From Branchipolynoe longqiensis (taxonomy: Eukaryota > Annelida > Polychaeta > Phyllodocida > Polynoidae): a stretch of 64,000 bases of DNA. The position numbers and the translations under genes are program-made. Shown here piece by piece: positions 1 to 64,000 of this stretch. A model generated the notes under the pieces. The model was given only the letters and a program-made list of their open reading frames with translations. It did no database searches and was not told where the DNA came from. The stretch lies in NCBI GenBank assembly GCA_030323885.1, contig CM059186.1, positions 20,994,998 through 21,058,997 of the forward strand. Direction: 5' to 3'. Each line of letters starts with the position of its first letter. Position 1 is the stretch's first letter.

Positions 1-693
1 AGTGAGGGATCAGACACGGTTCAAGATCACAGTTCAGGGCCTTCTTCGCAGCCCGTTCGTTTCCTTGTATGCTGGCATGGCCAGGCACCCAGCACAGGTG
101 GATCTCATACCCATCCGTTGCCAGTAGGTTAATTTTATAAATGACCGTTGCTAGAATAAGGTGATTCGTTTTCAGTCCGGCAACAGCCAGGAGGCAAGAT
201 AACGAATCACTGTATATAACATAGTTAGTGTGGTTGGATGCCTCGATACACTCCAATGCGAGAAGGAGTGCTCGGGCTTCCGCAGTGAAAATTGAGCTCT
301 GATCAGGCAAGCGTACGCCAAATTTTTCCCGTCGGCAGACTGCCGCAGCAGCTACCCGGCTTTGGTCTTTCAAACCATCAGTGTATATGGAGAGGTGGTC
401 TGCAAACTGGCCTTGAATCTCTGCATGCAGTCCTTGGTACTCGAGTGGATGTGTCCCAGACTTCCTCAGTTCCGTGAGTCGGGGGATAATGAATGGCTTC
501 CTCAACGACCACGAGGGATGTTCTGGGACTTTGGAATCCTCCAACACGTCCAAATCATTGGATGAGGAAAACCAATCAGGGTTTCCGCCAGAAAATAATT
601 TGATGGTACCCAGAATCTGGGGGTGGGGGGTCAAGGGGTTCTGGCGGGTTCTGGCAGCTTTGCTGTCTCTGGCTCCTTGAAGAACCTTTAAAA
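1..693 (-). pseudogene. LINE C-terminal RNase H domain, fragment running off the window edge
   Basis: Read on the minus strand, a frame without ATG is open from about 693 to base 1. It gives an RNase H fold in order: IYTDGLKDQSR (first Asp), IFTAEARALLLALE (Glu), VIYSDSLSCLLAV (second Asp) and HLCWVPGHASIQGNERAA. This layout is that of the RNase H found at the C-terminus of I/R1/Jockey-type non-LTR retrotransposon polyproteins. The usual final Asp of the GNExAD motif is Ala here, so the domain has probably lost activity. The upstream ~120 residues look like the linker between reverse transcriptase and RNase H. The element continues beyond base 1. The clade is not resolved. Confidence 0.75.
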
Positions 694-1084
694 AAAATTA
701 TCCCAGCAATTTGAGGGTACAGACTTGTACCATCAGAAAATTTAACGGTACAGAATTTTACCAATTTTACCCTCTGGCAAAAACCCTGCCAATTTTCCGC
801 AATTGAGATTTCCCCAGCTTAATCAACCAATGTAGACATTCTTTATAATTGGGAAATAGTGTGCAGTATTATCTGTTTCGATAGGGCAGATCAGTGTTCA
901 GAGCAATGTTGTCCTGACATAGGAATTGTCTGTCCTGTCATCGGAGGGATAGTAAAATCAAACAAAGATTGTTTGTACATTGAAGAAATTGCTCCACGCA
1001 CAGCAGGGGTTAGACAATCACAAATGTCGCTGCAGACAGGTAGTCCTGCAATGCAGTAAAACTGGTTATTTGAATCTAATCTTT
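694..1084. other. no recognised feature
   Basis: AT-rich sequence with a short repeated 'acggtacagaatttta'-like stretch near 715-770. Short open frames lack family resemblance. I see no gene. Confidence 0.5.
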
Positions 1085-1372
1085 TTCTTTCTTGAAGACT
1101 TATACTGCTTACCATGGATAAGTCTGAATAGTCTTGTTTTCACCATTAGACAGTTTGTCGATAGAAAGCCCGAGCCTATACTTTTACCGACTCAAGGGAT
1201 TTTTAACATTCCACACCACATAGACATAGTATCTAAGTTAATAGTTATACACAGCAGTTGAAACCCAAATTAGCAGAGGTGATGGCATGGGGAATCGAAC
1301 CACCAACCTTCAGATTAGGAGTCTGACGTAGAAAAAGATCTGACACTCTAACCACTCCGCCACAGAGAAAAA
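1085..1372 (-). mobile_element. SINE-C, minus orientation
   Basis: The right end (1285-1372) is a tRNA-like head read on the minus strand, with A-box-like ggcggagtggttagagtg and B-box-like ggttcgattcc. The body matches copies at 7812-8099, 55121-55357 and 60500-60735, including the shared 'tctatcgacaaactgtcta' segment. The 3' end runs into a T-rich stretch near 1080, as expected for an A-rich tail on the minus strand. Confidence 0.75.
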
Positions 1373-1552
1373 GACTTCTAGAATGCCAAAACAATTTATT
1401 CAACTAGATAATCACCAAAAAGGAGACAAGCCACCATGTGGTAGATAATAAACCTGCACACCAGCTGTATTGAGTAGCCTATACTTGCATTCTTAATGCT
1501 GGCAGGTGTGGTTCAGGTTAGTCGGGTGTCTTTTAATGGGGTTTACTTTGTG

Positions 1553-2185
1553 GGGACCGGCACAGTGGCCGAATCGGTAGAGCTTTGTTTGTTTGTTGTT
1601 GTTTTACGTCCTAGCAACATCTAAGGTCACATCAGGACGGGTACCGACTTGTGACAGCGTGCACTCATGGCGACTTTATAGTGGTGGCCCACTGGGAAAG
1701 CAGGCTGCCAGCACCATGACCTGACATTCCACTCAGTCACAGTATCCTGACACTGAGCCAATGAGTCCTTGCCCTATCCTAATAATGCCGAGGGCCAGGC
1801 TAGGAAGTGACAAGTATAAATTTTAAAGTCGACCAGGATTCGGACGCACAAATCCATGGTTTCGAATCTCCCGATCTCGCAAAACAGGAGACGAACGCTC
1901 CGAATCGGTAGAGTACGGAGTTCGATTCCTGGTCGAGTCAAACCAATGACTTACAAAATTGGTACTTGTCACTTCCTAGACTGGTGCTTGACATTATTAG
2001 GATAGGGCAGTGTCAGGATAATGTGACTGAGTGAGATATCAGGTCATGGTGCTGGCGGCCTGGTCTCCCAGTGAGGCAGCACTATAAAATCTTTATGAGT
2101 GTGCACTGTCACTAGTCGGACCCTGCCCTGATTTGACCTTAGATGTTGCCAGGACGTAAAACTCCAAGAACCAACCAACCCAACT
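1553..2185 (+). mobile_element. SINE-A, plus copy split by another SINE-A
   Basis: The tRNA-like head starts at 1553 (cacagtggccgaatcggtag) and is interrupted at 1582. It resumes at 1900 with the B box and body, and ends in the conserved tail (gaccttagatgttgccagg, then acgtaaaactcc) near 2160. A 14-bp direct repeat, ccgaatcggtagag, lies at 1569-1582 and 1900-1913 and marks the target duplication of the nested copy. Confidence 0.85.
1583..1899 (-). mobile_element. SINE-A nested inside another SINE-A head
   Basis: A full minus-strand copy with the tail first (tttgtttgttgttgttttac at 1586) and a type-2 head last (agacgaacgctc). It is bounded by a 14-bp target-site duplication. Insertion falls in the A box of the host SINE, so the pair forms an inverted repeat. 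Confidence 0.85.
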
Positions 2186-2239
2186 TAGTGGGTAGGGCTG
2201 TAAGTGAATAGCGGGGTTTGTGAGGTTGCAGTTATAGTT

Positions 2240-3092
2240 AAAGTTGCATAGTCCGATGGTTTTGAGTTTCTGAAATTTTCTGAGATATATACATTATAAT
2301 TATCGTTATAATTTACTGTACTTTGCAGTAACTTTTATTTTAAATGGCTAACTTTTGAGATATTTGAAGTTCAAACATGCAAGATTCATTTTGGCAAGTA
2401 TGCTAATGCCCCGGTCACATACACGTTAGTGGACGTAGTTGAAGGTAGTGGAGGCTAACGTAGTTGAACGTAGTTGAACATACCGGCATCCATACTTGTC
2501 CGTGATGTTAACTTGGTAATAACGTGGGTGAGCCGTGATGTCTGATTAAATTTGTGGACATGTTCAAAAGAGCACTACGTTAGAAGCTGAATTTGCATCC
2601 GTGATGCTAACGTACTCTAGCATACTCTAGCATACTTGGATGAAGCCCTGGTCACATAGCCATCAGTTAGTGGACGTAGGTGAACGTAGTGGAGGCTAAC
2701 GTAGTTGAACGTGGTTGAATGTACTGGCATCCGTACTGTAATGTATTTATCCATAGCGTAACGTATTTATCCGTACCATAACGTATTTATCTGTACCAAA
2801 ACCTGCCATACCTTAATGTATTTCAACGTAGTTTAGCATATTTACACCACATTTAACCCACATTAGCCTCCACTACGTTCAATTACGTCCACCAACGTGT
2901 ATGTGACTGGGGCATAAGAGTCTGACATCATAGACTCCAACAGTAACAGATTCTATTAACTTGACTTGACCATTTTATGTGGCAACAAATGGTTAATAAG
3001 TGCATCAGTTTCTAAGTTAAATATATAGGATCAAATCTAGATAATTATTTTGGTTTTGAAAATTTGAAGCATTTATCGGACTATGCAACTCT
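2240..3092 (+). mobile_element. MITE-S copy split by a foldback element
   Basis: Begins with aaagttgcatagtccgatgg and ends with the inverted complement near 3090 (cggactatgcaactctaag). The conserved internal segment (ataacgatcaa-type and caaacatgcaagattcattt) matches other MITE-S copies such as 42384-42736. The copy is interrupted at 2407-2914 by an element flanked by TAA. Confidence 0.8.
2407..2914. mobile_element. Foldback TIR element, word 'acgtagttgaacgtag'
   Basis: Ends TGCCCCGGTCACATACACG and its complement (cgtgtatgtgactggggca), flanked by TAA at 2404-2406 and 2915-2917. The interior is made almost wholly of degenerate copies of acgtagttgaacgtagtgg in the left half and the complementary word in the right half. 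An internal near-terminal motif (gccctggtcacatagc) recurs at 2645. It shares its words with the element at 59037-59950. No coding potential. The TWA-type 3-bp duplication fits PIF/Harbinger, but no transposase is present to prove this. Confidence 0.8.
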
Positions 3093-3111
3093 AAGCATTA
3101 GTAGCAGTGGT

Positions 3112-4510
3112 TGGTTGTTGGGGGGGGGGGTTACATCCTAGCAACATCTATGGTCATATCATAACAGGTACCAACTTGTGACAGTGTGCACTCATGGCGA
3201 CTTTATAGTGCTGCCCCACTGGAAGATCAGGTTGCTGACACCATGACACGATATCCCACTCATTCATATTATCCTGATATTGAGTTCACCAGTCTTTGTC
3301 CTGCTTAGTAATGTCACGCACCAGGCTAGCTAGCGACAAGTAGTATACATGGGGGGAAGTACCAAACTACTCAACAAACTACAAGTGATGCAAAATAAAG
3401 CCCTTAAAATATACCTCCAAGTACACAAAAGATATCCCACGATAGAACTACACAAAAAATGCAAAACAACACTATTAACAAGCAGAAGAGAAACGCACCT
3501 GAAAATACTAGCACACCACTACACCACGAAACCGGATTACACAGTAGCCCCCCGCAGGGACACTAGACACATGGCGGCCCCAATACTCCTAACGGAAAGA
3601 AGCAACATGAAAATACATGAGAGAAGTGTACTAACCATGGCAGCACATGCCTGGAATAAACAAAATGTAAAATTGCGGGCGATCCGTAACCCTGACCACT
3701 ACAAAAAATTCCTAAAGAAAACAATTACTTACTGACACAACAAAACCGCACCTGCCCCTGAGCGCCGTGAATGCTTGCTGTGTACTGGCACAGAAAGCAA
3801 AAGACAGGCCAGGAAAAGTGGTAGGCACTAAACAGAAAAAATAGGGAAATTAGCTCTCCTAAGTATTAAGGAAATCAGGAAAACTATCACCACATGGCGC
3901 AGTCCACCTGGGTATGTGTAATGGCACAAACCAACACAGAAGTGGACAGGCCACGGTCATGCAACTGATCCACCCTGAAATACAAAATGGCTAGGGAAGC
4001 AACACAGCCATCCCGCCTGGCCGCAGTCCTAAAGGGTCCGAGTGTGTTCTAGCACACGAGTGCACTATCTAAGGACAGGGTTTAGGTGAAAGGATGCTGT
4101 AACAAATAACAAAAATCTGAATGGAACGGGATCCTCTCCCACAAGCCTGCATGTCACCCAAGTAGATGTACATAGTAGGCTAAGGTATCATTACTCAGAC
4201 TAGACAAAAAAAACTGGAAAATTACAAAAAACTAACATAGGCTATTACTAACAACCAAAATTGCAGAAGGCTGACCCGAGCAGACACAGGTAAACACTCC
4301 TGGGCAAAGGAACAGATCAAGACAGCACCACAGCTGTCCAGCGTTGAAAACAAGCACCCTGACAGGAGCTTATACGTTATGGGCAGAGTAAATACCTCGT
4401 CAATAAAAAAAAATTAAAAAAAATTAAAGATTTGGTAAGTCATTGGTTTGACTCGTTTGGGGTTTTAACTCACAACCTCTCACATGGGAAGTAAAGGCAG
4501 CCAGCGCGCA
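3112..4510 (-). mobile_element. SINE-A, minus copy split by a LINE fragment
   Basis: Tail and body run from 3112 to about 3342 (catcctagcaacatctatgg to agctagcgacaagta). The copy resumes after the LINE at about 4428 with tttggtaagtcattggtttg. The head after 4455 differs from the usual tRNA heads and resembles the variant near 60010-60060, so it belongs to a head variant. Confidence 0.75.
3343..4427 (+). pseudogene. LINE 3' fragment: reverse transcriptase C-terminal tail plus 3' UTR
   Basis: The open frame 3349-3735 encodes 128 residues: LLNKLQVMQNKALKIYL, then TIELHKKCKTTLLTSRRETHLKILAHHY. This pattern is typical of the segment after the thumb in Jockey/CR1/R1-type non-LTR reverse transcriptases. 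No catalytic motifs remain, so the copy is strongly 5' truncated. About 660 bp of non-coding 3' sequence follows and ends in an A-rich stretch (4404-4427), matching target-primed insertion. The fragment sits inside a SINE-A copy and is therefore younger than it. Confidence 0.75.
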
Positions 4511-4586
4511 TAGTCTTGCGATATGCTGTCTGTTTCCTATGCTTATCTGACCCCATGTAAAGAAGGAATTGACTCGACAAGCTCAG

Positions 4587-4912
4587 GAGCAGGACGTAGC
4601 TCAGGCGGTAGAGTGTCCACCTGTGAAGGTGTGGGTCATCCAATCGATCCTGCTCAGTGGACACAGTTTCAGTTTGGGCTATTTTCCGTTCCAACCAGTG
4701 GCCCACAACTGGTTCATCAAAGGCTGTCCTGTCTGTGGGAAAGTGCATATAAAAGACCCTTTGTTGCTTATCGGAAAGAGTAGCCTATGTGGCGGCAGCG
4801 GGTTTCCTCCAAAGAAATATGTTAGAATGACCATATGTTTGGCGTACAATAACCGATGATAAAAATCAATGCGCTCTAGAGGCGTCATTCAATAAAACAA
4901 ACTTTCTTTCGA
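4587..4912 (+). mobile_element. SINE-B (mollusc-type tRNA SINE), full length
   Basis: The head gacgtagctcaggcggtaga is A-box like and ggtcatccaatcgatcctgc is B-box like. The body has gtgggaaagtgcatataaaa and the tail ends in caataaaacaaactttcttt. Related copies occur at 14245-14510, 39330-39670 and 62990-63302. From memory, this family is widespread in molluscs and is the main clue to the host lineage. Confidence 0.85.
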
Positions 4913-5439
4913 CAAACTCTGTACTGGAAATGTTTATCATTGCGCTGCTATATGACGTCAGCTCGCTATATTAAGGATCTGCTCGTCTTAGGCCAGAGAA
5001 AGAAAAACTTATTTGACGTCCCCGCCCGACCAGAGAAATGGCCCCGATCTCCAAATATATATATATATTTTTGTTTTAACGCCACCTGAAATGGGATAAC
5101 GTAAATAAAAACAAGTTTTTAATAAATTGTCACGTTAAATACATGCAGTTGAGCTTTCAGTTGAATACAGATGTTATTTAGAGTTATTTTTATGTTTTCT
5201 TGTTCGATTTTTAACTAGGAAGTTTCTATGATCTTCTCTCCCTTCCTATCATCCTTGCTGACCAATGAATACCATGGTTAGTTTTCTTCTTCCTGTACAC
5301 TGCCATTCTACATACAAAATACAAAATCAAAATGAAAACCTCTTGCCCGATCTGGACAATCTTTAATGGGTGGACACTAAACAAGTATTTTCTTTAATGT
5401 GACCTTATCAGCCAGGCTGCTGATAAGGCTCCATTACAC
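4913..5439. other. no recognised feature
   Basis: AT-rich intergenic sequence with a short TA run near 5059-5070. No open frame or repeat family recognised. Confidence 0.5.
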
Positions 5440-5520
5440 ATACATTGTACATGCATTACACATACATTACACATACATTACACATATATTACACACACAT
5501 TACACGTACATTACACATAC
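5440..5520. repeat. Short tandem repeat, unit about acacatacatt
   Basis: Repeated acacatacatt units run into the larger tandem array that follows. Confidence 0.8.
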
Positions 5521-6060
5521 CTGTCCTGATATGACCTTAGTAGTTGTCACGATATAGGACAATAAACCACACTCTACTTCTCTCACTGTTATATAATTGA
5601 TGACTCTCAGTTGATGTGACTGCTGAAAAGGTTCCATACATATATACATTACATCTACATGTCTGATATGACCTTAATAGTTGCCAGGACATAGGGCACC
5701 AATAAACCACAATCTACTTCTCTCACTGTTATATAATTGATGACTCTCAGGTGATGTGACTGCTGAAAAGGTTCCATACACAAGTACATTACATAGATCT
5801 ACATGTTCTGATATGACCTTAGTAGTTGACACGACATAGGGCATCAATAAACCACAATCTACTTCTCTCACTCTTATATAATTGATGACTCTCATGTGAT
5901 GTGACTGCTGAAAAGGTTCCATACATATATATAGCTACATGTTCTGATATGACCTTAGTAGTTGCCAGGACATAGGACACCAATAAACCACAATCTACTT
6001 CTCTCACATATAACCGATTACTCTCATGTGATGTGCTTTAGCATTAAAGACTATCCATGA
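5521..6060. repeat. Minisatellite, unit about 136-145 bp, four copies, containing a SINE-A tail
   Basis: Units start near 5525, 5663, 5808 and 5944. Each begins with ctgatatgaccttagtagtt followed by a gacata-type segment, which is the 3' end of SINE-A. Then come aataaaccacaatctacttc, ttgatgactctca and gctgaaaaggttccataca. The last unit is truncated. The minus-strand open frames across it are products of the repeat, not genes. Confidence 0.85.
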
Positions 6061-6167
6061 TGGTTGTGAATTAACACCTGTTTAGTTGTGAGGTATCATA
6101 GTCATTATGCTAAAAAGAATAAGTAATTAAAATATCAATTAATATGGTTCTGATTTATAAGCTATTT

Positions 6168-6300
6168 AAAGTTGCATAGTCCGATAGTTTTAGGTTCTTT
6201 TCCAATTGCCATATATTTTTAAAGATAAATATATTAGATTGTTCGTTATTATCTACCTTGAAGTAACTTTCATTACATTTGAAACAATATACATAACCTC
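6168..6300 (+). mobile_element. MITE-S left end, partial
   Basis: Starts tttaaagttgcatagtccga and follows the MITE-S consensus (taaatatattaga, then taccttgaagtaactt) until about 6300, after which it diverges. Confidence 0.65.
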
Positions 6301-6554
6301 AACGTAATACTTTTTTTTCCAATTATATAATGACAAAAATCAGACAGATCAGAGTGTCGGTTTTGTTCACTCCCCTACTAGTTGTGTGTGGACCAAAAAG
6401 TTATCGATCTATGGTAATGGTGTTTTTAAAAGGTAAACAAGGTGTCCAACTACTGTGTACAGATGGTCTATCACTTGCATTACAATACTAGTCATTGCTG
6501 GTATTGACACCACTCCGTATCACCACATCTCTTCTGTGAAATCTGTAACCATAT

Positions 6555-7384
6555 CAGAGAGCGTGTATATAAACAGATGAGAGGGACAACTCCTGCGAAA
6601 ATCGGTAACATAGGCTACAGTGGCGCCTCACGCGGTCATTGTTGAACAAGCTTTGAGTTTGACGGTACGTGCAGTGCAAAACATTAGTTTTATTCAAAAT
6701 TTATAGAAATCCAGAACCCTAACCTTATAAATTTAATATAATGTTTTTGGTAAACATGTTTTCTATATCTGTTCCAAGCGGTTTGTGTCTAGGACATGTG
6801 GTTTTAGAGATATTTAAGTTTTTCTGTATGAAGATTGCTCACCGCCATTGACAATGCATTGACTGATTGAGTTTGCCGACGCGCAGTGCAAAAACGTCGA
6901 TTTTATTCAAAATTAATAGAAATCCAGAACCCTAACCGTATCAATTTAATATAATCTTTTTGGTAAACATGTTTTCTATATGTGTTCCAAGCGGCTTGTG
7001 TCTAGGTCGTGTAGTTTTAGAGATATTTGACATTTTCTGTATGAAGATTGCTCACCGCCATTGACAATGCATTGCGTTTGCCGTATGTGCAGTGCAAAAC
7101 GTTAATTTTAATCCAAATTAATAGAAATGCAGAACACTAACCTTATCAATTTAGTATAATCAATTCATTGAATATATTTTCTATATGTGTACCAAGCGAT
7201 TTGCTTCTAGGTGGTGTGGTTTTATAGATATTTCACTTTTTCTGTAGGAAGATTGCACACAACCATTGAATTTGCCAGCTGTGTCATAAACTGTTCAACA
7301 ACCACCACTTGAAGCGCCACAGTCAGCAGCTGTTACATGGTCTAGTATGACAGTTCTCCCTCTCATCTATATACAAGCTCTCTG
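6555..7384. mobile_element. hAT-like non-autonomous element with three internal repeats
   Basis: Terminal inverted repeats of ~30 bp: cagagagcgtgtatataaac at the left and its imperfect complement tatatacaagctctctg at the right. They are flanked by accatat at 6548-6554 and 7385-7391. The interior holds three ~200-bp direct repeats, each starting near cgtgcagtgcaaaac (about 6666, 6884 and 7083). The CAGAG...CTCTG ends suggest hAT, whose usual duplication is 8 bp; only 7 bp match here. No transposase. Confidence 0.7.
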
Positions 7385-7399
7385 ACCATATGCAGGTTG

Positions 7400-7798
7400 G
7401 TGATGGTTGTTGGAGTTTTACATCCTGGCAACATCTAAGATCATATGAGGATGGGTATCGACTTGTGATAGTGTGCACTCATGGCAACTTTATAGTGCTG
7501 CCCACTGAGAAATCAGGCCACCAGCACCATGACCTGATATCCCACTCAGTCACATTATCCTGATGCTAAGCTAACCAGTAGTCACATTATCCTGACGCTA
7601 ACCTAACCAGACCTTGCCCTATCCTATTAATGCTGAGCGCCAGGCTTGGAAGCGACGAATATACATTTTTGTAAGTCATTGGTTTGACTCTACCGGGAAC
7701 CGAACTCCCGATCTCCCGCACGCGATGCCAACGCTCTACCGATTCAGCCAACACGCGGATTCAGCCAACCGATTCAGCCAACACGCCAGCTAATATAT
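7400..7798 (-). mobile_element. SINE-A, minus copy with internal duplications
   Basis: Tail at 7410-7440, head at 7690-7750 (ctaccgattcagccaacacg). The 'tcacattatcctgac' block is duplicated (7550-7600), and the head end 'gattcagccaacacgc' is repeated two to three times (7741-7790). Confidence 0.8.
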
Positions 7799-7811
7799 GA
7801 CATTAGCTGGG

Positions 7812-8099
7812 GTTTTTTTCTTGAAGATTTATACTGCCTATTATGGATAAGTCTGAATAGACTTGTTTTCACCATTAGACAGTTTGTCGAAAGAAAGCCC
7901 GAGCCTACACTTTTACCGACCGAAGGGATTTTTAACCTCCCATACCACATATACATGGTATGAGAGCAACTGGCCTTTGATGATGCTGTAAGTTATACAC
8001 AGCGGTGGAAATCCAAATTGGCAGAGGTGGAGGCACGGGGAATCGAACCACTGACCTTCAGCTTAGGAGTCCGACCTAGAAAAAAGTCAGACACTCTAA
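7812..8099 (-). mobile_element. SINE-C, minus copy, head cut by a foldback element
   Basis: Same family as 1085-1372. The head stops at cagacactctaa, where the foldback element at 8100 begins, so the last ~16 bp of the head are missing. Confidence 0.75.
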
Positions 8100-8759
8100 A
8101 GCCCCAGTCACACATACCCGGATCAGGGGCCGGACGAGCCCCGGACTGCCATCCGGGGTGGTCCGGGGCTATCTGGGGTGGTCCGTGGCTTGTCTGTGCC
8201 GACACCCCCTGATCCAGCCTGATCCGTGGCTCGTCTGGCGCCGTCCGGGGTCAGCCCCGGATGTTTTAAAATGTTTAAAACATCCGGGGCGGTCCGGGGG
8301 ATTTTGCGATCCCGCTCAATCCGGCCTGATCCGGGGATGGTCCAGGTATTTCGGGGGTGGACCGGGGGTGGTCCGGGGTCATTTTGAGCCACGGTTTGAC
8401 CCGGACCATCCGCGTACTATCCAGGAGTACCCCTGGCCTAGCCACGGACCACTCCCGGACTGCCCCCGTAAGACCGGGGGTGATCCGGGATAGTCCGGGG
8501 GTGATCCAGGATAGTCCGGGGGTGGTCTGGGGAAGTCCGGGGGTGGTCTGGCCTCATCCGGGGCCGGTCCTGCCCAGTCCGGGGGCAGTCTGGGGGCGGT
8601 CCGGGGCTCGTCCGGGGCTCATCCGGGAATGTGTGACTGAGGCAAAAATCAACGAAAACCGTGATTTTATCCATGGCAGTCCGGTACAGTCTGGGCCGTT
8701 GGTCCGTGGGTGGTCCGGCTCAAAATCCGGGGCTCGTCCGGCTATGTGTGACTGGGGCT
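8100..8759. mobile_element. GC-rich foldback TIR element, word 'ggtccgggg'
   Basis: Ends AGCCCCAGTCACACATA and TATGTGTGACTGGGGCT are exact complements, flanked by TAA at 8097-8099 and 8760-8762. The interior is dozens of degenerate copies of (g)gtccggggg, ccggactg and gatccggg, with the complementary strand in the left part. The five or more overlapping open frames across it are by-products of the words. No transposase. Confidence 0.85.
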
Positions 8760-8965
8760 TAAAGTTGCATGGTCCGATGGCATCTGAATTTTTGTCTTAT
8801 TTTTTTAGATAAATATATCAAATTGATCGTTACAAGCTACTAATCATTAGTCCGGAGTGATTTTGATTAAAGATGATTAGTTTTGAAGTAATATGAGCTG
8901 AAAGAACCAAAAATAATTTCGACAAGCTTGCCAAAAGTCCTGTGGCTATAACCCAGATGGTCATC
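8760..8965 (+). mobile_element. MITE-S left part, partial
   Basis: aaagttgcatggtccgatgg at 8761, then taaatatatcaaattgatcg. The right part is lost or diverged beyond about 8965. Confidence 0.6.
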
Positions 8966-9084
8966 TCGCGGTGACCACGTGATGTGAGATGACCTGGACC
9001 CTTACAGGACTGTATCTAGGTATTTCTGTTTGCGGTAGTAACATTCTGGGAATGGATTAGTGCCATAGGCCCATGGCACTAGGG

Positions 9085-10540
9085 TTTTTAACCAAATATA
9101 ATGTGTGTCTGTTGTCTGCTCGTGTCTGTCTGTCTATGTATGTCTGTATGTATCTGTGTGTGTCTGTCTGTGTGTATTTCTGTGTGTGTATATCTGTGTG
9201 TTTCTGTTTCTGTGTATGTGTGGGTATGTATGTGTGTATGTGTCTGTGTGTGTCTGTCTCTGTATGTTTCTGTGTATGTGTGTATGTATGTGTATGTGTC
9301 TGTGTATGTCTGTCTGTGTGTATGTGTGTGCATGTATGTGTGTGTGTCTGCCTCTGTCTGTGTGCGTCTGTCTATGTGTCTCTGTATGTGTGTGTCTCTC
9401 TCTCTGCAAAGTCAGGTCAGGTGTATTTGTGTCTGGGTATGTCGGGTGTGTGCATGTCTGTGTGTTTCTGTGTTTGTGTGTGCTGTATATGCATGTCTGT
9501 CTGTGTGTGTTTAGCTATGTGTGTCTGTCTGTGTGTGTCTGTGTGAATATGTATGTGTGGTAATATGTATGTGTGTATGTATGTGTGTGTCTGTATTTGT
9601 GTGTCTGTGTATGTCTGTCTGTGTACATCTGTGTGTATGTATGTGTCTGTGTCTGCCTCTGTATGTGTGTGTCTGTCTATGTGTCTCTGTCTGTGTGTGT
9701 GTCTCTCTCTGCAAAGTCAGGTCGGGTGTATGTGTGTCTGTGTATGTCGGGTGTGTGCATGTATGTGTGTTTCTGTGTCTGTATGTGCTGTCTGCATGTA
9801 TGTCTGTGTGTGTCTATATATGTGTCTGTCTGTGTCTGTATGTATATATATGTGTGTATGTTTGTGTGTATGTTTGTGTGTGTGTCTGTGTGTATGGGTG
9901 TGTATGTCTGTGTCTGTCTGTATGTGTGTATGTATGTGTGTGTGTCTGCCTCTGTCTGTGTGTGGCTGTCTAAGTGTCTCTGTCTGGGTGTGTGTCTCTC
10001 TCTCTGCAAAGTCAGCTCGGGTGTATGTGTGTCTCTGTATGTTGGGTTTGTGCATGTCTGTGTGTTTATGTGTCTGTGTGTGCTGTCTATGCATGTCTGT
10101 CTGTGTGTGTCTATCTATGTGTGTCTGTCTGTGTGTATATGTATGCGTGGTAATGTCTGTGTGTGTATGTCTGTGTGTGTATGTGTGTATGTATGTGTGT
10201 CTCTGTATGTGTGTATGTTTGTGTGTATGTGTGTGTCTGTATGTGTGTGGCTGTATGTGTGTTTATGTGTATATCTATGTGTGTATGTCTGTGTGTGTCT
10301 GTCTGTGTGTCTGTTTGTGTGTGTGGCTCTCTCTCTGCAAAGTCAGGTTGGGTGTATGTGTGTCTGTGTATGTCGGGTGTGTGCATGTCTGTGTGTTTCT
10401 GTGTATGTGTGTGCTGTCTGTGCATGTCTGTCTGTCTGTGTGTGCCTATCTATGGGTGTCTGTGTGTGTATGTCTGTGTGTGTATGTCTGTGTGTATGTC
10501 TGTCTCTGTGTCTCTGTAAAGTCAGGTCCGGAAACACACA
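9085..10540. repeat. TG/TCTG-rich array with ~300-bp higher-order unit
   Basis: Low-complexity tgtgtctgtctgtgtatg sequence. A complex anchor, ctctgcaaagtcagg(t), recurs near 9405, 9708, 10004, 10335 and (variant gtaaagtcagg) 10516. It is followed in the first four units by gtgtatgtcgggtgtgtgca-like text. The spacing is thus about 300 bp. Open frames of up to 426 residues here are Cys/Val/His/Thr-only translations of the repeat and are not genes. Confidence 0.85.
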
Positions 10541-11219
10541 GACACATACACACATCACATCCACCTCATATCCCCTTCCCCTCTATGGCCCTGCACAGTA
10601 GGCCTACTTGGTGGGGGGGGAGGGTAATGAGGTCACGAGATTGGCCTAGTTGGTTAATGGCCTCCCTGCATAATGGGTGTTTCAAAGTGAACGCCACAGA
10701 GAACACCACTCAAGAACTTGAAACCCCAATAGGGCTTTTATTGGGCAGTAATGTATTATGCCAGGACCTTGCGTGCCATTGGGCACCTTTCATACACTCT
10801 ATCTACGAGACTATATCAAATGTCACAATGTAGTCTGTGAAGTTGGACACCAAATCCACGCAGTCACACTCTCCTTAACAACCCCCCCCCCCCCCCCCCG
10901 CAGACCACGATAAGCACGCATGACTGCACACAGATGTGGGACCGACGTCAAATTCAAATAGGCTGCTAAGACTGCAAACTGCCAATGTGCGAGAGTAGGG
11001 AAATTATATTTTAACTCATACTATAGTCCAGGCCCTTAGGAGATTATTATGCAGATTTGTCTACAAGCATGAAATTTAGCACATATCATAGCCCAGAACA
11101 TACTAAATGTATAGCTTTTTGGTCATGCCTATCATTGCTGTTGCATGCTGTCGTTCTTCTTCCGCTTCCTCCTCTTCTTCTTATTTTTATTATTTGTATT
11201 ATTATTGTTATATAATCAA
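10541..11219. other. Unassigned; poly-C tract and reverse-strand polyadenylation-like signal
   Basis: Contains G and C homopolymers (10609-10620, 10884-10900). At about 10733 is 'gggcttttattgggc', i.e. aataaaagc on the minus strand. The segment 10660-10860 may be part of an LTR-like repeat, similar in style to 57113-57740, but no matching second copy is seen. The end of the stretch is a TTC/ATT microsatellite (11155-11215). Confidence 0.3.
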
Positions 11220-12310
11220 TCAATCATTAGTTCCATCCTCTAGTCGAGGGTTGGATGCAATGGTTCTCCACTTGTCCCGATGGTGTGCTGTTCTGATAGA
11301 CTGTGAATAATTCAAGCCTGTCCACTGTGAAATATTTGTAAACCATGATGTTCTTGGTCTCCCTCTCCCTCTGCTGCCATTCACCTTCCCTTCCAACAAT
11401 GTACGGTATATTGAACTCTGACGAATGATGTGGCCAAAATAAATATGTTTCTTTGTCTGTATAGTGGCAAACAAGCTTTTCTTATTTTTAATTTTTCTGA
11501 GAACTTCTTTGTTGGTGATCTTCTTTGTCCATGATATTTTCATCATCCTTCGATAAGTCCACATCTCAAATGCTGCTAAACGTTTGTACATTTTCTTAGA
11601 GAATGTCCATGTCTCTGCCCCATACATTAGAGTAGACCACACATAACACTGAAGAATACGCTTCCTTGTTTGTATTAATATCTTACTTGATGTTAACACT
11701 CTATACATTTTGGAGAATGTTGTTCGGGCTATTGTTATCCTTCTTTTAATTTCTTCCTCACATCTCCCATCATTTGTAATCTTTTGTCCGAGATATATGA
11801 ATTCGGATACTTGTTCTATGTTTGTGCCATCTATGGTTATATTGACATTTGGTTTATCTGTCTTTTTACTTATAACCATTGTTTTGGTCTTCCTGGCATT
11901 CATCTTCATGTTGAATAGTATTCCAGCTTTATTGATTCTATTCACTATATCTTGTAGGTTTTTCTCACTGTCTGCTAGTATTACACTGTCATCGGCATAT
12001 CTAAGATTGTTGATGTTCATTTATTTGTTTGTTGTTGTTTTACGTCCTAGCAACATCTAAGGTCATATGAGGACGGTGTTGATGTTCATGCCACCTATTG
12101 TTACTCCCTTGCAATCTTCAATGTGTCTGAAAATCATCTCTGTGTACAGGTTAAAAAGACATGGTGACAATATACACCCCTGTCAAACTCCTCGTTTAAT
12201 CATAACTTCATCCGATAGGCCCTGCTCCATTTTTATAAATGCACGTTGTGTCCAGTATAAGTTCACAATTAGTTTAATGTCTTTGCCATTGACACCAATT
12301 GTTATATAAT
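11220..12310 (-). pseudogene. RTE-like LINE reverse transcriptase, 5'-truncated and broken
   Basis: On the minus strand the frame runs through a QGCILSPCLFNLY block, then LRYADDSVILADS with the YADD catalytic motif, MNARKTKTMVISKK, FIYLGQKITNDG and YGAETWTFSKK. It ends in ISWTKKITNKEVLRKI, FGHIIRQ and GRPRTSW. This order fits the palm-to-C-terminus of RTE-type endonuclease/reverse-transcriptase proteins. A TGA stop sits immediately before QGCILSP (near 12176). A 56-bp SINE tail is inserted at 12021. The endonuclease and RT fingers are missing beyond ~12310, where a TTA microsatellite starts. The 3' end near 11220 carries TGATTGATT repeats. A second copy of the last ~235 bp is at 32871. Confidence 0.8.
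12021..12076 (-). mobile_element. Tail-only SINE-A insertion (56 bp)
   Basis: Only the 3' end of SINE-A is present, from the TTTG tail through cctagcaacatctaaggtca to ggacgg. It is bounded by a perfect 13-bp duplication, tgttgatgttcat (12008-12020 and 12077-12089), so this is a genuine retroposition event, not decay of a longer copy. Confidence 0.9.
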
Positions 12311-12486
12311 GTATGGTTATTATTATTATCACCATTATTATTATTATTATTAACAACAACATCATTATCATTATTATTGTTTATGATAGACCATGGTTCA
12401 TACATGTCTTGAATTGTTATGCTTTCATCGGATTATGTAGCTTTAAGTAGCCACTGTGACAGCAGTTAAAGCTGCATAGTCCCGTG
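12311..12486. repeat. TTA/ATT microsatellite and MITE-S end fragments
   Basis: ATT-type trinucleotide repeat at 12316-12380. Two MITE-S end fragments follow: 12427-12454 (catcggattatgtagcttta) and 12467-12483 (taaagctgcatagtccc). Confidence 0.6.
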
Positions 12487-12787
12487 TAGATAAAAGATTC
12501 ACCCCATACTTCCAGTACAGGGGTGAACGACAACGTAGTCTAAATATGGGCGAAAATAGCGTTAGTATGGAACAACAAGTAGAATGCCTGGCACCAGTGT
12601 CAAATGGTTACTTATATCAGCACAGGGTTGGTGAAATGGGAGAGAATGCAAAAAGACAAGATGGCGGCCAGAGAATGCCGTCGATTTCACTTTTAAATTG
12701 CATTAAAGTATGTTTTATTATATTTTCCAACTCAAAAGTAGCGGGTAAACATGAAGACATATACAAAGAATAAATGTTGCTTCTTAA
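12487..12787 (+). mobile_element. MITE-T, left three quarters
   Basis: Starts TAGATAAAAGATTCACCC and aligns with 62568-62944 and with the complement of 28786-29180. It stops at ttgcttctta, where the foldback element at 12788 begins; the right end is absent. Confidence 0.8.
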
Positions 12788-13166
12788 ACCCCAGTCACAC
12801 GAGGCCTGCGTTCTCGCGACGTCAAAACATCCTCCTTGTGCCCTCCTTACACCCTGATTGAGTGCTGTCGCCGCGAGGACGCCAACCTCCCGGCGTCCAT
12901 TTCGGGAATTGTGGACGCAATGAGGTTGCTGCTGCTGCACATGCAACCTCCTTGCACCCTGTTCCGGCGGCGCCATTCAAAATGGTTGGCGCCCTGGCGC
13001 CGCCCTGGCGCCGCCCTGGCGCTGCCTTGGATTGGCGTGTTGCCGCCGATCTGGCACCCATCTGGCGCCCATCTGGCGCCCATCTGGTGGCGCCAAAATA
13101 TGCAATGCCGCGCTGATTTCTTTTTTTTTTTGGTAGGCACTATGTCGCCGCCCTGGCGCCGGCCTG
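12788..13166. mobile_element. Foldback element, word 'tggcgccc', right end missing
   Basis: Left end ACCCCAGTCACACGAGG after TTA/TAA, like the ends at 8100 and 29818. The interior is built of ctggcgcc/catctggcgccc and related words. The expected right end is not found; SINE-A sequence starts at about 13167. The overlapping proline- and arginine-rich open frames are by-products. Confidence 0.7.
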
Positions 13167-13435
13167 GAGTCAAACCAATGACTTAACAATTAATACGTGT
13201 CACTTCCTAGCCAGGCGCTCGGTATTATTAAGCTAAGGCAAGGACTGGTTGGCTCAGTGTCAGGATAATGTGAGTGGGTGGGATATCAGTTCATGTTGCT
13301 GGCAACCTGTTCTCGCAATGGGGCATCAGACATACATGAGTGCTCACTCTTAGTCTTACAAGTCAGTACCTGTCCTGATATGGCCTTAGATGTTGCCAGG
13401 ATGTAAAACTCCCAACAACCAACCACTAACGTCTG
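13167..13435 (+). mobile_element. SINE-A body and tail, head lost
   Basis: Starts inside the post-head segment (gagtcaaaccaatgactta) and runs to the tail (gatgttgccaggatgtaaaa) at about 13410. Confidence 0.8.
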
Positions 13436-13454
13436 CTCACAGCCCACACAGCAC

Positions 13455-13518
13455 TACCACCCGTCCTGATATGACCTTAGATGTTTCCAGGACGTAAAAC
13501 TCCAACAACCAGCCAACC
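13455..13518 (+). mobile_element. Tail-only SINE-A
   Basis: Begins with cacccgtcctgatatgacc and ends acgtaaaactccaacaacc. It lacks head and body; same truncation zone as 12021-12076. Confidence 0.65.
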
Positions 13519-13768
13519 TGCACACTACCATGTCCGGAAAACAGTTCGCCTCCTCTTTCCTGAGGCAATTACAAATTTCTTTCCTAAAAGTTGCGATGAG
13601 AATTTTGCTCGCACATCCTCTGCCATAATCAGGGCTCTTTAGAATTGGCCGTTTATTGGTGTCCTAATTGGTTCATTAAATTTAATGAGCTGTGGCGCGC
13701 CTTCCATTAAGCCAGATTAGTTAGCCTGATGCAGTGTTAACATGGAACACAGTCTGCTCACACGGACC

Positions 13769-14238
13769 TTAAAGTTGCATAGTCCAATGAAATATCAAAT
13801 TTTCAAAACCAAATCAATTATCTGGATTTGATTTTACATATCTAACTTAGATACTGATGCACTTATTAAGCAATTGTTTCTACGTAGAAGGGAATACTGA
13901 GTCAATTTAACAGAACCTGTTACTGCAGAAGTCTATGGTGTCAGAGTTTTGACAAGCTTGCCAAAACTAATTTTCAATGTTTGCACTCAAAATATCTCAA
14001 AAGTTTACCACTTAAAATAAAAGTAACTTTGAACTAATGTAAAGTAGATACTAGTGATCGATCTAATATATTTATCTCAGAAAAAATACAACTTTAAAGT
14101 TGCATACTCTGATGGTTTTGAGTTTCTGTCACTTTTCTGAGATAAATATATTAAACTGATTGTTATAATTGGCCTTACTTTAGTTTCAACTACTATTTGT
14201 TTTAAATGGCTAAGTTTTGAGATATTAAAAAAAAAATG
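13769..14238. mobile_element. Two abutting MITE-S copies
   Basis: A complete-length minus copy (13769-14091) starts ttaaagttgcatagtccaat. It is followed directly by the left part of a plus copy (14093-14238, aaagttgcatactctgatgg), which is cut where SINE-B begins. Confidence 0.75.
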
Positions 14239-14244
14239 TATAGC

Positions 14245-14510
14245 TTGTTTTATTTAACACCTCGAGCGCATTGATTTTTTATCATTGCCTATTTGACGTC
14301 AAACATATGGTCATTCTGACATATTTCTTTGGAGGAAACCTGCTGTCGCTCCATAGGCTACTCTTTCTGATAAACAGCAAGGGGTCTTTTATATGCACTT
14401 TCCCACAGACAAGACAGCACATACCACAGCCTTTGATGAACTAGTTGTGGACCACTGGTTGGAACGGAAAATGGGTGCAAATGGGTCCACTGAGCAGAAT
14501 CGAGGGCTAT
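14245..14510 (-). mobile_element. SINE-B, minus copy lacking the head
   Basis: Tail first (tgttttatttaacacctcg), then gtcttttatatgcactttcc and gtccactgagcagaatcg. The tRNA-like head is missing. Confidence 0.85.
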
Positions 14511-15117
14511 TTTAAATGCAAAGGTGCTAAATTCAGTAAATGGCACCAATGGGCATCTAACAATAGCCACATACACACATAGTCATTTACTCACAGTTGG
14601 TATTAGCGGTTAATAAGGGTATTATTCCAGGTTCTGCTAATCCCGACTGAAGCAGAGATGGCAACTGCTCCGCTTTTGTAGGAAGACTTCCGATTTTGCC
14701 TACTCTCTTCCGATATTATGATTCCATGTGCAAATCTCCAGATTTTCGCTCTCACCCACCTAAAAAAAGAATCAGCTAATACGAAAGGCAAAGTCAGCTA
14801 CTTACAGCAGCTTAAAGACATCAGCAGCTCAAGATGGCAAGCAGAGCCTAGGAAATGACTCATAGACACGTGGTGGACTACCTGGTGGGACTTGTATGAA
14901 AAAGTATATAATATAACTAAATATATTATATTATATATTGTATGATTATACTATGTCATATTATATGTCCGATTGTCGTGCCATGTTTTTTTGGACAAAA
15001 ACTTATCTACCTAATAAAATGTTAAAATATTCCTATGTTTGGTCACACAATGTTGGCATCCCTGCTGATTCCGAGACGCAACACACCAGGTCTCAGCTGA
15101 AGCTTACATAGATTTGG
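14511..15117. other. no recognised feature
   Basis: Mixed sequence with a TA-rich stretch at 14905-14965. No family recognised. Confidence 0.5.
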
Positions 15118-15460
15118 TTGATTGTTGGAGTTTTACATCCTGGCAACATGTAAGGTCATATCAAAATGGGTACCGACTTGTGCCAGTGCACACTCATGAC
15201 AACTTTGTAGTGCTGCCCCACTGGGAGACTAGGCTGCCAGCACCATGACATGATATCCCACTCAGTCCCATTATCCTGACACTGAGCCAACCAGTCCTTC
15301 CCATATATCCTAATAATGCCGAGCGTTTGGCTAGTAAGTGACAAGTACCAATCTTTAAGTCATTGGTTTGACTCAACCAGGGTTCGAACCCGCGTGTTTG
15401 AATCCCACGATCGACCAAAGCGGGAGACGGATGCTCAACTCATTTGGCCATCCCATCTGG
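15118..15460 (-). mobile_element. SINE-A, minus copy, type-2 head
   Basis: Tail at 15120-15160 (gttggagttttacatcctgg). The head contains cgaacccgcgtgtttgaatc and ends ggccatcccatctgg. Confidence 0.85.
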
Positions 15461-15514
15461 TTGCTTCCATAGAAGTTGATAGCCTCTTCCAGCCCTATCT
15501 TTCACTACAGGGCA

Positions 15515-16195
15515 TGTTACAGTTGCATGTTCTGATGGTTTTGATTTTCTATCATTATTTTAGATGCATATATCAATTTGATCAGAATAATCTATCTTAC
15601 TTTAGTTTGAAGGAATTTTATTTTAAAAGGCTAAAGCTAAGATTCCTTATATGCGGTATGCGGCATGCGGTATGCGAATGGGAGGATTCCTTCTACGCGG
15701 TATGCGGCAAGCGTCTCCCCACCACCACCACTACCATATGTTTCCCCTCAGCACCCATGTGTGTGACCGTTCCATAATGATCAGTCGCCTCTCCTCATCT
15801 AAAACTAATGGACACGTGCGCCTGAGGTTTCTATTCGCATACCGCATGCCGCACCGATTGATTGCTACAGGGACCGATCGAGTTGCCGCATTCGTATTCG
15901 CATACCGTGTGTAAGGAATGCAGCCCATTGACTTCAAGGCATTTCGATTTTTTGCCGCATTCGCATTCGCATGCCGCATGCCACATGTAAGGAATCTTAG
16001 CTTAAGGAGAGAGCTATTTAAAGGGCAAAACTTGGAAGGTTAATTGTGGGCATGCACATCTGAATTTTGATGTGCATGCCAAAATTAATTTTGCATCCTT
16101 TCACTTCAAATCACTCCAAGGTTAGCCATTCAAAATAAAAGTTACTTCAAAGGAAAGTAAGGTAGATTATAACGACCAACCTAATATAATATCCT
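15515..16195. mobile_element. Degraded MITE-S sequence hosting a foldback element
   Basis: Plus-oriented left part (cagttgcatgttctgatggt at 15521) is interrupted at 15635-16002. Beyond it, MITE-S text appears in the other orientation (atgccaaaattaattttgca, then ttacttcaaaggaaagtaag). The region is probably two overlapping copies. Confidence 0.55.
15635..16002. mobile_element. Foldback TIR element, word 'gcggtatgcggcat'
   Basis: Ends AGCTAAGATTCCTTATATG and the near complement CATGTAAGGAATCTTAGCT, flanked by TAA (15632-15634 and 16003-16005). The arms repeat gcggtatgcg/gcatgcgg. The central ~120 bp (gcctctcctcat...taatggacac and tgattgctacagggaccgat) are unique and shared, inverted, with 40027-40600. 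Confidence 0.85.
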
Positions 16196-16197
16196 TA

Positions 16198-16548
16198 AAG
16201 CTGCATAGTCCGATGAAAATAAAAAAAATTCAAAACCAAAACAATTATCTAAATTTGATTCTACATATCTAACTTAGATACTGGTGCAGTTATTAAACAT
16301 TTATCACCACATAGAAGGAAATACTGAGGCAATTCAATAGAACCTGTTACTGCAGAAGCCTATGGGGTCAGAGTTTTGACAAGCTTGCCAGAATTAATTC
16401 TGCATGGTTCCACTTCAAATATCTCAAAAGTTAGCCACTTAAAATAAAAGTTACTTCAAGTTAAAGTAAGATACATAATAACGATCAACCTAATGTATTT
16501 ATCTCAGAAAATTTCAGAAACTCAAAACCATCGGACGATGCAACTTTA
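16198..16548 (-). mobile_element. MITE-S, complete
   Basis: Left end ttaaagctgcatagtccgat, right end catcggacgatgcaacttta. Internal blocks (tctgcatggttccacttcaa and similar) align with other copies. Possible TTAA flanks. Confidence 0.85.
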
Positions 16549-16878
16549 ACTTAAACCTGTGCTGTCTAGCAGGTTTTGGGAGGTGATGGATTCTTTTCTT
16601 CTGTACTGCTCTTTAGTAATGGTAGAGGCGACCGGACGCGGTGGCCGAATCGGTAGAGCGCAGGCTCCCCGTGCGGAAAATTGGGAGTTCGAAAACCCAG
16701 CCGAGTCAATCCAATGACTTACAAAATTGATCCTTGTCAGCACCTATCCTGGTGCTAGGCATTACTAGAATAGGGAACAAGAGGTGGTTCGCTCAGTATC
16801 CGGATAATGTGACTGAGTTGGATATTGGTTCATGGTGCCAGCGGCCTGGTCTCCGAGTGGTCACTGTGAGTGCACAAT

Positions 16879-17626
16879 GGAGGCATTCGACTGGGCCCTT
16901 TCTATCCGCAAAATTTACGGATGGATCCACAACACACATCCGAATCAAATGTATAGTAACGGGTATTAAGCTGTATTCACACGGGCGAGTTAAAATGCCT
17001 CACGTAAAACCACTTGCCTAGTTCGCTTTACATTTGCCGTGTGAATGCACGGCTGAGGCGTTTTAGGGCTGAATCGATTCATATAAATCGTTTAATGTAA
17101 AACGCTTACCAAGGTGGTCTACAGGAACCGATCTATGCTGAATCGTTTTATTTATGACATCACACGCATGCGCAGTCGAGGGAAACGTGACAGTCGAGAC
17201 CTGAGTGTGTTGACTTTCCGATAAATTTGCTTTATGAACCTGCTAGCTGTGCACATATATTTCTTTCATGATTTATTTTTAGGGTTTCACTGCCCAGCAG
17301 AAGTTTTGACTGTTCCAAACCAATACGATTCAGTCCATGCATATCTAGGTCGAACCCACACTCTCTCGGCCGACTTCGATGAACCCAAACTGGTGCTGGT
17401 TAGTCTGGACTTGCTCATGCGCAGATATCCACTTCCGCCTTAAACCGATTCAAAGCACTGCCCGTGTGAATGCGAAACACTTTCAAACTCGGTCCGTGTG
17501 AATGCGCATCTAAATCGATTCATATGATTCGCCTTGTCTAAATTGCTTTAAACTTTTCCCGTGTGAATACGGCTTAAGTAACGAATATTTTGATATTCGC
17601 ATAGAGAAGCCCAGTCGAATGCCTCC
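16879..17626. mobile_element. TIR element with AAT flanks, itself carrying a second element
   Basis: Ends GGAGGCATTCGACTGGGC and GCCCAGTCGAATGCCTCC are exact complements. Flanking AAT at 16876-16878 and 17627-17629 fits a 3-bp duplication, and removing it restores the SINE-A consensus. Another TIR element occupies 16970-17573. Confidence 0.8.
16970..17573. mobile_element. TIR element, ends GCTGTATTCACACGGG
   Basis: Complementary ends (gctgtattcacacgggc and cccgtgtgaatacggc), flanked by TTAA on both sides. Arms repeat words such as aatcgatt and cgtgtgaatg. The centre (cgagacctgagtgtgttgac to cagaagttttgactgttcc) is shared with 18822-19374. Confidence 0.75.
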
Positions 17627-17826
17627 AATGTTACAAGTCGGTACCGGTCATGATATGACCATGGATGTTGCTAGGACATGAAGCCCAAACCGACAACCAG
17701 ATTTGGTAGAGGGAGTTCCTGCTTTATCCTGAGTGAGGAGATTGGTTCTTGGGCATTGCAATGGTGCATGTGGACTGTAGTGGTCGTGGTCGGGGAGGGA
17801 TTTCAGGGCGGCTTGATTTATTTTTT

Positions 17827-18548
17827 AAAGCTGCACAGTCCGATGAAACATCAAATTTTCACAACCAAAAAAACTCACCTAAATTTGATTCTACATATCC
17901 AACGTAGATATTTATGCACTTATTAAATATGTGTTGCCACACATAAGGGAATACCGAGGCAATTTAATAGAACCTGTTACTGCATAACCCTATGGTGTCA
18001 GAGTTTTTGGAATGCTTGCCGAAATTAATTGTGTGTGCCTGCGCTTCAAATTTCTCAAAGGTTTGCCATTTAAAATAAAAGTTACTTCAAAGTAAAGTAA
18101 GGTACATTGTAAGAATCAGTTTAATATATTTATCTCAGAAACATTTACTGGACATGGTGGCTGAATCGCTAGAGTGTGGGCTTCGCGTATAGGAGATCAG
18201 GAGTTCGGTTCCCGGTTTAGTCAAGCCAATGACTTATAAAATTGATACTTGTTGCTTCTTAGCCAGCTGCTCGGCATTAATAGGATAGAGCTTTCGCCAT
18301 TAAAGTTGTCTGATGGTTAGCTCAGTGTCAGGATAATGTGACTGAGTGTGATATATGTTCATGGTGCTGGTGGCCTGATTTCCCAGTGGCGCAGCACTAT
18401 AATTATATAAAATCGCCATGAGTGTGCACTGTCACAAGTCAGTAGCTGTCCTGATATGATCTTAGATCTTGTCAGGACGTAAAACTCCAACAACCAACCA
18501 ACAGAAAAATTACACAAACTCAAAACCATCGGACCATGCAACTTTAAC
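17827..18548 (-). mobile_element. MITE-S split by SINE-A
   Basis: Left end ttaaagctgcacagtccgat, right end catcggaccatgcaactttaa. Interrupted at about 18148-18503 by a plus-oriented SINE-A. Confidence 0.8.
18148..18503 (+). mobile_element. SINE-A inside MITE-S
   Basis: Head (ggacatggtggctgaatcgc) through tail (acgtaaaactccaacaacca). Imperfect direct repeat cagaaacattta / cagaaaaattac at the borders. Confidence 0.8.
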
Positions 18549-18821
18549 GGCGACAGCGGCCCACGCTGTCCAATGTGGGACAAGTGTTCCGCCCAAAGCA
18601 AGCAAATAAGCGGGCACATGCCCACCGGGCATACTGCACCGCCTCACCACTAATCAAATAGCCATGGTATTGGACTGGGGCTGCCAATCTAGACGCGCGG
18701 CAGTGGCGCAGTACTGGGAGGCAGTGGGGGAAGCTTTGGTTTGCGCGTGGGTGTGGTGTGTGGTGTGATTGTGTGTGTGTATGTGTGTGTGTGTGGTGAG
18801 AGTGCGTGTTTGTGAGACATA
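18549..18821. other. no recognised gene; TG-rich stretch
   Basis: Unassigned sequence with a tgtgtgtgtatgtgtgtgtg run at 18770-18796. Confidence 0.5.
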
Positions 18822-19374
18822 AGCCGTGTTCACACGGGCAATGTAAATCGATTCGTAGAAAGCGACTTGCCTAGTTCGACGCACATTTCCCGTGTGAACG
18901 GGCGTCTGAGTCGAATTAGGGCTGAATCAATTTCTGTGATGCGCATTCTGTAAACCACCTCTCGAGGTAGTTTCTGTGAGGCGATTTCTGTGAGGCGATT
19001 TATTTTGCCCGTGTGGACGCAACCGACTTACGTGAGGCGGATTAAGGACGTGACAGTCGAGACCTGAGTGTGTTGACTTTCCGGTAAATTTGCTGTATGA
19101 AGCTGCGAGCTGTGCACAGATATTTTTTTCATAATTTATTTTTAGGGTTTCACTGCCCAGCAGAAGTTTTGACCGTTCCAAACCAATACAATTCAGTACA
19201 TACATATCTAGGTCTCGTGGTGACGTTGCCTAATTGAAAACTGGCGCTGGACTTGCTCATGCGCAGATATCCACTTCCGCCTTCAAGCGCTGCCCGTGTG
19301 AATGGGCCGCTAATTCGACTCACCTGATTCGATTTGTCTAATTCGCTTCACATTTTGCCCGTGTGAACACGGCT
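18822..19374. mobile_element. TIR element, ends AGCCGTGTTCACACGGGCA
   Basis: Exact complementary ends of about 19 bp. Internal segment 19050-19205 is highly similar to 17190-17340, so this is the second copy of the family at 16970. ATA lies on both sides. Confidence 0.8.
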
Positions 19375-19569
19375 ATACAGGGAGAAAGAAAACTACAGAA
19401 AGAGTGAGAAATACAGAGAGAAATACACAGAGAGAAATACAAAGACAGAGAGTGTGTGTGGGAGATATATATATAAATACATATATATATATATATATAT
19501 ATGAAGTGGGCGAGACTACTCCTCCCATTCGCATACCGCATGCTGCATACCGCGATTAGTAGGGTGAGT
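19375..19569. repeat. GA/TA microsatellites and a fragment of a foldback element
   Basis: agagagaaatacaca repeats (19380-19450) and TA repeat (19466-19502). At 19513-19550 is a fragment (cctcccattcgcataccgca) matching the arm of 15635-16002. Confidence 0.7.
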
Positions 19570-19571
19570 GG

Positions 19572-19762
19572 GTGGAGGAGAAATGGTGTGATCATTCAGG
19601 GCAGAAGGAGGCGAGTGGCTTAGGAGCATGGAAGCGTCCGGTTATAAGGCCGCGAGGGGGAAGGGGGGGGTTACGTAATAGCGCAACGGTTAGGGCAGGA
19701 GGGCGATAGAGGGGTCCTCCTCCCCCGCCACGAATCACACGCAATGCAAGCATTACGACCGA
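19572..19762 (-). repeat. Terminal direct repeat, left copy
   Basis: Matches 24346-24550 through aggcgagtggcttaggagca, gcgcaacggttagggcagga and cattacgaccgat. A TATA-like ccttataacc lies within it on the minus strand. A polyadenylation-like aataaagt (minus strand) lies at about 19805, just inside the repeat, where a transcript would end. Confidence 0.85.
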
Positions 19763-19988
19763 TACGTGGCGAAGGAGGAGAAGAAGGCAGGAGTTGGAAT
19801 AACCACACTTTATTCAAGAGGGAATGCAGATAACATATAAAGTGTGAGAGTCGAATGGCAATCAATGAGTATGATATAAAGGTAAATCAATCAATGTCTT
19901 AAGGTATAGTATATATAGTCAATAATGAGTAAGAGTAAGATAAGGTATGTACAAAGTCAAGGTTATAGTTCGGAGCGAGTGTCAAATG

Positions 19989-20690
19989 TCAATGGGAAGG
20001 GAGGCGCCCCGAAGAGCCCTCCACCAATACGGAGGCGAGGGCTCGAGGGGCGCCTGAGGCGGCGAGGCGCGGGATGTATGCGTGGACGGCATCGGAGGTC
20101 CAGGTCCCCTGGGCCATTATGTCAGCGAGAGGGACTCCCGCCCTCTGGCAAGCCTGGGCCGTGCCCCGGCGGAGGCTGTGGAGGGTGTAGCCATCCGGGG
20201 CGGGCACCCCAAGGGCTTTCAGGGAGCCTCGGAGGATGGAGGTGAGGGTCCGAGGGTCCAGGGGGCGGCCAGAGGGCACGATGAAGGCCGGGTCAACATC
20301 GGCGGCGGGGATGAGGGCCACGGAGGCTGCCCATGCGGCGACCGGGCATAAGGCTCGGCCTGGGGAGGCGGGGATGAAGAGGGCGACCGCCCCCGAGGGG
20401 AGGGAGATCGTCTTGGATGTCTGGAGGGTCACTCGGAGGCCCCCGGGGGCGGGCGCGACATCGGCGCGGGTGATGGTGTGAGGGCCGCCCCAGACCTCGG
20501 GGCTGGGCGAGAGTAGGCTGGACTGCCGGAGCATCCCGTAGTACCCAAGGAGGAGGGCGGCCTGAGGGACCACACCCGAGGGGTCGGCGCCGGCAAGGTG
20601 GGTGGCGACGGCCGCGAGGCAGGATGGAGTCAACGGGGGGGCAGGGCGAGCAACGTGGGCGGCCGCACCCCCCCGGGCGACGTCTCACGC
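19989..20690 (-). pseudogene. Tyrosine recombinase domain of the GC-rich element
   Basis: The minus-strand frame shows LLGYYGMLRQSSLL (first catalytic Arg). The C-terminal catalytic block is TLHSLRRGTAQACQ (His-x-x-Arg), followed by a TW and a final Tyr in AVHAYIPRL. All residues of the R...HxxR...Y set are present. The recombinase would integrate the element cDNA. Upstream, the same frame is cut by a TGA near 20690 (after FTSRLA) and the preceding N-terminal residues are still recognisable, so a nonsense change has split it. Confidence 0.8.
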
Positions 20691-20818
20691 GAGGCGCGAG
20701 GTGAAGGCGGAGGGGTCGCCCCCGGCGGCCTCGACCCAGGAGCGCGCTCCGGTGATGGCGTTGCGCACTGAGGCGCGCGCGATGGCGTGGGCGTGAAGGG
20801 AGGCGGTGTAGGCTGGAG

Positions 20819-21570
20819 TTAGAGGCCGGGATGGTAAGGGAAGTCATCGTGATCGGCGTGTGTGTAAGTCAGCCCGAGGCGGGCGACCTCGTCTCGGGCA
20901 ATGCCCGCCCATCTTCCAGGGAGATGGGCGCGGCTGAGGGCATCGCCGAGGACGAGGTCGGCCCCGGGCTTGTGAAGGATGGCGAGGTGGAAGCAAACCT
21001 CGGCGGCGAGGAGCCAGAGCTCCCTCGCACAGGTCCCGAGGGTGGGGTCCCGGGCCCGCCCCGAGTCGAGGGAGGCGGCGGAGGCCATGTTATCGGTGTT
21101 GATGACAACGTTGGCCCCCGCGACGTCAGCCGGGAGGAGGGCGTGAAGCGCCACCACGAGGTTGACCGCCACCATCTCGTGGATGGTGGGGAAGCGAGCC
21201 CGGAAGACCTCGGAGTACCCTCGGGCGTAGCAGTGGGGGGAAGAGTACGCTCCCCCTCCAGTGAGGCAGGAGTCACACTCGACGACGATCCCCCGGGTCC
21301 CGGGGGCGCGGAGAAGGTGGAGGCCGTTGGAGGCGCGACCATATGCCACGAACCACCTGAGGTCCCGGAGGGCGGTGTCCCCGAGGGTGGCGAAACCGTA
21401 GCAGCTGCGCAGGGCCGCGAGGAGGCGGGCCATGAACTTCCTCGTGGGGAGGACGCAGCTGCCAACATGGTTGAGCCTGCCGAGGATGCTCTGCAGCTCC
21501 TGGCGCCCGAGGGTCGGTCGAGCGACTCGGGCCTCGCGACGAGCTCCTCCACCTTGTCGGGGGCGATGCG
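20819..21570 (-). pseudogene. RNase H domain and RT C-terminus of the GC-rich element
   Basis: The frame 21433-20819 contains IVVECDSCLTGGGAYSS (first Asp), TIHEMVAVNLVVALHAL (Glu) and NVVINTDNMASAASL (second Asp). LHKPGADLVLGDALSR follows (last Asp). The catalytic set looks complete. Just upstream, in shifting frames, are remnants of the RT thumb (MTIRIAPDKVEELV, then FMARLLAALRSCYG). Confidence 0.8.
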
Positions 21571-21575
21571 GATGG

Positions 21576-22202
21576 TCATGGCCTCGCTGTCAATAGGGGA
21601 TCGGCACGCAGCTGGCGGTAGGCCCTGGAGATGTCGGCGGTCCAGGTGTAGGCCCCGGTGCCCTCTCTGATGAGGCGGCGGCCCACGTCGGCGACACAGG
21701 GGAGGCGGTAGGTGTGGGGGCGGCCGAGGTATTCGCGCCTCGGTATGCCCGCATTAACGCTTGCGCCAGGGGGTATGATAGGTCGACGATGACCCGCCTC
21801 TTGCTGGGGTCGGATTTGGGGCGGGTCATCATCGGGGAGACTTGAGACCAGGGTGTTAAGGGGGGGGCGAGGAAGGGGCCGGCCAGGGCCCCATGGGCGA
21901 GCTCGACGCGGATGAAGTCGCGGAGGTGAGTCTGGAATCCGGCCGGTTCGCGGTGGTTGGTGTAGGTGGGGCGAGGGGGGGAGTCGGAGGAGTAGTTGGC
22001 TGGGAAGCCGAACTCCAGGAGGTCGACTAGCTCCGAGTCGTGGTACACGCGGAGGCGGCTCCGCCATGCGGGGATGTGGAGGCCTGAGGGGAGGGGGATG
22101 CGGGCGGCCAAAAAATTGGGGAGGCCCGCATCGCGGAGTGCGTCGTATGTGCGGGAGAAGGTTGGGTGGTGGAGCCATGCGGGGCCGGAGAGGCGGGGCC
22201 AT
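21576..22202 (-). pseudogene. Reverse transcriptase N-terminal part, frameshifted and internally deleted
   Basis: Fingers and first palm motif are visible: FQTHLRDFIRVELAHGALAG, SPMMTRPKSDPSKRRVIVDLSYP, then after a frame change near 21775 ASVNAGIPRREYLG and ADISRAYRQLRADPL. The chain then jumps straight to thumb remnants. The ~100 residues that should hold the second palm motif with the YxDD catalytic pair are missing near 21590, so this copy cannot encode active polymerase. Confidence 0.75.
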
Positions 22203-23110
22203 ATGGTGAGGAGGGTGGGCGGTAGGTGTGGGGGGTGGGGCCGCAGGCGATGGCGGCGGGGAGGGTATCCTGAACGGCGGGGTCGATTACGTCGGCGACG
22301 GGTTCTGCTAGGTCACCGATGGGGGGGGGAGGTTTGAGGTTCAGGGGTGGGTGGGGTGGGGGTGGGGGGGGAGGGAGATGGGGAGGAGGGGGGGTGGGGG
22401 CGGTGGTGGTGGGGGTGGTAGTGGGGGGCAGGGGAGGAGGTGCGGGAGGGGTGGGAGAGGGGAAGGGCGAAGGTGGGGGCGGGTCGGGGGCGGGGGGGCG
22501 GAGGTCGGGGAGGCGGCCGATGTATGCAGTGTCGCCGGGGCCGCGGGTGCGGGGGGGCTGTTGGTGCGGGGAGGGCGGCGGCCTGGGGGGGTGGCGGCGG
22601 AGATGTGAGGGGCGGCGTGATGGGAGCCATCTGGGGCGGCATGAGATGCAAGAGCTTTGGCAGGGGGGTGATGGGAGCCATCTGGGCCGGCATGAGATGT
22701 GAGAGGTTTGGAGATGAAGGGGTGGCGGTTGGCGCGGGCACTGCGGCGGTGTTTAGGGAGGCGGTTAGGGGTGGTGTCGGGTGTTGGTGGATGAGTGTTA
22801 TCGTGGCGGGGCACCCTGCGGCGGACATCCGGTTGGCGCCGGCTTAGTGGTTTTTGGACTTCCGGTGTGCAGTCTGGGGTTTCTGGGTTTTCAGGGTGGT
22901 GGCGGGTGTGTGCAGGTGGTGTTGTGTTATGGGGGATGGGGGGGGGGTGATGGGGGTGGGGGCGGCGGGGGTGGGTGCGACATGGGTGCTGGGTGTGGTG
23001 GGGGCAGGGGTGGGGCCGCGTCGCCGCCGCCGGACTAAAAATCCGGTGAGGTGATCGCGGGGGCGGCTGAGGCACGGTCCCGGGGCCGCTTTGTGAAGCA
23101 GACGGCCTCG
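22203..23110. repeat. G-rich low-complexity stretch between gag and RT
   Basis: Plus strand is dominated by ggggtgggggcgg, so the minus strand would encode Pro/His-rich text. A 37-bp block (gatgggagccatctggg...gcatgagatg) is tandemly repeated at 22619-22700. Many open frames overlap on both strands; none resembles a family. Part of it may be a linker of the gag-like protein. Confidence 0.6.
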
Positions 23111-24268
23111 ATATGGACGGTTAGAATGCGGCGTATGTTGGCGCAGTACGCGCAGGCGTGCCTCCTCCTCTGGCCCTGTTTGCCGTGCACCTCTCAAGCG
23201 GGGGCGATGTCGCACGAGGCGGGGTCCCTGTTCCAGGCGGGGCAGGGTAGGGTATTCCGTAGGCTTCGCGGGTGTAGGGTGTGCGGGGGTCGGCATGGGT
23301 GGGGCGGGGCTGTGTGGGGAGGGGGGCGAGTCGGGCGGGGGCGCGGGTGGCGAGGGCTCTGGCTCTGCCCCCGCAGGCAGTCACGGGGGCGGTGATCACA
23401 TCCATGCGCACTGAGTTAATGGCGACTGGGTCAAGCTACCCATCCAGTAGCCGTCCGTCAGCGATCCAGGCGAATATGGTCTCGGAGTATCGCCGTACGG
23501 TCGGCCAGGGATGGGTGACGCAGTCTCTCAGCACGGTCATGTTGTGGTGAAGGAGTCCGGGGAGGGAGTCCGAGGGGAAGGCCGGGTGCGACTCCAGCAT
23601 GCGGAGGGCTAGGTTGTATTCCTCCATGGTAGCCTCGCCGGGCTTTAGGGCCTTCCCCTCGGCGCCCCTCTCGATGAGGTCGTGAGGGAAAAGGTATCCG
23701 GATGGTATACCTTTCCGGCGTCCGGTGTTTTGCGCCTCGGCCGACTCCAGTATCTCCCGGACCGGCTCGGCCGAGGATGCCGGGGAGCGGTCAGGGGCGG
23801 GGTGGGCGGCAGCAGGGAGGCGAGCCGCGGAGGCGGCCTGCTGGGTGGTGTAGAGACCGTGCCTCGTGTAGCGCTGGTAGGTGGGGTGCACATCCTCGGC
23901 AGGGGGCGGGGAGGAGGCGCGGGTGTGCAGGCGAGTATGCGGCCCCCGGCGGCGAGTTCTTGCAGGAGCGAGGCGAGGCGGTCCGTGATGGAGGGAGGCG
24001 TGGGGGCCGGCGCTCGAGGCGGGGCGAGGGCGATGGATTGCACGAGGGCTGTGAGGCGGTCCATGGCGCCCACCTGGGTCTGCATTTCTGCGGCCTGGGC
24101 ATCCATGCGGGCGTCCACCGCGGTGGCCCATGAGGTGGCCTCCGACTGGAGGCTGGGAGTGGTAGAGGTCGCGGAGGCGGCGTCGTGTGAGGCGGCGGAG
24201 GCGCTCCTACCTCGGCGTGCTCCTCGGCGGCCCGGGGGGCGGCCTCGGGGTCGCGAGCTGGCTGGCAT
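23111..24268 (-). pseudogene. gag-like protein of the GC-rich element
   Basis: Starts MPASSRPRGRPPGRRG near 24268 with a basic, Ala/Ser-rich N-terminus. It changes frame around 23850 and continues with PVREILESAEAQ, RKGIPSGYLFPHDLIER, EEYNLALRMLESHP and TVLRDCVTHPWPTVRRYSET. Near 23150 one frame shows a CxxC with later His and Cys that could be a zinc knuckle. Position 5' of RT supports gag; sequence similarity alone is weak. Confidence 0.6.
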
Positions 24269-24345
24269 GATGCGGTAGGTGCGTGAGGCGTGGAAGGCGC
24301 AGCCCGGGGGCGTGGAGGCGTAGAGGCGAGGAGGCGTGGAGAGAT

Positions 24346-24550
24346 GCCAAAGGAGAAATGGTGCGATCAGTCAGGGCGGAGGGAGGCGAGTGGCTTAGGA
24401 GCATGGAAGCGGCCGGTTATAAGGCCGCGAGGGGAAGGGGGGTGGTGGGGGTACGTAATAGCGCAATGGTTAGGGCAGGAGGGCGATAGAGGGGGGGGGG
24501 GTCCTCCTCCCCCGCCACGAATCACACGCAATGCAAGCATTACGACCGAT
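24346..24550 (-). repeat. Terminal direct repeat, right copy
   Basis: Second copy of 19572-19762, slightly longer because of extra G runs. As the 5' end on the minus strand it would hold the promoter; ccttataaccggcc at 24410-24424 (minus) is TATA-like. Confidence 0.85.
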
Positions 24551-24551
24551 C

Positions 24552-25163
24552 TCGCAAGTGCCACATTTGCGAGGCCGGGTTCCCTGCTGTAAAGCGTTGC
24601 TGGGATACGTCGATTGTGACTATCCTAGCAACGATAGGAGGTCGGGCGTTCGGACCCAGACCCATCGGTGTTTTTGCACGCTCCGATGTTTCAGCCGAAT
24701 ATTTAGGTTTTTATTGTCGAAATTCCAAACTTATTTAACTTAATTATATGGGAGGGGATTTAACTAATAACATACATTATATTGCTGAACCATATTTAAC
24801 TAATAACATACATTATATTGCTAAATTCATCCTGTTAGTAAGAGGTAAGAATAAAATGGTGAGCTCCTAAGAACTGACTGGAATGTTCCTTGCATTCTTT
24901 ACTATTCTCCAGACTTATATTATTAACCCCTATGTTCAACTTCATATTGCTATTTTGATTGCTCTATAAACTTATTTAACTAAGGGCCTTCCTCCCCACG
25001 GTCTGTAAGGAGTCGAACTCTCCACCTCGGACATTGCTAGCCAAGGGTCAAGCTAGCAGGAAGGCAGACAACGGCGGCGGGAGGCACAAGACATTCACAT
25101 GGAAGCAATTATTTATATTAACACGTAGGCTCGCCTTAAGCGGGGGTGGAATAGCCCGACGGT

Positions 25164-25165
<2 letters not shown>
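24552..25165. other. no gene; short tandem duplication
   Basis: A ~38-bp block (aactaataacatacattata...) is repeated at 24760-24826. Otherwise unassigned. Confidence 0.55.

Positions 25166-25260
<95 letters not shown>
25166..25260. repeat. TA microsatellite followed by GA microsatellite
   Basis: (TA)n from about 25170 to 25220, then (GA)n to 25259. Confidence 0.9.
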
Positions 25261-25261
<1 letters not shown>

Positions 25262-25534
25262 GGCGAATGGTGTGTGTGTGTGAGTATGATATGTGGGGTG
25301 GTGGTGCTAATTGTGTCGGGGGTGGGAGATTTGATTTGTGTGTGGTTTGCAGTGTCTGTGTGGTTTGTGGTGTGTGTGTTGTGTGGTGATACGAATTATG
25401 TAAGTAGTGGGAGATTTGGCGTGTTTGTTGTATGTGTGGTGTGTGGTGGTGCTGGTTTTGTAGATAGTGGGGGATTTAATTTGCGTCAGTATATAATGTG
25501 CTGTGGGTGCTGAGGTGTGTGTTGTAGACGTTTA
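25261..25534. other. TG-rich sequence, no gene
   Basis: Imperfect repeats of ~66-80 bp (tgtgtggtttgtggtgtgtg, gggagatttg) resemble the minisatellite that follows the foldback element at 25535. Confidence 0.5.
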
Positions 25535-25869
25535 AGACCCTATCACACATCACCAGATTGGGGGAAACGGACAGAAACCGAACAAAGTCTGGTTTGTGCG
25601 CGTACAAGTTTTGAACATGCACAAAACTAGGAACGGATGCCGCCAGATTGCCATCTACGGTTCTTGGCCGGTTTGAGTTTGTTTCGTCCGTTAGCTATCC
25701 ATTCATGTCCGTTTCATGTCCGTTTCATGTCCGTTTCATGTCCGTTCGTCCGCCGGCCTTTGACCCGATGTCGCAACACGTTGACACATTTTAATACATG
25801 TTGATCCTTATCACCACTGGACTAGACAATTCGGTCTGTTGCTCAATCCGGCATAGTGTGACAGGCACT
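25535..25869. mobile_element. Foldback TIR element, word 'gtttcatgtccg'
   Basis: Ends AGACCCTATCACAC and GTGTGACAGGCACT, flanked by TTA at 25532-25534 and 25870-25872. Interior words are cggacagaaaccg/gtttcatgtccgtttcatgt and their complements. It lies inside the TG-rich array. Confidence 0.8.
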
Positions 25870-28135
25870 TTAAGGATTTTATTTGTTTGACTGGTGTGTG
25901 TGTGTGAATGTGTGTATGTTTTGATGTTGCTGGTTGTAGACAATGAGATATTTGATTTGTTTGTATGGTTTTTGTGGTGAGTGTGAATGTGTTTTTGTTT
26001 GTTTGTTGTTTTACATTCTAACAATATCTAAGGTCATATCAAGACGGGGTGTGTATATGTTATGATGGTGCTAGTTGTAGACTGTGGGAGATTTGACTTG
26101 TTTGTGTGGTAAGTGTGAATGTGTGTATGTTTGTTTGTTGTTTTACACCCTAGCAACATCTGAGGTAATATCAAGACAAGGTGTGTGTATGTTGTGATGG
26201 TGCTAGTTGTAGATGGTCAGAGATTTGATTTGTTTGTTTGTGAATGTGTGTATGCTGTGATGGTGCTAGTTGTATACAGTATTATTTGACTTGTTTGTGT
26301 GTGGTTTGTGTGTGGTGAATGTGAATGTGTGTATGATGTGATGGTGCTATTTGTAGATGGTATAATTTGACTTGTTTTGTGTGATGTGAATGTGTGTATG
26401 ATGTGATGGTGCTAGTTGTAGATGGTATAATTTGACTTGTTTGTGTGGTATGTGTGTGGTGAATGATAATATGTGTATGTTGTGATGGTGATAGTTGTAG
26501 ATGGTATAATTTGACTTGTTTTGTGTGTGGTATGTGTGTGGTGAATGTGAATGTGTGTATGTTGTGATAGTGCTAGTTATTGATGGTATAATTTGACTTG
26601 TTTTGTGTGTGGTATGTGTGTGTAATGTGATTGTGATGGCTAGAAAAAGTGATGTGTGTTTAGATGTATAAGACTTGTTTGTGTGGTTGTGTGTGAATGT
26701 GAATGTGTAGTGATGGGCTAGTTGTAGATGTATAATTGACTTGTTTGTGAAAAAAAAAAAACGTGAATGTGTGTATGTTGGATGGTGCTATTGTAGATGG
26801 TATAATTTGACTTGTACAAAAAACCAAAAATGACTTGTTTGTGGTGTGTGTGTGGTGAATGTGAATGTGTGCATGTTGTGATGGTGCTAGTTGTAGATGG
26901 TATAATTTGACTTGTTTGTGTGGTATGTGTGTGGTGAATGTGAATGTGTTATGTTGTATTGTGTTGTAGATGGTATAATTTGACTTGTTTGTGTGGTGTG
27001 TGTGTCGTGAATGTGAATGTGTGTATGTTGTGATGGTGCTAGTTGTAGATGGTATAATTTGACTTGTTTGTGTGGTATGTGTGTGGTGAATATGTATATG
27101 TTGTGATGGTGCTGGTTGTAGATGGTATAATTTGACTTGTTTGTGTGGTGTGTGTGTCGTGAATGTGAATGTGTGTATGTTGCGATGGTGCTAGTTGTAG
27201 ATGGTATAATTTGACTTGTTTTGTGTGGTGTGTGTGTATGTGGTGAATGTGAATTGTGATGGTGCTAGTTGTAGATGGTATAATTTGACTTGTTTGTTGT
27301 AGTGTGTTGTGTGTGAAGTGAAGTGTTATGTGATAGTGCTAGTTATTGATGGTATAATTTGACTTGTTTTGTGTGTGGTATGTGTGTGGTGAATGTGTGC
27401 ATGTTGTGATGGTGCTAGTTGTAGATGGTATAATTTGACTTGTTTGTTTGTGTGGTGTGTGTGTGGTGAATGTGAATGTGTGTATGTTGTGATAGTGCTA
27501 GTTATAGATGGTATAATACGACTTGTTTTGTGTGTGGTATGTGTGTGGTGAATGTGAATGTGTGCATGTTGTGATGGTGCTAGTTGTAGATGGTATAATT
27601 TGACTTGTTTGTGTGGTATGTGTGTGGTGAATGTGAATGTGTATATGTTGTGATGGTGTTGGTTGTAGATGGTATAATTTGACTTGTTTGTGTGGTGTGT
27701 GTGTGGTGAATGTGAATGTGTGTATGTTGTGATGGTGCTAGTTGTAGATGATATAATTTGACTTGTTTGTGTGGTATGTGTGTGTGTGGTGAATGTGAAT
27801 GTGTGTATGTTGCGATGGTGCTAGTTGTAGATGGTATAATTTGACTTGTTTTGTGTGGTGTGTGTGTATGTGGTGAATGTGAATGTGTGTATGATGTGAT
27901 GGTGCTAGTTGTAGATGGTATAATTTGACTTGTTTGTTTGTGTGGTGTGTGTGTCGTGAATGTGAATGTGTGTATGTTGTGATGGTGCTAGTTGTAGATG
28001 GTATAATTTGACTTGTTTGTTTGTGTGTGGTTTGTGTGTGGTGAATGTGAATGTGTGTATGATGTGATGGTGCTAGTTGTAGATGGTATAATTTGACTTG
28101 TTTTGTGTGGGGTGTGTGTCTGTGTGTGTGTGAAT
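25870..28135. repeat. Minisatellite, unit about 75-85 bp, more than twenty copies
   Basis: Unit: gatggtgctagttgtagatg, gtataatttgacttgtttgt, then gtggtgtgtgtgtggtgaat and gaatgtgtgtatgttgt. The first two units (25990-26185) each carry a ~55-bp SINE-A tail at the same place. Units between 26630 and 26830 are eroded by small deletions and A insertions. No gene. Confidence 0.9.
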
Positions 28136-28264
28136 ATTGATGGTAAGCTGCCCTTCACTGGTGTTAGGACACGGTATCTATATGCATGACGTGCTGTAAT
28201 TTGTAGTAAGCATCAGCCTCCAATACCCAACTTAATTAAAGTTTTTTCCACAAAAAGTAGGGTT

Positions 28265-28458
28265 TCTATCCAGTTGGCTGTTGTGGTTTTATGTCCTAGT
28301 AATATCTATGGTCATATCAGGATGGGCCCTGCCTTGTGACAGTACCTACTCATGGTGACTTTATAGTGCTGTCTCACTGGAAGACATGGAGTGATGGACA
28401 CTGACACCATGACCTGATATCCTGCTCAACCACATTATCCTGATACTGAGCAAACCTA
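28265..28458 (-). mobile_element. SINE-A, minus, tail and part of body
   Basis: ggttttatgtcctagtaata through cacattatcctgatactgag; head absent. Confidence 0.75.
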
Positions 28459-28785
28459 TTGTATTACAGGCCATCAACTGTCCTATTTTTCCCGAGTTTC
28501 CCTATTTTTTGGATGAGTTCCTATTTAGACCTATTTTTAAAATAATGTAAGTCGTATTTTCTCCCTTTAAAAAAATATCTTTTGACCCATTGCATCTTTT
28601 TTCCAAAAGAAAACGCCATAATTTGTCTCTGCTCTGTACCCTTTGTTCTGGATTATTAGAAAACAAGTTTTGAGAAAAATAGGGGGGCACCTACTAAGCG
28701 GGGGTTTCCTACTAAGCTGGGTAATGCCGTAGACTACGAATCAAATAGAATGACACTTGAACAAGTAGCACAGTATGATTATACC
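28459..28785. other. T-rich unassigned sequence
   Basis: Repeated cctatttttt motifs. The same motif style resumes at 29200-29400 on the other side of MITE-T, so MITE-T probably inserted into one T-rich element. Confidence 0.45.
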
Positions 28786-29180
28786 TAGATAAAGCATTCA
28801 CCCGGTACTCGCAGTACATGAGTGAATACCAACGGTCGAAAAAGCGGGTTAATGAAATGAGAGCCTAATTTCACAATCTAAGAAGCAACATTTATTCTTT
28901 GTAGATGTCTTCATATTTACCCGCTACTTTTGAGTTGGAAAATATAATAAAACATATACTTTAATGCAATTTAAAAGTGAAATCGATAGCGTTCTCTGGC
29001 CGCCATCTTGTCTTTTTGCATTCTCTCCCATTTCACCAAATATGTGCCAATATATATAGCCATTTGATCATGGAACCACAGTTTCTACTTCATGTTCCAT
29101 ACTAAAGCTATTTTTGCACATATTTAGACTACGTTGTCATTCACCTGTGTACTACAAATACCGAGTGAATCGTTTATCTA
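28786..29180 (-). mobile_element. MITE-T, complete, 9-bp target duplication
   Basis: Ends TAGATAAAGCATTCACCCGG and the imperfect complement gagtgaatcgtttatcta, flanked by gattatacc at 28777-28785 and 29181-29189. Internal homology to 62568-62944 in the opposite orientation. A 9-bp duplication suggests Mutator or Merlin type. Confidence 0.85.
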
Positions 29181-29470
29181 GATTATACCGTATGTGCATT
29201 AAAATTTGAACTTCAAATGTTTCTTTCCCGTTTTCCTACTTTTTGAGGTGATTACTCATTTGACGCCCTCTATACACTATTTTGGTACATTTGCTGTTAT
29301 ACAAAATTCCTATTTTCTTCCTATTTTGTGGGGAAAAGCCCTATTTTATCCCTATTTTTCTGACAAAGAAATCCTTTTTTTTTGTAACCGCTGCTTCACT
29401 TGACGCCTGCTATTAATGAGCACCAGTCTATGTAGTGGTAAGCATCAATTTAGTAAATAATCGATTTGGC
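29181..29470. other. T-rich unassigned sequence
   Basis: Continuation of the cctattttt-rich sequence at 28459-28785; no gene. Confidence 0.4.
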
Positions 29471-29477
29471 TCGACAC

Positions 29478-29546
29478 ATCGGTACCCGTCCTGATATGAC
29501 CTTTGATGTTGCTAGGACGTAAAACAACAACAAACAAACAAACATG
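29478..29546 (+). mobile_element. Tail-only SINE-A
   Basis: Starts ggtacccgtcctgatatgac and ends acgtaaaacaacaacaaac with no head or body. Confidence 0.75.
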
Positions 29547-29817
29547 AAGCCAGCCAGTGCCCTTATAGCGTTATAGTCAGCCATCCGATTATGTCTTTCA
29601 TTTAAATGCATTGAATCAAATTATGGCGTTTGGAGAAGGAACTTTTTTTGAGCAATCCTAACTGCTCTGTTAAAACACCTTGTTTGGTGTGGTCTCTAAG
29701 TGCGTTTATGGTAAGTGCTATCTGGTCGGTTTAGTGAGTGCGTCCCTCTCAGTATGAGGGGTGTGTGTTCAGGCTTGAGTTTCAAGGAGCTGGCAATATG
29801 GCTTCAACGCCGGCTAA
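29547..29817. other. no recognised feature
   Basis: Unassigned sequence. Confidence 0.45.
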
Positions 29818-30437
29818 TACCCCAGTCACACTACACTTGTGATTGCTTGCGACCACTTTGCAGCCACCAAAAAAGGAGCAGTCGCAAGTAGTCAGCAACT
29901 GGTCATATTGTGGTCCTCCGTAGTTGGCGACCTCTGGGCGACCATTTTGGTTGCAACGATGTTGCAGTTGTTACATCAAAAACCACTTTGCGACCAAAGC
30001 AGTCGCCTGGAAGTCGCTGACCATTTTCATAGGTTGGTGACTGGTATCACACTCAGTAGGGGGCGGGGGAGGGGGTCATTTTGGTCTCTGACCTTTCGAG
30101 GACTATCGCCGAGCAATCGCCGACTGGTTAGTGACCACTCGGTGACCAGTCGGCGACTATAACACCATTGCAACCATTCTGCGACCGCTCGCCAAGCACT
30201 CAGTGACTGCCATCATCACTATTAAAGAACCCACCGGTGTCAGACTGCGCCAGAGACTTTTGGAATTTGAGAATCTGCCAAAATTATGCACACTCTTCAC
30301 AGCGATAAGATAAAAGCGAAAGAACTCAGAGAACCACAGTTTCATATGTACCTGTCTGCAAAGTCGGCAACCGATCAGCGATTGGTTGCCAATGGGGCAC
30401 CAACCGCTAAGCGACGACCGGTAGTGTGACTGAGACC
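29818..30437. mobile_element. Foldback TIR element, word 'gcgaccactcgg'
   Basis: Left end TACCCCAGTCACACTACAC, right end gtagtgtgactgagacc, flanked by TAA (29815-29817 and 30438-30440). Interior words ttgcgaccactttgc, agtcgcaagtagtc and tggtgaccactcggtgacc. Centre (30230-30340) is less repetitive. A related fragment is at 48880-49050. Confidence 0.8.
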
Positions 30438-30507
30438 TAAGTACAAGCGAACCCTCAATCAGAAATATGTCAAGTGAGCATTTTAAACTTGACCCATTGC
30501 AAGGAAC

Positions 30508-30748
30508 TGGACAGGGTGGCCAATATATAAGATCGCTGGATAGCTTCCTGTACGAACAGTCATGGGTTCAAACCCTGACCGAGTCAAACCACTGATAAGT
30601 TTATATATCATTTATGCTTGTCGCTACATAGTCCGGCATTCATCATTAAGAACGGGTTTACTCAACATCAAGATATTATGACTAAGTGGCATATCAGGTC
30701 ATGGTGCCGATGGCTCATTATCCCACTAGGGAAACACTATGAATTCTC
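30508..30748 (+). mobile_element. SINE-A, diverged plus copy, tail lost
   Basis: Head with ggacagggtggccaatata and B-box-like gggttcaaaccctgaccgag; body to cccactagggaaacactatg. Confidence 0.65.
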
Positions 30749-30749
30749 C

Positions 30750-31508
30750 ATGAGCAGTGGGGGTGATGGAAAGGGGAAATATTGCGCATAGAGGAGGAAT
30801 CGATCCCACATCTTGGTTAGTGTGCTACCATTACCATTACACCACCTAGGCGCCCTGATATCATCACCCTTTCTAAGCCCACTGACTCTGTGGCTCCTTA
30901 CCTGAGAGGTCAGTGCAAACTACTACATTTGTCATCCTGGCATTGTAAGTTTTTATAAATGGTTTTTGTCAATAAATCGTTTAATGCTTACAATTACATA
31001 CATACAGGCAATGCCGTGGGGAACGGGAAATATTGTGCCTAGAGCGGGTCTCGGACACACATCTCTTTGCATTCCAGGCCAGTGTGCTAACCATTACACC
31101 ACCTAGGCTCCCTGATATCACCACACTACCAACGCCTACCTGTCTATGTGGCTCCTTGCCTGAGAGGTCAGTGAAGCCTACTACACTCGTCCCGCTGGAA
31201 TTGTAATTCTTTTAATGCTTACAATTACATACATACAGGCAATGCACTAACACATACATACACAGGGTAGGTTCAACAACTATCCACCGCATAGCTTGTA
31301 CAGGATCCTGGTCACGGCACCAGTGTCATGGGGGTGATGAAAACGGGAAATATTGCACCTAGAGCGGGACTTGAACCCACATCTCTTTGCATTCCGGGCC
31401 AGTGTGCTAACCATTACACCACCTAGGCTCCCTGATATCACCACACTACCCACGCCTACCTGTCTATGTGGTTACTTGCCTGAGAGGTCAGTGCAGACTA
31501 CCACCACA

Positions 31509-31565
<57 letters not shown>

Positions 31566-31742
31566 AGGTGGGTTCAACAACCATACAGCACACAGCTTGT
31601 CCAGGATCCTGGTCATGGAACCAGTGTGTTGGGATTGATGAAAATGGGAAACAGTGCGCCGAGAGCAGGATTCAACAATTTCAAGTCCACATTTCTTGCA
31701 TTCCGGACTAGTGTGCTAATCATTACACCACATAGGATGCCT
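30750..31742 (-). mobile_element. SINE-D, four minus-oriented tRNA-like copies in series
   Basis: Heads at about 30780-30855, 31035-31110, 31357-31432 and 31660-31735. On the minus strand each reads like taggtggtgtaatggttagc followed by a B box such as gggttcaagtcccgctct. Between heads are shared bodies (cctacctgtctatgtggctc, tgcctgagaggtcagtg). A TA microsatellite lies at 31510-31560. The heads resemble tRNA, but repetition and body make them SINEs, not tRNA genes. Confidence 0.7.
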
Positions 31743-31830
31743 AATGTCATCACCCAATCTACGACTACACCATCACAAGTCGGTACCAGTCCTTATGTGC
31801 CCTTAGGTGTTACTATGATGTAACACACCA
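31743..31830 (+). mobile_element. Short SINE-A tail
   Basis: cacaagtcggtaccagtcct to gatgtaacacaccaacaaac, diverged. Confidence 0.5.
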
Positions 31831-31849
31831 ACAAACATATTATGATGGA

Positions 31850-32190
31850 TTGGTTGGTTGGTTCTTAGGAGTTTTACGTCCTGGCAACATCTAAGGTCAT
31901 ATCAAGACGGGAAACCGACTTGTGACAGTGCACACTCGTGGAAACTTTATAGTGCTGCCCCACTTGGAAATCAAGCTGCCAGCACCCTGACCCGATATCC
32001 CACTCAGTCACATTATCCTGACACTGAGCTAACCAGTCCTTGCCCTATCCTATGATTGCCGAGCGCCAGGCTAGGAAGCGACAAGTATCAATTTTTATAA
32101 GTAATTGCTTTGACTCAACTGGGGACAGAACTCACGATCTCCCGCATGCGAGGCCCGCGCTCTACCGATTCGGCCACCACGCCCGGCCAT
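31850..32190 (-). mobile_element. SINE-A, minus, full length
   Basis: ggttggttcttaggagtttt tail; head ends ctaccgattcggccaccacg and cccggcc, the type-1 head. Confidence 0.9.
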
Positions 32191-32434
32191 AGATGGAAGT
32201 TCGGCTTTAGAAAGGACAGTCGGGTGTGATTGGAAGCGGACCAAGTCTGGTCTGAGTTGTTCAGTTAATTCCCAGCATTATAATGTTGACTATTGCCTCT
32301 AGTCGACCCCGCTCACACCGTTTCAACGCCAGGGCCCTGTGGGTGTGTGAGCGTGTGGGTGTGTGGTGTGAGTATGTGTGGTGTGGGTATGCGTGTGGAA
32401 GGGAGCTTAGACGGCTTTATGTCCTAGCTGTTTG
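32191..32434. other. no recognised feature; short TG-rich stretch
   Basis: Contains gtgtgtgagcgtgtgggtgt at 32342-32361. Nothing else recognised. Confidence 0.45.
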
Positions 32435-32740
32435 TTTTGTTTGTTGTTGGAGCTTTGCGCTCTGGCAACATCTAAGGTCATATTAGGATAGGTACCGACT
32501 TGTGACAGTGCACACTCATGGCACCTTTATAGTGCTACCCCACTGGGAAATCAGGCCACCAGCACCATGACCTGATAGCCCACTCAGTTATATTATCCTG
32601 ACACTGAGCTAACTAGTCCTTGCCCTATCCTATTAATGCCGGGTGCTAGGCTAGGAAGGGATAAGTATCAATTTTGTATGTCATCGGTTTGACTCGGCTG
32701 GGATTCGAACTCCCTACCTTCCGCGTGCGGAATAAGGCTT
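32435..32740 (-). mobile_element. SINE-A, minus, head partly lost
   Basis: ttgtttgttgttggagcttt to gattcgaactccctaccttc; the outermost head is replaced by unrelated sequence. Confidence 0.8.
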
Positions 32741-32870
32741 GTCCGCTTGTCCGAGCCAAGTAAGAATAGGCACAGACAAGCAGAATACGGCTTGAGCTTT
32801 TCCGAAGGGAAAATTGACAATTTTGTGTTGTAAGGAATGTATTTCACGAATGGCTTTGCTTTGCTTTCAA

Positions 32871-33105
32871 TCAATAAATAGTTCCGTCCTCTAGTCGAGG
32901 GTTGGATGCAATGGTTCTCCACTTGTCCCGATGTGCTGTTCTGATAGACTGTGAATAATTCAAGCCTGTCCACTGTGAAATATTTGTAAACCATGATGTT
33001 CTTGGTCTCCCTCTCCCTCTGCTGCCATTCACCTTCCCTTCCAACAATGTACGGTATATTGAACTCTGACGAATGATGTGGCCAAAATAAATAAGTTTCT
33101 TGCTT
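32871..33105 (-). pseudogene. RTE-like LINE, 3'-terminal fragment
   Basis: Minus-strand frame KKLIYFGHIIRQSSIYRTLLEGK then GRPRTSWFTNISQWTG, nearly identical to the 3' end of the copy at 11220. It is 5' truncated near 33105, where a TA microsatellite and then the DIRS left end begin. The near identity suggests a recently active family. Confidence 0.85.
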
Positions 33106-33124
33106 TCCTTTATATATATATATA

Positions 33125-33260
33125 TATATATAAATTTCCAGTTTGCCACATCTTATATCTATATATATATATATATATATATATATTTTACCTCGGTAAA
33201 CAGCCTCAGGCTAGCCTCAGGCTAGGGAGAGGTAAGCACGTCCGGTACCAGCAATTAGCA
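33125..33260. repeat. DIRS left inverted terminal repeat
   Basis: Contains the outermost ccagtttgccacatctta, a TA run, ttttacctcggtaaacagcc, a doubled 'tcaggctagcc' motif and gagaggtaagcacgtccggt. The last part is the exact complement of 38493-38527. Confidence 0.85.
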
Positions 33261-33940
33261 TATACAACTCACGACTGGATAACGTGTCGTTGGGTTGCTC
33301 CGGCAAAATTAGTCTACATACAAGCAAATACGCAGTAAGTATAATAAAAACTGTGGTTAGCTTAATTATGATGCATTAGAGCATCAATATGGAAAGTTTA
33401 GACTTTCGTTGGTCCAATTTGGACGAGTTATTTGGTTATAAACAACCAAGGATAGAACACTCGAGTGGGTTTCTCGAAGGAACCAAACCGGTCATTAGCG
33501 GTTATGTCAACACCCGGGTCACCGTGTGACTATGGGTAGAGATGTGGGTTTCTCCCTATCTCATGTGGAAATTCTCTCGTACTCTAATAGAGAGTAATGT
33601 TGGAGATGCTCCTGGGTTTCTTTTATAGACTCCCCTAGACAAAACTTTTTCAGGCGTTTCTCCGAGTTTCGTAGCATTTTCTCCAACTTGTTGACGTAGT
33701 AGTCACAGGTGGGAGAAGTGTGCGGAACAGAGGGATGGGCGGGCCGATACACTGGTCCCGACCCCGCGTAAGGTTTGGGCTTGACCCACAACCCACGCAC
33801 AAATTTAGCTTATTACGCCTGTGTTATAACGGTATAAACACGTTCTCTAACACCAATAGATGTCCAAATGAGTTTGAAACAACCATATTGTGACATATAT
33901 ATATACCGGGACTGACCAAAAATCTTTGTTTCAGCTCCCG

Positions 33941-35299
33941 ATGGCCACGAAGCGGAGTAAGCGCGGTGCAGCAGCAGCCGAGGGGCGTGTTCCGAGTGGA
34001 GTGGACGAGGAGTACGACTCCTCACCTGTGTTGTCGGCAGGGCCGTCGACACAGCCCCGGGCGCATATCCTCTCCGACCCGGACGAGGACGCAGTGCCTG
34101 ATGTGCCTGCGCCTCCAGATTGGGAGGCTCGCTTTGCACGGTTGGAAAGCCACATCTTGACTTCCAAATCGCCCGTGTCTCGGAAGCGGCGTAGGCCGAG
34201 TGTCCAAGAGGATTCGTATGAGGATTTCTTGGACACAGACTCAGCGGTGGAGCTTAAGGCTCCTCCTCCTCCTTCTCCTAAACGGAGGAAGAAGAAGAAA
34301 CAGGTGATTTCTTCGGGTGATGAATTCACCAAGGAGCGGGCAGAGACTGGTTTTCGCAAAAAGCGGAAGACTAAGTCCAAAAAGAAGAAGAGGAAGAGGA
34401 AATATTCTTCTTCTGATTCGTCCACTGAGTCTACTTCTACGGAATCAGACTCAGACACCATATATGAAGGGGTCTATGCGGACATTGGCACTAAAGTGGC
34501 TAAGAAGGTGGAGAAGCCAAAGGCTAAGCGGGTTAAAACCACTACGCTTATGCGCGAGACCGTGAATGGTCATTTCCGCACGTTCAAACCGGCGGAGGTT
34601 ATCTCCAAGTTAGGAGATGAGTTAACAGGCATAAAGGGTGTTCCCAACTCCATCATTAAAGAAATGGATCGGGATGTCAATATGACGGATGACCGTAAGA
34701 AGTTTGAGGATGTGTTGCACACAGTGCATAAGGCAGTGTTGGCTACCCTAACAGCTATTGTTCCTGTGGCTAATAGGATGCAGAGTGAAAATAAGTTCTC
34801 GTCTTTGGCTAAGACAATGGACAAAGGCATTGCAGTGCTAGCGGCGGCAGGTAATTACCTGTCGTTTCGAAGATATGAAAATGTCTTCAAGTCAGTTTGC
34901 ACAGATGCTGGCAAAGAAGTGGCTCGCTCTAAGAAGGTTACCGATAATGAGGGGAAGGAGTTTACGCTCTATCTTGCTCCAGAGCCGATTAAAGGGAAAC
35001 CTTTAGATAACACCAAGATGTTTGGCGGTCAACTACAATACCTCTATAAAGAGGTAGAGACTGCAGCCAAGAGTGGCAAAAACATGGATGGCAAGAAGAA
35101 ACAGGAAGCTCCTCGTTTCAAAAAGTCACGAGGGGATTTTCGTCCACGACGGTTCACCAGAGGAACCAGACCGAGTTCAAGCTTCGGTCAAGGGTTTCGG
35201 GGCCGGGGCGCTCGCCCAGGCTGGACCGACAACACCGCACGGCCAATAGGCCGAGGGTTCAACTCGTCGAGACCTTTCCCCAGGGGCGGGTCCAAGTAG
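33941..35299 (+). CDS. DIRS gag-like protein (452 residues)
   Basis: I place the start at ATG 33941 (MATKRSKRG); an in-frame upstream ATG at 33890 is also possible. The N-terminal third is acidic then very basic, with KRRRPS, PKRRKKKKQ and KKRKTKSKKKKRKRKY resembling nuclear localisation signals. A Ser/Thr/Asp-rich stretch follows. The middle is a helical, family-like region (about residues 195-390). The C-terminus is rich in Arg and Gly (FRPRRFTRGTRP, GFRGRGARPG), as in RNA-binding gag tails. No CCHC knuckle is seen. The frame is intact. A splice-acceptor-like tttgtttcag precedes the start codon. Confidence 0.8.
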   Translation: MATKRSKRGAAAAEGRVPSGVDEEYDSSPVLSAGPSTQPRAHILSDPDEDAVPDVPAPPDWEARFARLESHILTSKSPVSRKRRRPSVQEDSYEDFLDTDSAVELKAPPPPSPKRRKKKKQVISSGDEFTKERAETGFRKKRKTKSKKKKRKRKYSSSDSSTESTSTESDSDTIYEGVYADIGTKVAKKVEKPKAKRVKTTTLMRETVNGHFRTFKPAEVISKLGDELTGIKGVPNSIIKEMDRDVNMTDDRKKFEDVLHTVHKAVLATLTAIVPVANRMQSENKFSSLAKTMDKGIAVLAAAGNYLSFRRYENVFKSVCTDAGKEVARSKKVTDNEGKEFTLYLAPEPIKGKPLDNTKMFGGQLQYLYKEVETAAKSGKNMDGKKKQEAPRFKKSRGDFRPRRFTRGTRPSSSFGQGFRGRGARPGWTDNTARPIGRGFNSSRPFPRGGSK

Positions 35300-36942
35300 A
35301 GGTCCAAACACAAACTTTACAAGTCCCTGAAGCCTCTAAAAACACACAAACTGTAAGCAACTTTGTGGCTGGTAATATTAGTAATCATATTTCTGAGTGG
35401 CACAAAATTACTAGTGACCAAGAAATTATAAAAATAGTTAGGGGTGTTCACATTCCCTTTACACAAATTCCTGTACAAAGTATAATACCTTTTCCATATA
35501 ACATTCAACCAGTTGAACGAGAGGCACTAACTAAACAGGTACATAAATTCTTTGAGAAAGGAATTATACAAAAAGTGACACACTGTTCAGGACAGTTTAT
35601 TTCAAACATTTTCTCGAGACCGAAGCCTAATGGTGATGTTCGAATGATCCTGGATTTAACAATCCTTAATAAAAGGGTGGAATATCGACATTTTAAAATG
35701 TTCTCTCTAGATACGGCACGAGATCTGATTACACCAGATGCGTGGATGGCTAGTGTTGATTTACAGGATGCATATTATACGCTTCCCATAATGGAACAAT
35801 ACCGAAAATTTCTTCGATTTATTTGGGATAACCAACTCTATGAGTTTACCTGCATGCCGAATGGCTTAGCTTGTGCGCCACGTTTATTTACTAAATTGCT
35901 TAAACCTGTTTTCTCGGTAATGGCGAGGAAGGGTCACATAATGTTTCCATACATAGATGATTCTTTTATTATAGCATCAACACAAATTGGTTGTGTGAAT
36001 GCAGTTTTGGATTTATGTGCATTACTCACTAAATTGGGGTTTTATGTACATCAACAAAAGTCAGTGTTTAAACCAACAAAACAACTCAAATGTTTAGGGT
36101 TTATTCTGGATACACAGTCCCTTACAGTGTCGATAACAGAACAAAAACTAATTAAGTTTATGACTACAGCGACTCAGCTTATTAAGTTATCAAAGCCAAA
36201 AATTAGACAGGTTGCTGTTCTTATTGGCATAATGACCTCATATGCACCTGCTGTGTTATATGGGAAGGCCCATATTAAGTCGCTAGAAATAGATAAAAAT
36301 TTAGCGTTAACACGAACTAAAGGCAATTTTGAGCGAAAGATGTTTATTTCGCAAGAAGGGTTACAGGATATTGGATGGTGGATGCAACATATAGCAAGTT
36401 CACCAAATCCAATCCGCATGGCGGAACCTAATACAGTAATTACTACTGATGCTTCGTTAGAAGGTTGGGGAGCTCATCGAGATGGGGTCACAACAGGAGG
36501 TAGATGGCTTGATGATGAAAAATCAGACTATATTAATGCACTAGAATTGCGTGCTATTTATCTGGGCTTACGTAGTTTAGTAAAGATAAATAAATCACAG
36601 GTTAGAATACTAACTGATAATACTACTGCCATGGCATATATTCGTAACATGGGTGGAACCAAATCAAAGTCTTGCAATCAGTTATCTAAACTGATTTGGA
36701 ACTGGGCACAGGCTCAACAAGTCTGGCTGACTGTAGCGCATATTCCAGGGTCACAAAATACACTTGCAGATTATAAAAGTAGAAATTTCCATGACCATTT
36801 AGAGTGGTCTCTCTCTACACTTTGTTTAACTTCGTTTGTGAAAAATGGGGTACACCTGAAGTTGACTTATTTGCATCACGAAATAATAACAAGTTACCCT
36901 GTTATGTTTCTTGGCATCCTGAACCGGATGCTTGGAAAGTAG
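35299..36942 (+). CDS. DIRS reverse transcriptase - RNase H
   Basis: This frame is open from within gag and overlaps its end in the -1 frame, with no ATG before the conserved core. Counting from 35365, residues 85-100 hold RPKPNGDVRMILDLT, 131-136 VDLQDA (first palm Asp) and 196-199 YIDD (catalytic pair). RNase H follows, with TTDASLEGWG (Asp 362), NALELRAIYL, RILTDNTTAM and HIPGSQNTLADYKSR. All expected catalytic residues are present. It would copy the element RNA into DNA. The frame ends at 36942 after leaving the conserved sequence near 36815. Confidence 0.9.
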   Translation, partial: EVQTQTLQVPEASKNTQTVSNFVAGNISNHISEWHKITSDQEIIKIVRGVHIPFTQIPVQSIIPFPYNIQPVEREALTKQVHKFFEKGIIQKVTHCSGQFISNIFSRPKPNGDVRMILDLTILNKRVEYRHFKMFSLDTARDLITPDAWMASVDLQDAYYTLPIMEQYRKFLRFIWDNQLYEFTCMPNGLACAPRLFTKLLKPVFSVMARKGHIMFPYIDDSFIIASTQIGCVNAVLDLCALLTKLGFYVHQQKSVFKPTKQLKCLGFILDTQSLTVSITEQKLIKFMTTATQLIKLSKPKIRQVAVLIGIMTSYAPAVLYGKAHIKSLEIDKNLALTRTKGNFERKMFISQEGLQDIGWWMQHIASSPNPIRMAEPNTVITTDASLEGWGAHRDGVTTGGRWLDDEKSDYINALELRAIYLGLRSLVKINKSQVRILTDNTTAMAYIRNMGGTKSKSCNQLSKLIWNWAQAQQVWLTVAHIPGSQNTLADYKSRNFHDHLEWSLSTLCLTSFVKNGVHLKLTYLHHEIITSYPVMFLGILNRMLGK

Positions 36943-37214
36943 ATGCGTTTGCTATTACCTGGGAAAATAATTATTTTTATATTTTCCCACCATTTAGCAT
37001 TATCAGCCGAGTAGTGAGAAAAATCGGCTTGGAAGGGACACATGCGATACTGGTGGTGCCCGATTGGGACACGCAACCTTGGCTGCCAGCAGTTTCACAA
37101 CTGGCAAAAGATCATATACGATTCCCAAGAAAACTCGGGAATCTGACGCACCACGGACCGCTAGTGGTTCACGGCGACGTGTCAACGACGCCCCTATTGG
37201 CATTCCTTTTCTAA
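36804..37214 (+). CDS. DIRS methylase-like domain
   Basis: In the frame following the RNase H region: KWGTPEVDLFASRNNNKLPC, WKVDAFAITWENNYFYIFPPF and ILVVPDWDTQPWLPAV. This order is the domain of DIRS elements that has been compared with phage Dam N6-adenine methylases; FPPF stands at the place of the (D/N)PPY motif. Whether it methylates anything is unknown. It overlaps the RT frame. The junction lies in a TC run at 36810-36820, so it may be either a natural overlap or a slippage mutation. Confidence 0.7.
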   Translation: MVSLYTLFNFVCEKWGTPEVDLFASRNNNKLPCYVSWHPEPDAWKVDAFAITWENNYFYIFPPFSIISRVVRKIGLEGTHAILVVPDWDTQPWLPAVSQLAKDHIRFPRKLGNLTHHGPLVVHGDVSTTPLLAFLF

Positions 37215-38172
37215 GGAAGCAGCTACAGCAATTTGGATTGGACAGAATTACTGAGGATAGGATAGTATCGGATGCCTGGAGGCCAGGAACTGTCAAAATG
37301 TATACAACCTATTTAAAGAAATGGGGTGTACATTGTTTGTTAATGAAAGTTAAGCCAACAAATCCAAAGATTTCACAAGTAGCTCGGTTTCTTCGTTCTC
37401 TAGAGGATGAAGGACTTTCCTTTGGATCGATTAATGCGGCGAGGTGTGCGTTATCAATTATATTACCTAGAATTGATGGCGAAACAGTTGGAAAACATTA
37501 TGTTATTTGTTATTTACTTCGTTCAATTTATCAAAGGAATCCTCCCAAAACCAAAGTATAGTCGGTTTTGGGATGTTTCTATAGTATTTAAGTTGTTTCA
37601 GGCTTGGCCTCACAACTCGTGGTTAGATATAAAACAGTTAGGTTTTAAGGTCGCGGTCCTGTTATTGTTAGTAACCGGACACAGAGGACAGACGATTGTT
37701 GCTTTATCCTTAACTGGATTAGAAATAGACAAGCAACAAGCTACGTTTGATTTAGAAAAATTGCTTAAATCGAACACGTTAGGTGACCCTTTATCAACGG
37801 TTCACTTAGACTGTTTTCCGAATGATCGGAAATTATGTGTTGTGTCGGCCATACGGGCTTATATATAAAAAAAAGGATTTACGTGCATCACAACAACTAT
37901 TAGTGAGCTTTATAAAGCCACATAAGGCGATTTCACGAGATACACTTGCCAGATGGACAATTACGGTGTTGAAATTGGCTGGAGTGGATACGAGTAAATA
38001 CTCTTCCCACTCAACTAGAGGAGCCATGGTCTCCAAGGCACGGGTGCTTGGTATTTCTGTGAAAAGAATACTAGCGCATGCAGGCTGGAAGACGGCTAAG
38101 TCGTTTGCAAAACATTATAATAAACGACTAGAAAAGCCTACCGGCGTTGCAAAGCGTCTTCTCGCCAACTAA
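37064..38172 (+). pseudogene. DIRS tyrosine recombinase, two frame breaks
   Basis: The N-terminal SAM-like part is in 37064-37561 (SDAWRPGTVKMYTTYLKKWG). The frame changes near 37540-37560, and the core continues with VAVLLLLVTGHRGQTIVALS, which holds the first catalytic Arg. A second change occurs at the A run around 37867-37874. The C-terminal part has SSHSTRGAMVSKA (His-x-x-Arg), LAHAGWKTAKSFAKHY (His/Trp and final Tyr). All catalytic residues persist, so decay is recent; alternatively the A-run break could be a sequencing indel. Confidence 0.85.
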
Positions 38173-38261
38173 CAAGAATAGGTGAGAACAAAATTTAGAA
38201 TGTTATAATAATAAGAAAGAATGATATTAAGGATAAAAATGAATTATGTAAAGGTCTCCCT

Positions 38262-38395
38262 AGCCTGAGGCTAGCCTGAGGCTGTTTACCGAGGTAAAAT
38301 AGTATAGTTATACGAGTCTTACCTTGGTACAGATGATGGATAACTGTTGTTTTACCGAGGTATAAGCCTCGGATAGATGTGGGCTAGGGCCCTCC
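38262..38395. repeat. DIRS internal complementary region
   Basis: ccctagcctgaggctagcct...gaggtaaaa (38265-38300) is the complement of the left terminus (33183-33225). The adjoining 38301-38390 (gtatagttatacgagtctta...) is the complement of the right terminus 38523-38613. An internal region complementary to both ends is diagnostic for DIRS1 elements and is thought to template closure of the circular intermediate. Confidence 0.9.
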
Positions 38396-38492
38396 CGCCA
38401 CACCCTGCCACATCTATTCCGTTGGTGTACCTTTTCGGTAAAGTAATAGTATCCATTGTTTGAAAGTCATTTTTATCCTCAATAAGTAGGTT

Positions 38493-38672
38493 AAGATTGC
38501 TGGTACCGGACGTGCTTACCTCTCCCTAGCCCACATCTATCCGAGGCTTATACCTCGGTAAAACAACAGTTATCCATCATCTGTACCAAGGTAAGACTCG
38601 TATAACTATACTAATATATATATATATATATATAATATATATATGTATAAGATGTGGCAAACTGGAAATTCA
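38493..38672. repeat. DIRS right inverted terminal repeat
   Basis: Starts attgctggtaccggacgtgc, complementary to the inner left end, and finishes with taagatgtggcaaactggaa, complementary to the outer left end. A TA run separates the two parts, as on the left. Confidence 0.85.
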
Positions 38673-39329
38673 GGCGGACAACTGAAAATCACACCAGGCT
38701 TGTCCTATGGACAAGTGACACAATTTGATTATTTCGATCACTGATATATAAACAAGTTCATATAAATCTAATGACATGAAATAATTACCACCACGGACCC
38801 CTTCTTTCACACCGTGTTAATGATATAACAATGATGATAATGATGATGATGATGATGATGATAACAACAACGACCATAATAATACAAAAAAGCCGCAGCC
38901 CGACTTACTCGTTATGGACAGGGCAAACAAACCATCACACACAACATATATAAAAATATATATAAAAATAGAACAAATTAAAAGTAAGTATAAGAAAATA
39001 ATTAAAAATTATGAGAATAAGAAAATCAGGCAAGAAGAAGAAGTAATGTATAAGTTTGGTATATCATGCTGAGGTCTTCATGTTGATACCATACATGTGT
39101 TGTGATGATAGCCTGGGCTATGCACACACACTGTGTTTGCATTCAGTTCCCGGGGACGTAGTCTACTAACTACAGAATAAAAACGACAAATAAAATAGTA
39201 CTTGTGGCAGAAGTCGACAGAGATCTCTATAAAGTGGTCCCTATGGCCAATAGGGCAGGGCTATAGGGGTCAGCGTGTTGGGGCGCGGCATAATTCTAGG
39301 TGGTGACTAGACTGGATAGATAGCTCGTG
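38673..39329. other. no gene; short GAT/ATG microsatellite
   Basis: (GAT)n at 38834-38862 and AT-rich sequence. No family recognised. Confidence 0.55.
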
Positions 39330-39670
39330 GAAGCGGGACGTAGCTCATGCGATAGGGGGTCCACATGTGAAGGTGTCGGTCATCCAATCGATCCTGCTCA
39401 GTGGACCCATTTGCAGTTTGGGCTATTTTCCATTATAGCCACTGGTCCACAACTGGTCTATCAAAGGCTGTGGTATGTGTGTTCCTGTCTGTGGGAAAGT
39501 GCATATAAAAGACCCCTTGCTGCTTATCGGAAAAAGTAGCCTATATGGCTGCAGCAGGTTTTCTCCAAAGAAATATGTCAGAATGACCATGGGTTTGACA
39601 TCCAATAGCCGATGATGTGAAAATCAATGCGCTCTAGAGGCTTCGTTAATTAAAACAAACTTTTTGGGGG
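39330..39670 (+). mobile_element. SINE-B, plus, full length
   Basis: Head gcgggacgtagctcatgcga, body gtgggaaagtgcatataaaa, tail aattaaaacaaacttt. Confidence 0.85.
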
Positions 39671-39705
39671 GACAAGATAGCTCCAACCTGATCAAACCAG
39701 CTGCG

Positions 39706-39835
39706 TTAACGTTGCATAATCAGATGAAAGGATACTATTTTCAAAACCAAGACACTTATGTAGATATGATATCAGCTTAGATGCAGGTGCATACATTTAA
39801 TAATTTCTTACTTTGAAGGTTTGGTCCTCATGATT
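39706..39835 (-). mobile_element. MITE-S end, partial
   Basis: ttaacgttgcataatcagat then ttcaaaaccaagacacttat; truncated at about 39835. Confidence 0.6.
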
Positions 39836-39867
39836 GTAAACACTCACTAGCCTTGATGGGTCTGTGT

Positions 39868-40668
39868 TTGTTGGAGTTTTATGTCCTAGCAACATCAAAA
39901 GTCATATCAGGACGGGTACCGAATTGTGACAGTGCGCACTCATGCTGACTTTACAGTGCTGCCCCACAGGGACTGTGGGAGAACAGGCCACTGACATCAT
40001 GACCCGATACCCACCCAGTCGCATTAAGGGTGCATTCCTTATACGCGTAATGCGTAATGCGAATGCGACAAAAAATCGAAACGCCTTGAAACCTATGAGC
40101 TACATTCCTTACACGCATAATGCGTAATGGGTTTTTCCGATCGGTCCATGTAGCGATCGACGCGTCATGCGTTATGCGTCAAGCTGGGTGTGAATAGAAA
40201 CCTGAGTCTGATGTGTCCATTAGTTTAACACTAGGAGAGGCGACTGAGCATTACGGAACCATCACGCACAAGGCTTCTGAGTGGAAACATGGTAGTGGTG
40301 GTGGTGGGGGTTCGGGATGGGTTCGGGTTGGTAAAAATGCTACCAGAGCCACAAAAATATGAATACTTATCTATAATTTGGTTATAATAAAGGTAGGAAC
40401 CCCCATGTGACGTACAAAAAGTTACATAGATATAAATGCAATATTTGGTCATATACAGAGCAGTATGGAGAATAAATGTTTATTTTTATTTTTTAAATAT
40501 AGCCAGTCGTGTGCCGCATTACGCATGCGGCATTACGCGTGTAAGGAATGCTGGCATTCGCATAACGCATTACGCATTACGCATGTAAGGAATGCCCGCT
40601 TTATTCTGATACTGCCCTAACCAGTCAGTGCCCTATTCTGGTAATGCTGAGGCAGAAGGTAGGAGAGG
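39868..40668 (-). mobile_element. SINE-A, minus, split by a foldback element
   Basis: Tail and body to 40026 (cccacccagtcgcatta). Resumes at 40601 with ttattctgatactgcccta and ends near 40668. Removing the insert with one TTA restores the SINE consensus. Confidence 0.85.
40027..40600. mobile_element. Foldback TIR element, word 'gcgtaatgcg'
   Basis: Ends AGGGTGCATTCCTTATACGC and GCATGTAAGGAATGCCCGCT, flanked by TTA (40024-40026 and 40601-40603). Arms are cgcgtaatgcgtaatgcg and complement. Unique core pieces (aaaaaatcgaaacgcct, tgtccattagttta, aggagaggcgactga) match 15635-16002 in inverted orientation, yet the arm words differ. Confidence 0.85.
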
Positions 40669-40805
40669 TGGTGAATATCCAGACGCCATGATTCGTCAAA
40701 GTGGTATTTTATCTAAGGCCAAATAAAAATAAAAAGCACTTCCGGTGTGTAACCTGAAGCTGTGGCCCAGCATGCTCAGAAGCCGGGTTGCACCTTTTAC
40801 TCCTT

Positions 40806-41279
40806 CCCGGTGTAAAGATTTCAAATTCTCCCCATATTCAAGTTCCCCTCGGGGAACTTGAAAACGTTTTCAAATTCCTCCCAGGGGAATTTGAAAACGT
40901 TTTCAAATTCCCTCCTTCGTTTTAACTGTTATTTTTTGTTATTTTTCATGACAAATATTATAATATACAGAGAATAGCATAATGGAAATTATTACTAGTA
41001 CAATAAAACATATTTAACCACAAATGACACAAAAAGGCTTAAGAAAAAAATATTATAGGTCTGAAATTTAAAACGTTTTTTAAAGTTTTTTAAACAATTT
41101 TAAATTCCCAGAGGGGGGAATTTGAAAATAGGGGGAGGAATCTGAAAACTGTTTTTAAGTTCCCCCCCAGGAATCTGAAAACGTTTTTAATTTCCCCAGA
41201 GGGAAGTTAAAAAAGTTTTCAGATTCCGGGGGGGGAACTTGGGAAAGGGGGGGGGGGAGTTGAAATCGTTACACCGGGG
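40806..41279. mobile_element. Foldback element, word 'gggaatttgaaaacg'
   Basis: Ends CCCGGTGTAAAGATTTCAA and the near complement ttgaaatcgttacaccgggg. Arms repeat tttgaaaacgttttcaaatt with C/G runs. Middle (40920-41090) is AT-rich and non-repetitive. Exact ends and target duplication not resolved. Confidence 0.65.
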
Positions 41280-41697
41280 TACCACCGGACCTCCATATAC
41301 GCCTATTGAATTATTCGGAGCTTCTGAAATTTAGGAGTTATTTATTATTGGCGTTATTTAGACTATGTGACTACACTTTGAAGTCTTGTAAGTTATCTGG
41401 CAATATAATTTAACTTCAGGAAACATAAACATGTTCTGCCACGGAATGACATTGAAACGCTGTTAGATTTATAGAGAACTACTCAAAGATGATGGTCTGC
41501 TTTTATTGAATTTGAAGCCTCTTTTTTCCCCAGCTGTTCAATGAGTCTTACCAATCTCAAGCGAAGTTTGATTAGTTTTTTTCTAATTTATGAGCCACCA
41601 CATTATAGCTGGTATTATTAACCCCGAAGACCTGCTATTGAATAATTGATCTTTATAATTTCCCCATTTCACTGCTCATGAGTCCCAGACAAGGTTT
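41280..41697. other. no recognised feature
   Basis: AT-rich sequence without family resemblance or meaningful open frame. Confidence 0.5.
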
Positions 41698-42037
41698 GGT
41701 TCGTTGTTGTTTTATGTCCTACCAACATCTAAGGCCCGTCCTGATATGAACTTCGATGTTGCCAGGACGGAAAACACCAACAACCAACCAATGTAAGGTC
41801 ACATCAGGATGGGTACCGACTTCTGACAGTGCGCACACATGGTGGTTTTATAGTGCTGCCCCACTGGGAGACCAGGCCGCCAGCACCATGACCTGATATC
41901 CCACTCAGTCACATTATCCTGACACTGAGCTAAACCAGTCCTTTCCCTATCCTAATAATGCCGAACACCTAGCTAGGAAGCGACAACTATCAATTTTTAT
42001 GTCATGTGTTTGACTCGACCAGGGTTCGAACCCAGAC
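41698..42037 (-). mobile_element. SINE-A, minus, with a tail-only SINE-A inserted
   Basis: The minus tail at 41703 is interrupted at about 41734-41790 by a plus-strand tail-only fragment (ccgtcctgatatgaacttcg to accaacaaccaacc). The host then continues from aaggtcacatcagg to the head (gaccagggttcgaaccc). Confidence 0.75.
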
Positions 42038-42083
42038 AAGGTAGCAACCAGTATTAATTTGACAAGTCTCACGTATATAACTC

Positions 42084-42085
42084 AA

Positions 42086-42116
<31 letters not shown>

Positions 42117-42166
42117 TGTGTCCGCGTGTGTGTATCTGGAGGAGTGGGGGGGGGGGGGAGGGGGTC
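42084..42166. repeat. TG microsatellite and G run
   Basis: (TG)n at 42087-42120 and a G-rich run at 42147-42163. Confidence 0.85.
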
Positions 42167-42383
42167 AAACTTTCCACATGGGAGGCAAACATCCTACTGC
42201 TTCACCGATCCTGTATACCTCTCCTGACCTTCACCCTGTCAACAATCTCTCAGGTTGACCTGATAAATAAATGTCAGCCACAATCTGACTTTCAAGGCCG
42301 AAACATTAAACTTGAGGATATATATACTAAAGCAATTTTTAACCCATCTACAAGTGTGTAACTCAATATGCGGAATCGGGTAT

Positions 42384-42736
42384 TAAAGTTCCATAGTCCG
42401 AATGTTTTGACTTTCTGTCATTTTTTTTTAGATAAATATATTAAATTGATTGTTATGATGTACCTTATTTTAGTTTGAAGTAACTTATATTTTAAATGGC
42501 TACCTTTTGAGATATTTGAAGTGGAAGCATGTACAACTATTTTTGGCAACCACGCCAAAACTCTGACAGCTTCAGCAGTAACGGGTTGTATTCAATCGAC
42601 TAAGTATTCACTTCTATGTAGCAACAAATGCTTAGTAAATGCATCAGTAGCCTATCCAAGTTAGATATGCAGAATCAAATCTAGATAAGTGCTTTGGTTT
42701 TGAAAATTTGATATTTGATCAGACTATGCAGCTTTC
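42384..42736 (+). mobile_element. MITE-S, complete
   Basis: Left taaagttccatagtccgaat, right gatcagactatgcagcttt, with the full internal set (taaatatattaaattgattg, gagatatttgaagtggaagc). Best uninterrupted plus copy in the window. Confidence 0.85.
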
Positions 42737-42929
42737 ATTTAGGATAAAATGAGTCATGCACACATCGATAAATAATCTCCGTTTTGATAACACTCATCTT
42801 TTGAATCATTTCTGTTGACTTGAGATATTGCCATCTGAAAGGAGCATTCCCGGGTTTATTCATAATACATTGTGTAACCTAAATCTCTCTTGTGACTGAT
42901 TATCTGCAATTGAAATGCCCCTATACAGG

Positions 42930-43230
42930 GCATATTGTGCAGACTCCACTGTGCAAACTGCACTGCACAGACCAGGCTGCACTGCACAGACCAGACTGCA
43001 CTGCACATACTGCAATGTGTATACTGCATTGCACATACCATACTGTGCAGACAGCACTGTGCTGACAGCACTATGCAGACCGCCCTGCACAGACCACCCT
43101 GCACAGACCGCCCTGCACAGACCAGACTGCAGACCACACAGTGCAGACCCCACTCTGCAGACTGCAATGCACAGACTGTAGTGAACAGTGCGGAGACTGC
43201 AGTGCACAGTGTACAGACTGCATAATACCT
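42930..43230. repeat. Minisatellite with 10- and 20-bp periodicity
   Basis: Degenerate gcactgcacagaccagactg units. Frames in every phase stay open through it, which is a by-product of the repeat. Confidence 0.85.
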
Positions 43231-43327
43231 CCTGCAAGTTATGTTGATGATCCATTCACGGCGTGCCGCCAAGTGTGCCTGACTAAAGGCGCTGACCTGG
43301 CCGGTCACTGCCTGCAGGTGTCACCAG

Positions 43328-44080
43328 GGCCCATATGCACCAAGTTGTGCTTGTTTTAACCGGAGCTAGGCGCTAACTCCGGTCAGCTAGCTCCGGGTAG
43401 TGGGGGCTCCGCGAAAAAAATAAACTGGTATGCGCCAATGTTTTAGCCGGGCCGGATAGCTGACCGTGAGTTTATTTATAGATTTGGGAATTCCCTCTGC
43501 GTTTGTACCCATATATTAGGCTTAAATATATTAAATGCTATCATATTTAACAGAATTAGATACACAATAAGTGAAAGTTGGTGAAATTAACCCTAAATTC
43601 GAAGCAATATTAACGCTGCTGCTGTAACAGCGGCGATATTAATATTTCTATTTTCGAATCGACGAAAGTACAATAAACAAACCGCCGCTGCCGCCAGTAT
43701 GGAAAGCGATGTCGATGCGGCGGCGGCGGCGATTTGTTTACTTTACGTTCGTCGATTCAAAAATATAAATATTAATATCGCCGCCAATGCAGCGGTAGCC
43801 TTAATAACGCTTCGAATTTAGGGTTAAATTGAAAAATTTTCACTTATTGCGTCTGTAATTCTGTTAAATATGATAGCATTGAATAGATTGAGACCCACAC
43901 ACGCACACTAACCGCCCCGGCTAGCAGTTAAACCTGATTTGAAGCTGGGGTAGCTTAGCCTAGGCTACGGTCCGCGGTTAGCGCTGGCCCCGATTGGTGC
44001 ATACCAATTTTCCACAGTTAGCCGTGTGGAGATACCCAAACCGCGGTTAAGGCCCTAACTCCGATTGGTGCATATGGCCC
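43328..44080. mobile_element. TIR element with CAG flanks, first of two
   Basis: Ends GGCCCATATGCACCAA and TTGGTGCATATGGCCC, flanked by CAG (43325-43327 and 44081-44083). Interior has paired segments such as gatttgtttactttacgttc, gcttcgaatttagggttaa and GC-rich gcggcggcgg stretches, in both orientations. The CWG duplication fits PIF/Harbinger. No transposase. Confidence 0.8.
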
Positions 44081-44083
44081 CAG

Positions 44084-44794
44084 GGCCGGTATGCAGGAGT
44101 CAGTGTTAGCGGCGTTTGGTGTTAGAGCCTGTTACCCTTTAGCTATCACCGACGTCGGGAACTGTGTCAAGTGGTATGCAGGAGCGCGTAACACTTACAT
44201 TATAGCTAAACGTGAAGTTATTTATAGATTTAGGAAATCCCTCGATTGGACAATATGAATAATGCCACAAATGCGGTGGTGGTGTTAATATCGGTTCGAA
44301 TTTAGGGTTAAATTGGTAAAATATCACTTATGGCTTAGGTAATTCTGTTAAATATGACAGCATTGAATAGATTTGGGCCTAATAAATTTCCGCCACCGCA
44401 TCGACGTCGCTTTCCATACTGGCGGATGAAAGCGACCTCGATGCGGCGGTGGCGATTTGTTTACTTTACGTTCGTCGATTCGAAAATATAAATATTAATA
44501 TTGCTGCCGTTGCGGTGGCAGCGTTAATATTGCTTCGAATTTAGGGTTAATTTCATGAAATTTCACTTATTGCGTATGTAATTCTGTTAAATATGACAGC
44601 ATTGAATAGATTTGGGCCTAATGAACTGTCGCGTACAGCGCTATACCTCCAATTTTTCAGGGGTAACGTAACACCGGTTAAGCTTTTGGTGTTAGGCCTA
44701 TCACCGACTCGTGCATACCACTTTTCACCGCTACCCGGGGGATTCCCACGTACCACCGTTTTGGCTCGCTACCACCGACTCCTGCATACGGCCC
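44084..44794. mobile_element. TIR element with CAG flanks, second of two
   Basis: Ends GGCCGGTATGCAGGAGTC and GACTCCTGCATACGGCCC. It begins right after the CAG that ends the first element and is followed by CAG (44795-44797). Interior related to the first element. Confidence 0.8.
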
Positions 44795-45188
44795 CAGAAT
44801 GCTGGAGGGGCCTCATCGTCTGCACCTACCTACCTGCCTGCGTGTCTGTCTGTCTGCCTGCCTGCCTGTCTGCCTGCCTGTTTCTCTGTCTGTATGTCTG
44901 TCTCTGTTGGTTGGTATGTCTGTCTGTTTGTCTGTGTGCGCTGCCGGCCTGGATAACTTAGCCACTTATTTTGTTGTTTAAATCGGTCATAAACACCAGA
45001 CATGACCGATTCGAATGTGCGCATGTTTGTAAGATCGGCCCGGTTAACGCAGCGCATTCATGATCCATTCACGGCGTTCCGCCAAGTGTGCCTGACTGAA
45101 GGTGCCGACCTGGCCGGTCACCGCCTGCAGGTGTCACCAGAACGCTGGAGGGGCCTCGTAGTCTGCTCCTACCTACATGCCTGTGTGG

Positions 45189-45234
<46 letters not shown>

Positions 45235-45611
45235 GCTTGGCTGCCTGTGTGCCCGTCTGTCTGTGTGCTTGCCTGCCTGTTTGCCTGTCTATCTGTCTGC
45301 CTGTGTGCCTGTCTGTCTCTGTCTGTCTGTTTGCCTGTACACGTGCTTGCCTGCCAACTAATCTGCCAATCTTCCTCTCTGCCTGCCTCTTTGTGTGTCT
45401 GTATGTCTGTCTGTGTGCCTGCCTGTCTGTCTCTGTCTGTCTGTGTGCCTGCCTGTCTGTGTCTGTTTCTCTATGTCTGTCTGGCTGCATGCATGCCTGC
45501 CTGCCTGTCTGCCTGCCTGTTTCTCTGTCTGCCTGCCTGTATGTCTGTCTCTGTTGGTCGGTATGTCTGTCTGTTTGTCTGTGTGCGCTGCCGGCCTGGA
45601 TAATTTAGCCT

Positions 45612-45795
45612 CTCAGTCCCTCACTCACTCACTCACTCACTCACTTCACTCACTTCACTCACTTCACTCACTCACTCACTCACTCACGCACTCACTCACT
45701 CACTCACTCACGCACTCACTCACTCACTCACTCACCCACTCACTCACTCACTCACTCAATAACTCACATAGTCACTCACCCATTCACTCATTAGG
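45612..45795. repeat. CACT microsatellite
   Basis: (cact)n with occasional ttcact variants from 45617 to 45790. Confidence 0.9.
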
Positions 45796-45857
45796 GGTAA
45801 TCACCACTCTCGCTAGTCGGTAGGTGTCTAGCAGGCATTAGGAATTACTAATACGGT

Positions 45858-45916
45858 CCTGTCCTGATATTATGACCTTGGATGTTGCTAGGATATAAAA
45901 CAACAACAAACAAAGT
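45858..45916 (+). mobile_element. Tail-only SINE-A
   Basis: cctgtcctgatattatgacc to ataaaacaacaacaaacaaa; no body. Confidence 0.7.
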
Positions 45917-46236
45917 ATTAATACGGAATCAGGTGCCTGGTCTGACCAGCCGGGACCTGCCCTATTCACACACACACACATACACACTCATACACACACA
46001 CACCACACCACCATCATCACCAAGTTGTTGAATGGGATTCTTCCTGTTCCGTCCATTCAAGTGTGTCGTGTTGGTGTGGGTTTGGGTGTGGGTGTGGGTG
46101 TGGGTGTGAGGAGACTGACTGGCGACTGTGCTGCTCTGGCTTCTGATCTCTGCTCTCTGCTCTCTGCTCTATATTCTCTGCTCTCTACTTCTCGGCGCCA
46201 GGAGTAGCTAGCTCAGCCGTGAGAGTAAAACTTAAA
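45917..46236. other. Microsatellites, no gene
   Basis: (CA)n at 45967-46003, gggtgt repeats at 46076-46112, and ctctgct repeats at 46148-46190. Confidence 0.6.
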
Positions 46237-46685
46237 GGCCGTATTCGAATTAATCAACTCGGGTCACCCGAGCTACTTTTTGGCGCATGCGCACATCCTA
46301 CAGACTCGGGTTGAATAAACGAACACGCTTCTCCATGCTCGGGGTGGAAAAAATGCTGGCTTAATCCAACACTTTTTTTTTTTTAAACCCGATATAACTA
46401 CAGCAAAATAGGATTTAAAGTATTTTTTTATTGCATAGTTTAGTTATATTTCCCATTTCATTAATCTAATTAATTTGGTTAAAACCAACAAACACATATG
46501 CCTTGTATTGCTACAGGACGGTACCAGCACAAATGTGACGTCATCGCTCCGAGCCAAACCCAGCCAAGAGGTGGGTTACTGGGGTCGGGACTTTGTATTT
46601 GTCGACTCCACTTGCGGTGTTCAATTTGAAATGCTAGCAACTCGGGTGACCCGAATCGCCCTGGTCGTGTTACTCGAATACGGCC
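46237..46685. mobile_element. TIR element, ends GGCCGTATTCGA, word 'actcgggtcacccga'
   Basis: Complementary ends GGCCGTATTCGA and TCGAATACGGCC, flanked by AAA. Sub-terminal words actcgggtcacccgag (left) and actcgggtgacccgaat (right). Middle is not repetitive. Confidence 0.75.
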
Positions 46686-46739
46686 AAAGAGTGTGGGCGC
46701 GGTGCATCTGGATCTGAACACTACGCAGATGCGAGCTGC

Positions 46740-47092
46740 GCGTACATACATACATGCATACATACATACATACATACATACATACATACATACATACATA
46801 CATAATACTTACATACATAATACATACATACCTACATACATGCATACATACATACGTATTTATGTACGTACGTACGTATTTACGTACATACATACATACA
46901 TACATACATACATACGTACGTACGTACATACATACATACATACATACATACATGCATGCATGCATGCATGCATGCATACTACATACATACATACATACAT
47001 ACATACATACATACATACATACATACATACATACATACATACATACACACACACATACACACATACACACATACACACATACACACATACAC
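46740..47092. repeat. CATA/CGTA microsatellite
   Basis: (acat)n with acgt and atgc variants, ending in acacac. Open frames such as the 167-residue Thr/His/Tyr frame are by-products. Confidence 0.9.
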
Positions 47093-47189
47093 AGTCATTT
47101 CATTTTGCTAGACTGAGAATCCTGCTCAAACTTCAAAGTGACCACATCGTCCCGACTGCTGATGATCCTTCGTTCGTTGTGAGGCCCCA

Positions 47190-47708
47190 CTTGTGAGGAT
47201 CAACCGTCGACTGGACAGTGCCCAACCCGCCAAACCCCCCCACCCCGAACCACCGCCCGCCCACCCCGCACTCGGCGCACCTCGCCCCGCCCCCGGACTC
47301 CCCGCAACCCGTCTCCCCGCTCCCCGCTCCCCGGCTCCCCGCTCCCAGACTCCCCCTCCCCGGCTCCGCGGCTGCCGACGCCCGGTGCGCCCCCACGCGC
47401 CGTGCTGGAGGAGAGGACGGACACTCTGGGCGGGCCGCGCGTCATGTGCACACATCCCTCCGGTGAAGCAGTGGACGCACCGATACAACGGAGACAGCGA
47501 GAGTAGACCGAGGACTGACACAGTCACACAGTGTATGTAGACAGAGCTATCTAATCAGCAATACACCGCCGGATCCAACATCCGCTACTCTCAGAGAGAA
47601 ATCCACAGTCCGCAATCCACGCCCAGTCACCGTGGTGCGCTTAAAATAAACAAAACCAACAACAAACAAGTACGCGGCCGTCGTGGTGACTTTTGGGCCA
47701 TTGTTGAC
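47190..47708 (+). promoter_or_regulatory. CpG- and C-rich block upstream of the candidate exon
   Basis: GC content and CpG frequency rise sharply relative to the AT-rich flanks, with ccgcccccgg, ccccgctccccgctccccgg repeats and later acgcggccgtcgtgg. This is the look of a CpG-island promoter or 5' UTR. No clear TATA box, as usual for such promoters. The simple ccccgctccc repeats could alternatively be just another GC-rich repeat. Confidence 0.4.
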
Positions 47709-47975
47709 ATGGAGGCTGCGGGCTGCTGTGGTGGCGGCGGTGGAGGCGGTGGAGGCGGTAGCGGCGGCGGGACGACGGCGGCGGGAGAAGAGCGGGTCGA
47801 CGCGGGGGCCGACGGGGACCGGGGCGCCGAGGTCAGCTGCAGGGGAGGGTCTCCGTCCAGGGGCCACATCGGCCGGCAGGAGTCGTACTGTGACTGCGAT
47901 ACGTGCCTGCTCGGCTTTGACGACACGCGGCCCGGTCAGGACGTACTCGACGAGCCGGTCAAGAAGAAGAAATCG
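47709..47975 (+). CDS. Candidate first coding exon of a host gene
   Basis: ATG at 47709 in good context (gacATGG). It gives 89 codons: MEAAGCC, a run of glycines, an acidic and Arg-rich segment, then RQESYCDCDTCLLGFDDTRPG and a basic end VKKKKS. The reading frame meets GTAGGA at 47976, a fair splice donor in phase 0. Codon use and composition fit a vertebrate- or mollusc-style Gly-rich N-terminus. I do not recognise the protein; the CxCxxC cluster may bind metal. No downstream exon is visible in the next 16 kb. Confidence 0.5.
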
Positions 47976-48009
47976 GTAGGACCCTCCCCCCTTGCATCAT
48001 CCTCACTTC

Positions 48010-48828
48010 AACCTTCATAATGCATACTGCATAATTCATACTTCATACTGCATCCGTCATTCTTTATACTGCATCCTTCATACTGCATTCTTCATACTGC
48101 ATCCTTCATACTGCATGCTTCATACTGCATCCTTCATACTTCATACTGCATGCTTTATACTGCATCCTTCATACTGCATCCTTCATACTTCATACTGCAT
48201 CCTTCATACGGCATGCTTCAAACTGCATACTACACTTCATCCTTTATACTGCATCCTTCAGACTGCATCCTTCATACTACATCCTTCATACTTCATGCTT
48301 CATACTGCATCATTCATCCTTTATACTGCATACTTCATACTTCATGCTTCATATGGCATGCTTCATTCTTCATACTGCATTCTTCATACGTCATACTGCA
48401 TCCTTCATGCTTAATTCTTCATACTGCATGCTTCATACTTCATACTGCATACTTCATGCTTCACACTGCATGCTTCATACTGCATACTTCATACTGCATA
48501 CTTCATACTGCATCCTTCATACTGCATCCTTCATACTGCATCTTTCATACTGCATCCTTCATACTGCATCCTTCATACTGCATCCTGCATACTTCATACG
48601 ACATGCTTCATACTGCATGCTTCATCCTTCTTACTGCATTATTCATACTGCATGCTTCATACTGCATACTTCATGCTTCATATGGCATGCTTCATTCTTC
48701 ATACTGCATTCTTCATACTTCATACTGCATCCTTCATGCTTCATTCTTCATACTGCATTCTTCATACTGCATCCTTCATCCTTCATACTGCATCCTTCAT
48801 ACTGCATACTGCTTATTGCAGCTATTCT
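48010..48828. repeat. Minisatellite, unit about 'catactgcatccttcatactt'
   Basis: Degenerate 10- and 20-bp units (catactgcat, ccttcatact, gcttcatact) throughout. It would lie in intron 1 of the candidate gene. The 292- and 196-residue Tyr/Leu/His-rich frames are by-products. Confidence 0.9.
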
Positions 48829-48879
48829 TGTCTCCGGTGTCATTTTCCGTCCATTTGAGGTGCATGCATTATATTTATA

Positions 48880-49050
48880 CTACAGTCACGCTACTGCTTG
48901 CGACCACTTTGCACGGCCACAAAAAAAGGGGTGATCGCAAAATGGTTGCAACTGATCGCAAAGTGATCTTCGGCGGTCCTGACTTCCTTGTAACCATGTT
49001 GGTCACAAGATTGCAGCTACTGCACTAAAACCTCCTTGCGACCAAAATGA
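48880..49050. mobile_element. Foldback element fragment, word 'gcgaccactttgc'
   Basis: tacagtcacgctactgcttg then cgaccactttgcacggcc, aaagtgatcttcggcggtcc and ccttgcgaccaaaatgataa. Related to 29818-30437; right end lost. Confidence 0.65.
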
Positions 49051-49489
49051 TAACCCAGAGGTCCTGGACAAACCAGCAGGACTCATACAATACACATATT
49101 ACCGTAATGGCCGGAAATGTGTCCTGGCACTTATTAATTCCATATGGCTTGACAGCCCTCATCGGCCTTACGTTTTCAAGTCATGCACTTTCAGAAGACT
49201 GGCACTGTTTCCTTTATTTAAAAAAAAAAGTATATATAAAGAATCTTTGAGAGTTTGCAAGGCAGGACGTAGCGGAGGGTGGGACCACAGTGGGCACAGC
49301 TCTGGTTGTGCATTCAGTTGTTTCTTTGTCTTATTGTCTTTGGGCTTGGCCAATTAGGTACATTCTGATAGCAGACTTAACTCCTAGATACGCGTTTAGG
49401 TTTCTAATCCTATTATCTAATCTATGAGGAGGCCGTGTGTGTGTCTACACGACCCACCAAGAGAACTATTGACCCATATAACTTCACAC
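49051..49489. other. no recognised feature
   Basis: Unassigned sequence. Confidence 0.5.
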
Positions 49490-49605
49490 ACACACATGTA
49501 TATATATATGTATCCATATATATATATTCATCCATATATATATCCATATATATATATATGTATATATATGTATATGTATCCATATATATATATGAAGAGT
49601 TCAAG
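49490..49605. repeat. TA/TCCATA microsatellite
   Basis: (tatatatatccata)n type repeat. Confidence 0.9.
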
Positions 49606-50331
49606 CGCAAAACCACGTAAGCGCCAATCCAAAAAATGGAATTAAAATAAAAGATTTTTATATGAAAATAATTGTAATTCTCACCAATTACTCATTTCTT
49701 GTGATAACATGATTATGGAGCAGTGAACACAAAAGTAGGAATGTAAAAAAATAACTTTTTAAGGGTTTGAATCCGATGTTTATGTCAAATTTTCAATTGG
49801 CGTTTACCTGGTTTTGTGCCTGGACTCTTCATATGGGTCATTTCATGGTAACTGGGGCCAATGTATTTTCTAGTATGTAATTGTCAAAAACAATTATTGA
49901 AAGAATAGAGGAGTTAATTTCTTTATAGAACTGTTATTCTTACACTTTGGAGGGATATATATGATAAAATGAAGACCTACTGTGGCATAGGAAAAAAAAT
50001 GCCAACATATTCATTAAGCACATATGGTGTTTTAAGGGTATGAATATGTTACATGGAGAATATGGACTTTTCAACAGCCCATTAGACCTTCATTTTGCAT
50101 GGAACATTACTTGTTAGTTTATCAAGTAATAAAAGGACACTCTCATTTGAAATAAATGCCCATCTTGAATGCATATCTTTGTATCTTTATCTAAAATTCC
50201 ATGGTGATTAAACTGGTTCTGGACGTAATTGTGGTGTCCCCCGCTTATCCCCTGCTTGTTATGTCAGTAAATATGCTATTCTGGGAATACCAGACCTTCA
50301 GGAAGAAACTATTTGCCATGACTAGTAATAT
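49606..50331. other. no recognised feature
   Basis: AT-rich unassigned sequence without usable open frames. Confidence 0.5.
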
Positions 50332-50345
50332 CATTTTCCTACAAT

Positions 50346-50967
50346 GACCAGACGGGCGGCCGAATGAGTTTGTTTGTTTGTTGTTGTTTTACATCCTAGC
50401 AACATCTAAGGTCATATCAGGACGGGTACCGACTATTGACAGTGCACACTCATGGTGACTTTATGGTGCTGTCCCACTGGGAAATCAGGCCGCCGGCACC
50501 ATGACCTGGTATCCCACTCAGTCACATTATCCTGACACTGATCACTCCAGCCCTTGCCCTGTCCTAATAATGCTGAGCGCCTGGCTAGGAAGCGACAAGC
50601 ACCAATTTTCAAGTCATTGGTTTCACTTGACCAAGGAGTAGAGTGTCCGTCTCCTGTTTTGGGAGATCGGGAGAACCGAACCCATGCGTTCGCGGGTTCG
50701 AATCCTCGTCGAGTCAAACCAATGACTTGAAAATTGATACTTGTCGCTTCCTAGCCTGGCGCTCAGCATTATTAGGATAGGGCAAGGACTGGTTGGCTCA
50801 GTGTCAGGATAATGTGACTGAGTGGGATATCAGGTCATGGTGCTGGTGCCCTGGTTTCCCAGTGGGGCAGCACTATAAAGTCGCCATGAGTGCGGACTGT
50901 CACAAGTCGGTACCTGTCCTGATATGACCTTAGATGTTGCTCGGATTTAAAACAAACAAACAAATAC
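50346..50967 (+). mobile_element. SINE-A, plus (type-2 head), split by a minus SINE-A
   Basis: The head starts ccagacgggcggccgaatga at 50349, is interrupted, and resumes at about 50638 (agtagagtgtccgtctcctg) to the tail near 50960. An 11-bp duplication, ttttcctacaa, flanks the whole (50335-50345 and 50968-50978). Confidence 0.8.
50369..50637 (-). mobile_element. SINE-A nested in the head of another
   Basis: Minus copy from tttgtttgtttgttgttgtt to cattggtttcacttgacc, without its own head. It interrupts the A-box area of the host SINE, as at 1583-1899. Confidence 0.8.
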
Positions 50968-51575
50968 TTTTCCTACAAAGCTGAATGAAAGAAAATTGAA
51001 GTTTGAAGTCCCTTATTTTTGTTTGTCCTCTTCTATTATGTTACGTCTACAACTCAAAAATGGGAAGAATATAACTTCCCTGTAGAGATTCCTTTATAGT
51101 GCAGTTGTGTATTTAGGGGGTCACAACATACAAATACATTTTTTTATGTAATAACTATTCTTAAATAATTGTTGTCATTAATAAATAATAATAATAATAA
51201 TAATATATTTATTTCCACATGATCAATGTACACACAAGTTGATATTTATATCAGTAATTTTTTCACATGAAAAAGGAGAAAGCAGAAGTACAATACCTAT
51301 GAGGTGCTTTCCCCATTTAAAAATAACACAGATACATTGCTTATACCATAGAAATAATAACTAGAAAGATACAGTAAATACAGTAAATTACATCTCAATA
51401 TTTATGTACTAAACTACTATGTGTTTTCCCTCTGATAAAGCTTAATGACCTTAGATGTTGCTAGGATGTAAAACAATAACAAAACAAACAAAACAAACTT
51501 TTCCTACAAAGCTGAATGACAGAAAATTGAAGTTTGAAGTGACTTATTTTTGTTTGTGTCCTCTTCTATGTATGG
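50968..51575. repeat. Duplicated SINE-junction segment
   Basis: The SINE tail plus flank at 50925-51040 (gaccttagatgttgc... ttttcctacaaagctgaatg ... aagtttgaagt) recurs at 51447-51570. The intervening 51041-51446 has an AAT microsatellite (51185-51206) and no gene. Confidence 0.75.
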
Positions 51576-51659
51576 ACAAGAGTTGGCTACTTAGTGGGAA
51601 AAATAGGGAAATACACAATATTAATTTGTTACCCTCATGTAACACTTTGGGCACATTTA

Positions 51660-51770
51660 CCATGAAAAGATCCATATCCATATATACATATATATGCATA
51701 TACATATATATATATAGATATATATATATGCATATATATCCATACATATATATATATATATATATATATG
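51660..51770. repeat. TA-rich microsatellite
   Basis: tatatacatatatatgcata-type repeat next to the TIR element. Confidence 0.85.
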
Positions 51771-51771
51771 G

Positions 51772-52040
51772 GTCAGCCTCACGAAAATGGGCCAATTGGA
51801 GGAAGTTGTCGGCGTCGATCATTGGATGTCGGCGTCGATCGGTATAATTATAATTTATCATTGACAGAGGTGTTGAAAAGTCCTTAAATTTATCCTGAAT
51901 GTAAAGGTCGAGAAAATACAACAACCTTATTTGTTTCTAGGATAATTTAATATAAAACAAAGAAATGCACTACACTTTTAAGGATTGCGATGCCGACATC
52001 TTCAATTGACCACTGATTGGCCCATTTTCGTGAGGCTGAC
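51772..52040. mobile_element. Short TIR element, ends GTCAGCCTCACGAAAATGGG
   Basis: ~26-bp inverted ends (gtcagcctcacgaaaatggg at the left; cccattttcgtgaggctgac at the right) around 269 bp. A 17-bp direct repeat, gtcggcgtcgatc-type, lies at 51808-51840. It sits in a TA-rich tract, so a TA duplication cannot be read. Confidence 0.8.
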
Positions 52041-52452
52041 TCATATATATATGTATATATATTCGCGACAACATATAGCCAGCATAAGAAATTAAGTGGA
52101 ATAGGAGAGATCCATGTGATGACTTAGCTGTTGGGTGCAGGTTATTTATAGAAGTATTAAGTTGATTTGGTTCTAGCTAAATGCTGCATATACTCCGACA
52201 TTGCTCTAGATCATGCTCCAGATCATGTCTACCAGGCTAGGCTCGGCGGGCCTAAGCAGCCTATTTGACAGGTAGCTTAGTCGTTGTTTTATCCGCCCGA
52301 GGAAGTTACAGCTTTTTGTTGTATAGTGAGTGTTCCAGTGTCATGTTATCAACATTTCTAGTGGCATTTCCATATTTATTGGAATCATCTGTCTTTCACA
52401 CCGCAATGTCCACATCTCGAATATGTATATACCTATTTACATATATGTATTT
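52041..52452. other. no recognised feature
   Basis: Unassigned sequence with a short repeated gctctagatcatgctccaga near 52203. Confidence 0.45.
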
Positions 52453-53037
52453 ATAGTGCGTCCCCACCGGGAGACCAGGCGGCCAGCACCATGATTTGAT
52501 ATCCCACTCAGTCACATTATCCTGACACTGAGCCAACCAGTCCTTGCCCTATTCTAATAATGCTGAGCGCCTGGCTACGAACCGACAAGTATCAACTTTT
52601 AAGTCATTGGTTTGACTCGACCAGGGTTCAAACCCATGATCTACCAAAAAGGGAACCGGGCACGTTGGCCTAATCAGTAGAGCGTGGGCCTCGCGTGTGG
52701 GAGATCGGGTGTTCGCTTCCCAGTCGAGTCAAACCACTGACTTATCAAATTGATACTTGTCGCTTCCTAGCCAGGCGCTCGGCATTATTAGGATCGGGCA
52801 AGGACTGGTTAGCTCAGTATCAGGATAATGTGACTTAGTTGGAAATCAGGTCATAGTGCTGGTGGCCTGCTCTCCCAGTGGGGCAGCACTATAAAAGTCA
52901 CCATGAGTGTGCACTGTAACAAGTCAGTACCCATCCTGATATGACCTTAGATGTTGCTAGGATTTAAAACAACAACAAACGAACAACAATCAAAGCGGGA
53001 GACGATCGCTCAACTGATTCGGCCACCCCGTCTGGGC
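52453..53037 (-). mobile_element. SINE-A, minus (type-2 head), split by a plus SINE-A
   Basis: Body from 52453 to cccatgatctaccaaaa. The head resumes at 52993 (caaagcgggagacgatcgct) and ends ggccaccccgtctg, where a TIR element starts. Confidence 0.8.
52668..52992 (+). mobile_element. SINE-A, plus (type-1 head), nested
   Basis: ccgggcacgttggcctaatc to ttgctaggatttaaaacaac and the aacaaacgaac tail. Full length, inserted within the head of the surrounding minus copy. Confidence 0.85.
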
Positions 53038-53771
53038 CCGTATGCACCAAGTTGTGCTAGCCTTAACCGGAGCTAGGCGCTAACTCCGGTCAGCTAGCTG
53101 CGGGTAGTGGGGGGTCCGCGAAAAAGATTAACAGGTATGCGCCAATGTTTTAGCCTGGGCGGATAGCTGACCGTGAGTTTATTTATAGATTTGGGAATTC
53201 CCTCCAGTCGACGATATGAATAACGCCGCCAATGCGGCGGCGGCTTTAATATTGCTTCGAATTTAGGGTTAATTTGATTAAATTTCACTTATGGCGTATG
53301 TAATTCTGTTAAATATGACAGCATTCAATAGATTTGGGCTAATATATAGCCGCCGATTCGGCGGCGACGGCGGCGGCCATATTTAGTTGACGTTGGACAG
53401 TATGGATATCGACGTCGCTGCGGAGGCGGCGGTTTGTTTACATTACATTCGTCGATTCGAAAATATTAATATCGCCGCTGCTACGGCAGCAGCGTTAATA
53501 TCGCTTCGCATTTAGGGTTAAACTGATAAGATTTCACTTATTGCGTATGTAATTCTGTTAAATATGACAGCATTGAATAGATTGAGAGCCACACACGCAC
53601 ACTAACCGCCCCGGCTAGCAGTTAAACCTGATTTGAAAGTGGGATAGCTTAGCCTAGGCTACGGTCCGCGGTTTGCGCTGGCACCGATTGATGCATACGG
53701 ATTTTCCACAGTTAGCCGTTTGGGGATAGTCAAACCGCGGTTACGGCCTTAACTCCGATTGGTGCATACGC
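53035..53771. mobile_element. TIR element with CTG flanks, third copy of the 43.3-kb family
   Basis: Left end GGCCCGTATGCACCAAG after CTG (53032-53034). Right end gattgatgcatacgg-type text and ttggtgcatacgc, then CTG (53772-53774); two terminal bases are lost on the right. Interior matches 43328-44080 closely. Confidence 0.8.
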
Positions 53772-53954
53772 CTGGTGGCTGCATGCGAAGTCTTACTGTG
53801 TAAGGGCCCAATTAGCCTAGGGGCACCGACTGAGAATAGACATTGTTCTGAAATGCCCTACCTAATGACCTATACACTGGCGACCATTATATCTCCCGGC
53901 ATTGGTAATTATCTTTTATTAATTTTTTTGTCATTTCCTTCAGAATGCTTTGTA

Positions 53955-54345
53955 AAATCGGTAGAGCGCGGGCCTCGCGGGTGGCAGATCGGGTGTTCGA
54001 TTCCCAGTCGAGTCAATCCAATGACTTATCAAATTGATACTTGTCGCTTCCTAGCCAGGCGCTCAGCATTATTAGGATCGGGCAAGGACTGGTTAGCTCA
54101 ATATTAGGATAATGTGACTTAGTGGGAAATCAGGTCATAGTGCTGGTGGCCTGCTCTCTCTCTCTCCCAGTGGATCAACACTATAATTGTTGTTTGTTGG
54201 AGTTTTATGTCCTGACAACATCTGACGTCATATCAGGATTGGAAGCCACACTATAAAGTCACCATGAGTGTGCCCTATCACAAGTCGGTACCCATCCTGA
54301 TATGACCTTAGATTTTGCCAGGACGGAAAACTCCAACAAACAACA
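53955..54345 (+). mobile_element. SINE-A, plus, with tail-only SINE-A inserted
   Basis: Head aaaatcggtagagcgcgggc, body to 54177, interrupted at 54186-54247, resumed with aagtcaccatgagtgtgcc, tail to about 54340. Confidence 0.85.
54186..54247 (-). mobile_element. Tail-only SINE-A (62 bp)
   Basis: ttgttgtttgttggagtttt to gtcatatcaggattggaag, flanked by acactata at 54178-54185 and 54248-54255. A second clear case of an insertion consisting only of the SINE 3' end. Confidence 0.85.
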
Positions 54346-54629
54346 TATTTGAGTGTAGGTGTCTGATGGGCATTTGTGTATAGAAAGATGCACTCTCCAC
54401 CATTACTCAAGGTCATTCACTCTTTGTCCCAATGTCAGTGGGTCTGTAGTTCAGCACAGCTACCACATACCACGCCACATCTGGATCTATTTTGATCAAG
54501 ATCTGGCCATAAAAGCAACAGATTTTGGGGCAGAGCGAAGTGGCTAATGGGGGGGCGGCTCGAAGTGGCTTTTGAGCCTTTGCTATTAGAAAGGTTCTAC
54601 ACAGCCTCTCCCCCCTCCCAGTCCCTCCC
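54346..54629. other. no recognised feature
   Basis: Unassigned sequence. Confidence 0.45.
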
Positions 54630-54848
54630 CCGCCGGCACCATGACCCGATATCCCACTCAGTCACATTATCCTGACACCGAGCTAACCAGCCCTTGCCCT
54701 ATCCTAATAATGCCGAGCACCAGGCCAAGAAGCGACAAGTATCAATTTTTAAGTCATTGGTTTGACTCGACCGGGAACCGAACTCGCGAACTCCCGATGT
54801 TCAGCACATGAGGCCTGTGCTCTACCGATTCGGCCACCGTGCCCGGTT
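54630..54848 (-). mobile_element. SINE-A, minus, lacking the tail
   Basis: From ccggcaccatgacccgatat to the type-1 head (ctaccgattcggccaccgtg, cccggtt). Confidence 0.8.
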
Positions 54849-55120
54849 TGAGCGAATGAAATCATGGCTGAAAGCAAGTAGAATCCATATTTATGTTTTA
54901 GCGCACTGTAATGGGTGGTGATGACATCACCAATTTCCTTTTTGGAGTTAAAAGAGTCCTGGCTCAAATAAATTATGCCATTTGCACAAATGACTCACTG
55001 CCTTGGTAACCACCAATATTCGCTGGGCAATCACAGTGATAAAGCTCCGGAGAGTCTTATCACTGATAACCGGGTGTGCTCGGCCAAATAACACTCAGTC
55101 AATGTCTTCTATGGCGTTCT
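54849..55120. other. no recognised feature
   Basis: Unassigned sequence. Confidence 0.4.
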
Positions 55121-55357
55121 CTGTGGCGGAGTGGTTAGAGTGTCTGACTTTTTTCTAGGTTGGATGCCTGATCTGAGGGTCGGTGGTTCGAGTCCCCATG
55201 TCCCCCACCTCTGCCAATTTGGATTTCCACCGCTGTGTATAACTTACAGCGTCATCAAATGCCGGTTGCTCTCATACCATGTCTATGTGGTGTGGGAGGT
55301 TAAAAATCCCTTGGGTCGGTAAAAGTGTAGGCCCGTGCTTTCTATTGACAAACTGGC
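55121..55357 (+). mobile_element. SINE-C, plus
   Basis: Head ctgtggcggagtggttagag and ggtggttcgagtcccc, then the body to ctttctattgacaaactggc. Best-preserved head of this family. Confidence 0.8.
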
Positions 55358-55584
55358 CACAACAGGAGCGTCCACATGACGGCCCTGGGAATCAGCTATC
55401 CGATTGCAAATCCTGCTACCACCATCCACCACCAAGAGCACGTCCCACGATTAAAGATCATACCTCTGCTTGAAAATCCCTTGGGATAACTGGTGGAAGG
55501 ACACGAAGAAGAAGAATGTTTTCTATGGATGCTTCGATTGGCGACGATAACACCTTTCAGACAATGCATGTTTACCTCTGTGCA
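55358..55584. other. no recognised feature
   Basis: Unassigned sequence. Confidence 0.4.
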
Positions 55585-55918
55585 GTTTGTTGTTGTTTTA
55601 CGTCCTAGCAACATCTTAGGTCATATCAGGACGGGTACCGACTTGTGACAGTGCGCACTCATGGCGACTTTATAGTGCTGTCCCACTGGGAAACCAGGCC
55701 GCCGGCACCATGACCTGGTATCCCACTCAGTCACATTATCCTGACACTGAGCACACCAGTCCTTGCCCTATCCTAATAATGCCGAGCGCCTGGCTAGGAA
55801 GCAACAAGTATCAATTTTAAAGTTATTGGTTTGACTCGACCGGGACTCGAACCCACGACCCACGATCTACCAGCACGGGAGACGGACGCTCTAACTCATT
55901 CGGCCATCCCGTCTGGTC
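55585..55918 (-). mobile_element. SINE-A, minus, type-2 head
   Basis: Full length, from gtttgttgttgttttacgtc to attcggccatcccgtctgg. Confidence 0.9.
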
Positions 55919-55971
55919 CTCTGTGCAGTAGTAGTACTATATTAGCAAGGCTCTTAGGGGTGGATTAAAAC

Positions 55972-56312
55972 TGGGTTGGTTGGTTGTTGGAGTTTTACGT
56001 CATGGCAACATCTAAGGACATATCAGGACTGGTACCGACTTCTGATAGTGTGCACTCATGGTGACTTTATAGTACTGCCCCACTGGGAAATCAGGTTGCC
56101 AGCACCATGACCTGCTATCCAACTAGTCACATTTTTCTGACATTGAACTAAGCAGTCCTTTCCCTATCCTATTAATGCAGAGCGCCAGACTAAGAAGCGA
56201 CAAGTATCAATTTTATAAGTCATTGGTTTGACTCGACTGCGAACCAAACTCCCGATCTCCCCTCTCGGACACGAGGCCCGTGCTCTACCAATTCGGCCAC
56301 CGTGCCCGGTAC
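55972..56312 (-). mobile_element. SINE-A, minus, type-1 head
   Basis: Full length, from ttggttggttgttggagttt to aattcggccaccgtgcccgg. Confidence 0.9.
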
Positions 56313-56650
56313 ACATATATATGCATACAGTATAGTATATATATCAACGATATATTGCTTGAACTGGTGCTAGTGTGTGGATCGGATCTATTTTGGTGTG
56401 GCTGCGAGATGCCCCCCCCCCCCCCCCCCCCACCTTGGTGACTTGTATGGTGACCTCTACGGTGACATCTAGTGGCAGAATGCCAATATTCAGTGAAACC
56501 CAGAAAACAGGCCATGCAGAATGTGCCATTTCCACACGAAACTGAGGAGACAATATCGGAAGGCAGATGGCCTGTCATAACCATTACAATTTATCATATC
56601 TTCAAATGCCGCTACCGAATATGATTTTCAAATGTTTGTTTATTATTAAA
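56313..56650. other. no gene; poly-C run
   Basis: C homopolymer at 56412-56431 and TA-rich start. Nothing else recognised. Confidence 0.45.
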
Positions 56651-56654
56651 TGAA

Positions 56655-56953
56655 ACTAGAGCGTGGGAAGGTCGGGAGTTCGGTTCCCGGTCGAGTCAAA
56701 CCAATGACTTTAAAATTGGTACTTGTCGCTTCCTAGCCTGGCGCTTGGCATTAATAGGATAGGGCAGGGACTGGTTAGCTCAGTGTCAGGATAATGTGAC
56801 TGAGTGGGACATTGGGTCATGGTGCCGGCGGCCTGATTTCCCAGTAGGGCAGCACTATAAAGTCGCGATGAGTGTGCACTGTCACAAGTAGGTACCCGTC
56901 CTGATATGACCTTAGATGTTGCTAGGACATAAAACAACAACAAACAAACAAAT
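56655..56953 (+). mobile_element. SINE-A, plus, head partly lost
   Basis: From gagcgtgggaaggtcgggag to the aacaacaaacaaac tail. Confidence 0.85.
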
Positions 56954-56966
56954 AAACTCTTAAACT

Positions 56967-57913
56967 TGCCTAGCCCGATAATTTGAGCTTCTGTTAATTT
57001 TAATATAAGTATATTAGGTTGATTGTTATAATCTACCTTAGTTTAGTTTAAAGTATCTTTTAATTTATCTTGCAAACTTTGGAGCTGTTTGAAGTAAAAA
57101 TATACCACATTGCTCACGGACACAACTGACTCAGAGGCATGAGTGGGTTAATCAAGGCTTTTATTCAGGTGCTGCCCGCCCAGCGGCATGTACATTGACT
57201 GTGTACCATCGGGCAAGAAGCGAACAAGCGAAGGCCCCGATATATTGGGAAAATGAAATGTGATGAGGGCATATGAGTCATGTGAACGATTTAACAAACG
57301 AGTAATCAATTACGTTAAAGTACAATAGCAATAGTTAATGATACAAATATGAGATAACAGTAGAGGGTAAATTATCAGAAATGTGACATTTAAGTAGGTG
57401 TGATCTGTCAACTGCACGGTGGTATTGGAGGTGGGAAGTGGTCAGTGTGGGCGTTTGGAGAAGACTGACCAGCTTCGGTGGCTCCGGAAGACACCAGGAT
57501 AGTGCCTGGCCGTGATGGCTGGCAGGAGTTGTTATATAGGCCGGAGGGGGGAAGATGGCTTCCCTCCCTCTCCTCCCCCCCCCCCCACTAGGGGAGGGGG
57601 GGCGTGAGCGACTGTGTCATGCATCACTCTCCCCCCCCCCACCCCACCACCACCACAGTAGTGGCAGGGGGGAGGGCTTCAGCCTTGAGCCTGCCATGTC
57701 CAGCAATGACACCGAATGAGTGACCTCGCTCATTCAATACAATTAATTTTGGCGTGCATGTCAAAATCGTGATACCATAGGCTTAATTGTCAGCATTAAA
57801 TTGGCTTAGTACTCCCTTCTATGCATCAACAAGTGATTAATAAGCACCCCAGTATAAATATGGGATATGTGGGGATAACGCCTAAAGATTTGATCCTTTA
57901 ATAGGACTATGCA
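56967..57913 (+). mobile_element. MITE-S split by an LTR-like insert
   Basis: Left aacttgcctagcccgataat, right aggactatgcagctttaag. Body interrupted between about 57113 and 57740. Confidence 0.75.
57113..57740 (-). mobile_element. LTR-like insert of unknown family
   Basis: GC-richer than its MITE-S host. On the minus strand a TATA-like ggcctatataac (about 57533-57544) lies upstream of a polyadenylation-like tgaataaaagcc (about 57153-57164), the promoter-to-terminator layout of an LTR or of the terminal repeat of a YR element. G and C homopolymers at 57580-57640. No coding sequence, so it would be a solo repeat. Borders approximate; no duplication found. Confidence 0.45.
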
Positions 57914-57993
57914 GCTTTAAGCTGGGAGGCTCAGGTGTCAAGCTGTGCCTTTTAGGGTCAGTCAACATGAACGGCCTTCTTAAAGTTGCATTG

Positions 57994-58326
57994 ACCGGGT
58001 GCAGTGACCGAATCGGTAGAGCTCGGGGTTCGTGTGCGGGAGATCGGGAGTTCGGTTCGCGGTCGAGGCAAACCAATGACTTATAAAATTGAGAATTAGC
58101 GCTTACGAGTCTGGCGCTCTGCATTAATAGGATAGGGCAAGGACTGGTTACTTCAGTATCATGATATTGTGACTGAGTGGGATATCAGATCATGGGGCCA
58201 GCGGCTTGATTGTCCACTGGGGCAGCACTATAAAGTCGCCACGAGTGCACACCGGCACAAGTCAGTACCCGTCCTGATATGACCGTAGATATTTCCAGGA
58301 CTTAAAACTCCAACAACCAACCAATA
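57994..58326 (+). mobile_element. SINE-A, plus, full length
   Basis: tgaccgggtgcagtgaccga to aaactccaacaaccaaccaa. It sits between two copies of taaagttgcat, an 11-bp duplication of the MITE-S left end. Confidence 0.9.
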
Positions 58327-58673
58327 AAGTTGCATGGCTTGGAGTTTGTCATTTTCTGAGTTAAATATATTAGGGTGATCATTGTAATCTACCTTACTTT
58401 AGTTTGAAATCACTTTTGTTTTAATTGACTAATCTTTGAGGTATTTGAAGTGCAAACATGTTGTATTAATTTTGGCAAGCATGCCAAAACTCTGACACCA
58501 TAGTCTTCTGTAGTGACAGGTTCCATTAAATTGACTCGGTATTCCATTATTTATGTAGTGACAAATGTTTAGTAAGTGCACCCGTATCTAAGTTAGATAT
58601 GTTGAACCAAATTTAGATCCGCGGTATGGTTTTGGAAATTTGATGTTTTCATCGGTCTATGCAGTTTTAAGTG
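58327..58673 (+). mobile_element. MITE-S, complete
   Basis: aaagttgcatggcttggagt to catcggtctatgcagtttta, with all internal blocks. Confidence 0.85.
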
Positions 58674-59036
58674 ATACGGTCTAGAGCAGGAAGCGTTCAT
58701 GCGCATTAGATACTCCTTTCGCATATGAAAGAGTACGGAAGTAAATTTATATTTATATTTAACTAATTATAGCCCAAGAATATAAGCGCAGGACATACTG
58801 TAATGGAAAGCTATCATGAATCTCCCGAAGAAAGTAACATTTGTTCATTTGTTGGAGATTTACATGCTAGCAACAGCTAAGATCATACCAGGATGGATAC
58901 TGACTTGTGACAGTGTGCGGTGATGGTGATTTTATAGTGCTGCCCCACAATAAAAGCTAGAAAACTGGGCTACCGGAAAACATGTCCTAATATCCCACTC
59001 ACTCACACTATCCTGATATTGAGCCAATCCTATTAA

Positions 59037-59950
59037 AGGCCCGGACACATACACGTTTGTGGATGTAGTTGAACGTAGTGGAGGCACAGACCCTATAATA
59101 CTAAGACGGCTCACTCCCTATCTCTCCCATGGTAATATAAATTTCGCAGTGCCACCTTGTGGCGGGTTTGATCAGGCAAGCTGCTGGTTGGTGTTTCAAA
59201 TGTAAACACATACAATTATATTATACATGAGATAGGTAAGTATGAATACACATCAATATGAAATTGCTATGAACAAATACACATCATCATCAGCATCATC
59301 ATCATCGCCATCATCACACATCTTTCACATTCATATATACATTTATACATATAATATAGCACCTGTTTAACCAAGAGAACAGCCAGCGCACCAAGTGGTG
59401 GGTTTGATCATTTTGATTACACAGTACAGGCTGAGTGAGCCGTCTTAGTATTATAGGGTCTTTGGTGGAGGCTAACATAGTTGAATGTAGTTGAATGTAC
59501 CAGCATCCATACTTCTCCGGTACGTTTAACTATGTTCAACTACGTTCAACTACATTAACCGCCACTACGTTCAACTACGTTTAACTACGTTCAACTACGT
59601 TCAACTACGTTCAACTGCATTAACCTCCACTACGTTCAACTATGTTCAACTACGTTCAACTACGTTCAACTACATTAACCTCCACTACGTTCAACTACGT
59701 TCGATTACGTTCAACTACATTAACCTCCACTACGTTCAACTACGTTCAACTACGTTCAACTAATTAACCTCCACTACGTTCAACTACGTTCGATTACGTT
59801 CAACTACAGTAACCTCCACTACGTTCAACTACGTTCAACTACGTTCAACTACATTAACCTCCACTACGTTTAACTACGTTCGATTACGTTCAACTACATT
59901 AACCTCCGCTACGTTCAACTACGTCCACTAACGCGTATGTGACCGGGCCT
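59037..59950. mobile_element. Foldback TIR element, word 'acgttcaacta'
   Basis: Ends AGGCCCGGACACATACACG and cgcgtatgtgaccgggcct, flanked by TAA (59034-59036 and 59951-59953). From 59510 to 59930 it is an array of ~10-bp acgttcaact units, grouped into larger units of ~55-66 bp separated by acattaacctccact. Same word family as 2407-2914. Another element is nested at 59088-59461. Confidence 0.85.
59088..59461. mobile_element. TIR element nested in the foldback element
   Basis: Ends AGACCCTATAATACTAAGAC and gtcttagtattatagggtct are exact complements over at least 27 bp. A shared ggtgggtttgatca-type motif appears near each end, with a CAT microsatellite in the middle (59283-59316). Target duplication unclear. 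Confidence 0.8.
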
Positions 59951-60067
59951 TAATGCTGAGCGCCAAGGTAGATAGTGACACGCATATATTTTGTTGGTCA
60001 TTGGTTTGGGGTTTCTAACCCACTCCCTCCTGCATGGGAAGCTAGCCAGCGTTCTTACCTATTCACA

Positions 60068-60499
60068 GACCAGGCGGGATGACCGAATAAGTTCAGCGTC
60101 CGTCTCCCGTCTTGGTAGATCATGGGATTCGAACCCACAGGTTCTAACCCTGGTCGAGTCAAACCAATGAGTTAACAATTGATACTTGTACCGAGTTGTG
60201 GCAGTGCGGACTCATGGCGACTTTATAGTGCTACCCCACTAGGAGACCAGGCCACCGGCACCATGACCTGAAATCCCACGCAGTCACATTATCCTGACAC
60301 TGAGCCAACCAGTCCTTGCCCTATCCTAATAATCCCGAGCACTTTCAATTTTGTAAGTCATTGGTATAATTCCCCCGAGAATTAAACTTCCCTCCTTCCA
60401 CCCGGGAGCCCTGCGCTATCAATTTTTAAGTCATTGGTTTGACTCGACCAGGATTCGAACCCGCGTGTTCGAATCCCACGAGCTACCAGCGTCATTACA
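60068..60499. mobile_element. Mosaic of SINE-A fragments in both orientations
   Basis: Plus type-2 head and start (60072-60190), minus body (60186-60420), then a minus post-head/head piece (60421-60495, gactcgaccaggattcgaac). Suggests at least two insertions or a template switch. Confidence 0.7.
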
Positions 60500-60735
60500 A
60501 ATGCCTCCATCTCTGCCAATTTGGATTTCCACCGCTGTGTATAACTTACACCGTCATCAAAGGCCAGTTGCTCTCATACCATGTCTATGTGGTGTGGGAG
60601 GTTAAAAATCTCTTGGGTCGGTAAAAGTGTAGGCTCGGGCTTTCTATCGACAAACTGTCTAATGGTGAAAACAAGCCTATTCAGGCTTATCCATGATAGG
60701 CAGTACAAATCTTCAACAACAAAATAAGAAGAAAA
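60500..60735 (+). mobile_element. SINE-C, plus, head lost
   Basis: ctgccaatttggatttccac to ggcagtacaaatcttcaaca. Confidence 0.75.
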
Positions 60736-60776
60736 AAAAAGGGGACGCATGCCACCTGTGTTGGAGCTCGTCGGAT

Positions 60777-61560
60777 CAACCTCTTGGCTGGGCCAAACTA
60801 AAAACTTCCACAATTGATACTTGTCGCTACTTGGCCTGACACTCAGCCTCATTAGAAATAGGGCAGGTTGGCTTAGTATCAGGACAATGTGACTGGGTGA
60901 GGTATTGAATCGTGGTGCTGGTGGCATAATGTTCCGACCAGACGGAATGACCGAATCGCCAAGACCACTACTGGCTTCCCGTGCTGAAACTGAAAGTCAA
61001 AGTTTGAACCCCGGCTGAGTGAAAAATTGCTACTTGTCGCTACCTAGCCTGACACTCGGCATTAATAGAATAAGGATCAGGATAATGTAACTGAACGGGA
61101 AATTGGGTCATGGTGCTGGTGGCCAGGGCCGCGTTCAGGGTCCGTCTCGGAGGCGCCTCGGAGATGGCCCTGACATCGCGCTAGTCTGAATGGCAAAGGC
61201 AGTTTGTTGTCTAGAAAATGGCCGTCCCCATAGGCGGCGGTCATTTGCAATGGAAAAGCTGCGCTGTGATTGGCTGAAACCACTGAATACGGTGGCCATT
61301 TTCGAGGCGCTTTTTGTCTCCTGTCTGAAATGGGAGGCGTCTTCGAGACATCTCTGAGACGCACCCTGAACGCAAATAGGCCAAAAACGTCGCGGAGACG
61401 TCTCCGCGGCCCGTCCAAGGCACACCCTGAACGCGGCCCTGGTCTACCCTAGAGGCAGTACTATAATAAAGTCGCAATGAATGCATTCTGTCACAAGTCG
61501 GTGCGAATGCTGCTATACGCTGCTTAGATGTTCCTAGGATGTAAATCCCAAACAAACAAA
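60777..61560 (+). mobile_element. Two SINE-A plus copies, the second split by a TIR element
   Basis: First copy 60785-60935 (aacttccacaattgatactt onward, partial). Second copy 60938-61126 with type-2 head (ccagacggaatgaccgaatc), resumed at 61441 and ending near 61555. Confidence 0.65.
61127..61437. mobile_element. TIR element, word 'gagacgtctcc'
   Basis: Ends GGCCGCGTTCAGGGT and accctgaacgcggcc. Arms repeat tctcggaggcg/agacgtctccg. Flanks CAG and CTG allow a CWG duplication with one mutation. Host is SINE-A. Confidence 0.75.
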
Positions 61561-61842
61561 ACAAGTATAATATTCCAGTCCAGTAATGTGCAGAAAAGTG
61601 TGTGTGGGAGGGGGGGGGGGGGGGCAGAGGGCGCGACGGCCCCGGGCTTCCATATCGCGCCATATTTAAAATGTCTTCCTTGCTCACATTTCTCAGTACT
61701 TGACCCTGTACTTGAGTTTTAGGGGACATACAAACAAGCAGTTGGTCCCCAGCATCACAACATCTCTGTACGCCACGGTTTCTGTGTGCCAGCACTATAA
61801 AGAGATCAGCCTGTCACAAGTCCGTATCCATTCTGATACCTG
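61561..61842. other. no gene; poly-G run
   Basis: G homopolymer at 61609-61623. Otherwise unassigned. Confidence 0.4.
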
Positions 61843-61844
61843 GC

Positions 61845-62155
61845 TCGGTGGCTAAATCGGTAGAGCGCGGGCCTCGCGTGCGGAAGGTCGGGAGTTTGGT
61901 TCCCGGTCGAGTCAAACCAATGACTTACAGAATTGATACTTGTATTGTCGCTTCCTAGCATTAATAGGATAGGCCAAGGACTGGTTGGCTCAGTGCCAGG
62001 ATAATGTGACTCAGTAGGATATCAGGGTCATGGTGCCAGTGGCATGATTTCCCAGTGGGGCAGCACTGTAAAGTCCCCATGAATGCACAGTCACAAGTCA
62101 GTACCCATCTTGAATATGACCTTAGATGGTGCGAGGACATAAAACTCCACCAACC
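61845..62155 (+). mobile_element. SINE-A, plus, type-1 head
   Basis: ctcggtggctaaatcggtag to acataaaactccaccaacca. Full length. Confidence 0.9.
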
Positions 62156-62540
62156 AACTGACCCATTCTGATGTGACCTTATATATTGTTAGGACATATA
62201 ACCCCAATAAGCAAATCAACCACACAATCAAATATCATGAATAGGAAAACTGTTTTTCACATTGTTTGAAGGTGTCTGGCAGGCATTAATTATGTCAGTA
62301 ATAGAAGAGCTACTTTGCCGGGGGGATTCCCTTCTTTCATGACTACTGTGATGTAACCCTCAGGCTTTATTTAACACCAGGCGCCAGCTTATGTATTACT
62401 ACATCCACATACACAATTACCTTCTGTCTAATCCTATCAGAGTGTATAGTTACATAGCCATGTAACGGAGTGATACAATTTTTGAATTCACCATAAGCCT
62501 ATTACTTCTAAAGCCCCACCCAGATATAGTTTTTTTGCTG
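62156..62540. other. no recognised feature apart from a degraded SINE tail
   Basis: A diverged SINE-A tail at 62160-62220; remainder unassigned. Confidence 0.45.
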
Positions 62541-62567
62541 GTTGGGGTTTTACATCCAGGCAATATC

Positions 62568-62944
62568 TAGATAAAAGATTCACCCGGTACTTGTAGTACA
62601 CGGGTGAACGACAACGTAGTGTAAATACAGGCGAAAATAGGTTTAGTATGGAACAGGAAGTATAATGCCTGGCTCCAGTGTTAAATGGTTACTTATATCG
62701 GCACAGAGTTGGTGAAATGGGAGAGAATGCAAAAAGACAATATTAAAACAGATGTTTTAATATATTTTTCAAATCAAAGGTAGCGGGGAAATATGAAGAC
62801 ATATACAAAGAATAAATGTTGCTTCTTAGATTGTGAAATTAGGGTCTCATAAAGACTCATTTCATTAACCCGATTTTTCGACCGTTTTTATATATGGCTG
62901 GTCTTCACCCGTGTACTGCGAGTACCGGGTGAATCCTTTATCTA
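62568..62944 (+). mobile_element. MITE-T, complete, 9-bp target duplication
   Basis: Ends TAGATAAAAGATTCACCCGG and ccgggtgaatcctttatcta, flanked by ggcaatatc (62559-62567 and 62945-62953). The target is a minus SINE-A tail fragment (62535-62567 and 62945 on). Confidence 0.9.
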
Positions 62945-62989
62945 GGCAATATCTAACTATAGGTAGACTCCCTTACTTATAGCCAAAAG

Positions 62990-63302
62990 GAAAGTTTGTT
63001 ATATTTAACACCGCCTCTAGAGCCATTGATTTTTATTATCAGCTATTGGATGTCAAACATATATTCATTCTGACATATTTCTTTGGGGGAAACTCGCTGC
63101 TGCCCATAGGCTAATCATTCCGATAAGCAGCAAGGGGTATTTGATATGCACTCTCCCACACCCTTTGATGAACCAATTGTGGATCACTGGTTGGAACGTA
63201 AAATAGCCCAAACTGCAAATGTGTCCACTGAGTAGGACCAATAGGATGACTGACACCTTCACATGTGAACACTCTACCGCCTGAGCTACGTCCCGCTCCT
63301 CT
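62990..63302 (-). mobile_element. SINE-B, minus, full length
   Basis: aaagtttgttatatttaaca tail, tgatatgcactctcccacac body, and head ctaccgcctgagctacgtcc. Confidence 0.85.
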
Positions 63303-63367
63303 AAATATAGCCATGCACAGATAACAAACTCTTTGCTTGAACCTCTACACACCTAATTAAGCTCTTA

Positions 63368-64000
63368 TGGCCCTGTCACATTACAATGTTTCTCACGAAA
63401 GCGCTTCGACGCGTGCCGACGTGTTGCCTTTTTGGGCGAAATGTCGGGACGTGTTAACGGGGCATTACGAACGCGTTAGCGGCGCGTCGGTACACGTTGA
63501 GTGCCAGCAACGTTTGGACCCACACGTTGGCGCACGTCAAGCCGGATCGACGTTTTGTGCATGCACAAAACTTTCGACGCGCGCCAACGCGCGCCAACGT
63601 GTTGGATTGCGCATTACGGGTGCGTTTGCAGGATGTCGACACACGTTACCAGCACGTTGCCGGCCCGCTCGAACCACGTTGATCAACGTCGGGGATTTTT
63701 CGCCAAACTGCGAGCGGCCCGTCAACGCGTAGCGCCAGCGTTTCGCAACACTTTGGACGTGTTGCTGGCGCGTGTGGTCGTGTTGATGGCAGGTGTGGAC
63801 GTGTTGCTGGCGCGTGTTTACGTGTTGTTGGCGCATGTGGACCTGTTGATGGCGGTTGTGGCGTGTTGCTGGCGCTTCTTGATGCAATACCCACGCACCG
63901 GCAGCCCACCCTCAGCACGCTGCCAGTGCACATGCACATACCGCACTGGCAAATTGTTGGTGGCACGTCGCGACGCGCCGACTGACCTGCCAGTGAATTA
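63368..64000. mobile_element. Foldback element, word 'cgcgccaacgtgttg', cut by the window end
   Basis: Left end TGGCCCTGTCACATTACAA after TTA (63365-63367), like other foldback ends. The interior is packed with acgtgttggcgcgtgtgg-type words: plus-sense in one part, complementary in another. Right end lies outside. Confidence 0.75.

Follow-up and report, generated by a model that had tools for sequence, protein, structure and literature searches.

The window analysed here, a 64,000-nucleotide stretch of the Branchipolynoe longqiensis genome, contains nine elements whose interiors are filled with copies of short words, and in most families neighbouring copies lie 10 or 11 bp apart although the words themselves differ, a rule overlooked in the initial annotation. 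The GTCACA-ended elements are best supported as PIF/Harbinger cut-and-paste DNA transposons, mostly gene-less non-autonomous copies, because they combine TWA target-site duplications with transposase-bearing relatives that match them in both end and word. Judging from sequence comparison, it is probable that these elements are PIF/Harbinger and that their word arrays are putative sites for a DNA-binding protein particular to each family. The ends, the duplications, the transposase-bearing relatives, the arrays and their spacing were all observed directly.

Elements, ends and target-site duplications

The nine elements, all on the + strand, begin where they had been annotated, except that the third starts at 12787 instead of 12788. 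E1 (2407..2914), E2 (8100..8759), E5 (25535..25869) and E6 (29818..30437) are non-autonomous. E1 has the end TGCCCCGGTCACATACACG and the word TAGTTGAACG every 10 bp, and E2, whose right end at 8759 lay beyond what the earlier reader could see, has the end AGCCCCAGTCACACATACCCGG and the word GTCCGGGG at 10, 11 and 21 bp. E5 carries the word TTCATGTCCGT every 11 bp between the ends AGACCCTATCACAC and AGTGCCTGTCACAC, and E6, with 66-84% similarity among its scored copies, has the end TACCCCAGTCACACTAC and the word GCGACCACT every 11 bp. E8 (59037..59950) belongs to the E1 family, its enlarged array consisting of 45-bp blocks of 10-bp words that a nested element interrupts. E3 (12787..13030) is truncated, with the single end AACCCCAGTCACACGAGG and the word TGGCGCC every 11 bp; more GGCGCC words reach to about 13170. 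The left end of E9 (63368..64000), TGGCCCTGTCACATTAC, is followed by an interior with the word CAACACGT at 10 or 21 bp that continues past the window. E4 (15635..16002) and E7 (40027..40600) have ATTCCTTA-type ends and inverted arms, with the words ATGCGGT and ATGCGTA, respectively.

As annotated, a common core, CCC-NGTCACA with at most one mismatch, lies beside TWA in seven of the nine elements, and E4 and E7 share their different end type; a window-wide scan found no core-type end beyond the listed elements. The reported TAA or TTA duplication was recovered as identical 3-bp flanks in all seven elements with two visible ends (TAA in E1, E2, E4, E6 and E8; TTA in E5 and E7), including each of the five GTCACA-type elements with both ends in the window, and TTA adjoins the one visible end of both E3 and E9. 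TWA is the duplication typical of the PIF/Harbinger superfamily. When copies were collected genome-wide by end motif, TWA preceded 1000 of 1137 exact E2 ends, and the reversed control pattern had no match in the genome. Among E2 copies (29 of 30 loci scored) TWA was present on the left in 26 and on the right in 23, with the same flank on both sides in 16; the corresponding counts for E7 (28 of 30 loci scored) were 25, 25 and 16. For the E4/E7 pair, the duplication alone fits PIF/Harbinger.

The interiors are indeed word-rich, with same-strand 5-mer pairs at about 1.7-11 times the Markov-chain expectation across the nine window elements. The families do differ in word, as had been proposed, but about seven words serve the nine elements rather than eight, because E1 and E8 share one word and those of E4 and E7 are related. 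The description of dozens of copies per element was overstated for the smaller ones, such as E5.

Transposase-bearing relatives

The suggested search for relatives with a DDE transposase succeeded for the E3, E2 and E9 families, while none turned up for E1/E8, E5 or E6 among the transposase loci examined. The earlier guess of PIF/Harbinger is supported for the GTCACA-ended families, on TWA and on relatives that match the families at 12787, 8100 and 63368. The 6-kb relative of E3 (C5:50480495-50486511, L075+L072) has TACCCCAGTCACACGAG at both ends and encodes a transposase with a DDE_Tnp_4 domain (PF13359, E=8.2e-35) together with a second ORF. Word arrays occupy both of its ends, with 12 of 15 forward matches to GGCGYC in the two end bins, and the transposase gene lies immediately downstream of the right array. 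Aligned from the duplication inwards, E3 and the left end of this relative are identical in 193 of 259 columns (75%); the right flank of the relative is TGA instead of TTA.

Upstream sequence (1.15 kb) was sampled for eight transposase relatives, and a GTCACAC end with an array was present in seven, TWA preceding six of those ends; TWA was lost in L084, and upstream of L082 neither a GTCACA-type end nor an array was found. Three relatives (L079, L080 and L083) have the CCCNGTCACA core in full with N before it, and L081 is a fourth. L083 matches E2 and L080 matches E9, each in both end and word. The transposases of these E2 and E9 relatives, which are known by their upstream ends, are 51-57% identical to one another or to the transposase of the E3 relative. 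In both the E3 and E2 relatives arrays are present at the far end too.

The second ORF of the E2 relative resembles MADF at 16.3 bits (E=0.013), below the Pfam cut-off of 22 bits, and two of its database relatives, P0121 and P0122, score 16.7 and 19.2 bits against the same cut-off. Profile comparison found no Myb, SANT or MADF domain in the second ORF of the E3 relative. Pieces of the two ORFs, one of them assembled from two guessed exons, align with 23 of 87 residues identical (26%), as against 54% for the transposases.

Several other loci were set aside as partners. L069, L070, L071 and L073 have second ORFs that look YqaJ-like, which we take to be as in ISL2EU elements, and no matching flanking ends were found for them. 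L074 has a PF13359 transposase, but the sole loose GTCACA-type site in the 11 kb around it is without an inverted partner.

Spacing and direction of the words

Seventeen arrays were delimited by hand, leaving out the L071 GTCACA-ended element and the far array of the E2 relative. In every one of the 17, 47% or more of the repeats at short range (5-15 bp) fall at 10 or 11 bp, the bias being weaker in L085, L090 and E9 (0.47-0.50), as against 7 of 120 repeat-bearing background windows that reach at least 40%; background windows that also have 10-11 bp repeats include those at 4001, 5001, 29001, 40751 and 56001. The exception to the rule is the ATTCCTTA pair, E4 and E7, with words 6-7 bp apart. 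Summed over 19 sequences, E4, E7 and L071 included, the repeat excess peaks at a period of 10.4 bp. In the L071 element itself the 10-bp signal was weak, with 5 pairs at that distance and 78 repeats where 65 were expected.

Phase over longer distances is not as clear as the spacing of neighbours. Computed over 8-66 bp, the mean cosine at 10.5 bp is at least 0.3 in 13 of the 17 arrays and falls below this in E8 (0.18), L090 (0.26), and E3 and L085 (0.28 each), and 0.3 is also reached by 9 of the 107 background windows that have 60 or more pairs (background mean 0.11, maximum 0.54). E1 and E8 include 15-bp steps, which are out of phase. Because the families are related, the spacing may have been inherited rather than selected.

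The initial annotation had the words running in a single direction within the left arm and in complement in the right. Such inverted arms are present in four of the seven two-ended elements, with between-arm 6-mer matches on the opposite versus the same strand of 75 versus 4 in E4, 98 versus 33 in E7, 26 versus 11 in E5 and, weakly, 65 versus 43 in E6. The words of E1, E2 and E8 keep one direction throughout (same versus opposite strand: 117 versus 56, 365 versus 192 and 1322 versus 264), and foldback was dropped as the defining geometry. Word direction relative to the ends is inconsistent, and several words are near-palindromic.

Word units are also gained and lost: of the 42 indels spanning 4 or more bases among 29 E2-family copies, 27 measure 10 or 11 bp, some perhaps shared by descent. 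Change by 10- or 11-bp units is what plain unequal exchange would yield.

Reading of the word arrays

Among known systems, the elements resemble PIF/Harbinger transposons such as Harbinger3_DR and Ping/mPing, including Tourist-like MITEs, in their DDE_Tnp_4 transposase, second gene (here MADF-like, sub-threshold), TIRs and 3-bp duplication. The Myb-like protein of Harbinger3_DR binds a 9-bp subterminal motif (PMC9710019); in the portions of the literature available to us, long family-private word arrays at 10-11 bp spacing are described for neither Harbinger3_DR nor Ping/mPing. A broader search, in which subscription journals were thinly covered and Repbase Reports not covered by name, found no report of such arrays in PIF/Harbinger. 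The Medicago MtPH-A6-4 elements (PMC2213677) differ in being a single PIF/Harbinger subfamily, whose 60-bp unit contains the AAACNNCTTATT motif in triplicate, and the available text of that paper does not describe many words at one spacing.

The best reading of the arrays, by analogy, is as putative binding sites parallel to the subterminal repeats of CACTA elements. En/Spm, Tam1 and soybean Tgm likewise combine conserved TIRs, family-specific subterminal motifs and a 3-bp duplication, and motif differences between families parallel diverse TNPA-like DNA-binding proteins (PMC2613891, as far as available). Unlike the present elements, they have a CACTA TIR and another transposase, and their motif spacing is not given there as one per turn; CACTA termini are absent here, the ends being of the AGNCCCNGTCACA kind. 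Galileo/Foldback elements also have long, internally repetitive ends, which contain several sites for the DNA-binding domain of the transposase (PMC3688188, in the part available), but theirs is a THAP transposase of the P superfamily, in contrast to the DDE_Tnp_4 and TWA found here. Membership in that group was rejected: the E3 relative encodes DDE_Tnp_4 rather than a P-type THAP transposase, and long inverted word arms occur in E4, E5, E7 and weakly E6, with none in E1, E2 or E8.

The suggestion that the words are binding sites diversifying with their transposases fits, because the arrays belong to transposase-bearing elements and share the 10-11 bp spacing. Transposase-bearing relatives elsewhere in the genome would mobilise the non-autonomous copies, which insert at TWA and duplicate it. 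Each word would most likely be the recognition site of its family's own DNA-binding protein, for which the MADF-like protein or the transposase N-terminus is a candidate. One-per-turn spacing could load several protein copies on one face of the helix beside the cleavage site, and such loading may provide specificity and pairing of the ends even though families have the TIR core in common. That the word is bound by protein, which protein binds it and that it sets family specificity are the steps we infer.

An unlikely alternative is that the arrays are functionless by-products of replication, arising by hairpin slippage or unequal exchange near the TIR and spread by transposition. The 10- or 11-bp indels of E2, the 45-bp higher-order array of E8, absent from E1, and the comparable variable arrays in the available account of Medicago MtPH-A6-4 (PMC2213677) would all agree with it. 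Hairpin-driven slippage, raised in the initial annotation, agrees with the gain and loss of units but is weakened by the three of seven elements without inverted word arms; moreover, by-products alone give no reason for one 10-11 bp spacing in unrelated words, save inheritance from a single founder, and the transposase-bearing E3 and E2 relatives have arrays at both ends. It is more doubtful still that phased bends or nucleosome positioning from one-per-turn repeats join the ends whatever the bases of the word. The best summed period of 10.4 bp suits such a role of DNA shape, as does the mPing/Pong internal-sequence effect, which followed G+C and for which nucleosome occupancy was suggested (PMC9921582, in the part available), but shape needs no fixed word, whereas a family's words are common to its deleted copies and to those with a transposase, many of these words being G+C-rich and not phased A-tracts. 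A role of the words as promoter or silencer sites in the expression of element genes, with passive retention in deleted copies, is equally improbable: the right array does sit just upstream of the E3 relative's transposase gene, but arrays persist in deleted copies without an apparent gene and also lie at the far ends of the E3 and E2 relatives.

Should the words prove to be binding sites, they would form a natural series of protein-site pairs, in which several transposon families with one chemistry use different words. It would then become possible to test directly how related transposons that share a genome escape cross-mobilisation and how a site array changes jointly with its protein, and the series would bear on the fast evolution of the MADF partners of PIF elements (PMC9710019, as far as available). 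More tentatively, and with less than even confidence, we suggest an animal PIF/Harbinger clade with a code, in which a common cleavage end and a private once-per-turn word are read by a fast-diverging DNA-binding partner. Many families could then share a genome and target site without cross-mobilising, and new families would arise with a new word at the old spacing.

Other genomes could be searched by the 10-11 bp rule, a simple handle on elements of this kind and on the partners that carry their transposase; relatives listed from sea urchin, bivalve and hagfish genomes have 55-63% identity. Scans of viral_contigs, and of genome_contigs with a single protein, found no relatives; the alignment scan of genome_contigs found one, L090, on a contig probably from another organism, with a transposase 45% identical, TTA followed by AGCGGCTGTCCCAC as read by eye, and another word at 10, 20 and 40 bp.

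Elements, flanks and words

All nine elements proposed in the initial annotation are real, starting at 2407 (E1), 8100 (E2), 12787 (E3, previously placed at 12788), 15635 (E4), 25535 (E5), 29818 (E6), 40027 (E7), 59037 (E8) and 63368 (E9). The seven elements with two ends in the window all have the expected identical 3-bp flanks, TAA in five and TTA in two. As described there, the end core CCC-NGTCACA adjoins TWA (TAA or TTA) with at most one mismatch in E1, E2, E3, E5, E6, E8 and E9, here called the GTCACA families (E1 and E8 are one family), and E4 and E7 carry ATTCCTTA ends in its place. Nested within E8 at 59086-59463 is an element distinct from it, whose inverted ends read AGACCCTATAATACTAAGACGG.

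Thirty loci were fetched for each of two families. TWA lies left of 26 and right of 23 of the 29 scored E2 copies, and on each side of 25 of the 28 scored E7 copies, with identical flanks on both sides of 16 copies in either family. Across the genome there are 1137 exact matches to the 22-base E2 end and 0 to its reversed control pattern; since 1000 of the 1137 directly follow TWA, the E2 family does not show the unrelated duplications that had been raised as possible counter-evidence.

The words, short repeats specific to each family, are also kept within families. Only the best 40 candidates were scored in each copy search, so the identities are biased towards close copies: they stand at 94-97% for E2 copies against the majority sequence of 29, at 87% or more across nearly the whole length for the 40 scored E5 matches, and at 74-87% for 39 scored E9 matches, E9 itself excluded, with lower values (66-84%, many partial) for E6. 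First-look candidates, unconfirmed as counts, number 3217 (E2), 3554 (E7), 5511 (E5), 4664 (E9) and 1461 (E6). The proposed reversal of the words between left and right arms is seen in E4, E5, E7 and weakly in E6; it fails for E1, E2 and E8, where words in both halves run in the same direction, and inversion in E1 is confined to a terminal stretch (28 of the first 30 bases).

Transposase-bearing relatives

Membership of the GTCACA families in PIF/Harbinger, as first guessed, is well supported by TWA and by transposase-bearing relatives, with partners seen for three families only (E2, E3 and E9) and a second domain below threshold; for the ATTCCTTA pair, compared in its duplication, membership is a possibility. 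PF13359 transposases are abundant in the 1.85-Gb genome (5155 first-look candidates; all 150 scored were above the cut-off). The suggested search for relatives with a DDE transposase succeeded at one locus of six sampled (L072, lengthened with L075; C5:50480495-50486511): a relative of E3 is present with both its ends, a transposase of 459 aa (PF13359, E=8.2e-35) and also a second ORF, which is divergent. On its left, TTA is followed by TACCCCAGTCACACGAGGCCTGCGTTC; the right has the same 17-base TIR but is flanked by TGA. Aligned inwards from the duplication, E3 and this left end are identical in 193 of 259 columns, and GGCGYC words are concentrated mostly in the relative's two ends.

For another eight relatives of this transposase, 52-56% identical and picked among the matches listed, 1.15 kb of upstream sequence was read. 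In seven of them it holds a GTCACAC end with an array: the E2 end and word occur in L083, an E2-like variant that lacks TWA in L084, an end and word of the E9 type in L080, E9-like variants in L078, L081 and L085, and a new word in L079. Neither feature was found in the 1.15 kb upstream of L082. Six of the seven ends directly follow TWA, and the complete CCCNGTCACA core is present in four (L079, L080, L081, L083). Among the first 100 of the 1137 places listed, an exact E2 end lies about 650 bp upstream of a transposase match at C1:26340252. The E2 relative has array words on the far side too, in a stretch that stops short of the far TIR, and an ORF that resembles MADF with a score under the Pfam cut-off. 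At L071:3295-3812, next to an unrelated DDE_Tnp_4 gene, is a 0.5-kb GTCACA-ended element with TTA on its left and TAA on its right.

Protein relatives of the transposase, 120 of them listed, are 54-71% identical; entries from sea urchin, hagfish, clam and oyster are among those with names. P0043, a transposase relative, and P0121, a MADF-like relative, are both on JGI contigs of 5303 bases and possibly represent one element. The contig L090 (CALINO010000055.1), catalogued as an uncultured Arenicella MAG, encodes a PIF/Harbinger-type transposase (45% identical) and has, by eye, an end at which TTA precedes AGCGGCTGTCCCAC; its array consists of another word, repeating at 10, 20 and 40 bp. Because the contig bears both transposase and array, it is probably host contamination in a bacterial MAG.

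Spacing of the words

Same-strand 5-mers in the arrays recur at 10 or 11 bp, often also near the multiples 20-22, 30-33, 42-44 and 63, and when their excess above the Markov-chain expectation is summed for 19 sequences, E4, E7 and L071 among them, the best period is 10.4 bp. Distances of 10 or 11 bp make up 0.47-0.94 of the 5-15 bp repeats in 17 arrays (seven window elements, nine stretches at transposase-bearing relatives and the one contig probably from another organism), which are not independent trials because the families are related. Among 120 repeat-bearing background windows, out of 213 overlapping ones, 7 reach at least 0.4. The ATTCCTTA pair is off this rule (0.00 in E4, 0.14 in E7). 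The repeat unit is 11 in E3, E5 and E6 and 10 in E1/E8, where blocks are parted by 15-bp steps; L079 shows 10, 11, 20 and 22, and E2, E9 and L084 mix 10 and 11 with a prominent 21, as expected from a helical rule. Longer-range coherence is uneven. Taken over 8-66 bp, the mean cosine at 10.5 bp is at least 0.3 in 13 of the 17 arrays and 0.18-0.28 in E8, L090, E3 and L085. Of 107 background windows that contain 60 or more pairs, 9 reach 0.3.

Growth and proposed working of the arrays

Words are gained and lost in 10- or 11-bp steps in 27 of the 42 indels of at least 4 bases among E2 copies, so unequal exchange has a part in array growth, and alone it would preserve a founder's spacing. The words look unrelated between related families, so their spacing may have lasted longer than their identity.

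We infer a function for the words in the arrays. The Myb-like protein of Harbinger3_DR binds a subterminal 9-bp motif (PMC9710019), Galileo has several THAP sites within long repetitive ends (PMC3688188), the PIF/Harbinger element MtPH-A6-4 of Medicago has subterminal tandem repeats (PMC2213677), and the subterminal motifs of CACTA families are private to each and are read by diverse TNPA-like proteins (PMC2613891). On the economical reading, the GTCACA families would be a lineage of PIF/Harbinger whose private arrays, similar to those of CACTA, would be loaded with protein on one face of the helix. The E3 relative and the E2 relative have 54% identical residues in their transposases (220/408) and 26% in the second-ORF stretches (23/87). 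For E2 and L084, transposase identity is 82% and the words are kindred; for L080 and L079 it is 75% and the words differ. This pattern agrees with co-divergence and falls far short of a test.

Other repeats in the window are an 11-bp tandem array of CATTACACATA outside the listed elements (5432-5520, 8 copies), a 95-bp inverted repeat, 98% complementary, flanking 134 bases (38295-38618), and a 0.8-kb array (48005-48820) with a 7-bp unit, CATACTG/CATACTT, and higher-order periods of 14 and 49 bp.
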